From positions 184,919-248,918 of the forward strand of contig NZ_JACSIT010000141.1 of the NCBI RefSeq assembly GCF_014349155.1: 64,000 nt of DNA, in the 5' to 3' direction. The notes under the pieces were generated by a model. That model did not search any database. It was not told the DNA's origin and saw only the letters and a program-made list of their open reading frames with translations. A program made the position numbers and the translations under genes. The stretch comes from Neolewinella lacunae (GTDB lineage: Bacteria > Bacteroidota > Bacteroidia > Chitinophagales > Saprospiraceae). Below, in pieces: positions 1 to 64,000 of this stretch (the first letter of the stretch is position 1; each line of letters opens with the position of its first letter).

Positions 1-254
1 AATTCCTGACCGATGGCGGCCGCTCCATCCCGAAAGTCATTGCCCTGGACGCGGAGACCCACGCGGTGCTCGGCAACTGGGGCCCCCGGCCAGCCGAAGC
101 CCAGCGCATGAGCATGGCCTATAAGTACCAACCCGCTCCGAAGGAGGATTACGAAACCCACCACACCGCCCTCCACACCTGGTACGCACGCGATAAAACG
201 GTGAGCACCCAACGGGAACTGGCCGACTTTTTACGGCAACTCGAAGCGCAATAG
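1..254 (+). CDS. Thioredoxin-family protein, C-terminal part (5' end outside window)
   Basis: The open frame enters from the left edge and ends at the TAG at 252-254. The visible ~83 residues include TDGGRSIPKVIALD and LGNWGPRP, which resemble the C-terminal half of thioredoxin-fold proteins of the Thioredoxin_9 type found in many Bacteroidota. The redox motif would lie upstream, outside the window, so catalytic status cannot be judged. An internal ATG at 66 is not the start, because the reading frame and the conserved residues continue upstream of it. The family call is from recognition of the sequence pattern. Confidence 0.6.
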   Translation, partial: FLTDGGRSIPKVIALDAETHAVLGNWGPRPAEAQRMSMAYKYQPAPKEDYETHHTALHTWYARDKTVSTQRELADFLRQLEAQ

Positions 255-257
255 AGC

Positions 258-275
258 GGGCGCGGACGCAGGTGC
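258..275 (+). repeat. Core interspersed repeat, copy 1
   Basis: GGGCGC-GGA-CGCAGGTGC, four bases after the stop of the first gene. It faces copy 2 at 419-436, forming an inverted pair about 180 bp long in the gap before uvrB. Confidence 0.85.
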
Positions 276-370
276 AACAGCTGTCGCGCTGGTCATCAGG
301 AAGTCCAAAAAAGTCGCTCCTCGTGTAGGTCCGGCTCGGATGGGGAGAACTTCCGCCGGGAGTTTCCTTT

Positions 371-436
371 CTTTGCTCCTTGTCCCTACTCCCCCCTTTG
401 GGGGGTCGGGGGGGGGGAGCACCTGCGGCCGCGCCC
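371..436 (-). repeat. Core repeat copy 2, long form with C/G hairpin
   Basis: Minus-strand reading: core GGGCGC-GGC-CGCAGGTGC (419-436), then a run of C, a hairpin pairing CTCCCCCC with GGGGGGAG, then TAGGGACAAGGAGCAAAG. The same arrangement is seen at 35206-35270, 42560-42622 and 63910-63974. The longest G runs could also fold as a G-quadruplex. The 255-522 gap holds only this repeat pair and the uvrB upstream region. Confidence 0.85.
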
Positions 437-522
437 TGAAATTCACCACCACCGCCCCAAAACAGCGAACCTTTTTATCAACATTTTTATTTACCTTAGC
501 GCAATATCCAACAAGTTAGCAC

Positions 523-2547
523 ATGGCTTTTGCCCTCAAGTCTCCCTTTTCGCCCACCGGCGACCAGCCCCAGGCCATCGAACAACTGGTGGGCAACGTA
601 CGGCGGGGTGAGCGCAGCCAGGTCCTGCTGGGCGTAACGGGTTCCGGCAAGACCTTTACGATGGCCAACACCATCGCCCAGCTCAACCGGCCGACCCTGG
701 TACTCACCCACAACAAGACGCTGACGGCCCAGCTCTACGGCGAATTCAAGGAATTTTTCCCCGATAACGCCGTCGAATACTTCGTCAGTTACTACGATTA
801 CTACCAGCCCGAGGCCTACATCGCCACCAGCGATACCTTCATCGAGAAAGACCTGGCCATCAACGAAGAGGTAGATAAACTCCGCCTCCGCGCCACGTCC
901 AACCTGCTGACGGGGCGGCGCGACATCATCATCGTAGCCTCCGTCAGTTGCATCTACGGTATGGGCAACCCCGAAGACTACAAATCGGGCATCATCCGCC
1001 TGAAAAAGGGCCAGGTGAAAAGCCGCAACGGTTTGCTCTACGACCTGGTGGACAGTCTTTACAGCCGCACTGAAACCGACTTCCGCCGCGCCACCTTTCG
1101 CGTGCGGGGGGATACGGTAGACATCCATTTGCCCTACGCCGAGTACGGCATGCGCATCATCTTTTTCGGCGATGAGATTGAGGCCATTGAGCGGATGGAG
1201 ATTGAAACCGGCAAACGGATCGAATCGCTGGAATTCGGCGCCATTTTTCCGGCCAACCTCTACGTCGCCCCCAAGGAAAGGCTCAACGGCATCCTGCGCG
1301 ACATCGAAGACGAGCTCTACGAACAGGAGCGCTACTTCGAGCGGGAGGGCCGCGTCCTGGAAGCCAAGCGGATCCACGAACGCGTGCAGTTTGACCTCGA
1401 AATGATGCGCGAACTGGGCTACTGCAACGGCGTGGAAAACTACAGCCGCTTTTTCGACCGCCGCAAACCGGGCACCCGCCCCTTCTGCCTGCTCGATTAT
1501 TTCCCGGATGATTACCTGATGATCATCGACGAGAGCCACGTGACCATCCCCCAGGTGCGGGGCATGTTTGGCGGCGACCGCGCCCGCAAGCTGAGCCTGG
1601 TCAATTTCGGCTTCCGCCTGCCCTCGGCGATGGACAACCGCCCCCTGAATTTTACCGAGTTTGAAAGCCTGATCAACCAGGTCATCTACGTCTCCGCCAC
1701 GCCCGGCGACTACGAACTGGAACAAACCGGCGGCGAGATCGTCGAGCAACTCATCCGCCCCACCGGCCTGATTGACCCGCCCATTGAGGTGCGCCCCAGC
1801 CTTCACCAGATCGATGACCTGCTGGAAGAGATCGATAACCGCGTCAAACGCAACGAGCGCGTCCTGGTCACCACCCTCACCAAACGGATGAGCGAAGAAC
1901 TGACCAAATACCTGGAAAACCTCAGCGTGAAAGTCCGCTACATCCACAGCGAGGTGGATACTATGGAGCGGGTGGAAATTTTGCGCGACCTCCGCCTCGG
2001 CGAATTCGACGTCCTGGTAGGCGTCAACCTCCTCCGCGAAGGACTGGATTTGCCCGAAGTATCGCTGGTAGCCATCATTGATGCGGATAAAGAAGGCTTC
2101 CTGCGCAACGAACGCAGCCTCACCCAAACGGCGGGCCGCGCTGCCCGCAACGTAAACGGTACCGTCATTTTCTACGCCGATAAAATCACGGACTCCATGC
2201 GGCGTACCATGGAGGAAACCAGCCGGCGGCGGGCCGTACAGCAGGCCTACAATGCTGCCAACAACATCACGCCCCAGAGCCTCAACAAGACCCGCGAGCA
2301 AATTATGGAGCGCGGCTCCATCCTCGATATCCGGGGCAAAAAATCCGCCAAGGCCTACGTCGAGCGCGTCGAAATCAGCAGCGCCGCCGATCCAGTCCTC
2401 AACTCCATGAGCCCCGAGCAGATCCAGCTGGCCATTGATGAGGCCGACCGCAAAATGCGCGCCGCCGCCAAAGAACTCGACTTCATGAGCGCCGCCAGCT
2501 ACCGCGATGAGGTCTTTGCCCTCAAGGCCCGCTTGAAGAATGGATAA
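523..2547 (+). CDS. uvrB: Excinuclease ABC subunit B (UvrB)
   Basis: 674 aa, the usual UvrB length. UvrB is the damage-verification helicase of nucleotide excision repair; it is loaded by UvrA and recruits UvrC. Walker A is GVTGSGKT at residues 37-44. The damage-probing beta-hairpin region with YFVSYYDYYQPEAYI follows at about 87-101. DESHVTIPQVRGMFGGDR and TAGRAARN match conserved helicase motifs. The last ~35 residues (AIDEADRKMRAAAKELDF) form the UVR domain that contacts UvrC. The start is the ATG giving MAFALKSPFSPTGDQ. It is a single-gene unit ending in a strong hairpin. Confidence 0.98.
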   Translation: MAFALKSPFSPTGDQPQAIEQLVGNVRRGERSQVLLGVTGSGKTFTMANTIAQLNRPTLVLTHNKTLTAQLYGEFKEFFPDNAVEYFVSYYDYYQPEAYIATSDTFIEKDLAINEEVDKLRLRATSNLLTGRRDIIIVASVSCIYGMGNPEDYKSGIIRLKKGQVKSRNGLLYDLVDSLYSRTETDFRRATFRVRGDTVDIHLPYAEYGMRIIFFGDEIEAIERMEIETGKRIESLEFGAIFPANLYVAPKERLNGILRDIEDELYEQERYFEREGRVLEAKRIHERVQFDLEMMRELGYCNGVENYSRFFDRRKPGTRPFCLLDYFPDDYLMIIDESHVTIPQVRGMFGGDRARKLSLVNFGFRLPSAMDNRPLNFTEFESLINQVIYVSATPGDYELEQTGGEIVEQLIRPTGLIDPPIEVRPSLHQIDDLLEEIDNRVKRNERVLVTTLTKRMSEELTKYLENLSVKVRYIHSEVDTMERVEILRDLRLGEFDVLVGVNLLREGLDLPEVSLVAIIDADKEGFLRNERSLTQTAGRAARNVNGTVIFYADKITDSMRRTMEETSRRRAVQQAYNAANNITPQSLNKTREQIMERGSILDIRGKKSAKAYVERVEISSAADPVLNSMSPEQIQLAIDEADRKMRAAAKELDFMSAASYRDEVFALKARLKNG

Positions 2548-2565
2548 TCCCTTGATAAAAATAAA

Positions 2566-2597
2566 AAGGCCCATTTCCCGGGTGGGAAATGGGCCTT
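2566..2597. terminator. Bidirectional hairpin terminator between uvrB and csbD-like gene
   Basis: Perfect 14-bp inverted repeat, AAGGCCCATTTCCC at 2566-2579 and GGGAAATGGGCCTT at 2584-2597, with a 4-nt loop. A/T-rich flanks on both sides suit termination of the convergent uvrB and csbD-like genes. Confidence 0.85.
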
Positions 2598-2619
2598 AAT
2601 GTTTTTGGGACTAGAAAGC

Positions 2620-2811
2620 TTAAAGGTTGTTGATCCAGCTTTTTACCTCTTCTTTGGTTTTGCCGGTTTTTTCCTGCAGGCGGCCGATCATTTCGTCCTC
2701 CTTACCTTCCCGGTAAGTAAGGTCGTCGTCGGTGAGGTTACCGTATTCCTGCTTCATTTTGCCTTTCAACTGGTTCCAGTTGCCTTTGACTTTATCTGAA
2801 AATGCACTCAT
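2620..2811 (-). CDS. CsbD-family stress protein (copy A)
   Basis: 63 aa, the typical size for CsbD. The motif KVKGNWNQLKGKMKQEYGNL followed by LTDDDL and a GKEDEMIGRLQEKTGKTKEE helix is characteristic of the family. CsbD proteins are small, soluble, abundant in general-stress regulons, and of unknown biochemical role. It is a paralogue of the gene at 2958-3149 (same length, same block order), which points to a tandem duplication. The upstream DNA is also conserved between the two copies, so they may be co-regulated; that is an inference. Confidence 0.9.
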   Translation of the reverse strand: MSAFSDKVKGNWNQLKGKMKQEYGNLTDDDLTYREGKEDEMIGRLQEKTGKTKEEVKSWINNL

Positions 2812-2864
2812 GATATATTGGTTTTGGTTCGTTAATTTCCAACGGAAGGAGATATTCTCGTGTT
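2812..2864 (-). promoter_or_regulatory. Upstream block shared by the two csbD-like genes (copy A)
   Basis: Read on the minus strand, GAACCAAAACCAATA lies just before the start codon and a CCTTCCGTTG-type block lies further upstream. Both recur before copy B at 3150-3200 with few changes. The conserved upstream DNA may be the remains of the duplicated unit or a kept stress promoter. Confidence 0.5.
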
Positions 2865-2957
2865 CGCTGGGGAGATAATTTTGTTCGGGTTATTCTGGAA
2901 TTTGCCGCCGCAAGGGCCTTGGCGTTGTAGTGCGGACATTCCAGATAAGACACTGCT

Positions 2958-3149
2958 TTACAGGTGCTTAAGCCAGTGCGTCATTTCTTCTTTGGATTTG
3001 CCCGTCCGGCGCTGAAGCCGGCCGAACAACTCGTCTTCTTTGCCTTCTTCGTAGAGCAGATCGTCTTCCGTTAATTCGGCGTATTCGAGCTTGATTTTTT
3101 CTTTTACTTCATTCCAGTTGCCCTTGAAATTTTCCTTTGGCGCACTCAT
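2958..3149 (-). CDS. CsbD-family stress protein (copy B)
   Basis: 63 aa, with NFKGNWNEVKEKIKLEYAEL, LTEDDLLYEEGKEDELFGRL and KTGKSKEE-like elements (here RTGKSKEEMTHWL). It has the same length and motif spacing as copy A, with enough divergence to suggest an old duplication. It sits on the same strand, 146 bp upstream of copy A. I see no terminator between the two, so read-through is possible, but copy A carries its own copy of the upstream block. The role is known only as general stress-associated. Confidence 0.9.
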   Translation of the reverse strand: MSAPKENFKGNWNEVKEKIKLEYAELTEDDLLYEEGKEDELFGRLQRRTGKSKEEMTHWLKHL

Positions 3150-3200
3150 GATTATTGGTTTTGGTTCACCTGTTTCAACGGGAGGATACTTCGGGGTGTT
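3150..3200 (-). promoter_or_regulatory. Upstream block shared by the two csbD-like genes (copy B)
   Basis: Minus-strand reading has GAACCAAAACCAATAATC directly before the ATG and CCTCCCGTTGAAACAGG further up, matching the block upstream of copy A. No clear TAnnTTTG element was found within it. Confidence 0.45.
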
Positions 3201-3260
3201 CGCCGTGGTGGCGGAATTATCCCGCCGCCGCCCGATTAATTACGGTAATTTCCCACGTCT

Positions 3261-3923
3261 TTATTCAAAAATTTCCAATCCTTCGAAGAGGCCATCGAGG
3301 TCATCAAAACTCTTGTAGCCTACCTTTTCCTCGCTGCTGCCGCGCACGGCCAGTCCGGCGGGGGCGAAATCCCGGACGATGGTTTTTGGGTCCTCCCCGC
3401 CAAGGTCAATCTGTAGGTAGCAGGGCCGCTGGGCCAGCAACTCGCGGAGTTCGGGCAGTCCGAAAGGGTGGCCGGCGGCCAGGTCTTGCCAGGTGATGCC
3501 GCCGGCTTCGAAGTCGAGTATCACACTGGCAGCCGTGGGGTGCTGGCGAAGATTTTCGCGCACGTCATCGGCACTTTCGTAACCCGCCACGGGCAGGTGG
3601 AGAAAGACCTTCATCCCGGCCGCGTGCAGCAACTGGGGCGCGGCCGCAGGTGCGGTGGCGGGTAACAGGGCAATGTTCACCCCCGCCGCCAGCAAAGTCT
3701 CCGCCCAGGGAGCCACCTCCGTTCGCACTCCGAGTTCGGCGACGATGGCGGGTCCTTCCACCCATTCCCGCAGGACATTGAACTGCTCCCAGCCAATGGC
3801 GTCGGGCAGGTCTTCGCCGAGGGGAAAGGCGAGGTAGTCTACGTCCCAGGCGGCGAAGTAGCGGGCGTCCGTCAGGTGGGTAATTCCGGCGGCAAAAACT
3901 TTAGCGGCGAGCATGGCGGGCAA
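3261..3923 (-). CDS. Degenerate TrpF-like (phosphoribosylanthranilate isomerase-like) TIM-barrel protein
   Basis: 220 aa. The N-terminus KVFAAGITHLTDARYFAAW resembles TrpF (KICGITxxxDARxAA), but the catalytic Cys-Gly is replaced by Phe-Ala-Ala. A later ILDFEAGGITWQDL resembles the TrpF LLD...GGTGxxFDW segment, again altered. The C-terminus GLAVRGSSEEKVGYKSFDDL fits the phosphate-binding end of the barrel. Loss of the Cys suggests it does not isomerise PRA, so a changed function is likely. No other trp gene is nearby. A core repeat lies inside the gene and encodes APAAAP. Confidence 0.6.
   Translation of the reverse strand: MPAMLAAKVFAAGITHLTDARYFAAWDVDYLAFPLGEDLPDAIGWEQFNVLREWVEGPAIVAELGVRTEVAPWAETLLAAGVNIALLPATAPAAAPQLLHAAGMKVFLHLPVAGYESADDVRENLRQHPTAASVILDFEAGGITWQDLAAGHPFGLPELRELLAQRPCYLQIDLGGEDPKTIVRDFAPAGLAVRGSSEEKVGYKSFDDLDGLFEGLEIFE
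3636..3653 (+). repeat. Core interspersed repeat inside the TrpF-like gene
   Basis: GGGCGC-GGC-CGCAGGTGC, antisense to the gene. On the coding strand it reads GCA CCT GCG GCC GCG CCC, giving APAAAP in a loop between barrel strands. The bases before it (ACTG) also match the copies at 26953 and 45413. Confidence 0.8.
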
Positions 3924-3943
3924 TCAAGGGGCAGGGGGAAACC

Positions 3944-5941
<1,998 letters not shown>

Positions 5942-6041
5942 CTAGCTTTTTGCCCAGCAGAAAAGCATTCCCGGCACGATTTTTTGGAGGCCGCAATGGT
6001 CCATCCAGCGTAGGTGCGTACTGAAAAAAATACCTTGCTAT

Positions 6042-6740
6042 CTACCAGGGGTCCAGGCGTTCGCGGTAGCAGCGGATCATCGCTTCTTCGGGGGCTCCGG
6101 CTTTGTACATCCGGAAAACTTTGAGGTTGGCCATCTGCACCCGATACCAGCCATTGACCCGGTACTTACGGGCCGAAACCGTGATGGCGCGGGGCATGAT
6201 GCGAAAGGGCACCTCATTGGCCCACACCCGCTGGATGATGTCGTAATCTTCCATGATGCGCATATCCCTGAAGCCCCCCAGGCGGCGGTAAGCCTCTTGG
6301 GTGAGGTACAGCGATTGGTCCCCCCCCCGGCAGGCCAGGCCCCGGAAGCGGGTAAAAAAAGCATTGATGGCCAGCAAAGGGTGCCACATATCAAACCGAA
6401 ACCGGTAGCAACCGACGGGATACCCCTCGGCGATGCTCGTACGGATGTCCTGATAAAAGCCCCGGGGCGGACGGGTATCAGCGTGGACAAAGTAGAGCGC
6501 ATCGAAATCGTCCAGGCCGCGCTCGGCCGCTTCATTCATCTGCGGCGCACGGCCGCAGGTCTGGCAGGAGAGGAGTTCGACATCGGGATACTGGGCAAGC
6601 ACCTGGCGGGTGTCGTCGCTGCTGCCGCCGTCGGCCACGGTGATTTTTCCCTTTCCCGCCAGTTCCGACCGGAGCACCGGCAGGAGTTCGCGCAGATTAT
6701 CCGCTTCGTTGAGGGTGGGAATGATGATGTGCAGGCGCAT
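6042..6740 (-). CDS. Family 2 glycosyltransferase, TIGR04283-like
   Basis: 232 aa. The N-terminus LHIIIPTLNEADNL and TVADGGSSDDT form the GT-A nucleotide-sugar fold, FVHADTRPP carries the DxD-type position, and GGDQSLYLTQEAYRRLGGF and MEDYDIIQR complete the pattern. This is the short GT2 type often named rSAM/selenodomain-associated transferase 2; acceptor and donor are unknown. There are no membrane segments. The loop CQTCGRAPQMNEA overlaps a degenerate core repeat: relatives usually have a GRAxQMN motif here, so the repeat may have been accommodated within it. Upstream lies the methyltransferase gene, 57 bp away. Confidence 0.85.
   Translation of the reverse strand: MRLHIIIPTLNEADNLRELLPVLRSELAGKGKITVADGGSSDDTRQVLAQYPDVELLSCQTCGRAPQMNEAAERGLDDFDALYFVHADTRPPRGFYQDIRTSIAEGYPVGCYRFRFDMWHPLLAINAFFTRFRGLACRGGDQSLYLTQEAYRRLGGFRDMRIMEDYDIIQRVWANEVPFRIMPRAITVSARKYRVNGWYRVQMANLKVFRMYKAGAPEEAMIRCYRERLDPW
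6543..6561 (+). repeat. Degenerate core repeat in the glycosyltransferase gene
   Basis: CGGCGCACGGCCGCAGGTC resembles the core, with a longer centre and a changed 3' end. It could be chance in a GC-rich gene; the overlapping peptide TCGRAP equals the translation of true copies in the same frame. Confidence 0.35.
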
Positions 6741-6797
6741 GACTGGGATAAAAAAGAGCGATTTACAAAGTACGCAAAAGCGTCAAAACTGGTTTAC

Positions 6798-7991
6798 TCA
6801 CTTAAACTGATAGTACCCCGTTTTCAGGTAAGCACCTTCGGGGAAGCCGATGGGGTGGTCCGCATCGTGGTACGTTTTTTCCAACACGTGGTAGCCCCGG
6901 CCCGTGGCGCGCAAAGTGCCTTCGATGGTGCGGAAAAAGTCTTCGGCCGATACCCGCGCCGAACAGGAGGCCGCCACCAGCAAACCACCGGGGGCCACCA
7001 GGGGAATGGCCAGGCCCATAATTTTACGGTAGGCCGCCAGGGCACCGGAAACTTCTTTGTCCCGCTTGGCGAAGCTGGGGGGATCCACAATGACCAGGTC
7101 AAATTCCTTCTCGGCTTTCCGCAAGCCTTCCAAAGCTTCAAAGGCATCATCGGCCAGGACCTGATGACGCGGGTCGTTCCCGAAGTTGAAGCGGACGTTG
7201 GCGCGGGCCTGTTCCAGTGCCGGGCGGCTGACGTCCAGGCTGGTCACTTTCGCCGCGCCGCCGGCGAGGGCATGAACGGAAAAGCCTCCCGCGTAGCTGA
7301 ACACATCGAGGACTTCGCGTCCCTCCGCCAGGGCACCCACCCTGCGGCGGTTGGCGCGGTGGTCCAGAAAAAAGCCGGTCTTATGTCCGTGCACTACGTT
7401 GGCGATGAACTTGCAGCCGTGCTCGGTAAACACCACCTCGGGGTCGGGCAAATCCCCCAGCAGCACCTGCCCGTCGCTGAAACCAAGAGCCGCAGCGGCC
7501 ACTTCCGTGTTCCGCGCCAGGCGCAGGACAACGACGGGAGCCTGGGCTACTTCGGCAATGATGGGCACGAGTTCCTCCAGCCAAGGCAGCCAGGCCGGAG
7601 CGTACAATTTGACCACCGCCACGCCGGCAAATACGTCGGCCACCAGCCCCGGGAAACCGTCGTTTTCTCCGTGGAGCAGCCGGTAGCCGTTGGTGTCAGT
7701 AGCCAGCAATTCGGTCCGCAATGCCCGGGCTTCGAGCATCCGCGCCCGAAAGAAAGCCCCGTCGATTTGGGCAGAGCCGCCGTGGTGGAGCATCCGGATC
7801 CGGATGGCCGAATCGGGCTCGAACAAGCCCACACCAATGCACTTGTTTTTGGTGAAGCTAAACACCACTGCTAAGTCACCGGCCTTTCCCTCGCCCTTGA
7901 CCCGGGCGATGGCCTGGTCAAAGATCCAGGGGTGGCCGGCCCGCAGGGCGCGCTCGCCGGCGGCGGTAAGGGTGACGGGAATTCGGTTCAT
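6798..7991 (-). CDS. RlmI-family class I SAM-dependent rRNA methyltransferase
   Basis: 397 aa, the usual size of the RlmI/YccW family of 23S rRNA cytosine-C5 methyltransferases. The N-terminal ~75 residues form a PUA-like domain (GHPWIFDQAIARVKG, GDLAVVFS). A linker with GENDGFPGLVADVF follows. The Rossmann methyltransferase has VLDVFSYAGGFSVHAL (SAM loop), SLDVSRPAL, VIVDPPSFAK (motif IV) and AASCSARVSAEDF with a catalytic-type Cys. The exact rRNA position cannot be inferred from sequence. A TACCTTTG element four bases upstream of the ATG suggests a leaderless transcript. It is divergent from the E1 gene. Confidence 0.88.
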   Translation of the reverse strand: MNRIPVTLTAAGERALRAGHPWIFDQAIARVKGEGKAGDLAVVFSFTKNKCIGVGLFEPDSAIRIRMLHHGGSAQIDGAFFRARMLEARALRTELLATDTNGYRLLHGENDGFPGLVADVFAGVAVVKLYAPAWLPWLEELVPIIAEVAQAPVVVLRLARNTEVAAAALGFSDGQVLLGDLPDPEVVFTEHGCKFIANVVHGHKTGFFLDHRANRRRVGALAEGREVLDVFSYAGGFSVHALAGGAAKVTSLDVSRPALEQARANVRFNFGNDPRHQVLADDAFEALEGLRKAEKEFDLVIVDPPSFAKRDKEVSGALAAYRKIMGLAIPLVAPGGLLVAASCSARVSAEDFFRTIEGTLRATGRGYHVLEKTYHDADHPIGFPEGAYLKTGYYQFK

Positions 7992-7995
7992 GCCG

Positions 7996-8003
7996 CAAAG
8001 GTA
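7996..8003 (-). promoter_or_regulatory. -7 element of the RlmI-like gene, probable leaderless start
   Basis: TACCTTTG on the minus strand followed by CGGC and the ATG. The same spacing is seen before hisS and tsaE. Confidence 0.65.
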
Positions 8004-8088
8004 AGTCAGACGGCGTGGCTGGTAGTCGTCTCCATTTCCCTGCCCGTCCCGCCGGGGAATCGCGAAAGAGCAACACTGGCGAAAGAAT

Positions 8089-8096
8089 TACCTTTG
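8089..8096 (+). promoter_or_regulatory. -7 promoter element of the E1 dehydrogenase gene
   Basis: TACCTTTG, an exact match to TAnnTTTG, 22 bases before the ATG at 8119. This predicts a short leader of roughly 16-18 nt. Confidence 0.65.
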
Positions 8097-8118
8097 CACC
8101 GCCGAACCAAACCGAATT

Positions 8119-10125
8119 ATGACCGCTACGCTCCCGCCCCTGCGCTACGAAAATTACCGGGTCTCCGAAGACCAAATGCTCGCGCTGTTCACCGGCCTGC
8201 TGCGGCCGCGCCTCATCGAGGAAAAAATGCTGAAGCAACTGCGGCAGGGCATCATCTCCAAGTGGTTTTCGGGCATTGGCCAGGAGGCCATCAGCGTGGG
8301 TTGCACCGCCGCGCTCGCGCCCGATGAGTACATCTTCACGATGCACCGCAACCTGGGGGTTTTCACGGAGCGGAACGTGCCGCTGGACCGGCTTTTTGCC
8401 CAGTGGCAGGGCAAGCCCGGGGGCTATACCCTGGGCCGCGACCGCAGTTTTCACTTCGGCAGCCAGGCCGATAAGATCGTGGGGATGATCTCCCACCTCG
8501 GCCCCCAGCTGGCCCTGGCCGCCGGCGTAGCCCTCCGCCACAAGCTACAAGGGGAAGCCAAGGTCAGCCTGGCCTTCACCGGCGACGGCGGAACGAGCGA
8601 AGGCGACTTTCACGAGGCCCTCAACATCGCCGCCGTCTGGAAGCTGCCCGTCATCTTCGTCATCGAAAACAACGGCTACGGACTCTCTACCCCGGTCAGC
8701 GAACAATACGCCTGCAAAGAACTGGCCGACCGCGGCATCGGCTACGGCATGAAGGCCCTTTCCATTGATGGTAACAACATCCTGGAAGTGTACCAGACGG
8801 TCAGCGAGTTGGCCGAAGAAATGCGCGCCAACCCCGCCCCCGTCTTGCTGGAATGCCGGACCTTCCGCGTGCGGGGCCACGAGGAAGCCAGCGGCGTGAA
8901 ATACGTCCCGACGGCCGAAATTGAAGCCTGGACCCAGCGCGACCCCGTCAATAACTTCGCCGACTACCTAAAGGAAAAAGGCTTACTGACGGAAGAGCGT
9001 CGCAAGGCCCTCGAAAAATCCATTAAGGCCGAAATTGAAGCAGCCCTCAAAGCTGCCGCAGCGTTGCCACCTACCGTAGGGGATCCCGCCCGGGAGCTGG
9101 GTGACGTCTTTGCTCCCTTACCTTCCCCTGCACCTGCGTTCAGCGCCCAAAATACCGGCCCCAGCACAGAAGGGCGCTTCATCGACGCGATCACCGACGG
9201 GCTCCGCGAGGGCATGCGGCAGTACCCCGACCTGGTACTGATGGGGCAGGATATTGCCGACTACGGTGGTGTTTTCAAGATTACCGACGGCTTCGTGGCC
9301 GAGTTCGGTGCCGACCGCGTCCGCAATACGCCCCTGTGTGAGAGCGGTGTCATCGGGGTGGGCCTGGGCCTCTCCATTGCCGGCGGCAAAGCCATGGTGG
9401 AAATGCAGTTTGGCGATTTCGTTAGTTGCGGCTTCAACCAGATCGTGAACAACCTGGCCAAACTCCACTACCGCTGGGCGGAAAAAGCCGACGTAACGAT
9501 CCGCCTCCCCGTAGGCGGCGGCGTGGGCGCGGGGCCTTTCCACAGCCAGACGATGGAGGCCTGGTTTACCTCAGTGCCGGGCCTGAAAGTGGTCTACCCC
9601 AGCAATCCGGCGGATGCCAAGGGCCTGCTGATGGCGGCCCTGGCCGACCCCAATCCCGTGCTCTACTTTGAGCACAAGGGCCTCTACCGCTCACTCTCTG
9701 GGCCCATCCCCAGCGGCGATTACCGGGTGGAAATTGGCAAAGCCAGCGTTGTGCGGTCCGGCACGGCACTGAGCATCATTACCTACGGCATGGGCGTCCG
9801 TTGGGCGGAAAAAGCCGTGGAAAAGCTGGGCGTTGACGCCGAGATCCTCGACCTCCGCAGTCTGGCTCCGCTGGATTATGCGGCCATCGCGGCCACCGTC
9901 CGGCACACCCACCGCGCCCTGATTTTGCACGAGGCCAACCTGACGGGCGGCTTCGGTGGCGAACTGGCCGCCTGGATCGGCGAACACTGCTTTGAAGCCC
10001 TCGATGCGCCCGTCCGCCGCCTGGCTTCCCTGGATACCCCCGTGCCCTTTGCCGCTGCGCTGGAAGCCGATTACCTGCCGGAAAACCGCCTGGGCGCGGC
10101 CATCGAAGACTTGCTGGCGTACTAA
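8119..10125 (+). CDS. Fused alpha/beta 2-oxoacid dehydrogenase E1 component
   Basis: 668 aa. Residues ~1-325 are the E1 alpha part, with the thiamine-diphosphate motif GDGGTSEGDF...IENN at about 155-185 and RVRGHEEASGVKY near its end. Residues ~350-668 are the E1 beta part (VLMGQDIADYGGVFKITDGF, LCESGVIGVGLGLS, VRLP-type GGGVGAGPFHSQ). Fused E1 proteins of this kind are common in Bacteroidota and probably act on branched-chain 2-oxo acids with E2 and E3, which are not nearby. The linker carries a core repeat (9130-9148, APAFSA). The ATG at 8119 follows a good promoter. Confidence 0.93.
   Translation: MTATLPPLRYENYRVSEDQMLALFTGLLRPRLIEEKMLKQLRQGIISKWFSGIGQEAISVGCTAALAPDEYIFTMHRNLGVFTERNVPLDRLFAQWQGKPGGYTLGRDRSFHFGSQADKIVGMISHLGPQLALAAGVALRHKLQGEAKVSLAFTGDGGTSEGDFHEALNIAAVWKLPVIFVIENNGYGLSTPVSEQYACKELADRGIGYGMKALSIDGNNILEVYQTVSELAEEMRANPAPVLLECRTFRVRGHEEASGVKYVPTAEIEAWTQRDPVNNFADYLKEKGLLTEERRKALEKSIKAEIEAALKAAAALPPTVGDPARELGDVFAPLPSPAPAFSAQNTGPSTEGRFIDAITDGLREGMRQYPDLVLMGQDIADYGGVFKITDGFVAEFGADRVRNTPLCESGVIGVGLGLSIAGGKAMVEMQFGDFVSCGFNQIVNNLAKLHYRWAEKADVTIRLPVGGGVGAGPFHSQTMEAWFTSVPGLKVVYPSNPADAKGLLMAALADPNPVLYFEHKGLYRSLSGPIPSGDYRVEIGKASVVRSGTALSIITYGMGVRWAEKAVEKLGVDAEILDLRSLAPLDYAAIAATVRHTHRALILHEANLTGGFGGELAAWIGEHCFEALDAPVRRLASLDTPVPFAAALEADYLPENRLGAAIEDLLAY
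9130..9148 (-). repeat. Core repeat in the alpha-beta linker of E1
   Basis: Minus-strand reading GGGCGC-TGAA-CGCAGGTGC (4-nt centre). On the coding strand it gives APAFSA within the Pro/Ala-rich linker between the fused E1 subunits. Confidence 0.8.
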
Positions 10126-10172
10126 ACAGTTCTGTAGCGCATAAACCATGGTCCTATGGCCCGGTAGTTGGT

Positions 10173-10205
10173 CTACTGAACTACTGAACTACGAACTACT
10201 AAACT
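10173..10205 (+). repeat. TGAACTA-type tandem repeat
   Basis: Repeats of CTACTGAACTA and close variants, immediately upstream of the DUF5606 promoter. The same words build the hairpin at 56577-56632, so this is a second, sparser repeat family. Confidence 0.55.
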
Positions 10206-10214
10206 GCGCCAACT

Positions 10215-10222
10215 TACCTTTG
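10215..10222 (+). promoter_or_regulatory. -7 promoter element of the DUF5606 gene
   Basis: TACCTTTG, 18 bases before the ATG at 10241. It lies within the longer open frame that begins at 10148, which supports the later start. Confidence 0.6.
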
Positions 10223-10240
10223 CGCGAAATAGCAACTGAT

Positions 10241-10642
10241 ATGAAACTGAGCGAAATCCTCGCCATCACCGGACTGCCCGGCCTGTACAAAGTCGTCAAC
10301 GAGCGCAAAGGCGGGCTCATCGTAGAAAGCCTGGCCGACGGCAAGCGTCGTTTCGCGCCGCAGCGCAAACACCAGTTTGCCCCGCTGGAAAGCATGGCCA
10401 TGTACACCGACGACGGCGAAGCCGAACCCCTCAACAAGCTCTTCACCCGGATGAACGAGCAAGCCGAAGACAACCCAGCACCCGCCGTGAGTGCCCCTAA
10501 AGACGTCCTTTTTGAATACGTTGCCGACGTACTGCCAAACTACGATAAGGAGCGCGTCCACCCCAGCGACATTAAGCGTCTGCTGAAGTGGTACCACTTC
10601 ATGAAGGAGAACGATCTTTTCGGGGGCGACGAGGAGGAGTAA
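10241..10642 (+). CDS. DUF5606 domain protein
   Basis: 133 aa. It begins KLSEILAITGLPGLYKVVNE, followed by GGLIVESLADGKRRFAPQRKHQ, the hallmark of the Bacteroidota-specific DUF5606 family; its function is unknown. The middle is a flexible Glu/Pro/Ala segment, and the last ~45 residues (VLPNYDKERVHPSDIKRLLKWY) form a conserved helical part. I place the start at 10241, because the promoter and the typical MKLSEIL start lie there and the upstream residues look like translated repeat DNA. It appears to be transcribed alone. The acidic C-terminus (GGDEEE) is usual for the family. Confidence 0.88.
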   Translation: MKLSEILAITGLPGLYKVVNERKGGLIVESLADGKRRFAPQRKHQFAPLESMAMYTDDGEAEPLNKLFTRMNEQAEDNPAPAVSAPKDVLFEYVADVLPNYDKERVHPSDIKRLLKWYHFMKENDLFGGDEEE

Positions 10643-10682
10643 GCCCGTCTTCTTGGTTCGGAACATTTTACCTATGCCATCA

Positions 10683-10700
10683 GGGCGCGGGCGCAGGTGC
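10683..10700 (+). repeat. Core repeat between DUF5606 and the ECF sigma gene
   Basis: GGGCGC-GGG-CGCAGGTGC, followed by a tail (GAAGAGCAAGGG) resembling the AGGAGCAAAGG end of the long copies. Confidence 0.8.
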
Positions 10701-10791
10701 CAAAGTAGCGGACCGAAGAGCAAGGGAAGTCTCCCGGCAACATTTTTCTCCCCTAGCAAAAGTATTTCCCGGTTTCGCGCGTCTTCCCGGC

Positions 10792-11313
10792 ATGTATCCA
10801 CCCGATGATGCGACGGACTGGGACGAAGCCTACGCGGCCTACGCCCCGGAACTGGAAAAATTTGCCCGCACCCGCGTTGGCGACCCCGACGTCGCCGACC
10901 TGTTGCAGGACCTTTGGGCCAGCTTCGCTACCGCCGCCCGGGCCACACCAATCCTGGAACCCCGGGCCTGGCTTTACCGGGTTTTGCGCAATCGCATTAC
11001 CGATCATTACCGCGCCCAGCGCCGTCGGCCAGCCTTCTTAGACCTGGTTGGGGATTACACCGCTGCGCGCTCCTGGCAACCGGAAGATGACGACGACCTG
11101 GTGTGGGCAGAAATCCTCCGTGCCCTCGGCGAACTGCCGGCGGAACAGCGTGACGTTTTCGTGCGCCACGAAATCGATGGGGTAACCCTGCGGGAAATTG
11201 CCGAAGACCTCGGGCTGCCGCTGAAAACCATCATTTCCCGCAAAGGCTACGCCCGCCGGCGGCTCCAACACCTGCTGCGGGAGGTCTACGAAGATTATTT
11301 TTCGGGAGATTAA
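10792..11313 (+). CDS. ECF-type RNA polymerase sigma factor
   Basis: 173 aa. Region 2 is ELEKFARTRVGDPDVADLLQDLWASF with WLYRVLRNRITDHYRAQRR. Region 4 is ELPAEQRDVFVRHEIDGVTL with REIAEDLGLPLKTIISRKGYARRRL, the DNA-binding helix-turn-helix. The chosen ATG gives MYPPDDATDWDEAY, a natural start; the frame upstream of it is translated repeat sequence. No anti-sigma gene follows. The next gene encodes Hsp20, 52 bp downstream on the same strand, so regulation of a stress gene is possible but unproven. Confidence 0.88.
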   Translation: MYPPDDATDWDEAYAAYAPELEKFARTRVGDPDVADLLQDLWASFATAARATPILEPRAWLYRVLRNRITDHYRAQRRRPAFLDLVGDYTAARSWQPEDDDDLVWAEILRALGELPAEQRDVFVRHEIDGVTLREIAEDLGLPLKTIISRKGYARRRLQHLLREVYEDYFSGD

Positions 11314-11365
11314 AGTAATTGCCTCCCCGCACCGTCTTCTACCGTAAACCAAATCATCCCATCCT

Positions 11366-11767
11366 ATGCACCATCGCATGCACTCTTCCGAAGGTGGCCG
11401 GGGCCGCGGGCACCGTCGCCCCCACTACGGTCCCCGCCGGCCCAAGCACAACGTCCCCGTCAACATCCTCTACACCGATACGGGCTTTGAAGCCCACGTC
11501 TTCTGCGTCGGCTTTGCGAAGGAAAACATCCGCATCAACCTCACCAACGACCTGATTTACATCAGCGGCACGCGCAAGCCCGAAGAGGAATACCCCGACT
11601 TCCTGCTCCAGGAATACCCCGTAAAATCTTTCGAGCGCTGGTTTGAATTGAGCGAAAAAGTAGACCAAGCCGGCATCACCGCCGCCTTCCGCGATGGCAT
11701 CCTGGTCATCACCGCGCCCTGGCTACCCACCGCCCAGCCCCCCGAGCGGGAAGTGAAGGTGGAGTAG
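11366..11767 (+). CDS. Small heat-shock protein (Hsp20/alpha-crystallin family)
   Basis: 133 aa. The alpha-crystallin domain spans about residues 28-118 (VPVNILYTDTGFEAHVF, KENIRINLTNDLIYISGTRK, and AAFRDGILVITAP near the end, the usual FxxGVLxIxxP position). The N-terminal ~28 residues are unusually rich in His, Arg and Gly (MHHRMHSSEGGRGRGHRRPH), which could bind metal or nucleic acid; this is only an inference. Hsp20 proteins are ATP-independent holdases. The gene follows an ECF sigma factor and ends in a strong terminator, so the two may form a unit. Confidence 0.85.
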   Translation: MHHRMHSSEGGRGRGHRRPHYGPRRPKHNVPVNILYTDTGFEAHVFCVGFAKENIRINLTNDLIYISGTRKPEEEYPDFLLQEYPVKSFERWFELSEKVDQAGITAAFRDGILVITAPWLPTAQPPEREVKVE

Positions 11768-11800
11768 GCTAAGCAGGCGATTCCCGCGTAGTTCCCTCAG

Positions 11801-11856
11801 CAGGCCGCGCCAACTTTCGGGCTTTCCCCCCTAAAGTTGGCGCGGCCTGTTTATTT
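11801..11856 (+). terminator. Strong hairpin terminator after hsp20
   Basis: 17-bp perfect stem, CAGGCCGCGCCAACTTT at 11801-11817 and its complement at 11833-11849, followed by TTTATTT. Confidence 0.85.
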
Positions 11857-11988
11857 GGGGAATTTTTTGTCTGAATTCCCTATTTTCGTTGCACGCCACT
11901 AGTTGCGCAGGGGTACGCCGGGCCCTGTCCGCAGGGTAGCCCCTCTCCTCTTTCTGCTGTTCACCCGCTCAATCCTCTCCCCATCGAA

Positions 11989-12450
11989 TTGCGTACCCGC
12001 ACCGCTACCCGCGCCGACCTGCCGGTCCTCCGGGAATTTGAACAGGGCATCATCGCCGCCGAACGTCCGTTCGACCCGACCCTGCGGCCCGACCCCATCA
12101 GCTACTACGACCTGGGCGAGCTGATCGATTCTGACCGGGCCGAAGTGGTCGTGGTCTTAGACGGAGACCTCATCGTTGGCTCGGGTTATGCGAAGTACAA
12201 AGGCTCCGATCCTTACGTAGCGCCCGCCGAGCACGCTTTCCTGGGGTTCATGTTCGTACGGCCGGAATACCGGGGTTGCGGGGTCAACCAGTTGGTGGTA
12301 GCGGCGCTCACCGAATGGGCCCGGCAGCGGGGCTTCAGCGAGCTGCGCTTGCGGGTGTACGCAGACAATACCGGGGCCATCCGCGCCTACGAAAAAGCGG
12401 GCTTTCAGGAGCACCTGATCGAGATGCGGCGAGAATTAACATTGGAATAG
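11989..12450 (+). CDS. GNAT-family N-acetyltransferase
   Basis: 153 aa from a TTG start (RTRTATRADLPVLREFEQ). No ATG lies near, and the N-terminus is typical of GNAT proteins, so TTG is the best choice. The acetyl-CoA-binding motif A is FLGFMFVRPEYRGCGVNQLV (R/Q-x-x-G-x-G/A type) at about 83-103. The C-terminal YADNTGAIRAYEKAGFQEH motif B completes the fold. The substrate is unknown. It stands alone between a terminator and the pentapeptide gene, with no sign of co-transcription. Confidence 0.85.
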   Translation: MRTRTATRADLPVLREFEQGIIAAERPFDPTLRPDPISYYDLGELIDSDRAEVVVVLDGDLIVGSGYAKYKGSDPYVAPAEHAFLGFMFVRPEYRGCGVNQLVVAALTEWARQRGFSELRLRVYADNTGAIRAYEKAGFQEHLIEMRRELTLE

Positions 12451-12512
12451 GCGCGCAGGCTTTAACATTGCGGTTGTTAAGACAGCTATCCACCGACCAT
12501 TGACGAAAAACC

Positions 12513-13073
12513 ATGGCCAAGCATTACTTCGCGGACAGGACCTTCTCCAAAGTAAGTAAGCTGGAGCCTGGCGAGTATGACAATTGCCAGTTCGACAATT
12601 GCCTGCTGCCCAAAGCCAAGCTTTCGGAGTACACTTTCACCGACTGCAACTTCACCGACTGCGACCTCAGCAACGTCAAGCTCAAAGAAACGGCCCTCAA
12701 AAAGGTAACTTTTAAGGGGTGCAAACTCCTCGGCGTCTGCTTCGATGATTGCAAGGAATTTCTCTTTGAAGTCCGCTTCAAAAACTGCTCGCTGGAGTTG
12801 GCTTCCTTCCGCGACCTCAAGATGAAGGGCACCCCGTTCAAGAAGTGTCACCTCATCGAAACCGATTTCCGGGGCGCCAACCTTCAGGACGCCGTCTTCA
12901 GCCAGTGCGACCTCAACCGCGCCGTTTTTGAGCGCACCGACCTGCGGAAAAGCGATTTCCGTACTTCCTTCAACATCCGTATTTCTCCCGAAGACAATCG
13001 CCTGCGGGGGGCCCGCTTCAGCCCGGACAGCCTTCCCGGCCTGCTCGAAGAATACGGCATTATTGTGGAGTAG
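12513..13073 (+). CDS. Pentapeptide-repeat protein (Qnr/MfpA-like)
   Basis: 186 aa. Pentapeptide units of the A/C-D/N-L/F-x-x type run from about residue 20 to 155 (YDNCQFDNCLL, FTDCNFTDCDLSNVKLKETAL, FRGANLQDAVFSQCDLNRAVF), predicting a right-handed quadrilateral beta-helix. The C-terminus NIRISPEDNRLRGARFSPDS with LPGLLEEYGI resembles the end of Qnr-type proteins, which mimic DNA and protect gyrase from quinolones. Whether this chromosomal homologue binds gyrase cannot be told from the sequence. It stands alone; the 226 bp after it hold nothing I recognise. Confidence 0.85.
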   Translation: MAKHYFADRTFSKVSKLEPGEYDNCQFDNCLLPKAKLSEYTFTDCNFTDCDLSNVKLKETALKKVTFKGCKLLGVCFDDCKEFLFEVRFKNCSLELASFRDLKMKGTPFKKCHLIETDFRGANLQDAVFSQCDLNRAVFERTDLRKSDFRTSFNIRISPEDNRLRGARFSPDSLPGLLEEYGIIVE

Positions 13074-13299
13074 GCGGGCCGGGGGTCGTTGCCTTTACTT
13101 GGCAGGGCCTAGGGTAAAGAAACTGCTGTTTCGGCGACCTAGTCCAGAAACTCTAGCGGCTGATAAACTCTCCTTTAACGTCAAAAGAACGGTGCTTGGG
13201 TCACCCCTCTCCCATGGACCACGAAGTAGCCGCGTAGCGAAAGGGGAAGAGGGCAATCGGGGGCCGGGAATTACTCCTCCTTTATGGGTGCCTAGAAGC

Positions 13300-14631
13300 T
13301 CAAGCTACCTCCGCAGCAACCAAACCCTCCGCGTCTGCTTCGCCAAGCTTCATCGGTACCAGGTGATTGATCCAGCTGTCTTCGGCGGCGAAGCGCACCT
13401 TGACGTAATTGTCGGTAAAGCCGTGTAAGACGCCCTCCTCTTTCGATTTTTCCAGCAGTACCGGGCGCACCTCCCCCGCGTGCTTTGCGTAGTGGGCCCG
13501 CCGTTTTTTCTCGCTCAGGATCATGAGCATCTTGTTGCGCCGCTTGCGTTCGGCCAGGGGGACGGCACCGTCCATCTCCGCCGCCGGCGTATTGGCCCGC
13601 TCGGAATAGGTGAAAACGTGGAGGTAACTCACGTCCAGCTCCTGGATGAAGCGGTACGTTTCCAGAAAGTCGGCCTCGGTCTCGCCGGGAAAACCGACGA
13701 TGACGTCGACGCCGATGCAGGCGTGGGGCAGCGCCCGGCGGATGTGGGCCACGCGGTCGGCGTAGAGCTCGCGGCGGTAGCGACGGCGCATCTGGGCCAG
13801 TTGCTTGTTGTTGCCCGACTGCAGGGGCAGGTGAAAATGGGGCGCAAAACGCTGGCTGTTGGCCACGAAGTCAATCACTTCGTCGGTACACAGATTAGGC
13901 TCGATGCTGGAAATCCGAAAACGGGTGATGCCCTCCACTTGGTCGAGGGCCCGGGCCAGGTCGACAAACAGGGCCTCCTTGCGGGGTCTTTCGCCTTCGA
14001 TGACGGAAGTTCCGTTGCCAAAATCGCCGATGTTGACACCGGTTAAAACGATCTCCTTCACCCCGCGGGCGGCAATGGCCTCGGCGTCGGCCACGATCTG
14101 TGCTACGGTGCTGCTGCGACTCTGCCCGCGCGCCAGGGGAATGGTGCAGAAAGTGCACTTGTAGTCGCAGCCGTCTTGCACCTTCAGGAAAGAGCGGGTG
14201 CGGTCACCAAAACTGAAGCTGGAAACGAAGGAATCGGCTTCTTTTACTTCGCCGGCCCTGACCATCCCTTTGCCGCTGCCCATCCCGATGCCATCGATGT
14301 AATCGAGGATGCGGAACTTTTCGGCGGCCCCCAGGACGAGGTCAACGCCCTCAATGTTGGCGATCTCCTCGGGTTTCAACTGGGCATAGCAGCCTACCAC
14401 AACAATCTTTGCACCTGCGTTCGCGCCCAAGGCCCGCCGTACGATGTTGCGGCACTTGCGGTCCGCAAAATCCGTCACCGAGCAAGTGTTGATCACCACC
14501 ACGTCGGCCCCTGCGCCAAAGTCCACCTCCTGGTAGCCCGCCTGCGTAAACTGCCGGCCAATGGCGCTCGTCTCGCTGTAGTTCAGCTTGCAGCCAAGGG
14601 TGTAAAAAGCCACGGTTCCGAGGGTAGACAT
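13300..14631 (-). CDS. mtaB: tRNA t6A37 methylthiotransferase MtaB
   Basis: 443 aa. MtaB makes ms2t6A at tRNA position 37 using two [4Fe-4S] clusters. The N-terminal UPF0004 domain has YTLGCKLNYSET, VVINTCSVTDFADRKCR and VVGCYAQ (cluster Cys). The radical-SAM motif is CDYKCTFCTIPLARGQSRS, with VLTGVNIGDFG following. The C-terminal ~70 residues form a TRAM-like domain. The ATG at 14631 gives MSTLGTVAFYTLGCKLN; the longer frame upstream is not coding. A core repeat falls in the loop ALGANAGAKIVVVG. It is divergent from a glycosyltransferase gene. Confidence 0.93.
   Translation of the reverse strand: MSTLGTVAFYTLGCKLNYSETSAIGRQFTQAGYQEVDFGAGADVVVINTCSVTDFADRKCRNIVRRALGANAGAKIVVVGCYAQLKPEEIANIEGVDLVLGAAEKFRILDYIDGIGMGSGKGMVRAGEVKEADSFVSSFSFGDRTRSFLKVQDGCDYKCTFCTIPLARGQSRSSTVAQIVADAEAIAARGVKEIVLTGVNIGDFGNGTSVIEGERPRKEALFVDLARALDQVEGITRFRISSIEPNLCTDEVIDFVANSQRFAPHFHLPLQSGNNKQLAQMRRRYRRELYADRVAHIRRALPHACIGVDVIVGFPGETEADFLETYRFIQELDVSYLHVFTYSERANTPAAEMDGAVPLAERKRRNKMLMILSEKKRRAHYAKHAGEVRPVLLEKSKEEGVLHGFTDNYVKVRFAAEDSWINHLVPMKLGEADAEGLVAAEVA
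14411..14428 (-). repeat. Core repeat inside mtaB
   Basis: Minus-strand reading GGGCGC-GAA-CGCAGGTGC, in the same orientation as the gene; it encodes GANAGA in the loop before the cluster cysteine strand. Confidence 0.75.
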
Positions 14632-14679
14632 GGGGCAGCGGGGGTCAATTTGGCCGGGCCATGCCCGGTTGTTGTTGTT

Positions 14680-14697
14680 TTGCGCGGACGCGGGTGC
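14680..14697 (+). repeat. Degenerate core repeat between mtaB and glycosyltransferase
   Basis: TTGCGC-GGA-CGCGGGTGC, three changes from the consensus arms. Confidence 0.5.
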
Positions 14698-14771
14698 AAA
14701 GATCGGGATATTGAGCAGGGTAAGCAAGCGCCGCAATGGTTGGTCCGTTTTTCTCCCGGCCCGTGGCGCAC

Positions 14772-14779
14772 TACCTTTG
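14772..14779 (+). promoter_or_regulatory. -7 promoter element of the glycosyltransferase gene, very short leader
   Basis: TACCTTTG eight bases before the ATG at 14788; transcription would start within a few bases of the start codon. Confidence 0.65.
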
Positions 14780-14787
14780 CCCCCGTT

Positions 14788-15528
14788 ATGTACAAGAACA
14801 AGAAAGTCGTCGTCGTCATGCCCGCCTACAACGCGGCGCTGACGCTGGAAAAGACCTACGCCGAAGTTCCCCGCGATCTGGTCGACGAAGTCATCCTCTG
14901 CGACGACGCCAGCAAAGACAATACCTCCGCCCTGGCCAGGCAGTTGGGCGTAGACCACGTCATCATCCACCCCGCCAACCGGGGCTACGGCGGCAACCAG
15001 AAGTCGCTTTACAACAAAGCCCTCGAGATCGGTGCCGACATCGTCATCATGGTCCACCCCGATTACCAGTACACCCCACTGCTGATTCCGGCCATGTGCA
15101 ACATCATCGGCGAAGGACTTTACCCCGTAGTGTTGGGCAGCCGCATCCTGGGCAAGGGAGCACTTAAGGGCGGGATGCCGCTCTACAAATACGTGGCCAA
15201 CCGCTTCCTGACCGCCATACAGAACCTGCTGGTCAACTACAAACTCAGCGAATACCACACGGGCTACCGCGCCTTCAGCCGCGAAGTGCTCGAAAGGATC
15301 GACTTCAACGCCAATGACGACGACTTCGTCTTCGACAACGAGATGCTTTCGCAGATCATCTACCACGGTTTTGACATTGCCGAGGTGACCTGCCCCACCA
15401 AATACTTCGAAGAAGCGAGCTCCATCAATTTTACCCGCAGCGCCAAGTATGGCCTGGGCGTGCTGCGGGTTTCCGTCCTGCACCGCCTCAACAAATGGGG
15501 ACTGGCCAACAGTCGGATTTACCGCTGA
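14788..15528 (+). CDS. Family 2 glycosyltransferase, polyprenol-phosphate-sugar synthase type
   Basis: 246 aa. KKVVVVMPAYNAALTLEKTY and EVILCDDASKDNT form the GT2 fold; IIHPANRGYGGNQKSLYNKA and IVIMVHPDYQYTP (DxD-like) and VLGSRILGKGALKGGMPLYK follow. The order matches the DPM1/DPG-synthase-like group that loads a sugar on a polyprenyl phosphate. There is no C-terminal membrane segment. Donor and acceptor are unknown. The start at 14788 is set by the promoter at 14772 and a clean MYKNKKVVVV N-terminus; the longer upstream frame runs antisense through mtaB. Confidence 0.87.
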   Translation: MYKNKKVVVVMPAYNAALTLEKTYAEVPRDLVDEVILCDDASKDNTSALARQLGVDHVIIHPANRGYGGNQKSLYNKALEIGADIVIMVHPDYQYTPLLIPAMCNIIGEGLYPVVLGSRILGKGALKGGMPLYKYVANRFLTAIQNLLVNYKLSEYHTGYRAFSREVLERIDFNANDDDFVFDNEMLSQIIYHGFDIAEVTCPTKYFEEASSINFTRSAKYGLGVLRVSVLHRLNKWGLANSRIYR

Positions 15529-15576
15529 GGCCACAAAGCTGTTGGCTTTTGTCAGCAGCCCAAAAGACGAGATGTC

Positions 15577-16206
15577 TTACACCTCGAGCGTGTACACCTC
15601 CATGATGTTCTTCAGGATGGCCCCCATATCGAGGTTGAGGTCGATGATTTTACCCGATTCCAGATCGAGTACCCAGCCGTGGATGGTGAGGCCGCCCTTG
15701 CGGTAAGCCTTCTGCACTTCGGCGGTCTTGGCCACGTTGACGCACTGTTCCTGGACGTTGAGTTCTACCAGCCGTTTGTAGCGGGCCTCTTCGTCTTCGA
15801 TGGCCCTGAGGGTGGGAAGGTGGGTGCGGTAAACGTCGCGGATTTCCCGGAGGTATGGATTGAGAATGCCGAGGTCGGTAGCGCCCATGGCGGCCTTGAC
15901 CCCGCCACAACCGTAGTGGCCGCATACCACGATGTGCTGCACGCCGAGGTGCACCACGGCGTAGTTGATCACACTGGCTGAGCTCAGGTCGGTGTTAATG
16001 ACCATGTTGGCGATGTTGCGGTGGACGAAAACATCGCCTGGCTGGAGGCCCATCATTTCTTCGGCCGTCACCCGGCTATCGGAGCAGCCGATGTAGAGGA
16101 TGGTGGGTGCCTGGCCCTTAGCCAGGTTCTCGAAATAACTGGGGTCCACGTCCAGCTTGCTAGCTACCCAATCCTGGTTGTTGCGGAAGATCTGACTGAT
16201 GTCCAT
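15577..16206 (-). CDS. can: Beta-class carbonic anhydrase
   Basis: 209 aa, the usual length. It interconverts CO2 and bicarbonate in the cytoplasm. Zinc ligands are visible as Cys41 and the Asp43-Arg45 pair in GCSDSRV, and His97 and Cys100 in VVCGHYGCGG. The segment GDVFVHRNIANMV and the C-terminal VHGW-type strand (TIHGWVLDLESGKIIDL) complete the family pattern. It is convergent with the glycosyltransferase gene and 135 bp downstream of hisS on the same strand, without an obvious terminator between. Confidence 0.95.
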   Translation of the reverse strand: MDISQIFRNNQDWVASKLDVDPSYFENLAKGQAPTILYIGCSDSRVTAEEMMGLQPGDVFVHRNIANMVINTDLSSASVINYAVVHLGVQHIVVCGHYGCGGVKAAMGATDLGILNPYLREIRDVYRTHLPTLRAIEDEEARYKRLVELNVQEQCVNVAKTAEVQKAYRKGGLTIHGWVLDLESGKIIDLNLDMGAILKNIMEVYTLEV

Positions 16207-16341
16207 ACGTTAAACGGTTTGTCCCAAAGAACGGGGAAAAGAGTGAAGTATTCCAACTTTTTCCAATAGTTTTACTTTTGGCTCCGCCGGGTAGGCGGGT
16301 GGGCCAGGGTCAGATCGAGGCAATCGGGCCATTCACGCTGC

Positions 16342-17688
16342 TTACAATGCAGCCTCGGTCACTTTGCTTTGTTCGCCGGTGCCCATCACTTTGAGCGAGT
16401 ACGCTCCACTTTTCACTTCTTCACTGCCGATGATGAGCACCTTCGGCACGCCGCGCTGGTCGGCGTACTTCATCATTTTCTGGAGCTTGGCGGCGCTGGG
16501 GTAGAGGTCGGCGTGGATGCCCCGGGCGCGCAGGCGGGAGACGAGGCCGAAGCCATGCTGAAGGGCGTCCTCATCGAGGCAAAGCAAGAGGTACTGGAGG
16601 TCCTCGGCGGCGTCCGCCGGGAAAGCACCGAGTTCTTCGAGCACATCGTAAATCCGCTCCGCCCCGAAGCTGATGCCCACGCCGGGCATGTCCTTCATCC
16701 CGAAGATGGACGTCAGGTCGGCGTAGCGCCCGCCCCCGGCAATGGAGCCCATGCGGACGTTTTCCTGCCCCGGTGCATCCGTATCCACGGCCACCTCCCA
16801 AATGGCGCCGGTGTAGTAGTTGAGGCCCCGGGCCAGCGTGACGTCGAAGACCACTCGGTTCTTCGGAGATTGCGCAGCCACCAACCCAAAGACTTCCCGC
16901 AGTTCCTTCACGCCTTGCCCGCCGATTGCGCTACCCGCCAGGAGGGGTGCCACTGCTTCCAGATCCGAAGCGTCAAGAAACTGCTTAATGATTTGGATGG
17001 CGTGCGGCGCAGCGCCCCGGCCCGTCAGTTCCTCCGCTACCTTGTCCCAACCAATTTTGTCGAGCTTATCGATCGCGATGGTCATGTCCATCATGTTGTC
17101 GGCCAGGCCCGCGATTTCGGCCAGGCCCGCCAGGATTTTCCGGTTGTTGAGGCGGATGATGACCCTGAGGCCCAGCTCATGAAAAACCCCGTCGAAGAGC
17201 TGCGTCAATTCGGCTTCGTAGAGCAGGCTGTCGGAGCCCACCACGTCGGCGTCGCACTGGTAAAACTCCTGGTAGCGGCCCTTCTGGGGGCGATCCGCCC
17301 GCCAAACGGGCATAATGGCGTAGCGTTTGAAGGGGAAGGCCAGGTCGTTCTGGTGCATTACCACGTAGCGGGCGAAAGGCACAGTCAGGTCATAGCGCAG
17401 GCCGCGTTTGCTGATTTGGCCGACGAGCTTGTTGCTGTCGCGGTTGGCCAGGTCGTTTTCGTCGGCTTTGCTGAGAAAGTCGCCGTTGTTGAGGACTTTA
17501 AACAGGAGTTTATCGCCCTCTTCCCCGTACTTACCCGTCAGCGTTTGCAGGTCTTCCATCACTGGCGTCTCGATGGGCTGGTAGCCGAAGCGGCGAAAAT
17601 GCTTGCGGATGATGGCAAAGATGTACTCCCGCCGCCGTACTTCGGCGGGCAGAAAATCACGGGTTCCTTTGGGGATGGAAGGCTTCAT
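16342..17688 (-). CDS. hisS: Histidyl-tRNA synthetase
   Basis: 448 aa. Class II synthetase that charges tRNA-His. Motif 1 region is KGTRDFLPAEVRRREYIF; motif 2 is RPQKGRYQEFYQCDADVVG; the His-specific loop is LARGLNYYTGAIWEV; motif 3 is GGGRYADLTSIFG with GISFGAERI. The C-terminal ~90 residues form the anticodon-binding domain (RARGIHADLYPSAAKLQKMM). The start at 17688 (MKPSIPKGTRDFL) is preceded by TATCTTTG and four bases, so a leaderless mRNA is likely. The reading frame extends further upstream but is not conserved there. Confidence 0.97.
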   Translation of the reverse strand: MKPSIPKGTRDFLPAEVRRREYIFAIIRKHFRRFGYQPIETPVMEDLQTLTGKYGEEGDKLLFKVLNNGDFLSKADENDLANRDSNKLVGQISKRGLRYDLTVPFARYVVMHQNDLAFPFKRYAIMPVWRADRPQKGRYQEFYQCDADVVGSDSLLYEAELTQLFDGVFHELGLRVIIRLNNRKILAGLAEIAGLADNMMDMTIAIDKLDKIGWDKVAEELTGRGAAPHAIQIIKQFLDASDLEAVAPLLAGSAIGGQGVKELREVFGLVAAQSPKNRVVFDVTLARGLNYYTGAIWEVAVDTDAPGQENVRMGSIAGGGRYADLTSIFGMKDMPGVGISFGAERIYDVLEELGAFPADAAEDLQYLLLCLDEDALQHGFGLVSRLRARGIHADLYPSAAKLQKMMKYADQRGVPKVLIIGSEEVKSGAYSLKVMGTGEQSKVTEAAL

Positions 17689-17692
17689 CGCG

Positions 17693-17700
17693 CAAAGATA
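17693..17700 (-). promoter_or_regulatory. -7 element of hisS, probable leaderless start
   Basis: TATCTTTG on the minus strand, then CGCG and the ATG. Confidence 0.65.
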
Positions 17701-17791
17701 CCCGCAAGCGCTAAAAAGTCGGCACCAAGCCACTCCGTCCCCCAACAAGGTCGGACGTCCTACTACCCAAATCGGTTTCTCCCGGCCTGTG

Positions 17792-18682
17792 CTACAGCAT
17801 GGCTGCGCCGTACACCCCGGCGGAGTCGCCCAGCTTCGGCCGCAGGAAAAGCGTATCCATGCGCGGGTTGAAGAGGTGATCGACCACCTGGGGAACGCCC
17901 TCCGTGTAGAGTTCAGCGATGTTGCCCAGCCCGCCGCCCAAGACGACCACATCGGGGTCCAGGACATTGATGATGGTGCTGATGCCCTTGGCAAAGAAGT
18001 GGAACCAGCGTTGGAGCGTGGCCGTCGCTGCCGGGTCGTTGCCCTGCCGGTAGCGCGGTACGATCTCGCGCATGGTCCGGTAGGTGCCGCTCAGGTTGGC
18101 GTAGTACCGTTCCAGGGCGGGGCCGGAGAGGATCTGCTCACAGCAACCCACGCGCCCGCAGTAGCAGTAGCCTCCGGAATGATCCAGAAAGATGTGCCCC
18201 CATTCGCCGCCGATGCCCTGGGCGCCGCCAATGATGCGGCCATCCACCACGATGCCGCCGCCGGTGCCCGTCCCCAGGATCACCCCAAAAACTACCCGCG
18301 CCTTGGGAGCTTCCGCAGGTACGCAGCCCAAGAGGGTTTCAGCGATGGCAAAGCAATTGGCGTCGTTGGCCAAAGTTACGGGTACGCCGAGCGCGGCTTC
18401 GAGGTCTTTGCCAAGGGGCTGGCCGTTTAACACGACCGTGTTGGAGTTTTTCAGGAGGCCCGTGGGCGGGTCGATCGTCCCGGGCGTACCGATGCCGATG
18501 TGCTCGGGCGTCAGGCCCGTTTTTTCCCGGAACTGCTGCACCAGCAGGGCAATGCGGCTGACGATGTGGGCATAACCACCTTCGCGCTCGGTATCGATGC
18601 GGTCGCGGTACACCTCCCGGAGGTCATCATCCAGGATAACGCCTTCAATTTTTGTGCCCCCCAGGTCGATGCCCCATTTCAT
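17792..18682 (-). CDS. ROK-family sugar kinase
   Basis: 296 aa. The ATP-binding N-terminus is WGIDLGGTKIEGVILDDD. IGIGTPGTIDPPTGLLKNSN and LANDANCFAIAE carry the sugar site and catalytic Asp. GTGTGGGIVVDGRIIGGAQG is the phosphate loop, and EWGHIFLDHSGGYCYCGRVGCCEQ contains the ROK zinc site (His followed by Cys-x-Cys and Cys). Fructokinase or N-acetylglucosamine/mannose kinase are the likely activities; the sequence alone does not decide. A TACCTTTG promoter lies 23 bases upstream of the ATG. hisS lies 104 bp downstream on the same strand with its own promoter. Confidence 0.9.
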   Translation of the reverse strand: MKWGIDLGGTKIEGVILDDDLREVYRDRIDTEREGGYAHIVSRIALLVQQFREKTGLTPEHIGIGTPGTIDPPTGLLKNSNTVVLNGQPLGKDLEAALGVPVTLANDANCFAIAETLLGCVPAEAPKARVVFGVILGTGTGGGIVVDGRIIGGAQGIGGEWGHIFLDHSGGYCYCGRVGCCEQILSGPALERYYANLSGTYRTMREIVPRYRQGNDPAATATLQRWFHFFAKGISTIINVLDPDVVVLGGGLGNIAELYTEGVPQVVDHLFNPRMDTLFLRPKLGDSAGVYGAAML

Positions 18683-18705
18683 AGTCCTTGCCTTTGTTAT
18701 TTGGC

Positions 18706-18713
18706 CAAAGGTA
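18706..18713 (-). promoter_or_regulatory. -7 promoter element of the ROK kinase gene
   Basis: TACCTTTG on the minus strand, 23 bases before the ATG at 18682. Confidence 0.6.
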
Positions 18714-18753
18714 GCGCCCGGCGGTCAGCCCCACCAGGAAATTGCGGCCATTA

Positions 18754-18771
18754 GGGCGCGGCCGCAGGTGC
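18754..18771 (+). repeat. Core repeat upstream of the ROK kinase gene
   Basis: GGGCGC-GGC-CGCAGGTGC, followed by a tail GTTGAAGGAGCAGGG that is nearly repeated beside the copy at 63063-63080. Confidence 0.85.
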
Positions 18772-18836
18772 GAGGCAAGTTGAAGGAGCAGGGCCGGTGA
18801 GCCCCACCAGCCACGTGGACCAAGCATTGGGCAGGC

Positions 18837-19847
18837 CTACTTTACCGCTTTGCTGGCCAGGTAAGCCCGTAAGTCCTCCACCTGCTGGTCACTCATCCGT
18901 TCGGCGGTGTAGTGGGGCATGTAGGCCAGTTTGCCGGGGATGGGGCTGGTGCCGTAGCGGACGACCTGGTAGGTGGAGTAGCGGGTGTAACGCGGGAAGT
19001 GCTTGGTGAGGTAGTTGTAGTGGAAGTCGCTTTCGGCCAACTCAAAAAAACTGTAGCGCCGTTGGCCGTGGCAGTGAAGGCAGGAGCGCTGGAAGAGGGC
19101 TTCGCCGTGGGCCAGGTCGGGGGCTTCGGCAACGGGGTAGCCCACGTTCCGGTCCGTGGGCGGCAACACGAAAGTGGCCGGACTGGCCGTGAGGATGCTG
19201 GCTTCCAACTCCCGCACCAGGCTTTCGTTCTCCGCGCTTTTGCGGCTGATGGCCCCGTTGATTTGCTCCAGGCTGGGTGCGGTCTCGGGCAGGTCTTTTA
19301 CCCGCAGCCCGATGGTGTGCAGGTAGGCGACGACGGACTCCATGGCCACCTCATCCAGGGCTTGCCCCTGGGCACATTCCGTGGCGCAGAGCTGGATGGC
19401 CCCGCGCAAATCCCGCCGGGCGTTTTTAACCAGGTCGCCGTACTTCTTTTCGTAGTCGCCGTTGTAGTAGGATTTGCGGTTGACGGCGCCCCAGAGCGTC
19501 GTGCCGGGCAGAAAAGGCAGGTTGTTGGCCGAAGCGTACGCCAGCCGGGCGGCAGGGTCGGGGAGGTGCAGGATGGGGTCTTCGCGGACGACGTTGTGGC
19601 AGCTCGTACACTTGAAGTGGGCGCTCTGCTGACCGCCATTGACGTTGATGCCTTCGAGCACCAGGCGGCGGCCCAGCTCCGCCGAGGCTCCGGCGACGGG
19701 GCGCACCATCACGTCGGCCCGCTCTGGCGTCCCGAGGGCGCGCAAGACCTCGTAGAGCGGCGTATCGGCGTCGACAACCGGGAGGGTCGTTGGGCGGGCG
19801 CTCCAGGCAATGAAAAGGAGGAACAAGGGGGCGAGAAGGTACTTCAT
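18837..19847 (-). CDS. Exported di-heme cytochrome c
   Basis: 336 aa. The ATG at 19847 gives a signal peptide (KYLLAPLFLLFIAWSA), so I prefer it to the longer frame. Two CxxCH heme sites are visible, CTSCH in the N-terminal third and CLHCH in the C-terminal third, the second with a PGKLAYMPHYTAERMSDQQ segment holding the distal Met and the usual end helix VEDLRAYLA. It should be periplasmic or surface electron transfer. It is the last gene of a three-gene minus-strand group with a DUF5777 barrel and a CX4CH lipoprotein. Confidence 0.85.
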   Translation of the reverse strand: MKYLLAPLFLLFIAWSARPTTLPVVDADTPLYEVLRALGTPERADVMVRPVAGASAELGRRLVLEGINVNGGQQSAHFKCTSCHNVVREDPILHLPDPAARLAYASANNLPFLPGTTLWGAVNRKSYYNGDYEKKYGDLVKNARRDLRGAIQLCATECAQGQALDEVAMESVVAYLHTIGLRVKDLPETAPSLEQINGAISRKSAENESLVRELEASILTASPATFVLPPTDRNVGYPVAEAPDLAHGEALFQRSCLHCHGQRRYSFFELAESDFHYNYLTKHFPRYTRYSTYQVVRYGTSPIPGKLAYMPHYTAERMSDQQVEDLRAYLASKAVK

Positions 19848-19867
19848 GGCTACTTTATCCGTTCCCG

Positions 19868-19885
19868 GCACCTGCGGCAGCGCCG
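19868..19885 (-). repeat. Core repeat upstream of the cytochrome gene
   Basis: Minus-strand reading CGGCGC-TGC-CGCAGGTGC (first base changed), between the DUF5777 and cytochrome genes and 20 bases before the cytochrome start. Confidence 0.6.
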
Positions 19886-19921
19886 GAAAAATTGAAACAA
19901 TCGAACTGAAAAACGGCAAAC

Positions 19922-20806
19922 CTAGAGGTTGAACCAGCGGCTGATGGTGAAGCCGATGCGGAATTCTCCCTCCCCCCAGCTGCTGGTGGTGTAGGGGATG
20001 TAGTCGGTTTCAAAAATCCCCGTAGCGTTCGTGAAGTTGAGTTGAAAAACGTGGCCGCCCGTATCCCACTCAAAGCCTACACCGAGGGGCAGGCTGTAGC
20101 CGTTTTCGCTGGTAACGGTGTTGCTGAAGGGCATTGTAACGTCGCCCACCAAGGCAAATACTTTCGACACCTGGAAGCGGGCCGCGCCGCCGAGGCTGAA
20201 GATCGTGTTTTCCCCTTCAAAAGGCACCAGATTGCGGTGGGTCACGCCGGGGATGAGTTGCAAACTGAGCGAGGGGCCGAACTTGCGGGCCACTACCAGG
20301 CTGCCGTTAAAAGCCATGCGGTGGGCAAATTTCGGGAAGCTGCGGATCAGGTTGTCGTTGCCCTCGATTTTGGTGCTCGTGCTGAGGCTGGTAGTGCCCA
20401 CCACTGCAATGGAAATGGGCGTACCACCTTCCTCCTGGTAGAGGGCGCGGTACTTAAATACACCGTTGAGGAGCTGCCGCAGGCTGGCCTGGCCCAGGGG
20501 GGTGGCTCCCGCACCCTTAGCCCGGTAAATGCCCGCGCTGAAACGGTCACTGAAGCCGTATTCCGCCCCGATGGCCACGTCCTCGGCCGTCTCCAGCCCG
20601 TAGAACGTGGGCCAGCCGCCGTTATCGCCGAACATGTCTCCGAAGCGGTGGCTGATGCGGACGTCCAACTTCCCCTTTGGCAAGGTTTCCACGCTGTGCA
20701 CGTTGACGGCACGGGTGTCTTTGAAGGTCCGGTAAATGCGTTCCCGCTGGGCAAAGAGGCCGAGGGAACAGCAAAGCAGCAGCAGGATAAGGGTAGTCTT
20801 TTTCAT
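19922..20806 (-). CDS. DUF5777-family outer-membrane beta-barrel protein
   Basis: 294 aa with a signal peptide (KKTTLILLLLCCSLGLFAQ). The mature part starts with RIYRTFKDTRAVNVHSVETL and PKGKLDVRISHRFGDMF, typical of DUF5777, and continues as alternating strands ending in GEFRIGFTISRWFNL, with a terminal aromatic-X-Leu suited to barrel insertion. Known relatives often sit beside c-type cytochromes and YceI-type proteins; the role is unknown. Here it lies between the CX4CH lipoprotein (78 bp upstream) and the di-heme cytochrome (74 bp downstream), consistent with one operon. Confidence 0.85.
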   Translation of the reverse strand: MKKTTLILLLLCCSLGLFAQRERIYRTFKDTRAVNVHSVETLPKGKLDVRISHRFGDMFGDNGGWPTFYGLETAEDVAIGAEYGFSDRFSAGIYRAKGAGATPLGQASLRQLLNGVFKYRALYQEEGGTPISIAVVGTTSLSTSTKIEGNDNLIRSFPKFAHRMAFNGSLVVARKFGPSLSLQLIPGVTHRNLVPFEGENTIFSLGGAARFQVSKVFALVGDVTMPFSNTVTSENGYSLPLGVGFEWDTGGHVFQLNFTNATGIFETDYIPYTTSSWGEGEFRIGFTISRWFNL

Positions 20807-20884
20807 ACGAAGGGACAGAAGTTTAGCGGCCTGAAGTTAGCGCCCGGTGGAGGGAAGGGAGCAGGCCAGGTGGGCGGTTGGAAA

Positions 20885-21268
20885 TTACTCGTTGGGAAAG
20901 CCCGCTTCCAGCCAGCAACTGATGATGAGCAACTCGGCCTCGGTCAGGTTTCGCGGCCGGTCGGCGGGGGAGTAATCGGGCGGCATGCCCAGGTTGGGGT
21001 CTTCCCGCAGGGTAATCACCCGTTCCCGGAAACTGCCGTCCTGCAAGTCGTTGAGCAAACCTTCGTAGCTGTTGTAAATGCCCGGCGCCCCGCCCAGGTG
21101 GCAGCCACTGTAGGCGCAGGTATTTTCGATGATGACCTCTACGTCTGCTGCGTAAGTGGGCACCTCTCCCTCGCAGTTGGCCGCAGTGGGTTCGGGCAAA
21201 GCATCGCGGGTACAGGCGGCAAAAACCAGCACCAGCGTGGGGAAAAAAAAGCGGAGGAAAAGTGACAT
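20885..21268 (-). CDS. Lipoprotein with CX4CH heme-like motif
   Basis: 127 aa. From the ATG at 21268 the signal sequence is SLFLRFFFPTLVLVFAAC with a lipobox Cys, a better start than the ATG at 21298. The mature protein has ENTCAYSGCHLGGAPG, a Cys-x4-Cys-His site seen in Bacteroidota and Planctomycetes proteins annotated as cytochrome c-like, and NLGMPPDYSPADRPRNLTEA, which supplies a candidate Met ligand. The end (LLIISCWLEAGFPNE) resembles the closing helix of cytochrome c. First gene of the cytochrome/DUF5777 group. Heme binding is inferred. Confidence 0.75.
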   Translation of the reverse strand: MSLFLRFFFPTLVLVFAACTRDALPEPTAANCEGEVPTYAADVEVIIENTCAYSGCHLGGAPGIYNSYEGLLNDLQDGSFRERVITLREDPNLGMPPDYSPADRPRNLTEAELLIISCWLEAGFPNE

Positions 21269-21420
21269 GCAGAATTTTTTTGCACGAGGAGAGGGCAACT
21301 AAACAGCGCCTTCATTTGTAGCTAAGTGCGGCCAACGGCGGGGCAAATTTCGCAATTCCCCCGCGAACATTGGCACGCTGTTTTGGCCTTCTCCTCGACA
21401 ACCTTGTAAAAAAAATAAAT

Positions 21421-21834
21421 ATGTATCCGGTCGAACTGACAATCCCCATGGCCAAAGACCTCACGGCCTACGGTTTTACCAGCCTCACCAACGCGCAGGA
21501 GGTGAACGCGGCCCTCAGCAAAACCGAGGGCACGGCTTTGCTCGTCGTTAACTCCGTTTGCGGTTGTGCCGCAGCCAACGCCCGCCCCGGTGCCAAGATG
21601 GCCACCCGCCACGAGAAGAAGCCCGACCACCTCTACACCGTCTTCGCCGGAGTAGACCAGGAAGCTACCCAAACAGCCCGCGAGCACCTGCTGCCCTACC
21701 CTCCCAGCAGCCCCTCCATCGCCCTGTTCAAGGATGGAAAACTGGTGCATTTCCTCGAACGCCACCACATCGAAGGCCGCTCCGCCGAAATCATTGCAGA
21801 GAACCTGAAAATGGCCTTTGATCGTTACTGTTAA
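21421..21834 (+). CDS. BrxA/BrxB (YphP/YqiW)-family bacilliredoxin
   Basis: 137 aa from the ATG at 21421 (MYPVELTIPMAKDLTAYGF), the standard N-terminus of this family. The redox motif is Cys-Gly-Cys in VVNSVCGCAAANARPG at about residue 53. The C-terminus (PSIALFKDGKLVHFLERHHIEGR) is the typical thioredoxin-like end. In Firmicutes such proteins remove bacillithiol from protein cysteines; many Bacteroidota carry them as well. It is a single-gene unit, divergent from the cytochrome group, and followed by a strong terminator. Confidence 0.92.
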   Translation: MYPVELTIPMAKDLTAYGFTSLTNAQEVNAALSKTEGTALLVVNSVCGCAAANARPGAKMATRHEKKPDHLYTVFAGVDQEATQTAREHLLPYPPSSPSIALFKDGKLVHFLERHHIEGRSAEIIAENLKMAFDRYC

Positions 21835-21856
21835 GTGCAGTGCAGTCCTTGCGAGC

Positions 21857-21897
21857 AAAAAGCGCCGCCTTCCCATGTGAGGAAGGCGGCGCTTTTT
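21857..21897 (+). terminator. Hairpin terminator after the bacilliredoxin gene
   Basis: Stem AAAAAGCGCCGCCTTCC (21857-21873) with its exact complement at 21881-21897 and a 7-nt loop; it ends in a T-run. Confidence 0.9.
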
Positions 21898-21933
21898 CTT
21901 TAAGCATTTCCCGCAGCGTTTGCGGGAGACTTA

Positions 21934-22086
21934 GAGCTTGTCTAAATTTTTACTTCCTGATAACCAAGCACTTACGAACCTGGCGTCACAAAAAATGGCT
22001 TACGTAGTTCACTATGCGCGCAATTTTTTGTCTAGCCAGAACCGTAAGTCATTGATTATCAGTTCTTAAAAATTTTAGACAAGCTC
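21934..22086. mobile_element. 153-bp MITE with long terminal inverted repeats
   Basis: Ends are GAGCTTGTCTAAA (21934-21946) and TTTAGACAAGCTC (22074-22086), exact complements. The inverted similarity extends inward about 60 bp per arm with mismatches (for example CTGATAACCAAGCACTTACG against CGTAAGTCATTGATTATCAG). A direct TTA flanks both ends (21931-21933 and 22087-22089), as expected for a 3-bp target duplication of IS5-family (IS1031/IS427-like) transposases. There is no coding capacity. It is notably more A/T-rich than its surroundings. The family assignment is inferred from the ends only. Confidence 0.75.
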
Positions 22087-22129
22087 TTAGCAGCTACGGG
22101 TTTTTCCCACGTTGGGTTTTGCGCGCGGC

Positions 22130-23467
22130 TTAATCGTTTTTGCCGCCTTTGAGTTCGCGCTGCCAGGCTTTCAGCTCCTCCATTTTTCCGTCGGTGGCCA
22201 GACCTGCCTGCACGGGCCAGGTCTTGGGATCGTGGGACTTGTAATTGGGGCCCGCAGCGTCGAGAATGTTGCGGAGGGTCTCTGCCGAAGTTTCGGCCAG
22301 AACGGTGAGGCTCGTGATGCCCGCCTGCCGAAGGACCGACTCAATCTTCGGGCCGATGCCCTCGACGATGCGGAGTTCACCTTCCGCAGCGTCCTCCTCT
22401 TCCGGGGAGGCGTCGTGGGGCTCAGCATCGTGATCGGGGGAGTTTAGCAGTTGCCGGGCCTGCCCGACCCAGTCGTCGCGCTCAATGATGCCGGGCAGGT
22501 AACCGATGAGTTCGGTGTAGGTGACGATATCGGCCTCCTTCCAGTTGGCGATTTGCTCGTAGCTGTAGATGTCGGCCTCGTTGAGTTTGCGTTGGAGGAA
22601 AGGGCCAATGTTCCGGATCCGCGTCAGGTCATCGTGGTGGTCGCTGCGCTGGGGAGAGAGGATGGGAACCTGGATGGAGGGGGTGGCCTGGACGATCACC
22701 TCCGTACCGCCCTGGCTGCCGAGCCGGACGCCCGCCTGGGCCGTGTCGGCGCGGATGATGAGGGGTTCCGCAGCAGGCGCTCCGTAGGGTGCACCGGGCT
22801 GTTGGACGACGTAGCCGCCAGCGTCCAAGCCCCGGGAAGTAACGCTGTTGCCGCCCGCCGTCAGTTCGGCAATCCGCTCTTCGAGGAGACGGAAGCGGTA
22901 TTCGGACTGGGCGATGTAGGCATTGAGGGATTCATTGCTGGCGGCAACGCCTCCCTTGTCTCCGGGACCGTCACCAGCTGCCGCGCCCGCATCCACAGTT
23001 ACTACCTGCGCAGCGCCCGCCGCCAGCAGCTGCTCATTCTGGGTCTTCAGCCCGATCACCTGATCGTTGAGCGACTCAATGGTGGCGGCGTAACTTTGGT
23101 TGGTGGCCCGCAGTTCTTCCGCTGCTTGTTGCGCATCGGTCAGCTGCTGACTCCGTAGGGCCAGTTCCTGGGTCAGGGCCTGGGTGCGGTCCAGGGCGGC
23201 GACTTTTTCGTGGCTCACCACTTCGAGTTCCTTGGCCAAAGCCTTCTGCTTGGCGTCGGCCGAGCGGTAGTGGGCTTCGTATTCATCTCGATCTTTACGC
23301 AACAGCAGCAATTCCTTTTTGTACCGCCGGGTTTTGCTGCCCTGCACAATCCACCCCACTACCACGCCGAAGGTGAACACCAGCAGGGCAAGGAGGGCGA
23401 GGATGATCTTCTCCTCGTTGGTGAGTTCCGCGAAAAAGAGGGCAATCAGGTCGAAAATATCGTTCAT
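22130..23467 (-). CDS. Membrane-anchored coiled-coil protein with two helix-hairpin-helix domains
   Basis: 445 aa. Residues ~18-40 (IILALLALLVFTFGVVVGWIV) form one membrane helix. A long coiled coil follows to about residue 200, rich in Glu, Gln and Ala. Two HhH-type domains are in the C-terminal third: DDLTRIRNIGPFLQRKLNEA with a second at LRIVEGIGPKIESVLRQAG, of the kind in COG3743-like 'flap endonuclease-1-like' proteins. No nuclease residues are evident. It could tether DNA or nucleoid to the membrane, but that is speculation. It stands alone on the minus strand. Confidence 0.6.
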   Translation of the reverse strand: MNDIFDLIALFFAELTNEEKIILALLALLVFTFGVVVGWIVQGSKTRRYKKELLLLRKDRDEYEAHYRSADAKQKALAKELEVVSHEKVAALDRTQALTQELALRSQQLTDAQQAAEELRATNQSYAATIESLNDQVIGLKTQNEQLLAAGAAQVVTVDAGAAAGDGPGDKGGVAASNESLNAYIAQSEYRFRLLEERIAELTAGGNSVTSRGLDAGGYVVQQPGAPYGAPAAEPLIIRADTAQAGVRLGSQGGTEVIVQATPSIQVPILSPQRSDHHDDLTRIRNIGPFLQRKLNEADIYSYEQIANWKEADIVTYTELIGYLPGIIERDDWVGQARQLLNSPDHDAEPHDASPEEEDAAEGELRIVEGIGPKIESVLRQAGITSLTVLAETSAETLRNILDAAGPNYKSHDPKTWPVQAGLATDGKMEELKAWQRELKGGKND

Positions 23468-23543
23468 GCCGGGAAAATAGGCATTTGTTGTTGCTTGGCA
23501 CCAAAGTTACCGCAAAATCCCCCCGCTCTTTCTTCCGGTGGGG

Positions 23544-24779
23544 TTAAAGCCCGCTGGTCATGAGCAGGTCGATGTCGGTACAACGCATTTCGAAGCGCTT
23601 GCCGAGGTAGGGGTTGGTCAGGCAGCCGCGGAAGGTGTAGACCCCGTGGCGGAGCCCGGCTTTGCCCAGGATGAAGTGCTCGAAACTGCGGGCACCGTCG
23701 GCCTTTAGGAGGATTGGGACGAGGACGTTGCTGACCGCAATGCTGGCCGTGCGCCCCACCCGGCTGGCCAGGTTGGGGACGCAGTAGTGGATGACGCCGT
23801 GTTTGCGGAAGGTGGGATTTTCGAGCGTAGTGAGCTCGCTGGTAGCGAAGCAGCCCCCCTGGTCGATGCTCACGTCAATGATCACGGAACCGGGGCGCAT
23901 GGCGCGAACCATGTCTTCGGAGACCACCACGGGTGCCCGCCCCTGCTCAGCGTGAATGGCACCGATGGCCACTTCGGCCGTGAGGAGTTCCCGGCGGAGG
24001 TAGTGGGGGTTGATGGCGCTGGTGTAGAGCTGGCGGCCTACGCTGTTTTGCAGGCGCATCAACTTGCTGATGTTGTCGTCAAAAATCCGCACTTCAGCAC
24101 CCATGCCCAGGGCGGCACGGGTGGCGTACTCCGCCACTACGCCGCCGCCGAGGATGACGACTTTGGCACTGGGCACCCCGGAAACGCCGCCGAGCAAAAC
24201 GCCGGGACCGTTTTGGGTGGTGGAGAGCAGTTCGGCCGCCGTCTGGATGGCCGAGATGCCCGCCATTTCACTCATGATGCGGACGATGGGGAAGATGCCG
24301 TCGTCGTCACGCAGGTACTCCATGGCCAGGGCGATGATGCGACGGTTTTTCAGGCGGAAAAGGTACTCGGCCGTGATCGTGGGCAATTGGAGCGGAGAGA
24401 TCAGCACCGTGCCGGGCTGCATCATATCGATCTCCTCGAGGGTAGGCGGCGCGGCCTTGAGGATGATGCGGGCTTTTTCGTACACTTCCTTGGCGGAGTA
24501 GGCGATTTCGCCGCCTTCTTCGCTGTAGTCGTGGTCGGTGAAGTTGCTCTGCTTGCCGGCGCCCGTTTCCAGCAGGACGCGGTGGCCCCGGCTGGTGAGG
24601 TTGCCGACGCCGCTGGGCACCAACGCTACGCGCTTTTCCTGGAGGGTAATCTCCCGGGGAATACCAATGAAGAGGCTTTCTTGCTTGTGCTCAACGGCCA
24701 GGGTATCGGTTTGGGTTTGGCCGTAGCCAGACGTAAGTTCCTCGGGAAGGGATACCTTTTGCTTATCCTTACTGCTCAT
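23544..24779 (-). CDS. ald: Alanine dehydrogenase
   Basis: 411 aa. It interconverts L-alanine and pyruvate with NAD. The N-terminal part has IGIPREITLQEKRVALVPSG and the substrate-binding Lys region; the Rossmann motif is VVILGGGVVAEYATRAALGMG; the C-terminal part has GSVIIDVSIDQGGCFATSE and VPNLASRVGRTASIAVSNVL. The first ~35 residues (SSKDKQKVSLPEEL...) extend beyond the usual start, as in several Bacteroidota proteins. Its ATG overlaps the tsaE stop as ATGA, so the two are translationally coupled. Pyridine nucleotide transhydrogenase alpha is a relative, but the length fits Ald. Confidence 0.88.
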   Translation of the reverse strand: MSSKDKQKVSLPEELTSGYGQTQTDTLAVEHKQESLFIGIPREITLQEKRVALVPSGVGNLTSRGHRVLLETGAGKQSNFTDHDYSEEGGEIAYSAKEVYEKARIILKAAPPTLEEIDMMQPGTVLISPLQLPTITAEYLFRLKNRRIIALAMEYLRDDDGIFPIVRIMSEMAGISAIQTAAELLSTTQNGPGVLLGGVSGVPSAKVVILGGGVVAEYATRAALGMGAEVRIFDDNISKLMRLQNSVGRQLYTSAINPHYLRRELLTAEVAIGAIHAEQGRAPVVVSEDMVRAMRPGSVIIDVSIDQGGCFATSELTTLENPTFRKHGVIHYCVPNLASRVGRTASIAVSNVLVPILLKADGARSFEHFILGKAGLRHGVYTFRGCLTNPYLGKRFEMRCTDIDLLMTSGL

Positions 24780-25213
24780 GAATGCGATAGGTGGCCGGTG
24801 GAAAGGGTCAGTATTCTCGCATGCCCGCCCGGGTGGTGCGCGAGGTGTAGGTGAACAACATCCGGCGGTAAAAGAGGTTCTATTACGGCGGGCCATTCCA
24901 CGAATACGGCTACACTTTCGCCGTTGAAAACGTCTTCCAGGCCCGCGTCCAGAGCCTCGTGAATACTCTCCAGGCGGTAGCAATCCAGGTGGTACACCGG
25001 TCCGGCGGGCGTAGCGTAGGAATTAACGATGCTGAAGGTTGGGCTCGTGGCGGCCTCATCAACCCCTAGTTGCCGGCACATTGCGGCCACCAGCGTAGTT
25101 TTGCCCGCGCCAAGGTCTCCACTGAGGGCAAAAACGCGGCCGGTACCCACGGTGTGGAGTACCTGGCGGGCTACCGCCGGCACTTCCGCCAAAGCAAAGA
25201 GCATCGTCTCCAT
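24776..25213 (-). CDS. tsaE: tRNA t6A biosynthesis ATPase TsaE
   Basis: 145 aa. Walker A is LSGDLGAGKTTLV at about residues 30-42, followed by TSPTFSIVNSY and VYHLDCYRLES, all hallmarks of TsaE. VFVEWPAVIEPLLP is the family's Trp-containing switch. TsaE works with TsaB and TsaD to make threonylcarbamoyladenosine on tRNA, the substrate of MtaB encoded at 13.3 kb. I choose METMLFALAEV as the start, because TATCTTTG lies four bases upstream. It overlaps ald by 4 bp. Confidence 0.93.
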   Translation of the reverse strand: METMLFALAEVPAVARQVLHTVGTGRVFALSGDLGAGKTTLVAAMCRQLGVDEAATSPTFSIVNSYATPAGPVYHLDCYRLESIHEALDAGLEDVFNGESVAVFVEWPAVIEPLLPPDVVHLHLAHHPGGHARILTLSTGHLSHS

Positions 25214-25217
25214 CGGG

Positions 25218-25225
25218 CAAAGATA
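25218..25225 (-). promoter_or_regulatory. -7 element of tsaE-ald, probable leaderless start
   Basis: TATCTTTG on the minus strand, then CCCG and the ATG, as before hisS. Confidence 0.65.
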
Positions 25226-25316
25226 GCGCACTGCCGGGTGACGAACAGACCCGCTTTGCCCACGAATACTTACCTTTTCAGTTCCTTCCCGGATTATCTC
25301 GCTACCTACCTACCCC

Positions 25317-27362
25317 ATGTCACTCTTCCCCACTGCCTCCCTCCTCACCCTCTTGCTGGTGCTGACCGCCTGCGGTGGCCCCCGCCCCGCCGCTCCGCCG
25401 ACGACCGACGGGCCAGAACTGCCCTACAAGAAACTCGTCCAAAGCGGCGAAGCCGAAGAGCGCAGCGGCAACTTCCTCTCCGCTGCCCATTACTTCCGGC
25501 GGGCCTACGCCCAGCGGCCCCGCGATCAGGCCATCCTGTACCGTGCCGCCGAGCGTTACGTTCAGGTTCGCGACTACCGCAATGCCGCCGATGCTTTGCA
25601 CCTGCTGGAACCCGACGAAGACCGCTGGCCACTACTCGGCCTCCAGCTGGGCCGCGCCCTCAAACAAGACGGCCGCTACGAAGAAGCACGCCGCGAACTG
25701 GCCCTTTTCCTAGAAACCTACAATGGCGGCGACCGCCCCATCGTAGCCGAGATCGTCCGCAACGAACTCGCCGGCATCACCCTGGCCCGGCAGCGCACGG
25801 GCGAGGAAACCCTGATCGACATCGACCGCCCGGGGCGGGGCATCAACACGAGCGCCGACGAATTCGGGGCGGTCGCCGTAGCCGGAGACCAGCTCTTTTT
25901 CACCAGCACGGCGGGCGGCCAAAGCCGCCTGTACCAGAGCCGCCTCCAGGCCAAAGAATGGACCAAAGCCACCGTCCCGCCCGGCTTCCCCGTCATCGCC
26001 GAAGGCACCTTTGGCACGGGAAGCCTCAGCCCCGACGGCCGCATCTTTTTCTTCACCATCTGCAGCGGCCAAACCGGGGAGGAAAAAACCAACCGCTGCG
26101 AAATCTTCCGCGGCGAACGCAGTACGAGCGGCAACTGGAGCCAACCCGAACCCCTCGACACCCGCATCAACCTGCCAGGCAGCAACAACGCTTACCCCTG
26201 CGTAGTGACGGCCCCCGACGGCAGCCTCGCGCTCTACTTCGCCAGCGACCGGCCCGGCGGACGGGGCGGCATGGACCTCTACCTGGCCGAATCCACCGAC
26301 CCGGCCAATCCCTCCGCCTTTTCGGACCCCGCCAACCTGGGCACCAGCATCAACACCCTGAGCAACGAAATCACCCCCGCCTACGACGCCGAAAGCGGAG
26401 CGCTTTACTTCGCCAGCAACGGTCACCCCGGCTACGGCGGGCTCGACATTTTCCGCTCCCACGGCACCTTCGGCAACTTCCAGTCTCCCGTCAATCTGGG
26501 GGAACCCGTCAACTCTGCGGCCGACGACTACGGCCTGTCCCTCGTTGCGGGTGGCGGAACGGGTTACCTGACGAGCAACCGTGCCTTCCCGCCCGCTAAG
26601 CCCGGAACCACCGAAACCGACATTTTTACCCTCAATTTCCGCGCCGGTCGCGCCCGCCTTAAGGCCACCGTTTACGACAATACCACGGGCGGCGAACTCC
26701 CCGGCGTGGAGGTGGAGCTGCTCGAAATTGGCCCCACGGGCAGCCTGAGCAGCATCGCAAAACGCACCTTTCCCACTGGGGTGTACACTTTTGATTTGCA
26801 GCCCGGGGCGCGCTACCGCGTCCTCATCCGCCGGGAGGGCTACCAGGGGGCCGAGTACCAGGTCAGTACCAGTTCGCAGGGTTCTTCGCTCTACGGGCAG
26901 CCCGTTTTTTTGCGGCGGCAAGCCCTGCCCAATCCGGAGCCCGGCAGTACTGGGGCGCAGTCGCAGGTGCTGGGTCCGGGATTGGGAAACAGTCCGTCTG
27001 CCCCCAGCCCCGGCCTGCCACCCACTACGCCGCCCGCATCCCCCGCGCCCAACGTTACGCCCCCTGCACCTGCGTCCAGCGCCCCCGCCACTGCCCCCCC
27101 CGCTCCGGTTGTTTACCGCATCCAGATCAGTGCCGAGGGCAGTTTTGACCCCGCTGCCGGAAAGTACGAAGCGGTGCGCGCCATCGGCGACCTCGCCTCC
27201 GAGCCCATCCCCGGCCAACGCCTGCTCCGCATTACGGTGGGCTATTTCACCGACCCGGCTGCCGCTAAAAATGCCCTGGCCCAGGTCCACGCCCGCGGCT
27301 TCCCTACGGCCTTCGTCGTCCGTTACGACGCCGGCGTGCGCTACGGCCGGGTGCGCCTGTGA
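25317..27362 (+). CDS. TPR-PD40 lipoprotein with proline-rich linker and SPOR-like end
   Basis: 681 aa. Signal peptide with lipobox LVLTAC. Residues ~35-155 form TPR-like helices; ~180-440 are WD40-like (PD40) propeller units (GSLSPDGRIFFFT, LALYFASDRPGGRGGMDLY, GALYFASNGHPGYGGLDIF). A carboxypeptidase-regulatory-like domain (KATVYDNTTGGELPGVEVEL) follows to ~545. A Pro/Ala-rich linker ends in a SPOR-like domain (VVYRIQISAEGSF...AFVVRYDAG). The order resembles PorE-type T9SS lipoproteins, with SPOR in place of OmpA; both would hold peptidoglycan. Two core repeats lie in the linker. Confidence 0.7.
   Translation: MSLFPTASLLTLLLVLTACGGPRPAAPPTTDGPELPYKKLVQSGEAEERSGNFLSAAHYFRRAYAQRPRDQAILYRAAERYVQVRDYRNAADALHLLEPDEDRWPLLGLQLGRALKQDGRYEEARRELALFLETYNGGDRPIVAEIVRNELAGITLARQRTGEETLIDIDRPGRGINTSADEFGAVAVAGDQLFFTSTAGGQSRLYQSRLQAKEWTKATVPPGFPVIAEGTFGTGSLSPDGRIFFFTICSGQTGEEKTNRCEIFRGERSTSGNWSQPEPLDTRINLPGSNNAYPCVVTAPDGSLALYFASDRPGGRGGMDLYLAESTDPANPSAFSDPANLGTSINTLSNEITPAYDAESGALYFASNGHPGYGGLDIFRSHGTFGNFQSPVNLGEPVNSAADDYGLSLVAGGGTGYLTSNRAFPPAKPGTTETDIFTLNFRAGRARLKATVYDNTTGGELPGVEVELLEIGPTGSLSSIAKRTFPTGVYTFDLQPGARYRVLIRREGYQGAEYQVSTSSQGSSLYGQPVFLRRQALPNPEPGSTGAQSQVLGPGLGNSPSAPSPGLPPTTPPASPAPNVTPPAPASSAPATAPPAPVVYRIQISAEGSFDPAAGKYEAVRAIGDLASEPIPGQRLLRITVGYFTDPAAAKNALAQVHARGFPTAFVVRYDAGVRYGRVRL
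26953..26970 (+). repeat. Core repeat in the lipoprotein linker, copy 1
   Basis: GGGCGC-AGT-CGCAGGTGC, preceded by GCAGTACTG as in fni. Encodes TGAQSQV. It faces the copy at 27066-27084. Confidence 0.8.
27066..27084 (-). repeat. Core repeat in the lipoprotein linker, copy 2
   Basis: Minus-strand reading GGGCGC-TGGA-CGCAGGTGC; encodes APASSAP on the coding strand. It forms an inverted pair of 132 bp with the previous copy. Confidence 0.8.
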
Positions 27363-27411
27363 TCAACTAAGCCCCGGGCCGGGTGGTTACTAGGAGAAAA
27401 AAATCAAGATC

Positions 27412-27726
27412 ATGGCTGACGCTAAACAGACCTCCTTCCGCGAACTCATCAGCGGCGAAACTCCCGTGCTGATCGATTTCTTCGCCACCTGGTGTGGGCC
27501 CTGCCACGCCTACAGCCCCATCCTGGCCCAGCTCAAAGAGGAGGAAGGGGACGCCCTGCGTTTGATCAAGATCGACGTTGATCGCAACCAGGCCATTGTG
27601 GAAAAACTGGGGGTGACGGCCATGCCCACCACCATCATTTTTCAGCACGGAGAGATTAAGTTCCGGGCCGCTGGCGTTCAAAGCATCGGCGTGCTGAAGG
27701 CGGCATTGGCCAAGCTGCGGGAGTAG
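27412..27726 (+). CDS. trxA: Thioredoxin
   Basis: 104 aa, the canonical thioredoxin length. The active site is FFATWCGPCHAYSPIL at about residues 23-38, with the cis-Pro in VTAMPTTIIFQHGEI. It is a cytoplasmic disulfide reductase, with no signal peptide. It lies 49 bp after the TPR-PD40 lipoprotein gene, so co-transcription is possible. One of several thioredoxin-fold proteins in the window. Confidence 0.93.
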   Translation: MADAKQTSFRELISGETPVLIDFFATWCGPCHAYSPILAQLKEEEGDALRLIKIDVDRNQAIVEKLGVTAMPTTIIFQHGEIKFRAAGVQSIGVLKAALAKLRE

Positions 27727-27818
27727 TAGCGGAGCGGTTGGTTCCGGTGGGCTATTTTTAACCCGCGCCCGGGAAAAACCACCAATCGCGCGCGATTGCC
27801 TACATTGCAGCCAACGAT

Positions 27819-29375
27819 ATGCAATCTTCCTTAAGTCCATACACCATTCTGGGCATCATCGCGGCGTATTTCGCGGTGTTGATCACCATCTCCTTCGTCA
27901 CCAGCCGTAAGGACAACGACAATGCCTCTTTCTTTCTGGCGGGCCGCAAATCGCCCTGGCCATTGGTGGCCATCGGGATGATCGGGGCCAGCCTCTCGGG
28001 CGTTACCTTCATCAGTGTGCCAGGGGCCGTGGGAGCCGGAGGGGCCAACCAGGCCCTGAGTTATATGCAGGTGGTATTCGGCTATCTGCTGGGCTACCTG
28101 TTCATCGCCACCGTTTTGTTGCCGCTGTACTACCGCCTGGGGCTCACCAGCATCTACGAATACCTGCGCGACCGCATCGGGTGGCACGGGTACAAGATCG
28201 GGGCTTTTTACTTCTTGCTCTCGCGCACCGTCGGCGCTTCCTTCCGCCTCTTCCTGGTGGCCATGGTGCTGGACGGTTTCGTGACACAGCCGCTGGGGAT
28301 TCCTTTCGGCGTCACCGTAGCCATCACCATTCTGCTGATTTGGCTCTACACTTTCCGGGGGGGCATCCGGACCATCGTCTACACGGATACCTTCCAAACG
28401 GTGTGTCTTTTGCTGGCGGCGGGCCTTACGATCTACTTCATCGGCGAGGCCCTGGAAACCAATCTGGGAGGAATGGTATCGCTGATTTACAACAGCGACT
28501 ACAGCCAACTCTTCTTCTTCGAAGGCGGCTGGTCAGACCCCAACAACTTCTTTAAACAGTTCCTGAGCGGAGCCTTGATCACCATCGTGATGACGGGCCT
28601 GGACCAGGACATGATGCAGAAGAACCTGAGCATGCCCAACTTCCGGGACGCCCAGAAAAATATGGCCACCTTCAGCATCGTGCTGGTCTTTGCCAATCTG
28701 CTGTTTCTGGCGCTGGGCGCGCTGCTCTACATCTACGCTACCCGGGTTGGACTGGAAATCCCCCCCAGCTCCGATCAGCTGTACCCCAGCATTGCGCTGC
28801 GTTCTTTGCCGCCCATCGCGGGGGTAGTCTTCATCCTGGGCCTGGTGGCGGCGGCGTACTCCAGCGCGGATAGTGCGCTGACGGCGCTGACCACGTCGTT
28901 TTGCGTAGACTTCCTCGGCATGCGCGAAGCCGACGGAGACAGCGAGGCCGACAAAACCCTTCAGGTGGCCACGATGACGCGGCAGCGGCTGTTCGTCCAC
29001 GTCGGCTTTTCGGGATTGCTTTTTCTGGTCATCATGGCCTTCAGCCTCATCGGGGATGCGGCGGTGATCAACAGTCTTTTCAAGGCTGCGGGCTATACCT
29101 ACGGGCCGCTGCTGGGCTTGTTTGCCTTTGGCTTGTTTACGAACCTGCGGGTGCGGGAGGTAGTGTATCTGGGCCGGATAAAGGTGCCCGCGCTGGTACT
29201 CATCTGTCTGCTTGCGCCCGTCATTTCCATGGCGGTAGATGCTTACTCGGCGGAGTTGCTGGGCGGGTTCCAGTTTGGTTTCCTGATCCTGGCCTTCAAT
29301 GGCTTGCTGACCTTCCTGGGGCTGGTGGCGCTAAGCGATTTCAGCGAGGTGGACGTGCCTGCTCCGCCCCAGTAG
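27819..29375 (+). CDS. Sodium:solute symporter family protein (SSF)
   Basis: 518 aa with about 13 hydrophobic segments. The N-terminal YTILGIIAAYFAVLITISF and SFFLAGRKSPWPLVAIGMIG are the SSF start; GVTFISVPGAVGAG and the QDMMQKNLSMPNFRDAQKNM segment are typical of the family. AAAYSSADSALTALTTSFC contains the usual Ser residues near the sodium site. The substrate is not known. It is convergent with another SSF gene, with a terminator between. A Tyr-rich/Gly short leader and no nearby enzyme genes give no substrate hint. Confidence 0.88.
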   Translation: MQSSLSPYTILGIIAAYFAVLITISFVTSRKDNDNASFFLAGRKSPWPLVAIGMIGASLSGVTFISVPGAVGAGGANQALSYMQVVFGYLLGYLFIATVLLPLYYRLGLTSIYEYLRDRIGWHGYKIGAFYFLLSRTVGASFRLFLVAMVLDGFVTQPLGIPFGVTVAITILLIWLYTFRGGIRTIVYTDTFQTVCLLLAAGLTIYFIGEALETNLGGMVSLIYNSDYSQLFFFEGGWSDPNNFFKQFLSGALITIVMTGLDQDMMQKNLSMPNFRDAQKNMATFSIVLVFANLLFLALGALLYIYATRVGLEIPPSSDQLYPSIALRSLPPIAGVVFILGLVAAAYSSADSALTALTTSFCVDFLGMREADGDSEADKTLQVATMTRQRLFVHVGFSGLLFLVIMAFSLIGDAAVINSLFKAAGYTYGPLLGLFAFGLFTNLRVREVVYLGRIKVPALVLICLLAPVISMAVDAYSAELLGGFQFGFLILAFNGLLTFLGLVALSDFSEVDVPAPPQ

Positions 29376-29387
29376 GTGTGCAATAGG

Positions 29388-29487
29388 GGGCGCGGCCGCA
29401 GGTGCAAAAAAAGGATGAGGAGAAGGGAAGACGGGAGCTGCGTCCTTCGCCTCTCGCCCAACGTTCCCTGCACCTGCGCCCGCGCCC
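29388..29487. repeat. Inverted pair of core repeats between the two SSF genes
   Basis: GGGCGC-GGC-CGCAGGTGC at 29388-29405 (+) and GGGCGC-GGG-CGCAGGTGC at 29470-29487 (-). The 64 bp between is purine-rich (AAAAAAAGGATGAGGAGAAG) and non-coding. It is the shortest of the four facing pairs. Confidence 0.85.
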
Positions 29488-29502
29488 CAAACGATCAACA
29501 CG

Positions 29503-29541
29503 AAAAAAGCCTGCGCGGAGCATCGTCCACGCAGGCTTTTT
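29503..29541. terminator. Bidirectional terminator between the two SSF genes
   Basis: Stem AAAAAGCCTGCG (29504-29515) with CGCAGGCTTTTT (29530-29541) and a 14-nt loop, suited to both convergent genes. Confidence 0.85.
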
Positions 29542-29560
29542 CCTTTCCGGAACCTACGCA

Positions 29561-31411
29561 TCAGGCCAGGAAACCGTAGATCACCGCCAGGATGAGAAGG
29601 ATGACGATGGCGGCGATGTTGAAGCCCATGCGGGTACGGAACAGCGATGGCTCAAGGTCGATGGCCTTGTAGTCGTCTTCCTGCTTATCGGTATAGATGA
29701 GGCCGAGCACGACGACGGAAAGGCCGGCGAAGAGGTACACCGTCCAGGCGGGCACCCCGGGCACGGGCTGGAGCAGCAAGCGAATGGCGGTAGCGACCCC
29801 CGTAACGATGACGGCCATGGCCAGGCCATTGCGCAGCTTGAAATCCGATACCAGTTTGCCTACCGGAACACTGCTGCTGGCGTAGGATGGCAGGTCTTGA
29901 GGCGCCACCTGGGCGCGACTCTTTTTGGACGTGACCGCCGAGAGCAGAATCATCAGGGCCGAAGAGATCAGGAAGATCAGGGCCATCCGATCGAGGAAGG
30001 GCAGATCGGGGATCAGCACCTTGAAGGCCAGGGAGAGGGGGACGGAGAGCAAAACCACGGCCAAAGCAGCCTTGGCCGTACCCCGGCGGTAGAACATGCC
30101 GAAGATGAATACCGTAAGTACCCCCGGGCTGATGAACCCGGTGTACTCCTGGATGACCTGAAACACCTGACCGGCGCCCGCCAGCAGGGGAGCCATTGCG
30201 GCACCAACCAAAAGAGAGACCGTAGCCGCAATCTGCCCTACCGCCACCTGCCGCCGCTCACTGCCGCCGGGGTTGATGAACTTATTGTAGATGTCGATGG
30301 TGAAGATCGTCGAAGCACTATTGACCATCGAGCTGATGGAAGAACCAATGGCCGCCACCAGGGCCGCAAAAGTGAGCCCTTTGAAGCCCGGACCAACGTA
30401 GTTGCCCAGGATCCAGGGGAAGGCTTGGTCGGCTTTGGCAATGTCGACGGTGACGCCTTTTTTGGTCATCAGGTAATAAGCCGCGATGCCGGGCAGTACG
30501 GCAAAGAAGGGGATGAACAGCTTCATGAAGGCCGCAAAAGCAATGCCCTTCTGGGCCTCGGGCAGGCTTTTGGCCGCCAGCGCGCGCTGGATGATGTACT
30601 GGTTATTGCCCCAGTAGTAGGTATTGACGATCCACATCCCGCCGAACAGCAGTGCGAAACCGGGCAGGAGGTTGAAGCTCGACTTGGTCTCTCCCGTAGC
30701 CGTATCCGTATAGGAATCAGCGGGGTCGAAGAGCATTTCAAAATGCCCGGGCACTTCGGCAACGAGGGTGCTGATGCCCGTAAAGACGTTGCCTTCGCCA
30801 ACTACACTGAGAATGCCCCAGGCCGCAACGGTACCCCCGAGCATGAGGACAACCACCTGGACGACGTCGGTCCACACCACCGCCTTGAGTCCGCCGAAAA
30901 TCGAGAAACACGCCGAGTAAAGTACCAGCCCGACGATGCCAATCCACATTTCGACCCCCAGCAGTTGCTCAATGGCCAGCGCACCCAGGTAGAGCACGGT
31001 GGAGATGTTGACGAAGACGAAAAGGATGATCCAGAACACCGACATGATGGTCCGCACCGTACCGTCGTAGCGTTCCTCCAGGAACTGCGGCATGGTGTAG
31101 ATCTCCTTTTTGATGAAGACGGGGAGCAGAAACTTGGCTACGATGATGAGGGTGATGGCCGCCATCAACTCGTAGGTGGCAATGGCCAGGCCAAGCTCGA
31201 AACCCGAGCCGTTCATGCCGATGATTTGCTCGGCGGAAATGTTGGAAGCGATGAGGGAGCCACCGACGGCCCACCAGGGGAGGCTGCGGCTGGCCAGGAA
31301 GTAGTCGCTGGCCGTAGCCGTTTTCTCCCGGTTGGCAATCCAGACGCCAAAGAGAATGACGCCTACGATGTAAACACCGAAAATGATTTGATCGATCCCT
31401 TGTAATTGCAT
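29561..31411 (-). CDS. Sodium/sugar-type SSF symporter
   Basis: 616 aa with about 14 membrane segments. IDQIIFGVYIVGVILFGVWI and DYFLASRSLPWWAVGGSLIA start the SSF pattern. Then ISAEQIIGMNGSGFELGLAI and WWIVNTYYWGNNQYIIQRAL-like sequence (here GMWIVNTYYWGNNQYIIQRA), with AAIGSSISSMVNSASTIFTI for the sodium site, resemble SGLT/vSGLT-like carriers. The larger size compared with the other SSF gene fits the sugar (SglT) branch. Substrate specificity is inferred from that similarity only. No sugar catabolic gene is adjacent. Confidence 0.88.
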   Translation of the reverse strand: MQLQGIDQIIFGVYIVGVILFGVWIANREKTATASDYFLASRSLPWWAVGGSLIASNISAEQIIGMNGSGFELGLAIATYELMAAITLIIVAKFLLPVFIKKEIYTMPQFLEERYDGTVRTIMSVFWIILFVFVNISTVLYLGALAIEQLLGVEMWIGIVGLVLYSACFSIFGGLKAVVWTDVVQVVVLMLGGTVAAWGILSVVGEGNVFTGISTLVAEVPGHFEMLFDPADSYTDTATGETKSSFNLLPGFALLFGGMWIVNTYYWGNNQYIIQRALAAKSLPEAQKGIAFAAFMKLFIPFFAVLPGIAAYYLMTKKGVTVDIAKADQAFPWILGNYVGPGFKGLTFAALVAAIGSSISSMVNSASTIFTIDIYNKFINPGGSERRQVAVGQIAATVSLLVGAAMAPLLAGAGQVFQVIQEYTGFISPGVLTVFIFGMFYRRGTAKAALAVVLLSVPLSLAFKVLIPDLPFLDRMALIFLISSALMILLSAVTSKKSRAQVAPQDLPSYASSSVPVGKLVSDFKLRNGLAMAVIVTGVATAIRLLLQPVPGVPAWTVYLFAGLSVVVLGLIYTDKQEDDYKAIDLEPSLFRTRMGFNIAAIVILLILAVIYGFLA

Positions 31412-31505
31412 GATGCTGAAGTATAGACGAGTGGAGTGAGTGGATGCAGCCCGCCGGGAGGAACCCCCTCCAACACCGGACCAATCAAGGGGTAAGATAA
31501 GCGAT

Positions 31506-31533
31506 GTTGCTAAAAGTGCTTCGTTTTAGCAAC
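31506..31533. promoter_or_regulatory. Perfect hairpin upstream of the SSF symporter gene
   Basis: GTTGCTAAAA (31506-31515) and TTTTAGCAAC (31524-31533) are exact complements with an 8-nt loop, 95 bp upstream of the minus-strand symporter gene. It may be an operator or a leader hairpin. The 31412-31846 gap contains this hairpin, a plus-strand promoter, a palindrome and a terminator. Confidence 0.5.
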
Positions 31534-31674
31534 AAACAAAGCAAAGTATCCGCCCCCGGCGCTCACGTTCCACTTTTGGACGTAACAGCGTCCCGCCCCG
31601 GAACTCCGCTCATTTGCGGGAAAATTGGCGAACAGCTCCCTTTTTGGCCTTCACAAAATGGTTTTCAATTTTCG

Positions 31675-31706
31675 TTGCCGGCCCATCGCCAAAAGCTTTA
31701 TATTTA
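31675..31706 (+). promoter_or_regulatory. Predicted promoter of the aminotransferase leader
   Basis: TTG at 31675-31677 and TATATTTA at 31699-31706 (7 of 8 against TAnnTTTG) with 21 nt between, in agreement with the -33/-7 spacing known in Bacteroidota. A transcript would begin near 31711. Confidence 0.55.
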
Positions 31707-31725
31707 GGCATCATTTTTCCTTCGT

Positions 31726-31743
31726 CCGTATGACGTCATACGG
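31726..31743. promoter_or_regulatory. 18-bp perfect palindrome in the aminotransferase leader
   Basis: CCGTATGACGTCATACGG reads identically on both strands. It lies just after the predicted transcription start, where a repressor site or an RNA hairpin would act. Confidence 0.55.
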
Positions 31744-31769
31744 GATATTTTTCATGAGAGACGTAGGCT

Positions 31770-31807
31770 GGATCACCTGCTGCCAAAGCGGGTGATCCGG
31801 TTTTTTT
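31770..31807 (+). terminator. Terminator-like hairpin 40 bp before the aminotransferase start
   Basis: GGATCACCTGCT (31770-31781) pairs with AGCGGGTGATCC (31787-31798) with one mismatch, followed by seven T. With the promoter at 31675 it would end a ~95-nt RNA. It is either an attenuator for the downstream gene or the end of a small RNA. Confidence 0.65.
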
Positions 31808-31846
31808 GTCCCCGACCTTTTTCTCCTTTCGTACAATTTTACCGCT

Positions 31847-33028
31847 ATGACTCCTTCCCTCAGCCGTCGCACCTGGCTTCGTAAAGCAGCCCTGGCCGGT
31901 GCCGGCCTGGCTGCCGCGCCCACCATTGCCCTCAACGCCAGCCCCGGGTTGGTGGCTCCGAACAGTGTACGGGAGATTATGCCCTCGCTGCAGTGGGAGA
32001 AGGCGCACGTTGCCGCCTTGCCGCAACTCAAAGCGCGTCTGCTGGCCAACGAAAACCCCTGGGGCCCCAGCCCCAACGCCCGCCTGGCCATCATGGAGGC
32101 CGCAAAAGGGGGCAACCGCTACCAGCACGAGGCTTCCGCCCAGCTCAAAACCATGGTGGCGAAGTTCGAAGGCGTTTCTGAAGACCACATCCTGCTGGCC
32201 CCGGGCTCCTCTGACGTACTCGAAAAAATGGCCATCCTGCACTTCATGCGCGGTGGCAACCTGGTGGCGGCAGACCCCGCCTACATGTCCCTCATCGTCA
32301 CGGCCATGAGCATGCAGGCAGAGTGGAAGAAAGTTCGCCTGACGGATTCCTGGGCCCACGACCTCGAGGGCATGGCCAAGGCCGTTGATAAGGACACTAA
32401 GCTGGTCTACATCTGCAATCCCAACAACCCCACGGGCACGCTGACGCCAGCGGATGAACTGCGGAGCTTCTGCCGCAACATCGCCTCCGAACAAACCACC
32501 GTCTTCGTCGATGAGGCCTACCTCGAATTCCTGCCCAACCCGAAGGAACAGACCATGGTGCCCCTCATCAAGGAAGGCAAAAACGTGGTCGTTGCCCGCA
32601 CCTTCAGCAAAGTCCACGGCATGGCCGGCCTGCGCATCGGCTACGGCGTAATGCTGCCCGGCATGGTCGAAAAAATTGAGGCCATCTGGCGGAGCAATAT
32701 GAGCCTCTGCAAAACCAGCGTTATGGGCGCCATGGCGAGCATGGAAGACCACGACTTCCAGGCCAAGAGCATCGCCGCTACCGCCGCCGCCCGGGAGCAA
32801 ACGGCGGCCGGACTCAAGAAACTGGGTTTCCATTACGTGCCCTCCCTCACCAGCTTCATGATTTTCCCCATTGCCATGGAAGGTAAATCTTTCCTGGATG
32901 CCATGTTCGCCAAGGGCGTCGGCGTGCGGGTCTTCAACGTTTTTGGTAAAGACTACTGCCGGGTCAGTATGGGCACCCCGGAAGAAATGGACCTTTTCCT
33001 GACGGCGCTGGAAGAAGTACTGGTATAG
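31847..33028 (+). CDS. Tat-exported class I/II aminotransferase (HisC-like)
   Basis: 393 aa. The N-terminus SLSRRTWLRKAALAGAGLAA has the twin-arginine motif and hydrophobic core of a Tat signal, so export of a folded PLP enzyme is expected. The PLP fold is clear: LLANENPWGPSP, YICNPNNPTGTLTP, VDEAYLEFLP and TFSKVHGMAGLRIGYG with the Schiff-base Lys. The sequence is nearest to histidinol-phosphate aminotransferases, but an exported enzyme is unlikely to serve histidine synthesis. It is 3 bp from a permease gene and sits behind a leader with a terminator. Confidence 0.85.
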   Translation: MTPSLSRRTWLRKAALAGAGLAAAPTIALNASPGLVAPNSVREIMPSLQWEKAHVAALPQLKARLLANENPWGPSPNARLAIMEAAKGGNRYQHEASAQLKTMVAKFEGVSEDHILLAPGSSDVLEKMAILHFMRGGNLVAADPAYMSLIVTAMSMQAEWKKVRLTDSWAHDLEGMAKAVDKDTKLVYICNPNNPTGTLTPADELRSFCRNIASEQTTVFVDEAYLEFLPNPKEQTMVPLIKEGKNVVVARTFSKVHGMAGLRIGYGVMLPGMVEKIEAIWRSNMSLCKTSVMGAMASMEDHDFQAKSIAATAAAREQTAAGLKKLGFHYVPSLTSFMIFPIAMEGKSFLDAMFAKGVGVRVFNVFGKDYCRVSMGTPEEMDLFLTALEEVLV

Positions 33029-33031
33029 CCT

Positions 33032-34174
33032 ATGCACCCCGCGCTGGAAAAAACCCTGGTCTTTTTGCTGCTCATCGCGGCCGGTTACTTCCTGCAACGG
33101 AAGATCGACGGCAAGCGCGAGCTGGCGGGCATCAAAGTGCTCATCCTGTCGGTGATTCTTCCGGCCACCATCTTCGTCGCCCTCCTGCAGGTAAGTATTG
33201 AGCGGGAATTGCTCTGGCTGCCCATCCTCGCACTGGCCCTCAACGCAGCACTTTATTTTGCCAGCCAGTGGGCCTTGCCCCACCTGGGTTTCGGGCGGGG
33301 TACGGCAGAAAACCGCACGATGCGCCTGCTGCTCCCTTCTTTGGCCCCGGGCCTGAGTTGTTTTCCTTTTTTGCTGGAGTACCTCGGGGAGGAATCCCTG
33401 GCGCTGGCCGCACTGGCCGACGTGGGAAACAAGGTTTTTGTCCTCATCGTCCTCTACCTCCTGGCCATGCACTGGTACGCCGCGCGCCACCGCTCCGCAG
33501 GGGAGACTACGGCGGGCAGCAAACGGGCCAAGCTCAAAGACCTGGCGCTGGCCCTGCTGCGGGAACCCGTAAACCTGGTCATTCTGCTGGCCCTGGGGAT
33601 GCTGACCTGGGGGCTTGACATCAACGCGCTGCCCGCTTTCCTGGAAAACACCGCCACCCGCCTGGCGGCCCTGATGACGCCCATCGTTTTGCTCTTCATC
33701 GGGATGGCCATCCGCTTTGAGCGGCGCGAAATGGCCTTGATCGTCCGGGCCCTGGCCTTCCGGGCGGGCGTAGCTTTGCTGCTCAGCGCGGGCTTGCTCT
33801 ACCTGGGTCCGGGCCTGCCGCCGGCCCTGGCATTGTTGGTGGTGGTTTTTCCGCAGTCTGCAGTAAGTTTCTGGCCCTTTGCCCACCTTTCGGCGGTGGA
33901 AGGACTGGGGAAAGATGGCTCAGCGGGGGTGTTTGCGCCCGATCTGGCGCTCAACGTACTGGCCTGTTCGCTGCCCTTTTCTACTGTCGTCATTCTGGGT
34001 ATCCTTTCCTGTGGGAATTTTTTCGCCCAGCCCGGTTCGGCGGCTGTCCTGGGCCTGGCGTTACTGGCCCTGCCCATGTTCTACGCCTGGCGGCGGGCCC
34101 GGGTGGTGCCCCGGCCAAGCCCCGGGTGGAAAGCCGAGGCTATCCGCGAAGAGTGGCAGGAGGTGAAGGTCTGA
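33032..34174 (+). CDS. AEC-family-like permease
   Basis: 380 aa with about ten hydrophobic helices (LEKTLVFLLLIAAGYFLQRK, GIKVLILSVILPATIFVALL, LAALMTPIVLLFIGMAIRF). The order, with ILPATIF in helix 2 and the central PIVLLFIGM, resembles the auxin efflux carrier/malonate transporter group. It starts 3 bp after the exported aminotransferase and should be in the same operon. A link, such as moving the amino or oxo acid handled by the enzyme, is an inference. The end (AIREEWQEVKV) is cytosolic. Confidence 0.7.
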   Translation: MHPALEKTLVFLLLIAAGYFLQRKIDGKRELAGIKVLILSVILPATIFVALLQVSIERELLWLPILALALNAALYFASQWALPHLGFGRGTAENRTMRLLLPSLAPGLSCFPFLLEYLGEESLALAALADVGNKVFVLIVLYLLAMHWYAARHRSAGETTAGSKRAKLKDLALALLREPVNLVILLALGMLTWGLDINALPAFLENTATRLAALMTPIVLLFIGMAIRFERREMALIVRALAFRAGVALLLSAGLLYLGPGLPPALALLVVVFPQSAVSFWPFAHLSAVEGLGKDGSAGVFAPDLALNVLACSLPFSTVVILGILSCGNFFAQPGSAAVLGLALLALPMFYAWRRARVVPRPSPGWKAEAIREEWQEVKV

Positions 34175-34197
34175 GGAAAGGGTAAAGGCGGAGCCCG

Positions 34198-34779
34198 CTA
34201 GTAAATTCGCCGGATTTCTTTTTGCAGCAGGCCCTCAATCGCTTCGTAAACGCGGTGGGGCTTTTGGGGCCGCCAGGTCAGGTCGTTGAGGAAGCTCCCG
34301 AAGTGAAGGTAGCCTTCCAGCCGGGTGTCTTCGAGTTCATCGACTACGTGCTGGTGGGTATTGAGCAGGGCAATCCAGCCGCCGTCGTAGCGTACCTCCT
34401 CGACCCATTCTTCGTAGTAGTCCGTGTCGCCGCCGTGGAAGTTGAGGACGCCCTCCATGATGAGGATGAAGCGCCGGATTCCCTCGCTGATCAACGGGTC
34501 AATCACTTCGCGTTTCAGGTGCATCGAGTCGTTGTGCACCGCATCGTTCCATTCGCCAATCAGTTCGATGATGGCGTACTGCTCCTCGTAATCGAGGTAG
34601 AGGATTTTGAGGTAGAGGGTTTCGGCACCGAATTCGTCCCACTGCGGATGAATCAGGTAGTTGTACACGCGGTTGTTGAAGCCAAACTCGTTGTACTGGC
34701 GGCCAAAAAAGGGAGAGAGCTGGTCGTCTTCGGCGCGGTAACGCTCCCGCCAGCCAAAGTGTGGCTCGATGTCGTGCAT
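34198..34779 (-). CDS. Conserved hypothetical protein
   Basis: 193 aa, no signal peptide or membrane segment. I do not recognise the family. It is acidic and rich in Tyr, Trp and Glu. The central part (IIELIGEWNDAVHNDSMHLK followed by LISEGIRRFILIMEGVLNFHG) alternates strand and helix in a way that vaguely recalls STAS-like folds. An aromatic N-terminus (HFGWRERYRAEDDQLSPFFG) precedes it. It is convergent with the permease gene. Codon use matches its neighbours, so it is likely a native gene. Confidence 0.75.
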   Translation of the reverse strand: MHDIEPHFGWRERYRAEDDQLSPFFGRQYNEFGFNNRVYNYLIHPQWDEFGAETLYLKILYLDYEEQYAIIELIGEWNDAVHNDSMHLKREVIDPLISEGIRRFILIMEGVLNFHGGDTDYYEEWVEEVRYDGGWIALLNTHQHVVDELEDTRLEGYLHFGSFLNDLTWRPQKPHRVYEAIEGLLQKEIRRIY

Positions 34780-34873
34780 CGTTTTCGGTTTGATTCCTAC
34801 TATAATTCTCCGGGGCCTTCGATTGTTCCCGGCGGAAAAGCGGGAATTTCAGGAGAAAATCTGGCGGGGCAGT

Positions 34874-34891
34874 GGGCGCGGCCGCAGGTGC
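34874..34891 (+). repeat. Core repeat, left member of the pair around the 34.9-35.2 kb element
   Basis: GGGCGC-GGC-CGCAGGTGC. It faces the long-form copy at 35206-35270, 397 bp outer to outer. Confidence 0.85.
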
Positions 34892-34941
34892 AAGGAAGGT
34901 CGCGCCGAACAGCAAACGAGGGACTGGGGAGAGGGCCTAAA

Positions 34942-35190
34942 CCTAGGCGGTCTAATCTAATGGGTTTAACCCGTGCGCGCTTTAGGGGCCTGGACCGCCT
35001 AGGTTGAGACCCTCTGGGTCGATCCAGCTAATCACGGTGCCCCCCTAGGTTGAGACCCACTGTGTCGATCCAGCTAAGTACATTGGCGTATTCTCCTACG
35101 ACCCCGAGGGTCTCGACCTATTAAGCGCTTGAGCCTCCCCGGTTGGCCAAAGTGAGTACGGCTGCGGCCTGGCTAATTAGACAGCCTAGG
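34942..35190. repeat. Structured ~250-bp non-coding element with terminal and internal repeats
   Basis: Ends are CCTAGGCGGTCTAAT (34942-34956) and ATTAGACAGCCTAGG (35176-35190), inverted with one mismatch. AACCTAGGCGGTC at 34940-34952 is also an exact complement of 34993-35005. Inside, a 34-bp unit starting CCTAGGTTGAGACCC occurs at 34998-35031 and 35044-35077 (32 of 34 identical), with an inverted 22-bp part at 35099-35120 (20 of 22). No open frame crosses it. Base composition differs from that of the neighbours. It fills most of the 34780-35285 gap. Confidence 0.75.
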
Positions 35191-35205
35191 CCTAAACCCC
35201 GTTGC

Positions 35206-35270
35206 CTTTCCTTGCTCCTTATCCAATCTCCCCCCATCGGGGGGGCGGGGGGGAGCACCTGCGGCCGCGC
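35206..35270 (-). repeat. Core repeat, long form, beside pyrD
   Basis: Minus-strand reading: core with the first two G changed (..GCGC-GGC-CGCAGGTGC, 35255-35270), then the C/G hairpin block and AAGGAGCAAGG. Ends 16 bp after the pyrD stop. Confidence 0.8.
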
Positions 35271-35285
35271 AAAAAAAGGACGAAA

Positions 35286-36371
35286 TTACCGGCTGACCAG
35301 GCTGCGCTTGATGTCGCGAACCAGCCCGGGGCCAGCGTAAACCATGCCGCTGTAGACCTGGATGAGCCGGGCGCCGGCGGCGAGTTTTTCCTGGGCGGCG
35401 GCGGGACCATCGATGCCCCCTACGCCAATGATGTCGAGCTGCCGGCCGCTGTTTTCGTAGAGGTAACGAATCACCCCGGTGGAGCGTTGGCGCACCGGCG
35501 CGCCGCTCAATCCTCCGGCACCGATGGCCGCTACGGTGGTGGCGGCGGTTTGGAGGGGCTCCCGGGCGATGGTGGTGTTGGTGGCGATGATGCCCGCAAT
35601 GCCGGTGTCGGCCACAATCTGGAGAATGTCGTCGAGCTGACCTTCCGTCAGGTCGGGCGCAATTTTCAGGAGGATGGGCTTACGCTGCCAGAGCGTGCCG
35701 GGCTGCCCCAGGGGAGCCTGGGCCACGACGCCGGGCCGGGCCAACTGCTCGTTTCTTTCCTGAAGGGTGGTGAGCAGCGCGGTGAGGGGCGCGCGGTCCT
35801 GCAATTCCCGCAAATTGGGCGTGTTCGGGGAACTGACGTTGACGACGAAATAGTCGACCAGCGCAAAGAGCCGCTCGAAGCAGTGGAGGTAATCGGCCGT
35901 GGCCGCTTCATTCGGGGTGTCTTTGTTCTTGCCGATGTTGCCGCCCAGGATGGTCTGTCCGGGCCGGCCCTGCTCCGCCAGCCGCCGGGCCAGGGCGTCT
36001 ACGCCTTCGTTGTTGAAGCCCATACGGTTGATGAGGGCGCGGTCCAGGGGCAGCCGGAAAAGCCTAGGCTGCGGGTTTCCAACCTGGGGGCGCGGTGTCA
36101 CGGTGCCCAGTTCCAGAAAGCCGAAGCCCAGGCTGGCCATGTTGCGGTAGTACTTGCCGTCTTTATCAAAGCCCGCCGCCAAACCCACCGGGTTGGCAAA
36201 AGGCAAGCCAAAAACCTCCCGGTGCAGCGCCGGATCAGTAAAGCGGTAGGTAGAGCGGAAGACTTGCCCCAGGCCGGGCGTAGCCAGTGTAGCGGCCAGG
36301 CCCCGCACCGTCAGGTGGTGGGCCCGCTCGGGCTCAAGACGAAACAAAAGGGGCTTGAGGACTTGGTACAT
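35286..36371 (-). CDS. pyrD: Dihydroorotate dehydrogenase, class 2 (quinone-dependent)
   Basis: 361 aa. It oxidises dihydroorotate to orotate in pyrimidine synthesis, passing electrons to quinone at the membrane. The N-terminal ~45 residues (YQVLKPLLFRLEPERAHHLT) are the amphipathic membrane-contact helices of class 2. The FMN barrel has NPVGLAAGFDKDGKY, NVSSPNTPNLRELQ with the catalytic Ser, KIAPDLTEGQ, NTTIAREPL and GGLSGAPVRQRST. The stop lies directly beside the long-form repeat at 35206. A TACCTTTG promoter precedes the start by 17 bases. Confidence 0.96.
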   Translation of the reverse strand: MYQVLKPLLFRLEPERAHHLTVRGLAATLATPGLGQVFRSTYRFTDPALHREVFGLPFANPVGLAAGFDKDGKYYRNMASLGFGFLELGTVTPRPQVGNPQPRLFRLPLDRALINRMGFNNEGVDALARRLAEQGRPGQTILGGNIGKNKDTPNEAATADYLHCFERLFALVDYFVVNVSSPNTPNLRELQDRAPLTALLTTLQERNEQLARPGVVAQAPLGQPGTLWQRKPILLKIAPDLTEGQLDDILQIVADTGIAGIIATNTTIAREPLQTAATTVAAIGAGGLSGAPVRQRSTGVIRYLYENSGRQLDIIGVGGIDGPAAAQEKLAAGARLIQVYSGMVYAGPGLVRDIKRSLVSR

Positions 36372-36388
36372 GCGGCCATAAGTTTGGG

Positions 36389-36396
36389 CAAAGGTA
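36389..36396 (-). promoter_or_regulatory. -7 promoter element of pyrD
   Basis: TACCTTTG on the minus strand, 17 bases before the ATG at 36371. Confidence 0.65.
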
Positions 36397-36426
36397 GGGC
36401 AAGCGCCTCACGAAACGGGTGGGCAG

Positions 36427-36455
36427 AAAAAAGCCCGACCGCGAAGCGGTCAGGC
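36427..36455 (-). terminator. Terminator of the T9SS cargo gene
   Basis: Minus-strand hairpin GCCTGACCGC-TTC-GCGGTCGGGC (one mismatch) followed by six T. It separates the upstream cargo gene from pyrD. Confidence 0.85.
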
Positions 36456-36565
36456 ACAAACAATCATAATCTCATGAAAAAAAAAGACGACCTAAAATTC
36501 TTGGCGTGGCGCAGAGCCACCTTTATTTTACGTAACATCCTAACGCTCAGTCAGGTTGTATTAGT

Positions 36566-39541
36566 TTACCGAAGGAGCAATTTCCCGGTTCCGAGGAGGT
36601 AACCACCGCCACTTACCTCGTAGAAGTAGGCACCTGCGGCGAGGTTGGGACGGTTGAAGTCCGTTTGGTCACCCCGGAACTGCTTCTGGAAGACCTTGCG
36701 GCCCGTCGCATCGAAGAGTTGGAAGCGGAGCTCCGTGTGGAGTTTATCCCAGCCCTTGATGCTTACCGTTGTAAGCTCACCCATGGGGTTGGGATTTACG
36801 TTTATGATAACACCGTTTGCCGTGGGTAAATTGCGTTGGGAGGAGATCAGGCAATTGCTTTCGAAGAGATCCTCACAGCCTACCACGTGGCGTACTTCCT
36901 GAGAAAGCACCGGTGATTCGTAGTCAAAATAAACGGCGGCACGATTTCTGATTACGGTACCCGTTGTAGTATTCGGTTTTTGGGATAGTCGGTATGAGAC
37001 ATAGCCCTGTCGGGTAACCGCGTCAGCTTCCCCCGTGCCGCCGCCTGAAAATATTCGGATTGAATCAAACGTGATCTTAAGGATACCGCCCTGGTAGAGG
37101 ACAAAATCATAGGGATGACTCGCGGCACCCATTTCGAGACTATTGAAGTCCAATTGCTCGGGCAGGGTATCGCGGATGACCACGCGTTCAAAGGAGTCGT
37201 TGTTGGGTAGCTCAAAGAATACCGTGTATTCAATGTCTGTTTTTGGGATAATGATCGAGTCTTGATAGCCTCGGGGATAGGCTGTCAGTTGTAAAGCGGC
37301 TCCTTCTTCGAGCGCAACGACTTCTTGGGTTAAAATGTCAATGTAAAGGTCTCCGTCGTTATCGGAGAACTGGGCTACGTAGCCCGTAGAGAACCCGTTG
37401 GAACTCTCCGTTTGGCAACCCTCCACCACTGCGGTGGGGAAGAGGTTGCCGGGGTGCCCGGCCGATTGCTCGGCGATCAGGCGGTAGGTACTCACATCGC
37501 CGTCGGGCAATGGAATGTCAATTTCAATCGACTCCGTCGCTTCCAGCATGAAGTTTCCGCGCTGGTTGAGAATGATGTCTTCTACGACGACGTACCCGTT
37601 GGTTTGCGTCATCGGGTTGCTCCCGACGTTGGTGATGGTGAAGGACACGCCTTCGATCCGGTCACAACGGCTGGTAACAACGATGCTGGATCCGTCCCAG
37701 TCCGGACTGGCCGGGGCGCAGTTCAGAATGGGGAAGATGGTCGCCATGCTGCTCAGGGCCTGCCCGGCGCGGACCTCGCTGCAAGCGACGCGGGCCATGA
37801 CGGTGATCCTTCCTTCGTCCCCCGGGGCCAGGTCCCCGAGGTTGAACACCAGGGTTTGGCCAGTCTGGCTTTCCGGTGCCACGGAGGCGGAGAGGAAAGT
37901 CAGGTGGGCATCGAGTTGCAGTTCGATGCTGGCACCGGTGGCGACGTCCGATCCTCCGTTGCCGAAGTTGATCGTCATTTGCTGGTTTTCGCACTGGATG
38001 GCCGGGGTGGCGCTCAGGGCTACTTCGAGCAGCGGGCAGTCAATGGCGGGCTGGAGGGCGAAGTCATTGAAGCTACTGTCGTAGGGCTCCGTCAGGTCAA
38101 CCGCGATGGGATCGGGGTTGCAGAGGTCCCAGCGATCGTTCTTCCGCAGCAGACTCACCTGGTATACGCCACGGTCTACCCGCAAGTCGTAATTTCCCAG
38201 TGAATCCGTGCTACCGAAGAAGGTAGCCGTTTCGCTTTCCGCCTGGATGAGCCAGCCCGTCAGTCCGAGATCACCGGCTGCGTAGGGTGCGCAGTCGTTG
38301 TTCGCCGGGTGGTAGACCTTACCGCGGAGGTAGTTGGTCTGGTGGCTGCCCAGATCGTCGGTCTTGAACAACGTCATGTCGTTGAAGGAGACGAAAGAGC
38401 GGCTACTGAAGGCGGCCAGAGCGTACCCTCCATCGAGGGTGGGTGCCAGGTCTTCGCCGATGTCCGTCGAAGTGGCATTGCCCAGGCGGCGTTGCCAGAT
38501 CGGTTGGCCATCGGAGGCGTTGACCTTAAGCATTAGTACGTCAAAGTTTGCGGCACTGGGGGTGGTTTGACCGACGGCGACCAGGTTTTGGCCATTGTCT
38601 TCTTCGATCACGCCGAGCAATTCGTCGTCGAATTGCGAAGCATCCAGTTCGCGGTACCAGAGCAGCTCTCCGTTGAGGTCTGCCTTGCCGATGAGGGCTT
38701 GGTTAAAGTTGTTCGTAGAGCCGACAAAAACCAGGTTGTTGTCGGTCGTGCGAATGATGTCTTCAATTTGTTCGTTGTCCGTTGGCGTCCCGATCACTTT
38801 GCTCCACAGAGGAGCGCCGGTAGCGGAGATGCCGTAGAGGGCGATGTCATTATCTACCCCCCGGTCGTCTTCCACGTTGGCTCCGATGACGAAGCCTCCG
38901 TTGGGGTTGACTACCGCGCCGATGCCTTCGTTGTTGCGGCCTTCCCCGAAGGTGGTGCTCCACAACTGGTTGCCTTCTTCATCAATGCGGATGAGCAGGA
39001 TTTCCTTCAGGCCGCTGGCGTCTTTTTCGCGGTACCCGGTCAGGAGGTATCCACCTTCCGGAACCCGGACGATCTGCGTGCAGCGCTCGTCCCGACCAGC
39101 TTCGCCGTAGTGCCGGGAGAATTGGAGATCGCCGCGGCGGCTGAGTTTGATCAGGAAGGTTTCCTCCGAAGCAGTAGGCGTTTCCTGGCGGAAGCCGAGA
39201 ACGAAGTAGCCTCCGTCTTGCGTCTGGATGACGTCTTGCCCTTGCTCGATGAAACCATCGTCGTAAGTGCGGGACCACATGATGGTGCCGTCGACGTCGG
39301 TACGGACTACGAAAATGTCAAAGTCGTTGTCGTCACCCAACTCTCCCTGCGAACTGCCGATCTCGATGTAACCGTGATCTTTGGTTTGCAGGATGGCCCG
39401 ACCGAAGTCGTCTTTGGGGCCGCCCAACGATTTTTCAAAACCTTGTGCTCCTACCGGAAAGAAGAGGCACGCCAAGACCAGGGCCAGGGTCGCGCGGCGA
39501 CACTGACGACCAATGGTCATAACCGTAAGTCGCTCTTTCAT
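36566..39541 (-). CDS. Large secreted protein with T9SS type A sorting domain
   Basis: 991 aa from the ATG at 39541, which gives a signal peptide ending FFPVGAQG; the longer frame is unlikely. Residues ~30-410 hold repeats of the pattern 'GGPKDDFGRAILQTKDHGYI ... NPNGGFVIGANV' (beta-propeller-like, about 50 aa each). A prealbumin-like domain (YDLRVDRGVYQVSLL) follows, then DUF11-like segments (~520-890). The end has NVNPNPMGELTTVSIKGW and ATGRKVFQKQF, a type A T9SS signal that sends it across the outer membrane. The ligand or function is unknown. Confidence 0.88.
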   Translation of the reverse strand: MKERLTVMTIGRQCRRATLALVLACLFFPVGAQGFEKSLGGPKDDFGRAILQTKDHGYIEIGSSQGELGDDNDFDIFVVRTDVDGTIMWSRTYDDGFIEQGQDVIQTQDGGYFVLGFRQETPTASEETFLIKLSRRGDLQFSRHYGEAGRDERCTQIVRVPEGGYLLTGYREKDASGLKEILLIRIDEEGNQLWSTTFGEGRNNEGIGAVVNPNGGFVIGANVEDDRGVDNDIALYGISATGAPLWSKVIGTPTDNEQIEDIIRTTDNNLVFVGSTNNFNQALIGKADLNGELLWYRELDASQFDDELLGVIEEDNGQNLVAVGQTTPSAANFDVLMLKVNASDGQPIWQRRLGNATSTDIGEDLAPTLDGGYALAAFSSRSFVSFNDMTLFKTDDLGSHQTNYLRGKVYHPANNDCAPYAAGDLGLTGWLIQAESETATFFGSTDSLGNYDLRVDRGVYQVSLLRKNDRWDLCNPDPIAVDLTEPYDSSFNDFALQPAIDCPLLEVALSATPAIQCENQQMTINFGNGGSDVATGASIELQLDAHLTFLSASVAPESQTGQTLVFNLGDLAPGDEGRITVMARVACSEVRAGQALSSMATIFPILNCAPASPDWDGSSIVVTSRCDRIEGVSFTITNVGSNPMTQTNGYVVVEDIILNQRGNFMLEATESIEIDIPLPDGDVSTYRLIAEQSAGHPGNLFPTAVVEGCQTESSNGFSTGYVAQFSDNDGDLYIDILTQEVVALEEGAALQLTAYPRGYQDSIIIPKTDIEYTVFFELPNNDSFERVVIRDTLPEQLDFNSLEMGAASHPYDFVLYQGGILKITFDSIRIFSGGGTGEADAVTRQGYVSYRLSQKPNTTTGTVIRNRAAVYFDYESPVLSQEVRHVVGCEDLFESNCLISSQRNLPTANGVIINVNPNPMGELTTVSIKGWDKLHTELRFQLFDATGRKVFQKQFRGDQTDFNRPNLAAGAYFYEVSGGGYLLGTGKLLLR

Positions 39542-39740
39542 TGTTGGAGAATTATGGCCGCTATCCGTTGATTGCAATGCAAAGGTGGGGCCGGAAAACC
39601 CGCACGCAAAAGACACAATCGCCCAATTGTTGAAAAAAAAGTATGTTTTTAGCCACTCCATGCTTAACTATGTGCCGTTATGTATCAGGTAAACACTTGG
39701 TTCCTGGCGAAAGTCACCGTTTCAAAAAGTGTTGAAATTT

Positions 39741-41174
39741 ATGGCCGATACCGTTGAAAAAAATCCGCTAATTTATTTGTACCGCTCCCTGGAAAAGGCC
39801 GACTCCCGCCGTTTGGGCAAGTGGCTCGATAGCCCGATCCACAACCAGCGCGACGACGTCCGGGCCCTCCACGCCTACCTGGTAGGTGCCGATGGGCGCC
39901 TTCAGAAAACGAATGCCCTGAGCAAAACGCGCATCTGGAAGCGGCTATTTCCGCAGGAGGACTTCGACGATGCCCGCCTGCGGCAGACTTTCCACTGGGC
40001 CCTCAAAGCTACCGAATCCTTCCTGGCCTACGAACGTTGGCGCGAGGCCCCGATCAATGAACAACTGGCCCTGATCAGTTCGCTGCGCACCTACCAGGAC
40101 CCCAGCCACATTGAACGGGCCCTGAAAAAGGCCGACCAGCTCCAGGAACAAGACCGCCTGAAAAACGAAACCTTTTACCGCAACCAATACCAACTGGAAC
40201 TGGAACGCGACGAATACCGCTCCTACCACAAACTCCTGGATAAGCCTAACTTCCAGCAAATTGCCGATAACCTCGACCTGGCCTACCTCATCGAAAAGCT
40301 CAAGGTGAGCTGTAACATCCTTTACCAAAGGCGAATGTACCGGCAGGAGTTCAGTCTCAACTTCCTCCCCGAGGTCATCAGCCGGGTAGAAGCCTACGAC
40401 CTGAAGGCCTACCCCACGCTGGCCATCTATTATTACGTCTACCGGGGCCTCACCGAAGAGGACGTCCGGGGCACCCACACCACCCTGCTCCGCGATACCC
40501 TGGCGGAACACGAGCAACTGTTGAGTAAGCCCGACCTCCGCTACGTCATCCTCATGGCCATCAACCTCTGCATCACCCACATGAACCAGGGCCACGAAGC
40601 CTACGCCCGGGAGGCTTTCGAGTGGTACAAACTCGGGCTACACCAGGACGTGATCGCCGAAAATGGCCTCCTCACCCGTACCACCTACCTCAACATCGTC
40701 TCCAATGCCATCAAGTTGCGGGAATACGCCTGGACGGAAGACTTCATCCAGCGCTATACCCACCAGTTGGAGGACGACATCCGCGAAAACACCGAGCGTT
40801 TCGCCCGCGCCCGCCTGGGCTACGAGCAAAAGGACTACGACACGGTAATGCCCCTGTTGGTACAGGTGGATTTTAAGCACCCGGTCTATAACCTGCTGGC
40901 CAAGACGCTTCTGCTCAAAATCTATTACGAACTGGAAGAATTCGATGCGCTCGAAAGCCAGGTAGACAGCATGATCACTTACATCCGCCGCAAAAAGCTC
41001 TCCGACCTGCACCGCGATAACTTCACCAACGTGGCCCGCCTGGTCCGCCAACTCAGCCGCATTCCGCCGCGCGACCAGGGGAAACTCCAGGAACTCATCC
41101 AGAAGATCGAGCAAACTACCCCGCTAAACGATAAGCAGTGGCTACTTGAGCAGGCCCGCAGCTTACAATCCTGA
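39741..41174 (+). CDS. Conserved helical hypothetical protein
   Basis: 477 aa, entirely helical in appearance, rich in Leu, Glu, Arg and Tyr, with no signal or membrane segment. I take the ATG at 39741 (MADTVEKNPLIYLYRSLEK) rather than the upstream GTG at 39729. Sequence such as LDKPNFQQIADNLDLAYLIE and TLLLKIYYELEEFDALESQV recalls TPR-like superhelices. Similar ~480-residue proteins occur in Lewinella-type genomes as far as I recall, without known function. It ends 4 bp before the convergent der stop. Confidence 0.8.
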   Translation: MADTVEKNPLIYLYRSLEKADSRRLGKWLDSPIHNQRDDVRALHAYLVGADGRLQKTNALSKTRIWKRLFPQEDFDDARLRQTFHWALKATESFLAYERWREAPINEQLALISSLRTYQDPSHIERALKKADQLQEQDRLKNETFYRNQYQLELERDEYRSYHKLLDKPNFQQIADNLDLAYLIEKLKVSCNILYQRRMYRQEFSLNFLPEVISRVEAYDLKAYPTLAIYYYVYRGLTEEDVRGTHTTLLRDTLAEHEQLLSKPDLRYVILMAINLCITHMNQGHEAYAREAFEWYKLGLHQDVIAENGLLTRTTYLNIVSNAIKLREYAWTEDFIQRYTHQLEDDIRENTERFARARLGYEQKDYDTVMPLLVQVDFKHPVYNLLAKTLLLKIYYELEEFDALESQVDSMITYIRRKKLSDLHRDNFTNVARLVRQLSRIPPRDQGKLQELIQKIEQTTPLNDKQWLLEQARSLQS

Positions 41175-41178
41175 TGCA

Positions 41179-42480
41179 CTACTTCTTCCGGAAGAAAATG
41201 CTGATCGGCACGCCCGAAAATTCGAAGTTGGCGCGGATCTGGTTTTCCAGGTAGTTCTTGTAGCTGTCGTTGATGTGCTGCGGGTGGTTGCAGTAAAAGG
41301 CGAAGGCGGGGTAGGCCAGCGGCAACTGCACCACGTACTTGATGCTGATTTCCTTACCGCGGTAGTTCGGTGGGCTGTAGCGTTCCATGGCTGCCTGCAT
41401 CACGTCGTTGAGCTGGGAGGTAGGGATGCGGCGGGTGCGGTTTTCGTACACCTGCATGGTGGCGTCAACCACCTTCATGATGCGCTGTTTTTCGAGCACG
41501 CTCATAAAAATGATGGGCAAGTCGTTGAATGGGGCAAAGCGTTCCCGCACCTTCAGTTCATAATCCCGGGCCGTGTTGGTCTCCTTATCGAGGACCAAAT
41601 CCCACTTATTGATGGCCACCACGATGCCTTTGTTCCGCTTCTGGGCGATGCGGAAGATGGCCAGGTCCTGCCCTTCCACACCGTCGGTGGCGTCGACGAT
41701 GAGCACCACTACGTCAGACTCCTCAATGGCCCGGATGGCGCGCATGACGGAGTAAAACTCGAGGTTCTCGTACACTTTGGCCTTTTTGCGGATGCCGGCG
41801 GTATCAATGAGCATGAACTCGCGTTCGTACTTATTGTAGTGGGAATGGATGCTGTCCCGCGTAGTCCCGGCAATGTCGGTGACGATGTTTCTTTCCTCGC
41901 CGAGCAGGGCGTTGATGAAGCTCGACTTGCCGGCGTTGGGCTGCCCGACGACGGCTACGTGGGGAATCGTCCGCTCCGGTTCTTCGCGATTCTCGACGTG
42001 TTCTACCACCGCGTCCAGCAATTCGCCCGTGCCGGAGCCCGTTACGGATGACAGGAAGAAGGTTTCTTCGAAGCCCAGAGACCAGAATTCGTTGGCCTCC
42101 AGCTGTCGGGTATGGTTATCGACCTTATTAACGGCCAGCACTACGGGCTTTTTGGCGCGGCGCAGCAGGTGGGCCACTTGCTCGTCCAGGTCGGTAAGGC
42201 CCGTCGAAACGTCCACCATAAACAGGATCACGGTAGCTTCGTCGATGGCGATCTGTACCTGGTCGCGGATGGCCGCCTCGAAGACGTCTTCGCTGTTGCG
42301 GACGAACCCTCCGGTGTCCACCACCGCAAACTCCTTCCCGTTCCAGTTGGATTGGCCGTACTGCCGGTCGCGGGTAACACCGCTGACGTTGTCCACGATG
42401 CTCTGCTTTTCCCCGATCAGGCGGTTAAAAAGCGTTGATTTTCCTACGTTGGGCCGGCCCACGATTGCGACGATGTCCAT
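41179..42480 (-). CDS. der: Ribosome-assembly GTPase Der (EngA)
   Basis: 433 aa. There are two tandem GTPase domains, the mark of Der, which matures the 50S subunit. G1 motifs are GRPNVGKSTLFNRL at residues ~7-20 and GQPNAGKSSFINALL near 181; G3 motifs are VDTGG and IDTAGIRKKAKV; G4 motifs are NKVD and NKWD. The C-terminal KH-like domain contains KYVVQLPLAYPAFAFYCNHP. Ends ISIFFRKK. The upstream leader (~56 nt) carries a palindrome between direct repeats. Confidence 0.97.
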   Translation of the reverse strand: MDIVAIVGRPNVGKSTLFNRLIGEKQSIVDNVSGVTRDRQYGQSNWNGKEFAVVDTGGFVRNSEDVFEAAIRDQVQIAIDEATVILFMVDVSTGLTDLDEQVAHLLRRAKKPVVLAVNKVDNHTRQLEANEFWSLGFEETFFLSSVTGSGTGELLDAVVEHVENREEPERTIPHVAVVGQPNAGKSSFINALLGEERNIVTDIAGTTRDSIHSHYNKYEREFMLIDTAGIRKKAKVYENLEFYSVMRAIRAIEESDVVVLIVDATDGVEGQDLAIFRIAQKRNKGIVVAINKWDLVLDKETNTARDYELKVRERFAPFNDLPIIFMSVLEKQRIMKVVDATMQVYENRTRRIPTSQLNDVMQAAMERYSPPNYRGKEISIKYVVQLPLAYPAFAFYCNHPQHINDSYKNYLENQIRANFEFSGVPISIFFRKK

Positions 42481-42498
42481 TACTTAGCTGCTTATCAC

Positions 42499-42544
42499 GT
42501 TGTAAACCTGTTCCGCGCGGAACGGGTTGTAAACCGCAAAGGTA
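42499..42544 (-). promoter_or_regulatory. der promoter and leader with palindrome between direct repeats
   Basis: TACCTTTG on the minus strand (42537-42544) is the -7 element. Downstream in the leader, plus-strand GTTGTAAACC occurs at 42499-42508 and 42526-42535, and between them GTTCCGCGCGGAAC (42510-42523) is a perfect 14-bp palindrome. It could be an operator or an RNA hairpin covering the leader. Confidence 0.6.
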
Positions 42545-42559
42545 GCAAAAGGCCGGTCG

Positions 42560-42622
42560 GGGCGCGTACGCAGGTGCTCCCCCCCGGCCCCCCGAAGGGG
42601 GGAGTAGGGATAGCGAGCAATG
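42560..42622 (+). repeat. Core repeat, long form, between der and the ABC transporter gene
   Basis: GGGCGC-GTA-CGCAGGTGC, then TCCCCCCC...CCCCCC-GAA-GGGGGGAGTAGGGA and a GAGCAATGG tail. Same plan as at 63910. Confidence 0.85.
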
Positions 42623-42720
42623 GCCGAAAGAAACTAAAGCCTTCCACTGCACTGTTTACCCCTACCGGCGCGGACCAAAAACACTTGGCCATGCCTGATA
42701 AAAAGTAGTCCTTTGCACCC

Positions 42721-44514
42721 ATGTCCAGTTATTTAGCCAGCCTACGGGACCTGTTTCGCGAAAACCCTTACCAATATCTCCTGGTCACGGCCTGGCGCTA
42801 CGCCGAGGGGATGCGCCTCCGCTACCTGCTTATCTACGCCATGTTTCTGGGGGTGAACCTGCTGGTATCCTTGCCGCCAGTCGTGTACGGTCTCTACATC
42901 AATTTCTTGCAGAAGGGGGAGGGAGACCCCATCCAGGGTTCCATCCTGTACGTAGTGGTGTACGTGGGCATCATCTTTGCCTTCTGGGCTTTGCAGTGGC
43001 CCGCCCGCCTGCTGGAGCGGAGAATGGCCTTCGACATCAGCCAGCGCCTGCTGCTGGAGAGCTACGATAAGATCATCCACCTGCCGCTGGCCTGGCACCG
43101 CGAGCACCACAGTGGGGACACCATCAACCGCGCCCGCCGCGCCTACGAGGCCCTGAAGAACTTCTTCGACAACGGCTTTGCGTATTTCCAGACGATTGCC
43201 CGGATGGTGATCTCCATCGGGGCCATCATGGTGTTCAGCCCCCTGTTCGGGGCCATTGCCGCGCTGGCGGGACTGGTCGTGTTGTTCACCGTCCTGGCCT
43301 TTGATGAGCCCATCATTGAAGCCAACAAGGAAACCAACGACCGCGAGAACGACCTCATGGCGGGTCTTTCCGATAACCTGGGCAACATCATCACCGTCAC
43401 GACCCTCCGCCTGGGGCGGCGCACCGCCGAGGCCATCCGCCAGCGCCTGGACAACATCTGGCCGCCGTTCCTGCGCAACACGAAGATCAACGAGTTCAAG
43501 TGGTTTACCGTGACGGTGCTCGTGGGCTTTATGTACGCCATCCTGGTGGTCGGCTACGTCTACCAAAACTACGTACCGGGCGAAGTTTTTCTGGTGGGCG
43601 GGCTGGTGACCCTGATCGGTTACGTCACCCAGTTCTCGAACATGCTGAGCAGTTTGACGGCCCAGTACAACCAGGTCATTAAGTTCCGTTCCGACCTGGC
43701 GGCCATCGAGCCCTTGTACGCCGACCACGCCGCCCTGGCCCGCCCCAGCGTCAAAGGCCCGCTCATTACCGACTGGCAGCGCCTCAGCGTTGATGGCCTG
43801 ACGTTTCGCTACACCGAAGAAAGCCCGGGTATTGAAAACGTGCACCTCAACCTCGACCGCGGCAAACGCATCGCCCTCATCGGCCCCAGTGGCAGCGGTA
43901 AAACGACCACGCTCTACACCCTGCGCGGCCTCTACCCGCCCGAAAAAATCCACCTCACTTTTCAGTCCGCCGAAAGCACCCTGCGCTACCCCGAAGGCAG
44001 CCAGCTCTTCGGGCAAACCACCCTCATTCCCCAAAGCCCCGAGGTGTTTGAAGAAAGCCTGCGCAACAACCTGACCATGGGCCTGGAGCGCAGCCGCGAG
44101 GAGCTGGAGCGGGCCATCCACGTTTCGGTGTTGGAAGACGTCATCCAGCAAGCCGAAAAGGGGCTGGATACCTTCCTGGCCGAGGGTGGGGCCAACCTCA
44201 GCGGCGGCCAGCGCCAGCGCCTCAGCATCGCCCGCGGCATCCTGGCGGCCGATACCTCTACGCTGCTCCTGCTCGACGAGCCCACCAGTAGCCTCGACCC
44301 CAAGACCGAGATCCTGGTATACGAGCGCCTCTTCGCCGAATTTCCCGACAAAACGATCGTCTCTACCCTCCACCGCCTGCACCTGCTGCGCCTGTTCGAC
44401 CACATCTACTACCTCGAAGAAGGCAGCATCGTGGCCGAGGGTACGCTGGCCGAGCTCCTGACCGCCTCCGAAGGCTTCCGCGCCCTCTACGCCGGGCAGG
44501 TGGGCACGAAGTAA
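42721..44514 (+). CDS. ABC transporter, fused permease and ATPase
   Basis: 597 aa, a half-transporter of the exporter type that should work as a dimer. Residues ~30-320 hold about six membrane helices (YLLIYAMFLGVNLLVSLPPV, GIIFAFWALQWPARLLERRM). The ATPase domain starts near 345: Walker A GPSGSGKTTT at ~388, signature LSGGQRQRLSIARG, Walker B LLLLDEPTSSLD and the His switch STLHRLH. A weak promoter (GTCCTTTG) is five bases before the ATG. It precedes fni by 54 bp on the same strand, with possible co-transcription. The substrate is unknown. Confidence 0.92.
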   Translation: MSSYLASLRDLFRENPYQYLLVTAWRYAEGMRLRYLLIYAMFLGVNLLVSLPPVVYGLYINFLQKGEGDPIQGSILYVVVYVGIIFAFWALQWPARLLERRMAFDISQRLLLESYDKIIHLPLAWHREHHSGDTINRARRAYEALKNFFDNGFAYFQTIARMVISIGAIMVFSPLFGAIAALAGLVVLFTVLAFDEPIIEANKETNDRENDLMAGLSDNLGNIITVTTLRLGRRTAEAIRQRLDNIWPPFLRNTKINEFKWFTVTVLVGFMYAILVVGYVYQNYVPGEVFLVGGLVTLIGYVTQFSNMLSSLTAQYNQVIKFRSDLAAIEPLYADHAALARPSVKGPLITDWQRLSVDGLTFRYTEESPGIENVHLNLDRGKRIALIGPSGSGKTTTLYTLRGLYPPEKIHLTFQSAESTLRYPEGSQLFGQTTLIPQSPEVFEESLRNNLTMGLERSREELERAIHVSVLEDVIQQAEKGLDTFLAEGGANLSGGQRQRLSIARGILAADTSTLLLLDEPTSSLDPKTEILVYERLFAEFPDKTIVSTLHRLHLLRLFDHIYYLEEGSIVAEGTLAELLTASEGFRALYAGQVGTK

Positions 44515-44568
44515 AAGCGGTCCGGCGGCCGGCCTAAACCATTCCCCACCAAGCACGTTGCCCTTATC

Positions 44569-45639
44569 ATGAGCGAAAAAAACGCCGGTACGCTGCCGCC
44601 CCAGCCCGCCGAGGACCCCACCGCTGAGCGCCGCAAGGAAGACCACATTGAACTGGCCTTCCGCTCCCAGGTAGAAGCCCTGGGCCTCGACCCCCGTTTC
44701 GATTACGAACCCCTGCTTGCCGCCCACCCTGCGCCCGGCTCCCTCACCCCCGTTTCCTTCGGGCAAAAGCAACTCCGCGCCCCCCTCTGGGTGAGCAGCA
44801 TGACCGGCGGTACGGAAAAAGCCTTCGTCATCAACCACAACCTGGCCCGGGCCTGCGCGGAGTTTGGCCTGGGCATGGGCCTCGGCTCCTGCCGTCCTTT
44901 GCTGTACGGCCACGAGCGGCTGCGGGACTTCGACGTGCGGCCCATCACGGGCGACGACGTGCCCCTGTACGCCAACCTGGGCGTTGCGCAGATCCAGGAC
45001 TTGCTTGACGCGGGCCGCGCTGGTGAGATCCAGCAGTTGGTTGAAGCCCTGCGGGTGGATGGCCTCATCGTCCACGTCAACCCTCTCCAGGAAGCCTTAC
45101 AGCCGGAGGGCGACCGTTTCAGGGTCAGTCCGCTGGCCACCATCGAAGCCTTGCTAGCTGCGCTGCCGGAGTTGGCGGTGATCGTCAAGGAAGTCGGCCA
45201 GGGCATGGGTCCGGCCAGCCTGCGCGCGCTCCTGCGTTTGCCCCTGCTGGCCATCGATACGGCGGCGGGCGGCGGCACCAACTTCAGTAAACTCGAACTG
45301 TTCCGCAGCGACGACCTCGACCGGGAGGCCTTCGGTCCGCTCACCCGCGTGGGGCATACGGCGGCGGAAATGGTCCAGACGGTCAATGCCCTTCTGGCGG
45401 AAAGCAGTACTGGGGCGCGGCCGCAGGTGCAGTGTAAGTCGCTGATCGTCAGCGGAGGCGTGGCCAACTTCCTGGATGGTTACTACCTGACGAAGCAGTC
45501 GACCTTGCTGGCCATCTACGGCCAGGCTTCGGCTTTCCTGCGTTACGCCCGCGAAGATTACCCGACCCTGCGGCGCTACGTAGCGAGCCAGGTGCGCGGT
45601 CTTGAGCTGGCGGAGGCTTACCTTCGTCCCCGGTTTTAA
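44569..45639 (+). CDS. fni: Type 2 isopentenyl-diphosphate delta-isomerase
   Basis: 356 aa. An FMN- and NADPH-dependent enzyme that interconverts IPP and DMAPP. The N-terminus has RKEDHIELAFRSQV, then LWVSSMTGGTEKA and GMGLGSCRPLLY. VHVNPLQEALQPEGDR is the conserved substrate segment, and IVKEVGQGMGP and DTAAGGGTNFSKLE form the flavin-phosphate site. It is followed at 3 bp by mvaA, linking two steps of the mevalonate route. A core repeat in the loop ESSTGARPQVQCKSL replaces sequence that is shorter in most relatives, as far as I can judge. Confidence 0.93.
   Translation: MSEKNAGTLPPQPAEDPTAERRKEDHIELAFRSQVEALGLDPRFDYEPLLAAHPAPGSLTPVSFGQKQLRAPLWVSSMTGGTEKAFVINHNLARACAEFGLGMGLGSCRPLLYGHERLRDFDVRPITGDDVPLYANLGVAQIQDLLDAGRAGEIQQLVEALRVDGLIVHVNPLQEALQPEGDRFRVSPLATIEALLAALPELAVIVKEVGQGMGPASLRALLRLPLLAIDTAAGGGTNFSKLELFRSDDLDREAFGPLTRVGHTAAEMVQTVNALLAESSTGARPQVQCKSLIVSGGVANFLDGYYLTKQSTLLAIYGQASAFLRYAREDYPTLRRYVASQVRGLELAEAYLRPRF
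45413..45430 (+). repeat. Core repeat inside fni
   Basis: GGGCGC-GGC-CGCAGGTGC, preceded by GCAGTACTG as at 26953. Encodes TGARPQV in frame, just before the strand SLIVSGGV. Confidence 0.8.
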
Positions 45640-45642
45640 CAA

Positions 45643-46977
45643 ATGCGACCGCCCGTGGCCCCCAACAACAAGCAGATCGACGGCTTCAGCCGCCTGACGA
45701 AAGCCGAGCGCCGGCAGTGGCTGCTGGAAAACTTCCTGCCCGCCGCGCAGGCCGGCGTTTTGCCCGCCTTCGACGCGGCGAACGTCGGCTGGCAGGGCGT
45801 GCTGGATAAGTTCAGCGAGAATACGGTCGCCAACTTCCCCTTGCCCTTCGGCGTGGCCCCCAACTTTGTGGTCAATGGCCGGACCTACGCCGTACCGATG
45901 GTCATCGAAGAAAGCAGCGTAGTGGCGGCGGCCAGTGCAGCGGCCAAGTACTGGATGACCCGCGGCGGCTTCCGGGCGGAGGTGTTGGCCAGTGAGAAAC
46001 TGGGGCAGCTCCACTTTCGCTGGAGTGGCCGGCCGGAACGACGGGCATCGCTTTTGTCCGGTCTCTGCACCCGCGTCAGCGCCCAAACCGACCACCTCAC
46101 CGCACGGATGGAAGAACGGGGCGGGGGCGTGCGCGGCCTGACCTGGAAGCACCTGCCCGAGGTGGCTCCCGACTGCTACCAACTGCTGGTGCGCTTTGGC
46201 ACGGCCGATAGCATGGGGGCCAACTTCATAAACACGATTCTGGAAGCTTACGGCCGCGCCCTGGAAAGCTGGGCCGCCGAATGCCCGGAGCTGGCCGACG
46301 ACGAACGCGATCTGGAGGTGATCATGGCCATTTTGAGCAACCATACCCCGAACTGTGTGGTGCGGGCCTGGGTGAGTTGCCCGATTGAGCAGATGAACAT
46401 CCCCGGCAGCGGGGTTGATGCGGCAGATTTTGCGCGGCGCTTTCAGTACGCCGTGGAGATTGCGCGGCAGGACCCCTACCGCGCCGTTACCCACAACAAA
46501 GGCATCATGAACGGCGTCGACGCCGTGGTATTGGCAACGGGCAATGACTTCCGGGCCATCGAAGCGGCCACCCATGCCTTCGCCGCCCAGGATGGGCAGT
46601 ACCGGGGCCTGAGCCGTTGCCGGGTGGTTGACGGACACTTCCACTTTGAGCTGACGCTGCCCCTGGCCATCGGCACGGTGGGCGGCCTGACGCGGCTGCA
46701 TCCCATGGCCAGCGTGGCGCTCGACCTGCTGGGGCAGCCCACCGCCGAAGAGCTGATGTGCGTGATGGCGGCCGCCGGATTGGCCCAGAATTTTGCCGCC
46801 CTGCGCAGCCTCGTCACCACCGGCATCCAGCGCGGCCACATGAAGATGCACCTGCAAAACATCCTCTCCTCCCTGGCCGCCACCGAGGCCGAACGCCGCG
46901 CCGCCGAAGCGTTTTTTGCCGGGCAGACGGTGAGCCACTTTGGGGTACGGAGTTTTTTGGAGGGGCTGCGGGGGTGA
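45643..46977 (+). CDS. mvaA: Hydroxymethylglutaryl-CoA reductase, class II
   Basis: 444 aa. It reduces HMG-CoA to mevalonate (or the reverse). The N-terminus has GFSRLTKAERRQWL and then ENTVANFPLPFGVAPNFVVN with the catalytic Glu, and VPMVIEESSVVAAASAAAKYW. The NAD(P) and catalytic Asp region is THNKGIMNGVDAVVLATGND. The C-terminal tail has GHMKMHLQNILSS with the catalytic-type His. It is the second gene of the fni-mvaA pair. Class II enzymes are sometimes degradative, but the fni neighbour argues for a biosynthetic role here. Confidence 0.92.
   Translation: MRPPVAPNNKQIDGFSRLTKAERRQWLLENFLPAAQAGVLPAFDAANVGWQGVLDKFSENTVANFPLPFGVAPNFVVNGRTYAVPMVIEESSVVAAASAAAKYWMTRGGFRAEVLASEKLGQLHFRWSGRPERRASLLSGLCTRVSAQTDHLTARMEERGGGVRGLTWKHLPEVAPDCYQLLVRFGTADSMGANFINTILEAYGRALESWAAECPELADDERDLEVIMAILSNHTPNCVVRAWVSCPIEQMNIPGSGVDAADFARRFQYAVEIARQDPYRAVTHNKGIMNGVDAVVLATGNDFRAIEAATHAFAAQDGQYRGLSRCRVVDGHFHFELTLPLAIGTVGGLTRLHPMASVALDLLGQPTAEELMCVMAAAGLAQNFAALRSLVTTGIQRGHMKMHLQNILSSLAATEAERRAAEAFFAGQTVSHFGVRSFLEGLRG
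46067..46084 (-). repeat. Degenerate core repeat inside mvaA
   Basis: Minus-strand reading GGGCGC-TGA-CGCGGGTGC, one arm change. Encodes CTRVSA on the coding strand. Confidence 0.6.
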
Positions 46978-47061
46978 GGGGATTCTCCCGCTTTTTGGGG
47001 AGAAAATTAGGTAAAGTGCTTTTCAGGGCATAAATTTAGCAGCCTTAACAACTCCATTGCG

Positions 47062-47643
47062 ATGAAATTCCTGCCCTGTTTTCTGCTCCTGGCCATTGGC
47101 CTGTTTGCCTGCACCAAAGACGGTGACCTTTTTACGGACAGCTCCCCAACGGAAATCCCCGCCGACGACTTTTCTGCCCGCACGGTTGAATTTCCCGGCA
47201 AAATCCCCGCCGATGCTTACGTGAATACGCTGATGATGAGTGGTACGGCTACCTGGCAGGACTACGATGCGTACTACCGCCTGGAAGTTTCTAAGCTTGC
47301 GGGGGAACACTATTACGATAACCTCCAGTGGTTAACCCTGACGCAAACGGTGCTGCACCCCCAGTTCATGAGCGGAGCCGATGCCGCTACGAAGGATTTC
47401 TATATCCAGGAAATGATGGGCCGCCACTTCATCAATGAGGCGAAAGTAGCAGAAGTGTTGTTGGGGGATTTGCTGGAGCGCGGCGCGACAACTTCCGAAG
47501 TAGCTCGCCTGGCCCGGGAAGTAATAGCGATAAACAAAGAGTACCTTACGGAGGATAATTACAAACAGTACGAGGAGCGAAATCAACCAAGCATTTCTCA
47601 GGTTTTGCTGCTGGGCTATACCCGCTGGGGGCAATTGAAGTAG
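47062..47643 (+). CDS. Lipoprotein of unknown function
   Basis: 193 aa. The signal sequence with lipobox is CFLLLAIGLFACTKDGD, so it is lipid-anchored. The mature part is mostly helical and acidic; I do not recognise a family. A segment FIQEMMGR-like (here FYIQEMMGRHFINEAKVAEVLL) and LAREVIAINKEYLTEDN suggest paired helices. A TAAATTTA element 24 bases upstream of the ATG could be the promoter. It is on the same strand as the following lipoprotein gene, 78 bp away. Confidence 0.75.
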   Translation: MKFLPCFLLLAIGLFACTKDGDLFTDSSPTEIPADDFSARTVEFPGKIPADAYVNTLMMSGTATWQDYDAYYRLEVSKLAGEHYYDNLQWLTLTQTVLHPQFMSGADAATKDFYIQEMMGRHFINEAKVAEVLLGDLLERGATTSEVARLAREVIAINKEYLTEDNYKQYEERNQPSISQVLLLGYTRWGQLK

Positions 47644-47721
47644 CCGTATTCCCGGGGCAATTAACCAAACATTCACACCAACACCGTTGTCCAGCCCGGC
47701 CGGAGGCGCGACCTTGGGCCG

Positions 47722-48840
47722 ATGCGAACACTCCTTTGGTTTTCCCTCGTTTTCGCGGCCCTTTTGACTTACGGCAGTTGCGGCCCCAGCAACCCACCGG
47801 GGCATTACGAGGTAGCGCTCGCGGACAGCATCTTCAACACGGGCGTCAGCTACGGGCAGATCTCCTGGGGGCTGGCGGATACGACTGCCTGGGACAGCAT
47901 CCTGGCCGCCAAAGACACCCTGGTGGAAGACGGCAATTACACCAAGCTGCGCAGCCAGGGCATTTGGTACGAAGTCTGGAAAGGACAGGACGGCCGCTTG
48001 CGGGCCAACCAGCCCTACCCCGGCTGGGAGCGCCGCTACGACACCATCCCCCACCACCGCAACATCCTGCGGTTGCTCGATAACGAACGGGTGGAGGTAG
48101 ACATCCACGCGGCCGACGTCACCTTCGGCAGCGATTCCTTCCGTATTGGCATCATCCAGGTGCTGGGGCGGGCCTTCGAGTGGCAGCAATTTCCCGTGGC
48201 CCACCCCGACTACCTGATCCTGACGACTTACGGCAACGCCGTCGTTCCCATCGTGATGGACCAAGACAACGTAGGCCCCATTACCCGCAAGACCGTTTTC
48301 CGGGTGGGCCGGAACAGCTATGTGCTGAAAAGCGTGGCCGAAGACCGCAGTAAAATCGTGGTGGAGGCGCTGCCCTCAGCCCGGGATCTCCCGCTGGCCG
48401 CTGAACTCGACCTCTATTTCCGCAAGGTTCCCGTGACTGACCTGGAGGGCAACGCCAGCAGCATCGGCCACCAGCCGGACAAAGAGCTGGTGATTTACTT
48501 CTGGGGCCTGGGGAGTAAACGGGGGGAAGACGTGCGTAAAGTGGACAGTCTCTACCGGCAACTGCCCGCCGCCGAACGGGATAAACTCGACGTGGTTTTT
48601 GTCAATCACGTCGATACCCCGGAGTCCATCCGCACTTTCGTGGCGGCCAATGACATTGCCTTGCCCGTGTACAAATCCACGGCCAAGACCTGCCTGCGGC
48701 TCAATTGCCACCCCTACCTGCCCTATTACGTGGGGGTAAAGCGGACGGGGCGGATCAGTACTTACTATGGGTTTCCGCAGTGGTTGGAGGTGCGGTTGGG
48801 GGGGACTGGTGGAGCGGTGAGTGCGGGGGCATCTCAATAA
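47722..48840 (+). CDS. Lipoprotein with C-terminal thioredoxin-like domain
   Basis: 372 aa. The signal peptide and lipobox are SLVFAALLTYGSC. Residues ~30-235 are unrecognised beta-rich sequence. Residues ~245-355 look like a thioredoxin fold (KELVIYFWGLGSKRGEDVRK, VVFVNHVDTPESIRTF, and PYLPYYVGVKRTGRISTYYG with a Pro in the cis-Pro position). No CxxC is present: the equivalent site reads GLGSKRG, so redox activity is doubtful. A Cys pair, CLRLNC, lies just before the cis-Pro region. It follows another lipoprotein gene. Confidence 0.65.
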   Translation: MRTLLWFSLVFAALLTYGSCGPSNPPGHYEVALADSIFNTGVSYGQISWGLADTTAWDSILAAKDTLVEDGNYTKLRSQGIWYEVWKGQDGRLRANQPYPGWERRYDTIPHHRNILRLLDNERVEVDIHAADVTFGSDSFRIGIIQVLGRAFEWQQFPVAHPDYLILTTYGNAVVPIVMDQDNVGPITRKTVFRVGRNSYVLKSVAEDRSKIVVEALPSARDLPLAAELDLYFRKVPVTDLEGNASSIGHQPDKELVIYFWGLGSKRGEDVRKVDSLYRQLPAAERDKLDVVFVNHVDTPESIRTFVAANDIALPVYKSTAKTCLRLNCHPYLPYYVGVKRTGRISTYYGFPQWLEVRLGGTGGAVSAGASQ

Positions 48841-48965
48841 TTAAAGCCAGCCGGGATTATCCCCTAGCTTAGGCCTACCGATAGTTCAAAGCTACCGTAT
48901 TCGGGGATGGAATGCGCACTCATCCTTTGCTTTGAATCATTTGATCAACTAAAACCGTTATCTTT

Positions 48966-49262
48966 ATGAAACTACCAATGTATCACCACAATCCTCTCCA
49001 AATGACTACCGTAGAAATGCGTCAGCGCTGCCACGACATGATCGACCAGATCGAGGACGAGCGTTTCTTGAAGGTTTTGCTCGACTTGATGAAATCCATC
49101 GAGCGCAATTTTGGTGACCCGGTTATCGGCTACGAAGCAGACGGCACGGCGGTAAAAGCCAGTGTTGCTAAAGCCCAGTTTGCTGAAGACCTGAGCAAAC
49201 CCGAAGCGTTCATGACCGTGGAAGACTTCGAGCGCGAAATGGAAACGAAGGTCATCGCATGA
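48966..49262 (+). CDS. Putative antitoxin of a RelE/ParE-type pair
   Basis: 98 aa. The N-terminal half is helical (RQRCHDMIDQIEDERFLKVL), the C-terminal half acidic and probably disordered (FAEDLSKPEAFMTVEDFERE), the usual plan for an antitoxin that wraps its toxin. I do not recognise a DNA-binding motif. The start may instead be the ATG at 49002 (MTTVEMRQRCHDMI). It overlaps the toxin gene by 4 bp (ATGA). The assignment rests on position, size and shape. Confidence 0.75.
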   Translation: MKLPMYHHNPLQMTTVEMRQRCHDMIDQIEDERFLKVLLDLMKSIERNFGDPVIGYEADGTAVKASVAKAQFAEDLSKPEAFMTVEDFEREMETKVIA

Positions 49263-49579
49263 AGCAGTATAAAGTCCTGCTGACACCGCGCGCGCGTGCT
49301 AGCATCAATGAGATCGTAAGTGACTTACGTGAGGCGGTCTCTGCCGATTATGCAACCAAAGTCCGTAAGGAAATCCTGGCGACCATCAAGAGTCTGAAGA
49401 CTTTCCCGGAAGCCCACCAATCCTTCGACGAACTGAACGATGGAAACCATGAGTACCGTCGCGCCCTTACCTTGCGCTATAAGATCGTATTCACCATCAA
49501 TGAGGAAATTCTGGAAGTCGTAGTCGTTCAAGTCTACGACCAGCGGCGCGGCCAGGACTGGATCCAGGAGAATGTATAA
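49259..49579 (+). CDS. RelE/ParE-superfamily toxin
   Basis: 106 aa. The sequence KQYKVLLTPRARASINEIVS, LKTFPEAHQSFDEL, YRRALTLRYKIVFTINEEIL and VVVVQVYDQRRGQDWI follows the RelE/ParE fold, with the R-x-L-x-x-R-Y-K-I-V-F strand and terminal D-x-R-R seen in the family. Toxins of this kind cleave mRNA at the ribosome or poison gyrase; which applies is not visible. The start codon overlaps the antitoxin stop, so translation is coupled and transcription shared. Confidence 0.88.
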   Translation: MKQYKVLLTPRARASINEIVSDLREAVSADYATKVRKEILATIKSLKTFPEAHQSFDELNDGNHEYRRALTLRYKIVFTINEEILEVVVVQVYDQRRGQDWIQENV

Positions 49580-49618
49580 TTGCCCACCTATTCGTTCGGC
49601 CGCTCCAGTCGTTTACCC

Positions 49619-51043
49619 TCAATAATCAAAAGCCAACCGCTCACTCGGGTACTCAAACAGGTTTTCTTCTTTGATCAGGCGAGCGGCTTTTTCGGGCACC
49701 ATTTTTTCCCAGCCGTCTTCGCCGGATTTGATCATGGCCAGCACTTTGGCCGAGTAGATGTGCAGGTGTTCGGGGTGGAAGTGGGTGATGTCAACGATCT
49801 GCCCACTATCCAGCAAGTGGCGGTAGAGGAATTTGACGCCTTCGGGGATGGGCACGTTGTGGGCCGTCATCAGGTCGGCCGAGCCTTCCTGCTGGGCGGG
49901 GTAGATGTAGAGCTTGACGTTGCGGGTGAAGATTTCCCCGAAGGCGGCCAGCAGGCGGCCATCCTGGTTATCGCGGTACTTATCGCTGATCATCTGCAGC
50001 AGATCGTGGACGCCCATGACGATGCCCACCGGTGCCACGCGGTAGAGGCTGAGGTACTCAATGAGGTCGCCGTAGCGGTGGTAATTGGAAAGGGCAACGG
50101 TTTGGCCCATGGCGTTGAGCAGCCGGGCGCGGTGCAGAAAATCCCGCTCGTTGAGTTCGGCGCTGTGCTGGAGGTTATCCAGCGTCAGCTCCGTCAGCAG
50201 GAAACTCGTGGCGGGGTCAATGCCTTCTGACTCGCGGAACTGCTGGTAGCCCGCCTTGAGCATGTCTTCGTTCACCAGCGTGATGGGGCGGAAGCTGCCG
50301 CGGACGACCATGATCGATTTACGGTACAGGAATTCGCTGGGGTGGATGCTGCGTCCGCGGGGGTCGAACATCGTGATGTCCGTCAGGCCGTGCTTCACCA
50401 GCCAGAGGCTGAGCAGACGGTTGTCTACGGGAAAATCCGGCCCTTCAAGTACAATCATATCGATGGCCACGCGCCCTTTCAGGCCATCGAGCAGGCTGAG
50501 CACCAGGGTTTCTGGGTCTTGCTGGTAATGAAAAGCAGCGTAGATCATGTTGACGCCGAGGATGCCGATGGCCTGCTGCTGGAGCTGGTTGTCGTTATCA
50601 AGCATCCGCACGTGCAGCAGCAGATCGTTGTGGCGATCGGCGGCGGAGTCGAGCTGGAAGCGCAGGCCCAGCCAGCCGTTGCCGCGAATGGTGCGGCTGT
50701 AATTGATGGCGGCAACGGTATCGGCGAAGACAAAAAACGTAGAGTCGGGCCGGTCGTGGCGCAGGCGGTCGACCATCAGATTGTACTCGTGATCGAGCAT
50801 ACGGTGGATGCGGCTTTCGCACACGTAGCGTCCGCTGGGTTCCACGCCGTAAATCTGGTCGGAGTACACCTTATCGTAAGCGCTCATCGTCTTCGCTATC
50901 GTCCCGGCCGCCGCCCCCACCTGAAAAAAGTAGCGGGCCACTTCCTGCCCGGCCCCGATCTCGGCGAAGGTGCCGTAAATCTTGGGGTTCAGGTTTATTT
51001 CCAGGGCTTTTTGGTCCGTTTCGAGGAGCTGTCTTGCTGGCAT
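49619..51043 (-). CDS. Conserved cytosolic protein of Bacteroidota, unknown function
   Basis: 474 aa from the ATG at 51043 (MPARQLLETDQKALEINLNP). The segment IYGTFAEIGAGQEVARYFFQ and GAAAGTIAKTMSAYDKVYSD is highly conserved in Bacteroidota proteins that databases often label, wrongly in my view, as 'TonB-dependent receptor' or nicotinate-nucleotide adenylyltransferase. No signal peptide, barrel or TonB box is present. TVALSNYHRYGDLIEYLSLY and HFHPEHLHIYSAKVLAMIKS are further conserved-looking blocks. The function is unknown. A core repeat sits 17 bases before the start. Confidence 0.85.
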   Translation of the reverse strand: MPARQLLETDQKALEINLNPKIYGTFAEIGAGQEVARYFFQVGAAAGTIAKTMSAYDKVYSDQIYGVEPSGRYVCESRIHRMLDHEYNLMVDRLRHDRPDSTFFVFADTVAAINYSRTIRGNGWLGLRFQLDSAADRHNDLLLHVRMLDNDNQLQQQAIGILGVNMIYAAFHYQQDPETLVLSLLDGLKGRVAIDMIVLEGPDFPVDNRLLSLWLVKHGLTDITMFDPRGRSIHPSEFLYRKSIMVVRGSFRPITLVNEDMLKAGYQQFRESEGIDPATSFLLTELTLDNLQHSAELNERDFLHRARLLNAMGQTVALSNYHRYGDLIEYLSLYRVAPVGIVMGVHDLLQMISDKYRDNQDGRLLAAFGEIFTRNVKLYIYPAQQEGSADLMTAHNVPIPEGVKFLYRHLLDSGQIVDITHFHPEHLHIYSAKVLAMIKSGEDGWEKMVPEKAARLIKEENLFEYPSERLAFDY

Positions 51044-51060
51044 GCTGTGCGTTTTTTTGG

Positions 51061-51078
51061 GGGCGCTGGCGCAGGTGC
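51061..51078 (+). repeat. Core repeat upstream of the conserved 474-aa protein gene
   Basis: GGGCGC-TGG-CGCAGGTGC, 17 bases before the minus-strand start. Tail GGGAGCAATGGGGGGG resembles the long copies. Confidence 0.85.
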
Positions 51079-51384
51079 AAGGTACGGCTTTTGGGAGCAA
51101 TGGGGGGGGAGGCGGACTGATTCTACCTCGGTCAATAATCTTTTCTCGAGGCTGTCCATCTAAGTGTATCTCCAAATAACCAACTAACGAAATCGTCGGG
51201 TTCCTCCCGACGCTACGCTGGCCCCTCCACCGCGGGTAAGAGCTTCGTGCCCCCTCCTTCTTAGTCCATCTTCGTGGTCTTAGTGGTTCAAAACGCATCT
51301 GCGCAGCAGAGCGCCTTCTTTACTCCATTCCCCCATTACACCTTTACTCCCTTTACCCCCGTACTCCGTACCTTGCACCTCACC

Positions 51385-51984
51385 ATGTTGCGCCTGCTCC
51401 GTCCCAAACCCGCCCTTGCTGAGGTCAGCGATGCTGAGCTGCTGGATCGTTTCCAGCGGAGTGGCGAAGCTAACGACCTCCTGCCCCTGTACGAGCGGCA
51501 CGCGGAGCTGATCTACGCCGTGGCCCTCCGCTACCTGGGCAGCCCCCAGCGGGCCGAAGACGCGGGCATGGAAATCTGGGCCTTGCTGCTGGAAAAACTC
51601 CCGAGCCACCGGGTGAGCAACTTCCGCTCGTGGCTCCACACCACCGTGCGCAACCACTGCCTGATGCAACTGCGCAAAGAAAAGCGCGACCCCCTGCAGC
51701 AGACCGACGACGAGTTTGTGCAATCCGACCGCCTGCTGCATCTAAGTACCGCCAACGAAACGGAGGAACCGGGGGAAGACACCCGGGCCCTCTACCACTG
51801 CCTCAAAAAACTGAAGGAAGAACAACGCCGTTGCGTCCAGCTGTTTTACCTACGCGAAGGCGAAAGCTACCAGAGCATCGCCGAAGCGCTGGCCCTGAAC
51901 GTGGGGCAAGTCCGCTCGCACCTGCAAAACGGACGCCGGAATCTCAAAATTTGCCTGGAAGGGCAAGACAACGCCAAAGAATAA
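51385..51984 (+). CDS. RNA polymerase sigma-70 family factor (ECF-like)
   Basis: 199 aa. Region 2 covers LPLYERHAELIYAVALRYLG and QRAEDAGMEIWALLLEKLP with FRSWLHTTVRNHCLMQLRKE. Region 4 is LKKLKEEQRRCVQLFYLREG followed by SYQSIAEALALNVGQVRSHL. I use the ATG at 51385, because the longer frame has no conservation and CGTACCTTG, a near-promoter, lies just upstream. The stop TAA is followed at once by the GTG of a membrane protein gene, the usual sigma/anti-sigma arrangement. The target genes are unknown. Confidence 0.9.
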   Translation: MLRLLRPKPALAEVSDAELLDRFQRSGEANDLLPLYERHAELIYAVALRYLGSPQRAEDAGMEIWALLLEKLPSHRVSNFRSWLHTTVRNHCLMQLRKEKRDPLQQTDDEFVQSDRLLHLSTANETEEPGEDTRALYHCLKKLKEEQRRCVQLFYLREGESYQSIAEALALNVGQVRSHLQNGRRNLKICLEGQDNAKE

Positions 51985-53325
51985 GTGCCACTCCGCCATC
52001 TCTCCACCGCCGAACTGCTGCGCCGCTACCTCAACGGTGCGCTCACCGCCCCTGAGGAGGCCGAGCTGGAGCGGCGTGCCCGGGAAGATGACGCTACCGC
52101 CGAGGCCCTGCAAGGACTGCGGCAGCACCCCGCCGAAGACCACCTGGTCCGCACCCAACGCCTGAAGCTTGCCGCCCGCGCCGCTGCCAGCAACCAAGCC
52201 GTAGCCGAAAAAAAGAAACGCCCGCTGGTCTTTTACCTGAGCGCGGCCGCAGCCGTTCTCTTGCTCGTCACCGCCATCTTCTTGCTGCCGCGCTGGACGG
52301 ACGAAGGCTCCGCCGACCTCGCCCTGCGCAACGCCCCGGAAGCGGCACCAGCAACGGAAGACGCCGAAGCGGACGCCCCGCTGGAAGACCCGGAAGCAAC
52401 GGAAATGGCTCCCGCAGCGGAAAGCCTCGCGCTGGAAGCGGAAAGCCCCTCCGCCACAAGGGAGCCCGCCGCACGGGAGGCCCCGCCGTCCCCCGCTCCT
52501 GCGTCCAATACCCCGCTCCTGCGTCCGCGCCCTGCGGAATCGGTTGCCGCACCACCGCCGCCGCCGCCCCCAACCCTTCAGTCGCCCGCATCCCCACCAG
52601 GAGGCAGGACCGAGAAACGTGCACCGGCCAGGGACCCGGAGCGGACCGCCCCGGCACCAGTAACCGCCGCTCCCGCCCGCGCTGATGCCCCCCTGCGCGC
52701 CCGGACCCAGGCCGCCCCCGCGCCCGCCCCAATGGAAGAGGTAGCCGCTACCAGCGCGCCCAGCGCCAAGCTCCTGGAAGGCCGCATCACCAGCGAAGAC
52801 GGCCAACCCATTGCCAACGCCCTGGTGCGCCTGCCCGGCCTGCCCCTGGGCGAACGCACCGATACCAACGGCATTTTTCGCCTGGAAGTAGACGCCGTAG
52901 CCTCCGTCCTGGAGATTTCTCACCCCGAGTACGAAGCGGAGCAACTGGACCTCAACTCCAGCGACGAAGACCTTCAGATCAGCCTGGAGAAAAAACAGCA
53001 GAGCAGCCAGCAAGCACCCGAAGTAGCCTGGGGCGTTACCAAAGTGCCCGTAGACCAGGGGCCCGGCCTGGCCATCCCGGAAGAGGGCTACCAGGCCCTG
53101 CGGCAGCGCATTGAGGCCAACCGCCCGGCGGACGTCCCGCCGGGAAAGGTGAAACTCAGCTTCCTGGTGCACCCCGATGGCCGCCTGAGCAACTTCGTTT
53201 TCCGAGGTCGCCCCAGCCAGGCGACCATGGACTACGTAGGCGGCACCATCGCCAGAACCTCCATCTGGGAGGTGCTGCGTAGTGATGATCCGGTGCGGGT
53301 GTATTTTAAGGTGGTCCTGAAGTGA
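51985..53325 (+). CDS. Membrane protein with anti-sigma-like N-terminus and TonB-like C-terminus
   Basis: 446 aa from a GTG that follows the sigma stop. Residues ~5-45 (LSTAELLRRYLNGALTAPEE and AELERRARED) resemble the zinc-less anti-sigma N-terminus of Bacteroidota. One membrane helix is at ~80-100 (LVFYLSAAAAVLLLVTAIFL). A long Pro/Ala/Glu-rich linker follows (~105-265), then a carboxypeptidase-regulatory-like domain (LEGRITSEDGQPIANALVRL), and a C-terminal domain (VPPGKVKLSFLVHPDGRLSN) that recalls TonB. Signal reception across the periplasm is a plausible inference. Confidence 0.75.
   Translation: MPLRHLSTAELLRRYLNGALTAPEEAELERRAREDDATAEALQGLRQHPAEDHLVRTQRLKLAARAAASNQAVAEKKKRPLVFYLSAAAAVLLLVTAIFLLPRWTDEGSADLALRNAPEAAPATEDAEADAPLEDPEATEMAPAAESLALEAESPSATREPAAREAPPSPAPASNTPLLRPRPAESVAAPPPPPPPTLQSPASPPGGRTEKRAPARDPERTAPAPVTAAPARADAPLRARTQAAPAPAPMEEVAATSAPSAKLLEGRITSEDGQPIANALVRLPGLPLGERTDTNGIFRLEVDAVASVLEISHPEYEAEQLDLNSSDEDLQISLEKKQQSSQQAPEVAWGVTKVPVDQGPGLAIPEEGYQALRQRIEANRPADVPPGKVKLSFLVHPDGRLSNFVFRGRPSQATMDYVGGTIARTSIWEVLRSDDPVRVYFKVVLK
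52515..52532 (-). repeat. Variant core repeat in the anti-sigma-like linker
   Basis: Minus-strand reading GGGCGC-GGA-CGCAGGAGC, one arm change. CCCGCTCCTGCGTCC is directly repeated 18 bp upstream. Encodes PLLRPRP. Confidence 0.55.
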
Positions 53326-53655
53326 AGGGATGAAGGGTTGAATAAGCTACCGCACGGGATAGACGGGACATTTGCTGGCGGTGCAATCGCCTTGGGGCGG
53401 TCCCGCATTTGCTGACTTGTTGCCTACGGCGTTCACTGCTGGACTGGCCCTGCCACCCGGGGCGGTACGGCAGCCTGTTTCGTGCGGCAGCCTGTTAAGT
53501 GCGGCAGCTTATTCAATTATTCAACCCTTCGATTATTCAACCCTTCAACCCTTACTCCTCGTTGGTCCGTCTCCCACCAGGCTCCGTCGGTATAAACTGG
53601 CCGTAAGTCTGCCTGGTTTTTTCATGCCGGGCGCAACCGCTATCTTGCACGCCTT
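53326..53655. repeat. Intergenic region with inverted AAGGGTTGAAT repeats before clpB
   Basis: No gene seen. GAAGGGTTGAATAAGCT (53332-53348) faces AGCTTATTCAA (53507-53517), and the TTATTCAACCCTTC word recurs at 53517-53530 and 53533-53546. GTGCGGCAGCCTGTT and variants repeat at 53466-53510. TATCTTGC at 53641 is a possible -7 element of clpB. The repeats are compatible with a terminator of the sigma operon, but have no T-run directly after a short stem. Confidence 0.5.
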
Positions 53656-56538
53656 ATGACGTACGAGAATTTTACGACCAAAGCCCAGGAGGCCATCATC
53701 CAGGCCCAGAAGATTGCCCAGGAAATGAACCAGCAGCAGGTGGATACGCCCCACCTGTTGGCGGGCATCATTACGGTGGACGAAAGTGTGGCCGACTTCA
53801 TCTTCAACAAAGTGGGGGTGGATAGTGTGGCCGTCCGGCGGGAACTCAAGGAAACGCTCAAAGACTACCCCCGGGTCCAGGGCGCTACCAAGCAATTTCT
53901 GACCAACGACGCCAACCGCGCGCTCAGCCGGGCCAAGAAAATGCTGGTCGACTTCGGCGACCAATACATCAGCATCGAACTGATGATGCTCGGCATCATC
54001 CAGGGGGCCAGTGACAAGGGTGCGCGCATCCTGAAAGACCTGGGGGCCACCAACGACGGCATCCGCGGCGCCATCGAAGAACTGCGCAAGGGCAAGACCG
54101 TCAGCGACCCCGGTGCCGACAACACTTACAACCTGCTGGAGAAATTCACCATCAACCTCAATGAGCGGGCCGAAAACGGCAAGCTCGATCCCATCGTGGG
54201 CCGCGACGAGGAGATCCGCCGCCTGCTGCAAATCCTGAGCCGCCGCAAGAAAAACAACCCCCTGCTGATCGGCGAATCCGGAGTAGGCAAAACGGCCATC
54301 GTGGAGGGCATTGCCTGGCGGATCGTGAAGGGCGACGTGCCGGAAAGCCTGAAAGAGAAAAAGATTTTTGTGCTCGACATTGCCGGTATGCTGGCCGGGG
54401 CCAAGTACAAGGGCGACTTCGAAGAGCGCCTCAAAGGCATCATCACCGAAGTGGCGGGCAGCAATGGCCGCTACGTGTTGTTCATCGACGAGATCCACAC
54501 CCTCATCGGGGCCGGCGGCGGCAACGGAGCGATGGACGCAGCCAACATCCTCAAGCCCGCCCTGGCGCGGGGAGACTTGCGCACCATTGGCGCAACGACG
54601 CTGGACGAATACCAGAAATACTTCGAAAAAGACAAGGCGCTCGTCCGGCGCTTCCAGACCGTCCGCGTAGAAGAGCCCAGTGTGGAAGATACCATCTCCA
54701 TCCTCCGCGGTTTGCAGGAGCGCTACGAGGTGTACCACAAGATCGAGATCATGGACGAAGCCCTGGTGGCGGCCGCCGAATTGAGCCACCGCTACATCAG
54801 CGACCGCTTCCTGCCGGATAAAGCCATTGACCTGATGGACGAGGCTGCCTCCAGGCTCCGCCTGGAGCTGGACTCCGTCCCCGAAGAAATTGACGAGGCC
54901 GACCGCCGCGTCCGGCAACTCGAAATCGAACGCGAAGCCATCAAGCGGGAAAACAGCGCCCCGAAGCTGAAACTCATCGAAGAGCAGGTGGCCAACGCCC
55001 GCGAAAAACGGGACAGCCTGCGGGCCCGCTGGCGCAACGAAAAAGACCTGGTGGACAAAAGCCAGCTGCTCAAAAAGCAGATGGAAGAACTGGAGATGGA
55101 AGCGGCCAAAGCCGAGCGGGCCAGCGACTTCGAGACCGTCGCCAAAATCCGCTACGGACAGCTGGCCGACCTCCAGAAGCAGATCAACGCCGCCGATAAG
55201 GAACTGGAAAACCTGCCGGACGAAAAGCGATTTACCAACGAAGAAGTGACGGCCAACGACATCGCCGAGGTGGTGGGCCGTTGGACGGGGATCCCCGTCC
55301 AGCGCATGCTCCAGAGCGAGCGGGATAAGCTGCTGCGGCTCGAAGACGAGCTCCACAAGCGCCTGATTGGGCAGCACGAGGCCGTCCAGGCCGTCTCCGA
55401 CGCCGTGCGCCGCAGCCGGGCCGGCCTGCAGGACGAGAACCGCCCCATCGGCTCCTTCATCTTCCTGGGGCCAACGGGCGTGGGCAAAACCGAACTGGCC
55501 AAGGCGCTGGCCGAAGTATTGTTCAACGACGAAAAAGCCATCACCCGCATCGACATGAGTGAGTACCAGGAACGGCACACCGTGAGCCGCCTGGTGGGGG
55601 CACCTCCCGGCTACGTAGGCTACGATGAAGGCGGACAACTGACCGAGGCCGTTCGCCAGCGGCCCTACTCCATCGTCCTGCTCGACGAGATTGAAAAGGC
55701 CCACCCCGATACCTTCAACATCCTGCTGCAGGTGCTCGACGATGGCCGGCTGACGGACAACCGCGGGCGGGTGGCCAACTTCAAAAACACCCTCATCATC
55801 ATGACCTCCAACATGGGGGCGGATAAGATCCTGGAAAACTTTGAAGACCTCGCCAACGTCGGCGAAGCCCACCGCGCGGACATCATCGCCACGACGAAGG
55901 AGGAAGTCTTCGAAACCCTCAAGGAAGAACTGCGGCCGGAGTTCCTCAACCGCATTGATGAGCGGATCATGTTCCTGCCCCTCACGCTGGAGGAGACCAA
56001 GCAAATTGCCCGCCTGCTGCTCCGCAAAACCGAGAAGATGCTGGCGCGGCAGGGGATGGTTCTGAAGATCAGCGACCGCGCCCTGAACTGGCTGGCCGAC
56101 CGCGGCTACGACCCCCAGTTCGGCGCCCGGCCCATGAAGCGCACCTTGCAGGCCGACCTGGCCGATGCGCTTTCCAAAGACCTCATCGCGGGCAACTTCC
56201 TGGCCGGCGATACGATCTACACCGACGTGGGCCCCAATGACAAACTGGCCTTTAGCAAAGAGCCATTTCCGCCCCAACAGGCCGCCGCCGAGGTAGACGA
56301 AGAAGCCGCCGCCCAGGCCCAGGCCGTCCTGGCCGAAAAGGCCAAAGCCGAAGCCCGCGAACAGGCTGAAGCCAAACCCGGCCGCAAACGCAGTCGCCGC
56401 GGCGGAGGCAACAAAGCCAAAACCCCGGAAGAAGAAGGCAGCGAGGAAGACGATGCCGAACCTGCTGACGACGACATGGCCGAACTCAAAAAAGCCACCC
56501 AGGAATTGCTCGACGCCACGGAGGAAGTAAAGGAGTAA
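53656..56538 (+). CDS. clpB: Protein disaggregase ClpB, with extended C-terminal tail
   Basis: 960 aa. A hexameric AAA+ enzyme that pulls apart aggregates with DnaK. The N-domain starts [19 protein letters not shown]1 has [15 protein letters not shown] and [14 protein letters not shown] coiled M-domain spans ~400-525 ([20 protein letters not shown]). AAA2 has [16 protein letters not shown] and [17 protein letters not shown]. The middle domain and lack of a visible ClpP loop argue for ClpB, not ClpC. The last ~90 residues are a charged Ala/Glu/Lys/Arg tail ([17 protein letters not shown]), absent from usual ClpB (~860 aa). Confidence 0.92.
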
Positions 56539-56576
56539 AGGGTAAAGGAGCTGCCGCAAGGGATAGGCTCCGCGCT

Positions 56577-56632
56577 AGTTCATAGTTCAGTAGTTCATAG
56601 TTCAATAGAGCACTACTGAACTATGAACTACT
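56577..56632. repeat. TGAACTA-family hairpin between clpB and a T9SS gene
   Basis: AGTAGTTCATAGTTCA (56589-56604) and TGAACTATGAACTACT (56617-56632) form a perfect 16-bp stem with a 12-nt loop. Another overlapping left arm starts at 56577. It lies between convergent genes and may stop both transcripts. The words recur at 10173-10205. Confidence 0.6.
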
Positions 56633-56657
56633 TCGTTTAGGCAAACTGCGCGCGTGT

Positions 56658-56963
56658 TTAGTTCTTCTTCACGCGCTGGGTGTGGATGATCTTGTCTTCG
56701 GCATCCTGGAGCTGGACGAGGTACATGCCCTGGGGGAGGTCGGCTACGTTGTAGGGTTTGTCGGAGACGTAGTCGAATACCTTGACCTCGCGGCCAACCA
56801 TGTTGATGACCCGGATCGTCTTGACCCGATCGGAATGGCCAATTTCGAACTGGGTGGTGACGGGGTTAGGGAAAACCCGGAGGTCTTCCTGGCCAGCGGA
56901 ACTCTGGGCGGCCAAGCCACAGGAGAAGACGAGGAAAGCGATAGAGAGTAAAACGTTTTTCAT
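56658..56963 (-). CDS. Small secreted protein made of a T9SS type A sorting domain only
   Basis: 101 aa. Signal peptide KNVLLSIAFLVFSCGLAAQ, then ~10 spacer residues and directly the sorting domain: LRVFPNPVTTQFEIGHSD, IRVINMVGREVKVFDYVSD, LPQGMYLVQLQDAEDKIIHT, ending in the basic RVKKN. No passenger domain is present. It may act as a free anchor, an adaptor, or be the remnant of a longer cargo. It is convergent with clpB. Confidence 0.88.
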   Translation of the reverse strand: MKNVLLSIAFLVFSCGLAAQSSAGQEDLRVFPNPVTTQFEIGHSDRVKTIRVINMVGREVKVFDYVSDKPYNVADLPQGMYLVQLQDAEDKIIHTQRVKKN

Positions 56964-57413
56964 GGTGTGAATACTTCAGAAAAGATTAGAGAGTAGAGCG
57001 TGTGGTAGGTAAGTAGACAGCCGCTTTGCAGTTCCTTTGGCAGCATCAACTACGGGTTTAGGGGGAGGTGCACGGGAAAATGAGAAAATTTTAAAAAAAG
57101 CCGAAAAAAGGGCAATTTTGGCGATATTCAGTCAAAAAACCCTCTCCGTGGCCTTTCATCGCTCTTCATCTTTTTCTGGCACCTGCGGTCGCGCCCAAGA
57201 TGATTAAATATCATACTTTCAGGAAAATGGGCCGTGTTTAACCCGTTTGAGGGGTTTATTTGTTAGGTGAAAGAAGCAAACCCAAAACATCTTTCTCCCC
57301 TGACTGCGGCTTCCGTGCCTTGGTACGCGTGGTTTTGATCGTCCTCAGGCCGCCCCCGGGTGGTTTGGACCATCGAATTCCTCACAAGCGCTTAATTTAG
57401 CCGCCCGGTAATT
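56964..57413. other. 450-bp intergenic region upstream of rel and of the T9SS gene
   Basis: No gene or RNA recognised. It is A/T-richer than average around 57070-57130 (AAAATTTTAAAAAAAG), as expected for divergent promoters, and holds one core repeat at 57179-57196. No exact TAnnTTTG with good spacing before either gene was found, so promoters are not marked. Confidence 0.5.
57179..57196 (-). repeat. Core repeat between the T9SS and rel genes
   Basis: Minus-strand reading GGGCGC-GAC-CGCAGGTGC. Confidence 0.8.
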
Positions 57414-59639
57414 ATGGCTGAAGTAATTGAAACCAACGTAGAAGAACAGGCGGGCCTCCGCAAGGCCTACGACGCGATGATTGCGTGCCTGAAACCTGCC
57501 CCCAACGAGGTGGACCGGGAACAGATGCTGCGTGCTTACGAACTGGCCAACTTCAGCCACCGCTACCAGCGCCGCAAATCGGGTGAACCCTACATGTACC
57601 ACCCCATCGCCGTAGCCCGGATCTGTGCCGAAGAAATTGGCCTGGGGCCCACGGCCATTTGCGCTGCTTTGCTGCACGACGTGGTAGAGGATACGCCGGT
57701 CTCGCTGGAAGACATCCGCACCGCCTTCGGAGAATCCATCGCCCAGATGGTGGGGGGGCTGACGAAGCTGGACAGTGCCTACAGCAACGAAAGCCAGCAG
57801 GCGGCGAACTTCAAAAAAGTGCTCAGTACGCTGATTGTAGACGTGCGCATCGTCCTCATCAAGATGGCCGACCGCCTGCACAATATGCGGACGATCAAGA
57901 GCATGGCCGAGCACAAGCAATTCAAAATTGCCGCCGAAACCAGCTTCATCTACGCGCCGCTGGCCCACCGCCTGGGGCTTTACAACTTCCGCTCGGAATT
58001 CCTGGACCTCTGCATGAAGGTTCTCGAACGCGAGGAGTACGACCGGGTAGCCGGCAAACTGCGCGAAACCAAACAGGCGCGGGAAGAATACATTGAGCGC
58101 TTCATTGCCCCCTTGCGCAAGGGCCTCGATGAGATGGGCTTTACCTACCGCATCTTCGGCCGGCCCAAGTCGATTTACAGCATTTACAATAAGCTGAAGA
58201 AGAAAGAGGTCCCGTTCGAACAGATCTACGACTTGTTCGCGGTGCGGATCATTGTGGACGTACCCCTGAAAAAAGAAAAGCTGGCCTGCTGGACGGCCTA
58301 TACCGTGGTCACCGAAGAATACCAGGGCGTTGCCGAGCGCCTCAAAGACTGGGTGACCATCCCAAAATCCAACGGCTACGAAAGCCTCCACACCACCGTA
58401 GTGGGCCCCGACGCCCGCTTTGTGGAAGTGCAGATCCGCAGCGAACGGATGAACGAGATTGCCGAAAGGGGCTTTGCCGCCCACTGGAAATACAAGGGCA
58501 TCAGCAACCAGCCAGACGTGTACGAGCAGTGGTTTGACAGCGTGCGGGACATCCTGGACGACCCCAACAGCGACTCCGTGCAGTTTTTGGGCGACTTCCG
58601 TGCCAACAACTTTTTCAACGAGGAGGTCTACGTCTGGACCCCCGACGGCGATATGCGTACGCTGCCCAAAGGCGCTACGGCTTTAGACTTTGCCTTCAGC
58701 GTCCATACCGAAGTGGGGTACCACTGTCAGATTGTGATGTGCGACGAGCGGATCGTCCCCCTGAGCTACGAACTGCGCAACGGCGACCGCCTGAAGGTGA
58801 TTACCAACAAGCAGCAGAAGCCTAATGAAGGCTGGCTGAAACTGGTGCGCACGGGCAAAGCCAAGGCCAAGATCCGCCAGGCCCTGAAAACCGACCGCAA
58901 GGAAAAAGGGGAACTCGGCAAGGAAGCCTTGCTGCGCAAACTCAAGCACTTGCGCATTGATGAGACGCGTGCGGCCATTGAGTTGCTCGCTAACCACCAC
59001 TACGAAGGCAGCCAGATTGATTTGTTCTTTGACGTAACGGAAGAGAACGTCTCCATCGCCCACCTGCTGGAGCCCTTCATCGTGGAAAATGGCAAACTGG
59101 TGGCCAAGGCCATCAAATTGCCCCTGGAAGAAGACCGTAACCTGGCAGCGGGGCGCAAGCGCAACCCGGCGGGAAAAGAAAAGGGGCAGACCAAGCTGCT
59201 CATCAACGGAGAGCCGGGCGACCAATTTGAGTACTCGATGGCCACCTGCTGCAACCCCGTGCAGGGAGACCAGGTTTTTGCCTACCTGACGGCCAGCGCC
59301 GGCCTTAAGATCCACCGCAGCCGCTGTTCCAACGCCGAGCACCTCATGTCTAACTACGGCTACCGGATCATGCGGGCCGAATGGGTGAGCACCTCCGAGA
59401 GCAGTTTTGTGGTCAACCTGAAACTCACCGGGCTGGATAGTGGCAAAGGCGTAATCGAAAGAATCAGCCACGAGATAGCTGAGATGAACCTCAACGTGCG
59501 CAGTTTCAACATCGCGGGCAACGACGGTTTCTTTGAGGCGCACATCAGTTTGCTGGTGCGCAACACCGACCAACTTTACCTGGCCATTCAGGCGCTGAAA
59601 AACTTAGAGTACATCTCAACCGTTTCCCGGGAAGACTAA
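57414..59639 (+). CDS. rel: Bifunctional (p)ppGpp synthetase/hydrolase
   Basis: 741 aa, full RelA/SpoT length. The HD hydrolase domain has FSHRYQRRKSGEPYMYHPIA and LLHDVVEDTPVSLEDI with intact His-Asp, so degradation should be active. The synthetase domain has YRIFGRPKSIYSIYNKLKKK, YDLFAVRIIV and SNGYESLHTTVVGP. A TGS domain (VWTPDGDMRTLPKGATALDF) and a C-terminal ACT domain (VVNLKLTGLDSGKGVIERIS) follow. It sets the stringent-response alarmone level in the cytoplasm. It is the first gene of a plus-strand run to scpA. Confidence 0.96.
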   Translation: MAEVIETNVEEQAGLRKAYDAMIACLKPAPNEVDREQMLRAYELANFSHRYQRRKSGEPYMYHPIAVARICAEEIGLGPTAICAALLHDVVEDTPVSLEDIRTAFGESIAQMVGGLTKLDSAYSNESQQAANFKKVLSTLIVDVRIVLIKMADRLHNMRTIKSMAEHKQFKIAAETSFIYAPLAHRLGLYNFRSEFLDLCMKVLEREEYDRVAGKLRETKQAREEYIERFIAPLRKGLDEMGFTYRIFGRPKSIYSIYNKLKKKEVPFEQIYDLFAVRIIVDVPLKKEKLACWTAYTVVTEEYQGVAERLKDWVTIPKSNGYESLHTTVVGPDARFVEVQIRSERMNEIAERGFAAHWKYKGISNQPDVYEQWFDSVRDILDDPNSDSVQFLGDFRANNFFNEEVYVWTPDGDMRTLPKGATALDFAFSVHTEVGYHCQIVMCDERIVPLSYELRNGDRLKVITNKQQKPNEGWLKLVRTGKAKAKIRQALKTDRKEKGELGKEALLRKLKHLRIDETRAAIELLANHHYEGSQIDLFFDVTEENVSIAHLLEPFIVENGKLVAKAIKLPLEEDRNLAAGRKRNPAGKEKGQTKLLINGEPGDQFEYSMATCCNPVQGDQVFAYLTASAGLKIHRSRCSNAEHLMSNYGYRIMRAEWVSTSESSFVVNLKLTGLDSGKGVIERISHEIAEMNLNVRSFNIAGNDGFFEAHISLLVRNTDQLYLAIQALKNLEYISTVSRED

Positions 59640-59721
59640 GGGCTCGTGCAGGCCCTGAACGTCCGCAAATCAGGGACCAGAAAGGCACACCCTTTTCGGG
59701 CCCGCTAAGTACGCACCACGT

Positions 59722-60189
59722 ATGCAATCCAATCCTTCCAACGACTTCGAAACCGTCAAGGCCATCTTTTCCGAGCACCTGCGGGAGCGGCAGGCCCGGC
59801 GCACGCCCGAGCGCTACGCAATCCTGGAGGAGATATACAACCGCGACGACCATTTTGACGCCGAGTCGCTTTACATCCACATGAAGACCAACAATTACCG
59901 CGTATCCCGCGCCACGGTCTACAACACCCTGGAATTGCTGGTGAGCTGCGACCTGGTCAAAAAACACCAGTTTGGCAAAAACCTGGCCCAGTACGAAAAA
60001 AGCTACGGCTACAAACAGCACGATCACCTGATCTGTAACGACTGCGGCAAGGTGCTGGAGTTTTGCGACCCCCGCGTGCAGCAGATCAAAAACATGATGG
60101 GAGAAATTCTGCACTTCAACGTCACTTCCCACTCCCTCAATCTCTACGGCAACTGCATTGGCGGTTGTGAGCAGAAGGCAGCGCAGTGA
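59722..60189 (+). CDS. fur: Fur-family metalloregulator
   Basis: 155 aa. The winged-helix DNA-binding part has RRTPERYAILEEIYNRDDHF with ESLYIHMKTNNYRVSRATVY. The metal part has KQHDHLICNDCGKVLEFCDP; structural zinc Cys pairs are CNDC and CIGGC. The overall form is Fur/Zur; iron or zinc specificity cannot be decided. It lies 82 bp after rel. The length is near the usual 140-150 residues. A weak element (GCTAAGTACG) is upstream, but no clear promoter. Confidence 0.9.
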   Translation: MQSNPSNDFETVKAIFSEHLRERQARRTPERYAILEEIYNRDDHFDAESLYIHMKTNNYRVSRATVYNTLELLVSCDLVKKHQFGKNLAQYEKSYGYKQHDHLICNDCGKVLEFCDPRVQQIKNMMGEILHFNVTSHSLNLYGNCIGGCEQKAAQ

Positions 60190-60389
60190 GCCGGCATTTC
60201 CACGCCAGGAATTGCGCGCAAGGAAATTTGGATGCCACTGCCGCTGTCCTTATTTTCGCGGGGCCGGGGGTGGCGGCGGTGCCAGGCCGTGGGCGTACCC
60301 CAACCCGGGCACTTTCCACAACGTAAAACCAAGAAGCCGGGCCAGTGCACTGTGCACCACGCCCGCTCTGCATCCATAAGTTCTTAGTT

Positions 60390-60761
60390 ATGTCTTTTGA
60401 AATTACCGGTACCCTAGTAAAGAAATTCGAGGTCGAGACCAAAGGGGACACTTTCCGCGTGCGCGACTTCGTCATTAAGGCCAACGACGGCGGGCAGTAC
60501 GACAACTTTGTGAAGTTCCAGACAACCCAAGACCGGACTGCCATCGTCGACGATTTGAACGAGGGAGACGAGATCAAGGTCCACTTCGATCTTCGCGGCC
60601 GCGAGTGGCAGGGCAAGTACTTCACCAACCTCAACGCCTGGCGCGTGGAGAGTGTGAGTGCGGGCAGCGACGCCAAGCCAGCCACTGCCCAGAGCTTCAA
60701 CGACTTCCCGACCGCCGGAGACGAGCCAGCGGCGGAAGTGTCCGACGACCTGCCGTTCTAG
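60390..60761 (+). CDS. DUF3127 (OB-fold, SSB-like) protein
   Basis: 123 aa. It begins SFEITGTLVKKFEVETKGDT and FRVRDFVIKAND, then FVKFQTTQDRTAIVDDLNEG, the pattern of DUF3127, a Bacteroidota family with an OB-like fold. The tail (DEPAAEVSDDLPF) ends in Asp-Asp-Leu-Pro-Phe, the same acidic tip that SSB uses to recruit partners. Single-strand DNA binding is a reasonable inference; it is unproven in this family as far as I know. Upstream is a 200-bp GC-rich gap. Confidence 0.9.
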   Translation: MSFEITGTLVKKFEVETKGDTFRVRDFVIKANDGGQYDNFVKFQTTQDRTAIVDDLNEGDEIKVHFDLRGREWQGKYFTNLNAWRVESVSAGSDAKPATAQSFNDFPTAGDEPAAEVSDDLPF

Positions 60762-60830
60762 GGGAAAGGTCTGCCGCTTTGGCCAACCTTCCCGCCCGGC
60801 GATTGTCTTATGCCAAGGCAAGCCGTTGTG

Positions 60831-60848
60831 GGGCGCTGACGCAGGTGC
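60831..60848 (+). repeat. Core repeat between DUF3127 and apaG
   Basis: GGGCGC-TGA-CGCAGGTGC. Confidence 0.85.
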
Positions 60849-60919
60849 AGGGTTTGGGACAAGTGCCACGCCCGACTGCTTTTGCCCCCGCCGCGTTCAC
60901 CTTAATAATCCGCCAACTT

Positions 60920-61315
60920 ATGACCAGCCAAACCACGCAGGAGGTAACCGTAACTGCCGACAGTTTCTTCCAGGCCCAGTACAGCGACCCCGCCCGGCTT
61001 CAGTACGTTTATTCCTACCGGATCCGGATCGAAAACAATGGCACCCGGACGGTTCAATTGCTGAGCCGCGCCTGGGAAGTGATTGACGCCACGGGCGCAA
61101 GGCGGGTAGTGGAAGGCGAAGGAGTGGTCGGTCAGCAACCCCACATCCTGCCCGGCACCGCCCACGAGTACACCAGCTGGGTCCAGTTTGAAACGCCCAT
61201 CGGTGCCATGCAGGGCAGTTACCTGATGCGCCGCTCTGACCGGCAGGGCCAGGAAGAACTCTTTCAGGTCGAAGTTCCCAAGTTTCTCCACATCGCCCCC
61301 GAAGTACTCAACTAA
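60920..61315 (+). CDS. apaG: ApaG family protein
   Basis: 131 aa. A single immunoglobulin-like beta-sandwich domain with VYSYRIRIENNGTRTVQLLS, RAWEVIDATGARRVVEGEGV with VGQQPHILPGTAHEYTSW, as in ApaG (usually 125 aa). Function is uncertain; in Proteobacteria it neighbours apaH. The start at 60920 (MTSQTTQEVTVTADSFF) is preferred to a longer frame that overlaps the DUF3127 gene and the repeat. It appears to be transcribed alone. Confidence 0.9.
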   Translation: MTSQTTQEVTVTADSFFQAQYSDPARLQYVYSYRIRIENNGTRTVQLLSRAWEVIDATGARRVVEGEGVVGQQPHILPGTAHEYTSWVQFETPIGAMQGSYLMRRSDRQGQEELFQVEVPKFLHIAPEVLN

Positions 61316-61458
61316 ATCCGTCCCCTGGCCCGCGCCCGTATCTCCTGCGGCGGGCCGGACATCGGACTTCACCCGCCACAGATACACTTTTCCCCACCGG
61401 CGGTACTGCCCTCTCAACCAGGTTGTGCCTCCTCAAACCAATGTAAACCAACGTCATT

Positions 61459-62310
61459 ATGCGTAAACAATTCCTCACCCTCGCCACCCTGGCCGTGGCC
61501 CTTTTCTGTACCCTTGGCCTCTCTGCCCAGATCCGTACCCCTTCCGCCTCTCCCACCACTAAGCTGGAGACTACGGTGGGCCTGACGGACGTCCACGTAG
61601 AATACAGCCGCCCCGGCACGAAAGGCCGCAAAGTTTTTGCCGCCGACGGCCTGGTACCCTTCGGCGAGATCTGGCGCACGGGAGCCAACCAAGCGACCAA
61701 ACTCACCTTCACCGGCCCCGTCACCGTTGGCGGCACCGAACTGAAAGCCGGCAGCTACGCGGTGCTCACCCGTCCCGCTGCCGATAACTGGACCGTAATG
61801 ATCTACCCCTTCGAAACGGGCAGCTGGAACAGCTACGTAGAGAAAGAACCCGCCGCCAAAGCCACGGTAAAAACCAAAGCCACCGGCCACACCGTCGAAA
61901 CCTTTACCATCGACGTACAAAACCACGGCATGGGTACTGCCGACCTCGTTATGATGTGGGAAAACACCATGGTGGCCGTTCCCCTGGCCACTAAAGTGAA
62001 GGAGGCCGTCATGGCCAACATTGACGCCGTCATGGCCGGCCCCAGCATGAACGACTACTTCCAGGCTGCGTCTTTCCTGGCCGACAACGGCGACAACAAG
62101 CTCGCGCTGGACTACGTAAAGAAGGCCAACGCCATGGCTGGTAAGGAACCCCGCTACTGGATGGTTCGCCGCGAAGCCACCATCCTGGCCGACCTGGACA
62201 TGAAAGCAGAAGCCAAAGCCGCTTTTGAAAAGTCGCTGGAACTGGCCAAAGCCGCTGGTAACATGGACTACGTGCGTATGAACGAGAAGTCGCTCAAAGA
62301 ACTCAAGTAA
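61459..62310 (+). CDS. Secreted DUF2911 protein with C-terminal helical repeats
   Basis: 283 aa. A signal peptide ends in CTLGLSAQ. The DUF2911 domain (~30-175) has VHVEYSRPGTKGRKVFAADG, LVPFGEIWRTGANQATKLTF and GSYAVLTRPAADNWTVMIYP, all typical. The last ~90 residues are TPR-like helices (LDYVKKANAMAGKEPRYWMV). It is periplasmic or outer-membrane associated and of unknown role; the family is common in Bacteroidota. It is followed by a good terminator. Confidence 0.9.
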   Translation: MRKQFLTLATLAVALFCTLGLSAQIRTPSASPTTKLETTVGLTDVHVEYSRPGTKGRKVFAADGLVPFGEIWRTGANQATKLTFTGPVTVGGTELKAGSYAVLTRPAADNWTVMIYPFETGSWNSYVEKEPAAKATVKTKATGHTVETFTIDVQNHGMGTADLVMMWENTMVAVPLATKVKEAVMANIDAVMAGPSMNDYFQAASFLADNGDNKLALDYVKKANAMAGKEPRYWMVRREATILADLDMKAEAKAAFEKSLELAKAAGNMDYVRMNEKSLKELK

Positions 62311-62345
62311 GGCTTTGGCGGATAGCCCGCCACCTTTCTTCCCGC

Positions 62346-62389
62346 AACGGGGCTGTGCAGGCATACTGTGCAGCCCCGTTGTTTTTTTT
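62346..62389 (+). terminator. Terminator after the DUF2911 gene
   Basis: AACGGGGCTG (62346-62355) pairs with CAGCCCCGTT (62371-62380), followed by GTTTTTTTT. Confidence 0.85.
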
Positions 62390-62469
62390 GCTGGAGCACC
62401 CGCCTTCAACCATGGCCGAGAAGCGGTGTTGTTCACCCTGTCTTTCTCTCTGATCCTCAAGGTAACCGT

Positions 62470-63006
62470 ATGTCTGCTTCCGCTGAAATGCCCTACTTCA
62501 TCAAGCCCTCCGTCAACCTGAGCAATGCGGAGAAGCGAGTGGCCTACGCCGAAGCCCGCGCCGCTATCCTGGCCACCCTCGGCGGGGAGCAAGACGAGAC
62601 GGTAAAGATGGTCACCATCAACTGCCTGCTGAAAACCTACCTGCCCTACTACTACTGGGTGGGCTTTTATCTGGTACGCGGAGAACGGGAACTGGTGGTA
62701 GGTCCGTACCAGGGGACGCTCGGCTGCCTCAGCATCCAGTTTGGCCGGGGCGTTTGCGGCGCAGTGGCGGCTAGTGGGCAAACCAAAATTGTGGCCGATA
62801 CCCACGCCCTGGCCCCGGGCAGCGAACACATCGCCTGCGACCCCAACAGCCATTCGGAAATCGTCGTTCCCGTTTTCCGCGCCGATGGCTCCCTGTTCGG
62901 GGTGTTTGACGTGGACAGTACGCTGGAGGCTTCTTTCGATGCCACCGACCAGGAGGAGCTGGAGGCTTTGCTGGCGAACGTCTTTGCGGGCGGCGGCGGA
63001 CACTGA
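62470..63006 (+). CDS. msrC: Free methionine-(R)-sulfoxide reductase (GAF-domain fRMsr)
   Basis: 178 aa. One GAF domain with YLPYYYWVGFYLVRGERELV and then three cysteines in the arrangement of fRMsr: LGCLSIQFGRGVCGAVA and HIACDPNSHSEIVVPVF. In this family these three Cys do catalysis and resolve the disulfide using thioredoxin, repairing free oxidised methionine. The start is ATG 62470, but 62488 (MPYFIKPS) is also possible. It lies after a terminator and 120 bp before scpA, with a core repeat in between. Confidence 0.9.
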   Translation: MSASAEMPYFIKPSVNLSNAEKRVAYAEARAAILATLGGEQDETVKMVTINCLLKTYLPYYYWVGFYLVRGERELVVGPYQGTLGCLSIQFGRGVCGAVAASGQTKIVADTHALAPGSEHIACDPNSHSEIVVPVFRADGSLFGVFDVDSTLEASFDATDQEELEALLANVFAGGGGH

Positions 63007-63062
63007 CCCCGGAGGAGAGAAAGACCGGGCCGGAACCCCCCCCTGCTCCTTCAACTTCCCTG

Positions 63063-63080
63063 GCACCTGCGGCCGCGCCC
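63063..63080 (-). repeat. Core repeat between msrC and scpA
   Basis: Minus-strand reading GGGCGC-GGC-CGCAGGTGC, followed by GAAGTTGAAGGAGCAGGG, nearly the same tail as at 18754. Confidence 0.85.
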
Positions 63081-63112
63081 CTATCCAGACACCAAGCCAG
63101 GCAAAAACTCTT

Positions 63113-63120
63113 TACCTTCG
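63113..63120 (+). promoter_or_regulatory. -7-like element of scpA, probable leaderless start
   Basis: TACCTTCG (7 of 8 against TAnnTTTG), then CGCCA and the ATG at 63126. Confidence 0.5.
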
Positions 63121-63125
63121 CGCCA

Positions 63126-63905
63126 ATGGCCGCCGGATACACGATAAAACTGCCCCAGTTCGAAGGTCCCTTCGACTTGCTCCTGTTCTTCATCGAGCGG
63201 GACGAGCTGGATATTTACGACATTCCCATTGCGAAGGTCACCGACGATTTTCTGGACTACATGCGGCAGGCCGAGGCGATGGACATTGACCTGGCCAGCG
63301 AATTTGTGTTGGTGGCCGCCACCCTGTGCCGCATCAAGGCCAAGATCCTCATCCCCCGCAAGGCCGTTGACGAACAGGGCAATGAGATTGACCCCCGCGA
63401 GGAACTCGTTTCCCGCCTGCTGGAGTACAAGCGCTATAAATCCGTGCTGGAAGAACTCCGCACCCTGGAAACGGAGCGGGGAATGCGCAATTACCGCGGC
63501 AACATCACCGACGAGCTGGCGCAGATTGCCGTGCGCGCGCTGGTGGACGTCGAGCTGGAAAGCGTCACCCTTTTCAAGCTGCTGAAGGCCTACGAAAGCC
63601 TGCTCGGCAAACTGGAGGAGGCCAGCAAACGGCCCGTCGTGCACGAGATTGCCCAGTTCAGCCACACCATCGAAGAGCAGCAAATCCGGATCATGGAGAT
63701 GGTCAGCGCCGTGCGTTTTGGCAAAGCGCGGCCCAGTTTTGCGGACCTTTTCAGCGTTTGCAAGACCCGTATCCACGCCATCGTTACCTTCCTCGGTTTG
63801 CTGGAATTGCTCAACGCGCGGGAGATCAGCATCGTCCCCGGCGAGGGACTTAACAATTTCTGGCTGGAGCCGGCCGGGGGAGAGAGCGGCAGCGAAGAGG
63901 AATAA
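63126..63905 (+). CDS. scpA: Segregation and condensation protein A (ScpA kleisin)
   Basis: 259 aa. ScpA bridges the SMC heads in the chromosome condensin complex. The N-terminus has KLPQFEGPFDLLLFFIERDE and IYDIPIAKVTDDFLDYMRQA, the kleisin signature, then FVLVAATLCRIKAKILIPRK. The C-terminal winged helix contains SVCKTRIHAIVTFLGLLELL and the acidic tail GGESGSEEE. scpB is not adjacent. The start is at 63126 (MAAGYTIKLPQF), supported by the element at 63113. Confidence 0.95.
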   Translation: MAAGYTIKLPQFEGPFDLLLFFIERDELDIYDIPIAKVTDDFLDYMRQAEAMDIDLASEFVLVAATLCRIKAKILIPRKAVDEQGNEIDPREELVSRLLEYKRYKSVLEELRTLETERGMRNYRGNITDELAQIAVRALVDVELESVTLFKLLKAYESLLGKLEEASKRPVVHEIAQFSHTIEEQQIRIMEMVSAVRFGKARPSFADLFSVCKTRIHAIVTFLGLLELLNAREISIVPGEGLNNFWLEPAGGESGSEEE

Positions 63906-63909
63906 AACA

Positions 63910-63974
63910 GGGCGCGGCCGCAGGTGCTCCCCCCCGACCCCCGGAGGGGGGAGTAGGGACAAGGAGCAAAGGGA
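63910..63974 (+). repeat. Core repeat, long form, after scpA
   Basis: GGGCGC-GGC-CGCAGGTGC, then CTCCCCCC (63927-63934) able to pair with GGGGGGAG (63946-63953), then TAGGGACAAGGAGCAAAGG. The clearest example of the long form. The last ~26 bases of the window show no feature. Confidence 0.85.
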
Positions 63975-64000
63975 GTCCGGCCGGGATTATTCCCCACCCT

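Follow-up and report, generated by a model that had tools for sequence, protein, structure and literature searches.

Neolewinella keeps a two-part DNA word throughout its genomes, in both orientations and mostly between genes, holds it against drift in several genes, and re-spells it lineage by lineage. In Neolewinella lacunae the word is GGGCGC-N3-CGCAGGTGC, which is 18 bp long, non-palindromic and followed by a purine-rich 3' flank. A first-pass annotation of a 64-kb stretch of this genome (hereafter the window) had described 20 intact or almost intact and five degenerate copies; the observation is real, and its interpretation was right in part. We found 19 exact copies of GGGCGC-N3/4-CGCAGGTGC in the window, 17 with N3 and two with N4 (9130 and 27066), and the remaining "intact" copy, at 35255, carries two mismatches. 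Three of the degenerate copies (19868, 46067 and 52515) hold up with one mismatch each, but those at 6543 and 14680, with about three, are not above noise, because that level yields dozens of other matches in the window over gaps of 2 to 5. The copies, all located by motif search, are as follows (further methods in brackets):

258..275, + strand: exact, GGA centre, facing 419 (pair analysis)
419..436, - strand: exact, GGC centre, followed by a C-run hairpin insert
3636..3653, + strand: exact, inside a - strand ORF, where it reads APAAAP (crude gene calling)
9130..9148, - strand: exact, 4-nt centre, in an ORF like pyruvate dehydrogenase E1 alpha/beta, encoding APAFSAQ between its two halves
10683..10700, + strand: exact
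14411..14428, - strand: exact, within mtaB, where it encodes LGANAGA and is conserved in place through much of the genus (orthologue comparison)
18754..18771, + strand: exact
19868..19885, - strand: one mismatch
26953..26970, + strand: exact, within ORF 25317-27362, facing 27066
27066..27084, - strand: exact, 4-nt centre, within ORF 25317-27362
29388..29405, + strand: exact, left-hand member of the facing pair with 29470 (folding)
29470..29487, - strand: exact, right half of the facing pair with 29388, hairpin of -55.3 kcal/mol (folding)
34874..34891, + strand: exact
35255..35272, - strand: two left-arm mismatches (TTGCGC), adjoining a C-run hairpin
42560..42577, + strand: exact, opening a composite of roughly 64 bp that includes a C-run hairpin and recurs elsewhere in the genome at 88-93% identity
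45413..45430, + strand: exact, in a type 2 IPP isomerase-like gene (GARPQVQ), in a variable-length loop
46067..46084, - strand: one mismatch (CGCGGGTGC)
51061..51078, + strand: exact
52515..52532, - strand: one mismatch
57179..57196, - strand: exact
60831..60848, + strand: exact
63063..63080, - strand: exact
63910..63927, + strand: exact, followed by a C-run hairpin and purine-rich flank

As the annotation had supposed, chance does not account for these numbers. An order-3 Markov model (gaps 3 and 4, both strands) predicts about 0.016 copies in a 461 kb sample of the host genome, where we counted 104, and by scaling about 0.002 in the 64 kb of the window. Across the 5.8 Mb genome the N3 form occurs 1057 times (538 forward, 519 reverse), exact copies lie at a density of about one per 5.5 kb, and the reversed-pattern control gave 0, an over-representation of the kind that marks the uptake sequences DUS and USS. 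With these counts, neither a number near the shuffled expectation nor confinement to the window, the two contrary outcomes that the annotation had named, was observed. No family over threshold was found by Rfam in the window, and a literature search turned up no described family matching this word, in agreement with the annotation.

The description of fixed arms around a free centre needs qualification. The freedom of the centre is limited: GGC, GGA, TGA and similar triplets prevail in the 104-copy sample, and the length of the centre is a dialect trait in three other genomes of the genus (G006, G001 and G010). Three features had gone unmentioned: the purine-rich 3' flank, the C-run hairpin after the word, and inverted pairs of copies that face each other. 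Among copies without an insert, G occupies position +4 of the flank in 85% of the 52 intergenic ones and in 97% of the 30 coding ones. A C-run hairpin lies directly 3' of the word in 22 of the 104 sampled copies, and 25 of 33 C-run hairpins are placed right behind a copy.

We considered spacing, as well as strand and gene context, for which the annotation had proposed checks. KOPS and Chi are strand-biased motifs. Within three contigs we saw no strand bias (C123, 33+/31-; C22, 13+/16-; C19, 6+/5-), which speaks against an oriented motif of the Chi or KOPS type. Intergenic copies make up 71 of the 104 sampled, versus 19 expected; the other 33 lie within called genes, a coding share that is approximate because our own crude codon-usage caller misplaces the strand of hisD (at L121:8903). 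Genic copies occur in both orientations and several reading frames, as expected of a DNA-level signal. Spacing on C123 is more even than random (CV 0.60 versus 0.92-0.96). We note a single motif desert, C22 125951-145997 (G+C 0.527), which contains a Schlafen-type helicase gene; a viral scan gave single matches for most contigs among the matches listed.

Where adjacent exact copies lie within 200 bp of each other, nine of 11 pairs face, and one of these nine pairs is located in an ORF. Three facing pairs that we folded were each more stable than every shuffle (z of -10.8, -7.3 and -4.5), and the intergenic pairs probably double as transcription terminators. Such hairpins, and the C-run hairpins directly behind copies, would also fit a word that acts mainly at the RNA level or in transcription, as a terminator, a processing site or a regulator operator. 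We regard that as very improbable: single copies predominate, genic copies point both ways, and 66 copies with two called neighbours fall into convergent, tandem and divergent intergenic regions (12, 36 and 18) much as length predicts (15.3, 34.9 and 15.8).

REP/BIME elements are short G+C-rich intergenic repeats that form facing pairs and go with a RAYT transposase. The Neolewinella word resembles them in base composition, in its intergenic excess and in its BIME-like pairs, and Y1 transposase domains are found in 20 of the 21 genus genomes. In addition, intergenic composites of about 64 bp (word plus C-run hairpin) recur at 88-93% identity as if each had been copied whole, which is a trait of mobile repeats. 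The word might be a mini-repeat, selfish or tolerated, that belongs with REP/BIME elements or small dispersed repeats and is mobilised by a transposase acting in trans; the annotation had likewise offered a transposase end. Y1 search, flank scan and orthologue alignments all disfavour this. The one genome with no Y1 match, G018 (assembly 95% complete, 880 contigs), has 486 copies; one of the host's own two Y1 loci, L173, has no copy within 1.5 kb; and although 13 of 30 Y1 loci have some copy (up to two mismatches, about 1.5 kb), none shows a regular flanking pair of the kind expected around a RAYT gene.

Conserved genes that carry the word bear on the same question. We compared orthologues from relatives not preselected by the word, 20 for hisD, 18 for mtaB, 20 for a DapL-like gene and the nine higher-scoring of 20 for dprA, and in none of them is there a gap or an insert at the word. 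Codon identity at conserved residues exceeds that of the flank in hisD (0.79 versus 0.53; reached by 1 of 236 other windows), in mtaB (0.77 versus 0.54; 1 of 190) and, among those nine orthologues, in dprA (0.80 versus 0.49; 0 of 80). The DapL-like gene shows no such excess (107 of 200 windows equal or exceed its value), and the word is missing there in 11 of 20 relatives. The copies in tyrS and idi2 sit in variable-length loops. In hisD, both arms are intact in six of 20 relatives, and 18 of the 20 retain a right arm that fits CGC[A/G]GG[T/A]GC. In mtaB, GGCGC..CGCAGGTGC is kept in 11 of 18, a dialect form in three and neither in four. In eight of nine dprA relatives the site ends in CGCAGGAGC, a single base away from the host's own word, and dprA of G015 has GGCGCGGACGCAGGTGC at the site, read as GADAGA in place of ARPQV. 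The word is thus maintained in hisD, mtaB and dprA beyond what protein constraint requires. It also changes dialect in place, at the same codons, in mtaB of G020, G017 and G004 and in hisD of G004, and insertion therefore cannot be the source of that change. Spread as a mobile repeat is accordingly an explanation already weakened, and we think it improbable.

Some version of the word is present in all 21 Neolewinella genomes examined. The commonest form is GGGCGC or GGGCGG-N3-CGC[A/G]GG[T/A]GC, spelled lineage by lineage, and the dialects track phylogeny in a tree of 19 genomes. Genome-wide, G011 has 355 copies of GGGCGG/CGCAGGTGC and G019 has 348 of GGGCGC/CGCGGGTGC, and GGGCGG/CGCGGGAGC occurs 172 times in G004 and 61 times in its sister G017. 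Canonical counts had pointed to G001, G006 and G010 as having lost the system, a reading that we rejected when 10-mer enrichment and spacer scans revealed their own spellings. The spacer is longer in G006 (nine copies with one extra base and ten with two, versus four canonical, in a 209 kb sample), and a sample of its sister G001 has the longer-spacer form GGCGGCGGAGCGCAGGTA. G010 has a word of its own, GGCTNNCAAAGTAGCANNG, with 420 copies there and 0 in the other 20 genomes; 3' of its right arm this word follows the same M-R-N-G grammar. Outside the genus, we found eight matches in seven of 283 genomes of the same order. The sister genera G021-G024, sampled at 33-174 kb each, gave no clear word in a 10-mer scan of limited power, which also failed to rank the word first in some genus members with small samples, G008, G020 and G012 among them; the best 10-mer word of G021 was without a shared context.

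Codon conservation in three genes, in-place dialect switching and clade-specific spellings lend support to two of the annotation's proposals, a putative protein-binding site and a repeat kept by selection on its arms. That the word is read by a protein is, on these sequence comparisons, well supported. The two arms and the length of the spacer vary separately, from which we infer that the reader would be one protein, or a protein pair, with two flexibly joined DNA-contacting modules.

Which known system does this resemble? HIP1 of cyanobacteria, an 8-bp palindrome highly iterated in and between genes, is similar in its iteration and its genic and intergenic placement; the Neolewinella word, in contrast, is two-part and non-palindromic, and measures 18 bp plus flank. 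In Pasteurellaceae, the USS core carries a compositionally biased, A/T-rich 3' flank. USS share with our word an over-represented core, a biased 3' flank and more than one subtype, but the sequence is unrelated, the flank here is purine-rich rather than A/T-rich, and no pilus ATPase was recognised. The Neisseria DUS comes closest in form: the parts of PMC3630211 and PMC2397512 available to us describe dialects, inverted-pair terminators and a mostly intergenic location, and there, as here, hundreds to thousands of copies lie in and between genes, with inverted pairs and lineage-specific spellings (PMC3630211, PMC2397512). The differences are the phylum, the two-part structure with its unspecified centre, the density of one exact copy in about 5.5 kb, and the absence of a recognised type IV pilus ATPase; DUS are contiguous, and a word with an evolving spacer length would be unusual among them.

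By analogy with Neisseria and Haemophilus, the genus-wide word suggests a built-in tag for recognising own-kind DNA, and DNA uptake is its most likely job, to which we give even chances. A surface or periplasmic receptor would bind the word on free DNA, kin DNA would be imported via ComEC, DprA and RecA would assist its recombination, and the current spelling would be spread and homogenised by molecular drive, through biased uptake. DprA is present in the host, where dprA itself bears a copy. In the source portions available, uptake sequences are tied to Neisseriaceae, Pasteurellaceae and type IV pili. Looking for competence machinery with a type IV pilus and a pilin receptor, as in DUS and USS systems, we found ComEC in 21 of 21 genomes, which for that reason does not discriminate, and recognised no type IV pilus or T2SS ATPase: PF00437 matches occur in 20 of 21 genomes and are all partial, 11 of them barely above the 24.9-bit cut-off (maximum 25.5 bits), and the single match that we identified, the host's own within the window, is a Clp/AAA+ protein. 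To our knowledge, uptake-sequence receptors are pilins. With ComEC and DprA present and no such ATPase recognised, the reader probably differs from the known type. We know of no competence in Neolewinella, and a literature search found none. Elsewhere in Bacteroidota, Riemerella columbina favours its own DNA in transformation, according to the available text of PMC7965970.

The lack of a recognised type IV pilus would fit equally well if the word were a chromosomal site for a cytoplasmic DNA-binding protein (a nucleoid organiser, or a segregation or replication factor) that co-evolves with hundreds of sites kept by selection for binding. The even spacing on C123, the codon conservation and the co-evolving two-part spelling suit such a protein just as well. 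We nevertheless consider it unlikely, if plausible: contigs show no strand bias of the KOPS or Chi kind, facing hairpin pairs would be unexpected, and hundreds of selected sites would be hard to re-spell without a drive mechanism. For DNA uptake, we hold it quite possible, though somewhat short of an even chance, that Neolewinella represents a third independent origin of uptake-like self-recognition, in Bacteroidota, with a two-part word, an evolving spacer, a receptor other than a type IV pilin, and a dialect for every lineage, so that the word would hinder species from exchanging genes.

A comparable uptake system in Bacteroidota would allow the origin of such words, by drive or by selection, to be tested independently. 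Across 21 species there are dialects, some with strongly differing spelling or spacer; if they serve uptake, they would show how a reader can shift its specificity and take hundreds of sites along with it, and would test whether words isolate species sexually. Should the reader instead be a chromosome protein, the genus would be one of few examples in which a protein and hundreds of its sites have co-evolved simultaneously. The dialect series makes either reading testable in culturable marine isolates.

We counted the two-part word GGGCGC-N3/4-CGCAGGTGC (left arm, free spacer, right arm; the N3 form is canonical) in the window and in the 5.8 Mb host genome (G000). The repeat is real: of the 20 copies that the first-pass annotation had called intact or nearly so, 19 are exact and one, at 35255, is off by two mismatches. 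Three of the five copies it had called degenerate stand with one mismatch, and the other two, at 6543 and 14680, are at noise level. The genome-wide count that it had proposed gave 1057 exact N3 copies in the host (538 forward, 519 reverse) and 0 for the reversed control, showing that the word is not restricted to the window. Where an order-3 Markov model predicts 0.016 copies, a 461 kb host sample (the window plus 397 kb, ~8% of the genome) holds 104 (N3 or N4). By score, the strongest 10-mer enrichment in this sample is that of AACTATGAACTATG arrays, which occur at ~15 separate places.

By crude gene calls, 71 of the 104 copies are intergenic versus 19 expected. Where a copy has called genes on both sides (66 copies), the region is convergent, tandem or divergent in 12, 36 and 18 cases (expected: 15.3, 34.9 and 15.8). 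No strand bias was found within three sampled contigs. On contig C123 of the host, the 64 copies are spaced more evenly than chance would give: the CV is 0.60 versus 0.92 for random placement, or 0.96 at equal intergenic share, and no more than 0.1% of simulations reached such evenness. Another host contig has a 20 kb stretch, C22:125951-145997 (pieces L136 and L137), that lacks the word with one mismatch allowed. It has a G+C of 0.527, carries a Schlafen group 3 helicase/peptidase S24-like gene and is possibly acquired DNA.

When copies are aligned, the word turns out to be the first part of a longer site. Its 3' flank is purine-rich: +2 is R, and +4 is G in 85% of the 52 intergenic and 97% of the 30 coding copies that lack an insert. 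AAGG follows at about +6 to +9, and after it comes a less marked GGAGCAA-like stretch. A C-run hairpin lies directly 3' of the core in 22 of the 104 sampled copies, and 25 of the 33 such hairpins found with one pattern in the 461 kb sample lie directly behind a word copy. This C-run/G-run hairpin, ~27 bp long and fixed in place, separates the core from the 3' flank, and composites of word and hairpin (~64 bp) recur at 88-93% identity. In the window, it occurs at four copies:

419, C-run/G-run hairpin behind the word
35255, C-run/G-run hairpin behind the word
42560, C-run/G-run hairpin behind the word
63910, C-run/G-run hairpin behind the word

Folding of a single copy with its hairpin was no better than shuffles (z 0.26). 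Of eleven neighbour pairs within 200 bp, nine face each other and two are back to back; three facing pairs folded at -74, -65.8 and -55.3 kcal/mol (z -10.8, -7.3 and -4.5).

The exact word is present in 19 of 20 genus relatives (G001-G020) and in 0 of 19 other genomes. A looser pattern, GGGCGSNNNCGCRGGTGC, which spans four spellings and not every possible dialect, has 1084 matches in the host and 8 in 7 of 283 non-genus genomes of the order (~0.03 per genome). Samples of four sister genera (G021-G024; 33 to 174 kb each, of limited power) gave no clear word. Among the matches listed, Neolewinella agarilytica, N. persica, N. aurantiaca, N. antarctica and Lewinella sp. W8 carry the word, and there are many single matches in other phyla, too. 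We infer that the genus of the host and its relatives is Neolewinella. We found no report of such a word in Lewinella, Neolewinella or Saprospiraceae among the matches listed from the open-licence literature.

Copies per genome of four spellings, both strands (reversed controls 0 to 5 per strand). Order: canonical; GGGCGG..CGCAGGTGC; GGGCGG..CGCGGGAGC; GGGCGC..CGCGGGTGC.
G000: 1057; 4; 0; 23
G002: 496; 5; 0; 90
G013: 448; 1; 0; 295
G005: 399; 249; 0; 56
G014: 487; 84; 0; 107
G018: 486; 51; 0; 55
G019: 108; 0; 0; 348
G011: 97; 355; 1; 37
G008: 92; 155; 2; 52
G017: 18; 149; 61; 9
G004: 7; 28; 172; 12
G012: 45; 39; 3; 128
G016: 42; 21; 0; 105
G020: 54; 62; 1; 62
G015: 112; 3; 0; 19
G003: 426; 27; 0; 64
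G007: 272; 38; 0; 58
G009: 259; 3; 0; 32
G006: 13; 4; 2; 1
G001: 0; 1; 0; 1
G010: 1; 0; 0; 0

These dialects track clades: G004+G017, G008+G011 and G012+G016 have supports of 0.987, 0.993 and 0.996 in a tree of four concatenated protein pieces from 19 genomes (G009 and G019, missing a needed piece, were left out). The canonical-poor G001, G006 and G010 use other dialects. That of G001 is GGCGGCGGAGCGCAGGTA, with GGAGCGCAGG occurring 27 times in 228 kb versus 0.96 expected. In its sister G006, the pattern GGGCG-N(s)-CGCRGGWGC occurs 4, 9 and 10 times at s = 4, 5 and 6 (209 kb), compared with 103, 4 and 2 times in the host (461 kb); in G015, which adjoins this clade, the counts for s = 4 and s = 6 are 5 and 4 (52 kb). 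The longer-spacer version in G006 rests on this pattern and the 209 kb sample, in which a plain 10-mer scan gave no such word. The G006 sample (L333-L340 and others) also holds an interspersed repeat, AAAGCTCCAAAAGCACTGAATCC, in ~12 copies per 209 kb, and G015 has an array of period ~147 bp bearing the inverted repeat GTCGCCTTTTCCCAAAAGGCGAC (L230:12000-14900). In G010, the most divergent member, the word is GGCTNNCAAAGTAGCANNG; it occurs 420 times in that genome and 0 times in the other 20. The 3' side of this word matches the canonical grammar (A/C, R, N, then G in 96% of 56), a layout suggesting that the two are homologous.

A family scan identified word carriers as hisD, mtaB, dprA, an LL-diaminopimelate aminotransferase-like (DapL-like) gene, tyrS, type 2 IPP isomerase and a pyruvate dehydrogenase E1 alpha/beta-like ORF; several pieces were below the whole-protein cut-off, some because they are only fragments, and two other word-bearing pieces had no family match. 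Copies within conserved genes sit in place and were not inserted: where the word lies, neither gap nor insert is seen in 20 hisD, 18 mtaB, 20 DapL-like and 9 dprA genus orthologues. A gap occurs at the word site in 6 of 11 IPP isomerases, and the tyrS copy sits in a variable-length loop. We measured codon identity at conserved amino acids in relatives picked regardless of the word. For hisD, the word scored 0.79 and its flank 0.53, and 1 of 236 other windows was as high as the word. The corresponding figures are 0.77, 0.54 and 1 of 190 for mtaB, and 0.80, 0.49 and 0 of 80 for dprA (from five codons in 9 of 20 orthologues). No excess was seen for the DapL-like gene (0.48 and 0.48; 107 of 200 windows as high), because the word is missing in 11 of 20 relatives.

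Both arms are present in hisD of 6 of 20 relatives, and the right arm, CGC[A/G]GG[T/A]GC, in 18. In mtaB, 11 of 18 relatives have GGCGC-N3-CGCAGGTGC, the first G of the word being A in some; dialect spellings are GGCGGGAACGCAGGTGC (G020), GGCGGGAACGCAGGAGC (G017) and GGCGGGAACGCGGGAGC (G004), and G012, G016, G010 and G001 have other residues at equal length. The mtaB-matching frame in the window (13300-15483, reverse strand) is ~290 codons longer 5' than the MtaB model, an excess that is probably open frame and no real fusion. The word encodes GADAGA (hisD), ARPQV (dprA, idi2), APAxAP (linkers) and CTCVSAQ (likely signal peptides). As genes use it in either orientation and in several reading frames, it is the DNA that is under constraint. 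At the dprA site, 8 of 9 relatives have the one-base variant CGCAGGAGC; dprA of G015 (L500, compared with L122:2722) has the word at the same place in another frame, giving GADAGA and not ARPQV. In four genes, the word in reverse orientation lies 37-46 nt past the called start, in the same frame, and encodes the end of a likely signal peptide:

L130:2558, reversed word, peptide CTCVSAQ
L135:9278, reversed word, peptide GTCVSAQ
L140:1320, reversed word, peptide CTCGSAQ
L140:8163, reversed word, peptide GTCVRAQ

What the data show is a two-part word that stays put in several genes while its spelling changes from lineage to lineage. This calls for a sequence-specific reader and for something that propagates the current spelling. 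Uptake sequences offer both, as a receptor that prefers the word and as transformation that swaps out alleles lacking it. The main rival to an uptake reading is that the word is the site of a chromosome-binding protein, which we consider rather unlikely.

With respect to uptake, all 21 genomes have ComEC, and the host dprA itself bears a word copy. The word layout agrees with that of the Neisseria DUS, for which the excerpts of PMC3630211 and PMC2397512 describe dialects by phylogeny, inverted-pair terminators and a mostly intergenic location; the latter excerpt argues that many new DUS enter by recombination and not by point mutation. Riemerella columbina, also of the Bacteroidota, prefers its own DNA in uptake, but its candidate top k-mers are A/T-rich, unlike the Neolewinella word (excerpt of PMC7965970). 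We recognised no type IV pilus or T2SS ATPase: PF00437 matches were only partial (20 of 21 genomes), and in 11 genomes marginally over the cut-off. The in-window PF00437 match of the host is a Clp/AAA+ protein. Because no such ATPase was recognised, and no report of Neolewinella transformation was found among the matches listed from the open-licence literature, we do not file the word as a DUS. We nevertheless regard it as most likely, at roughly even confidence and by analogy, that the word works like one: a receptor favouring the word, with transformation replacing word-less alleles, would spread the current spelling.
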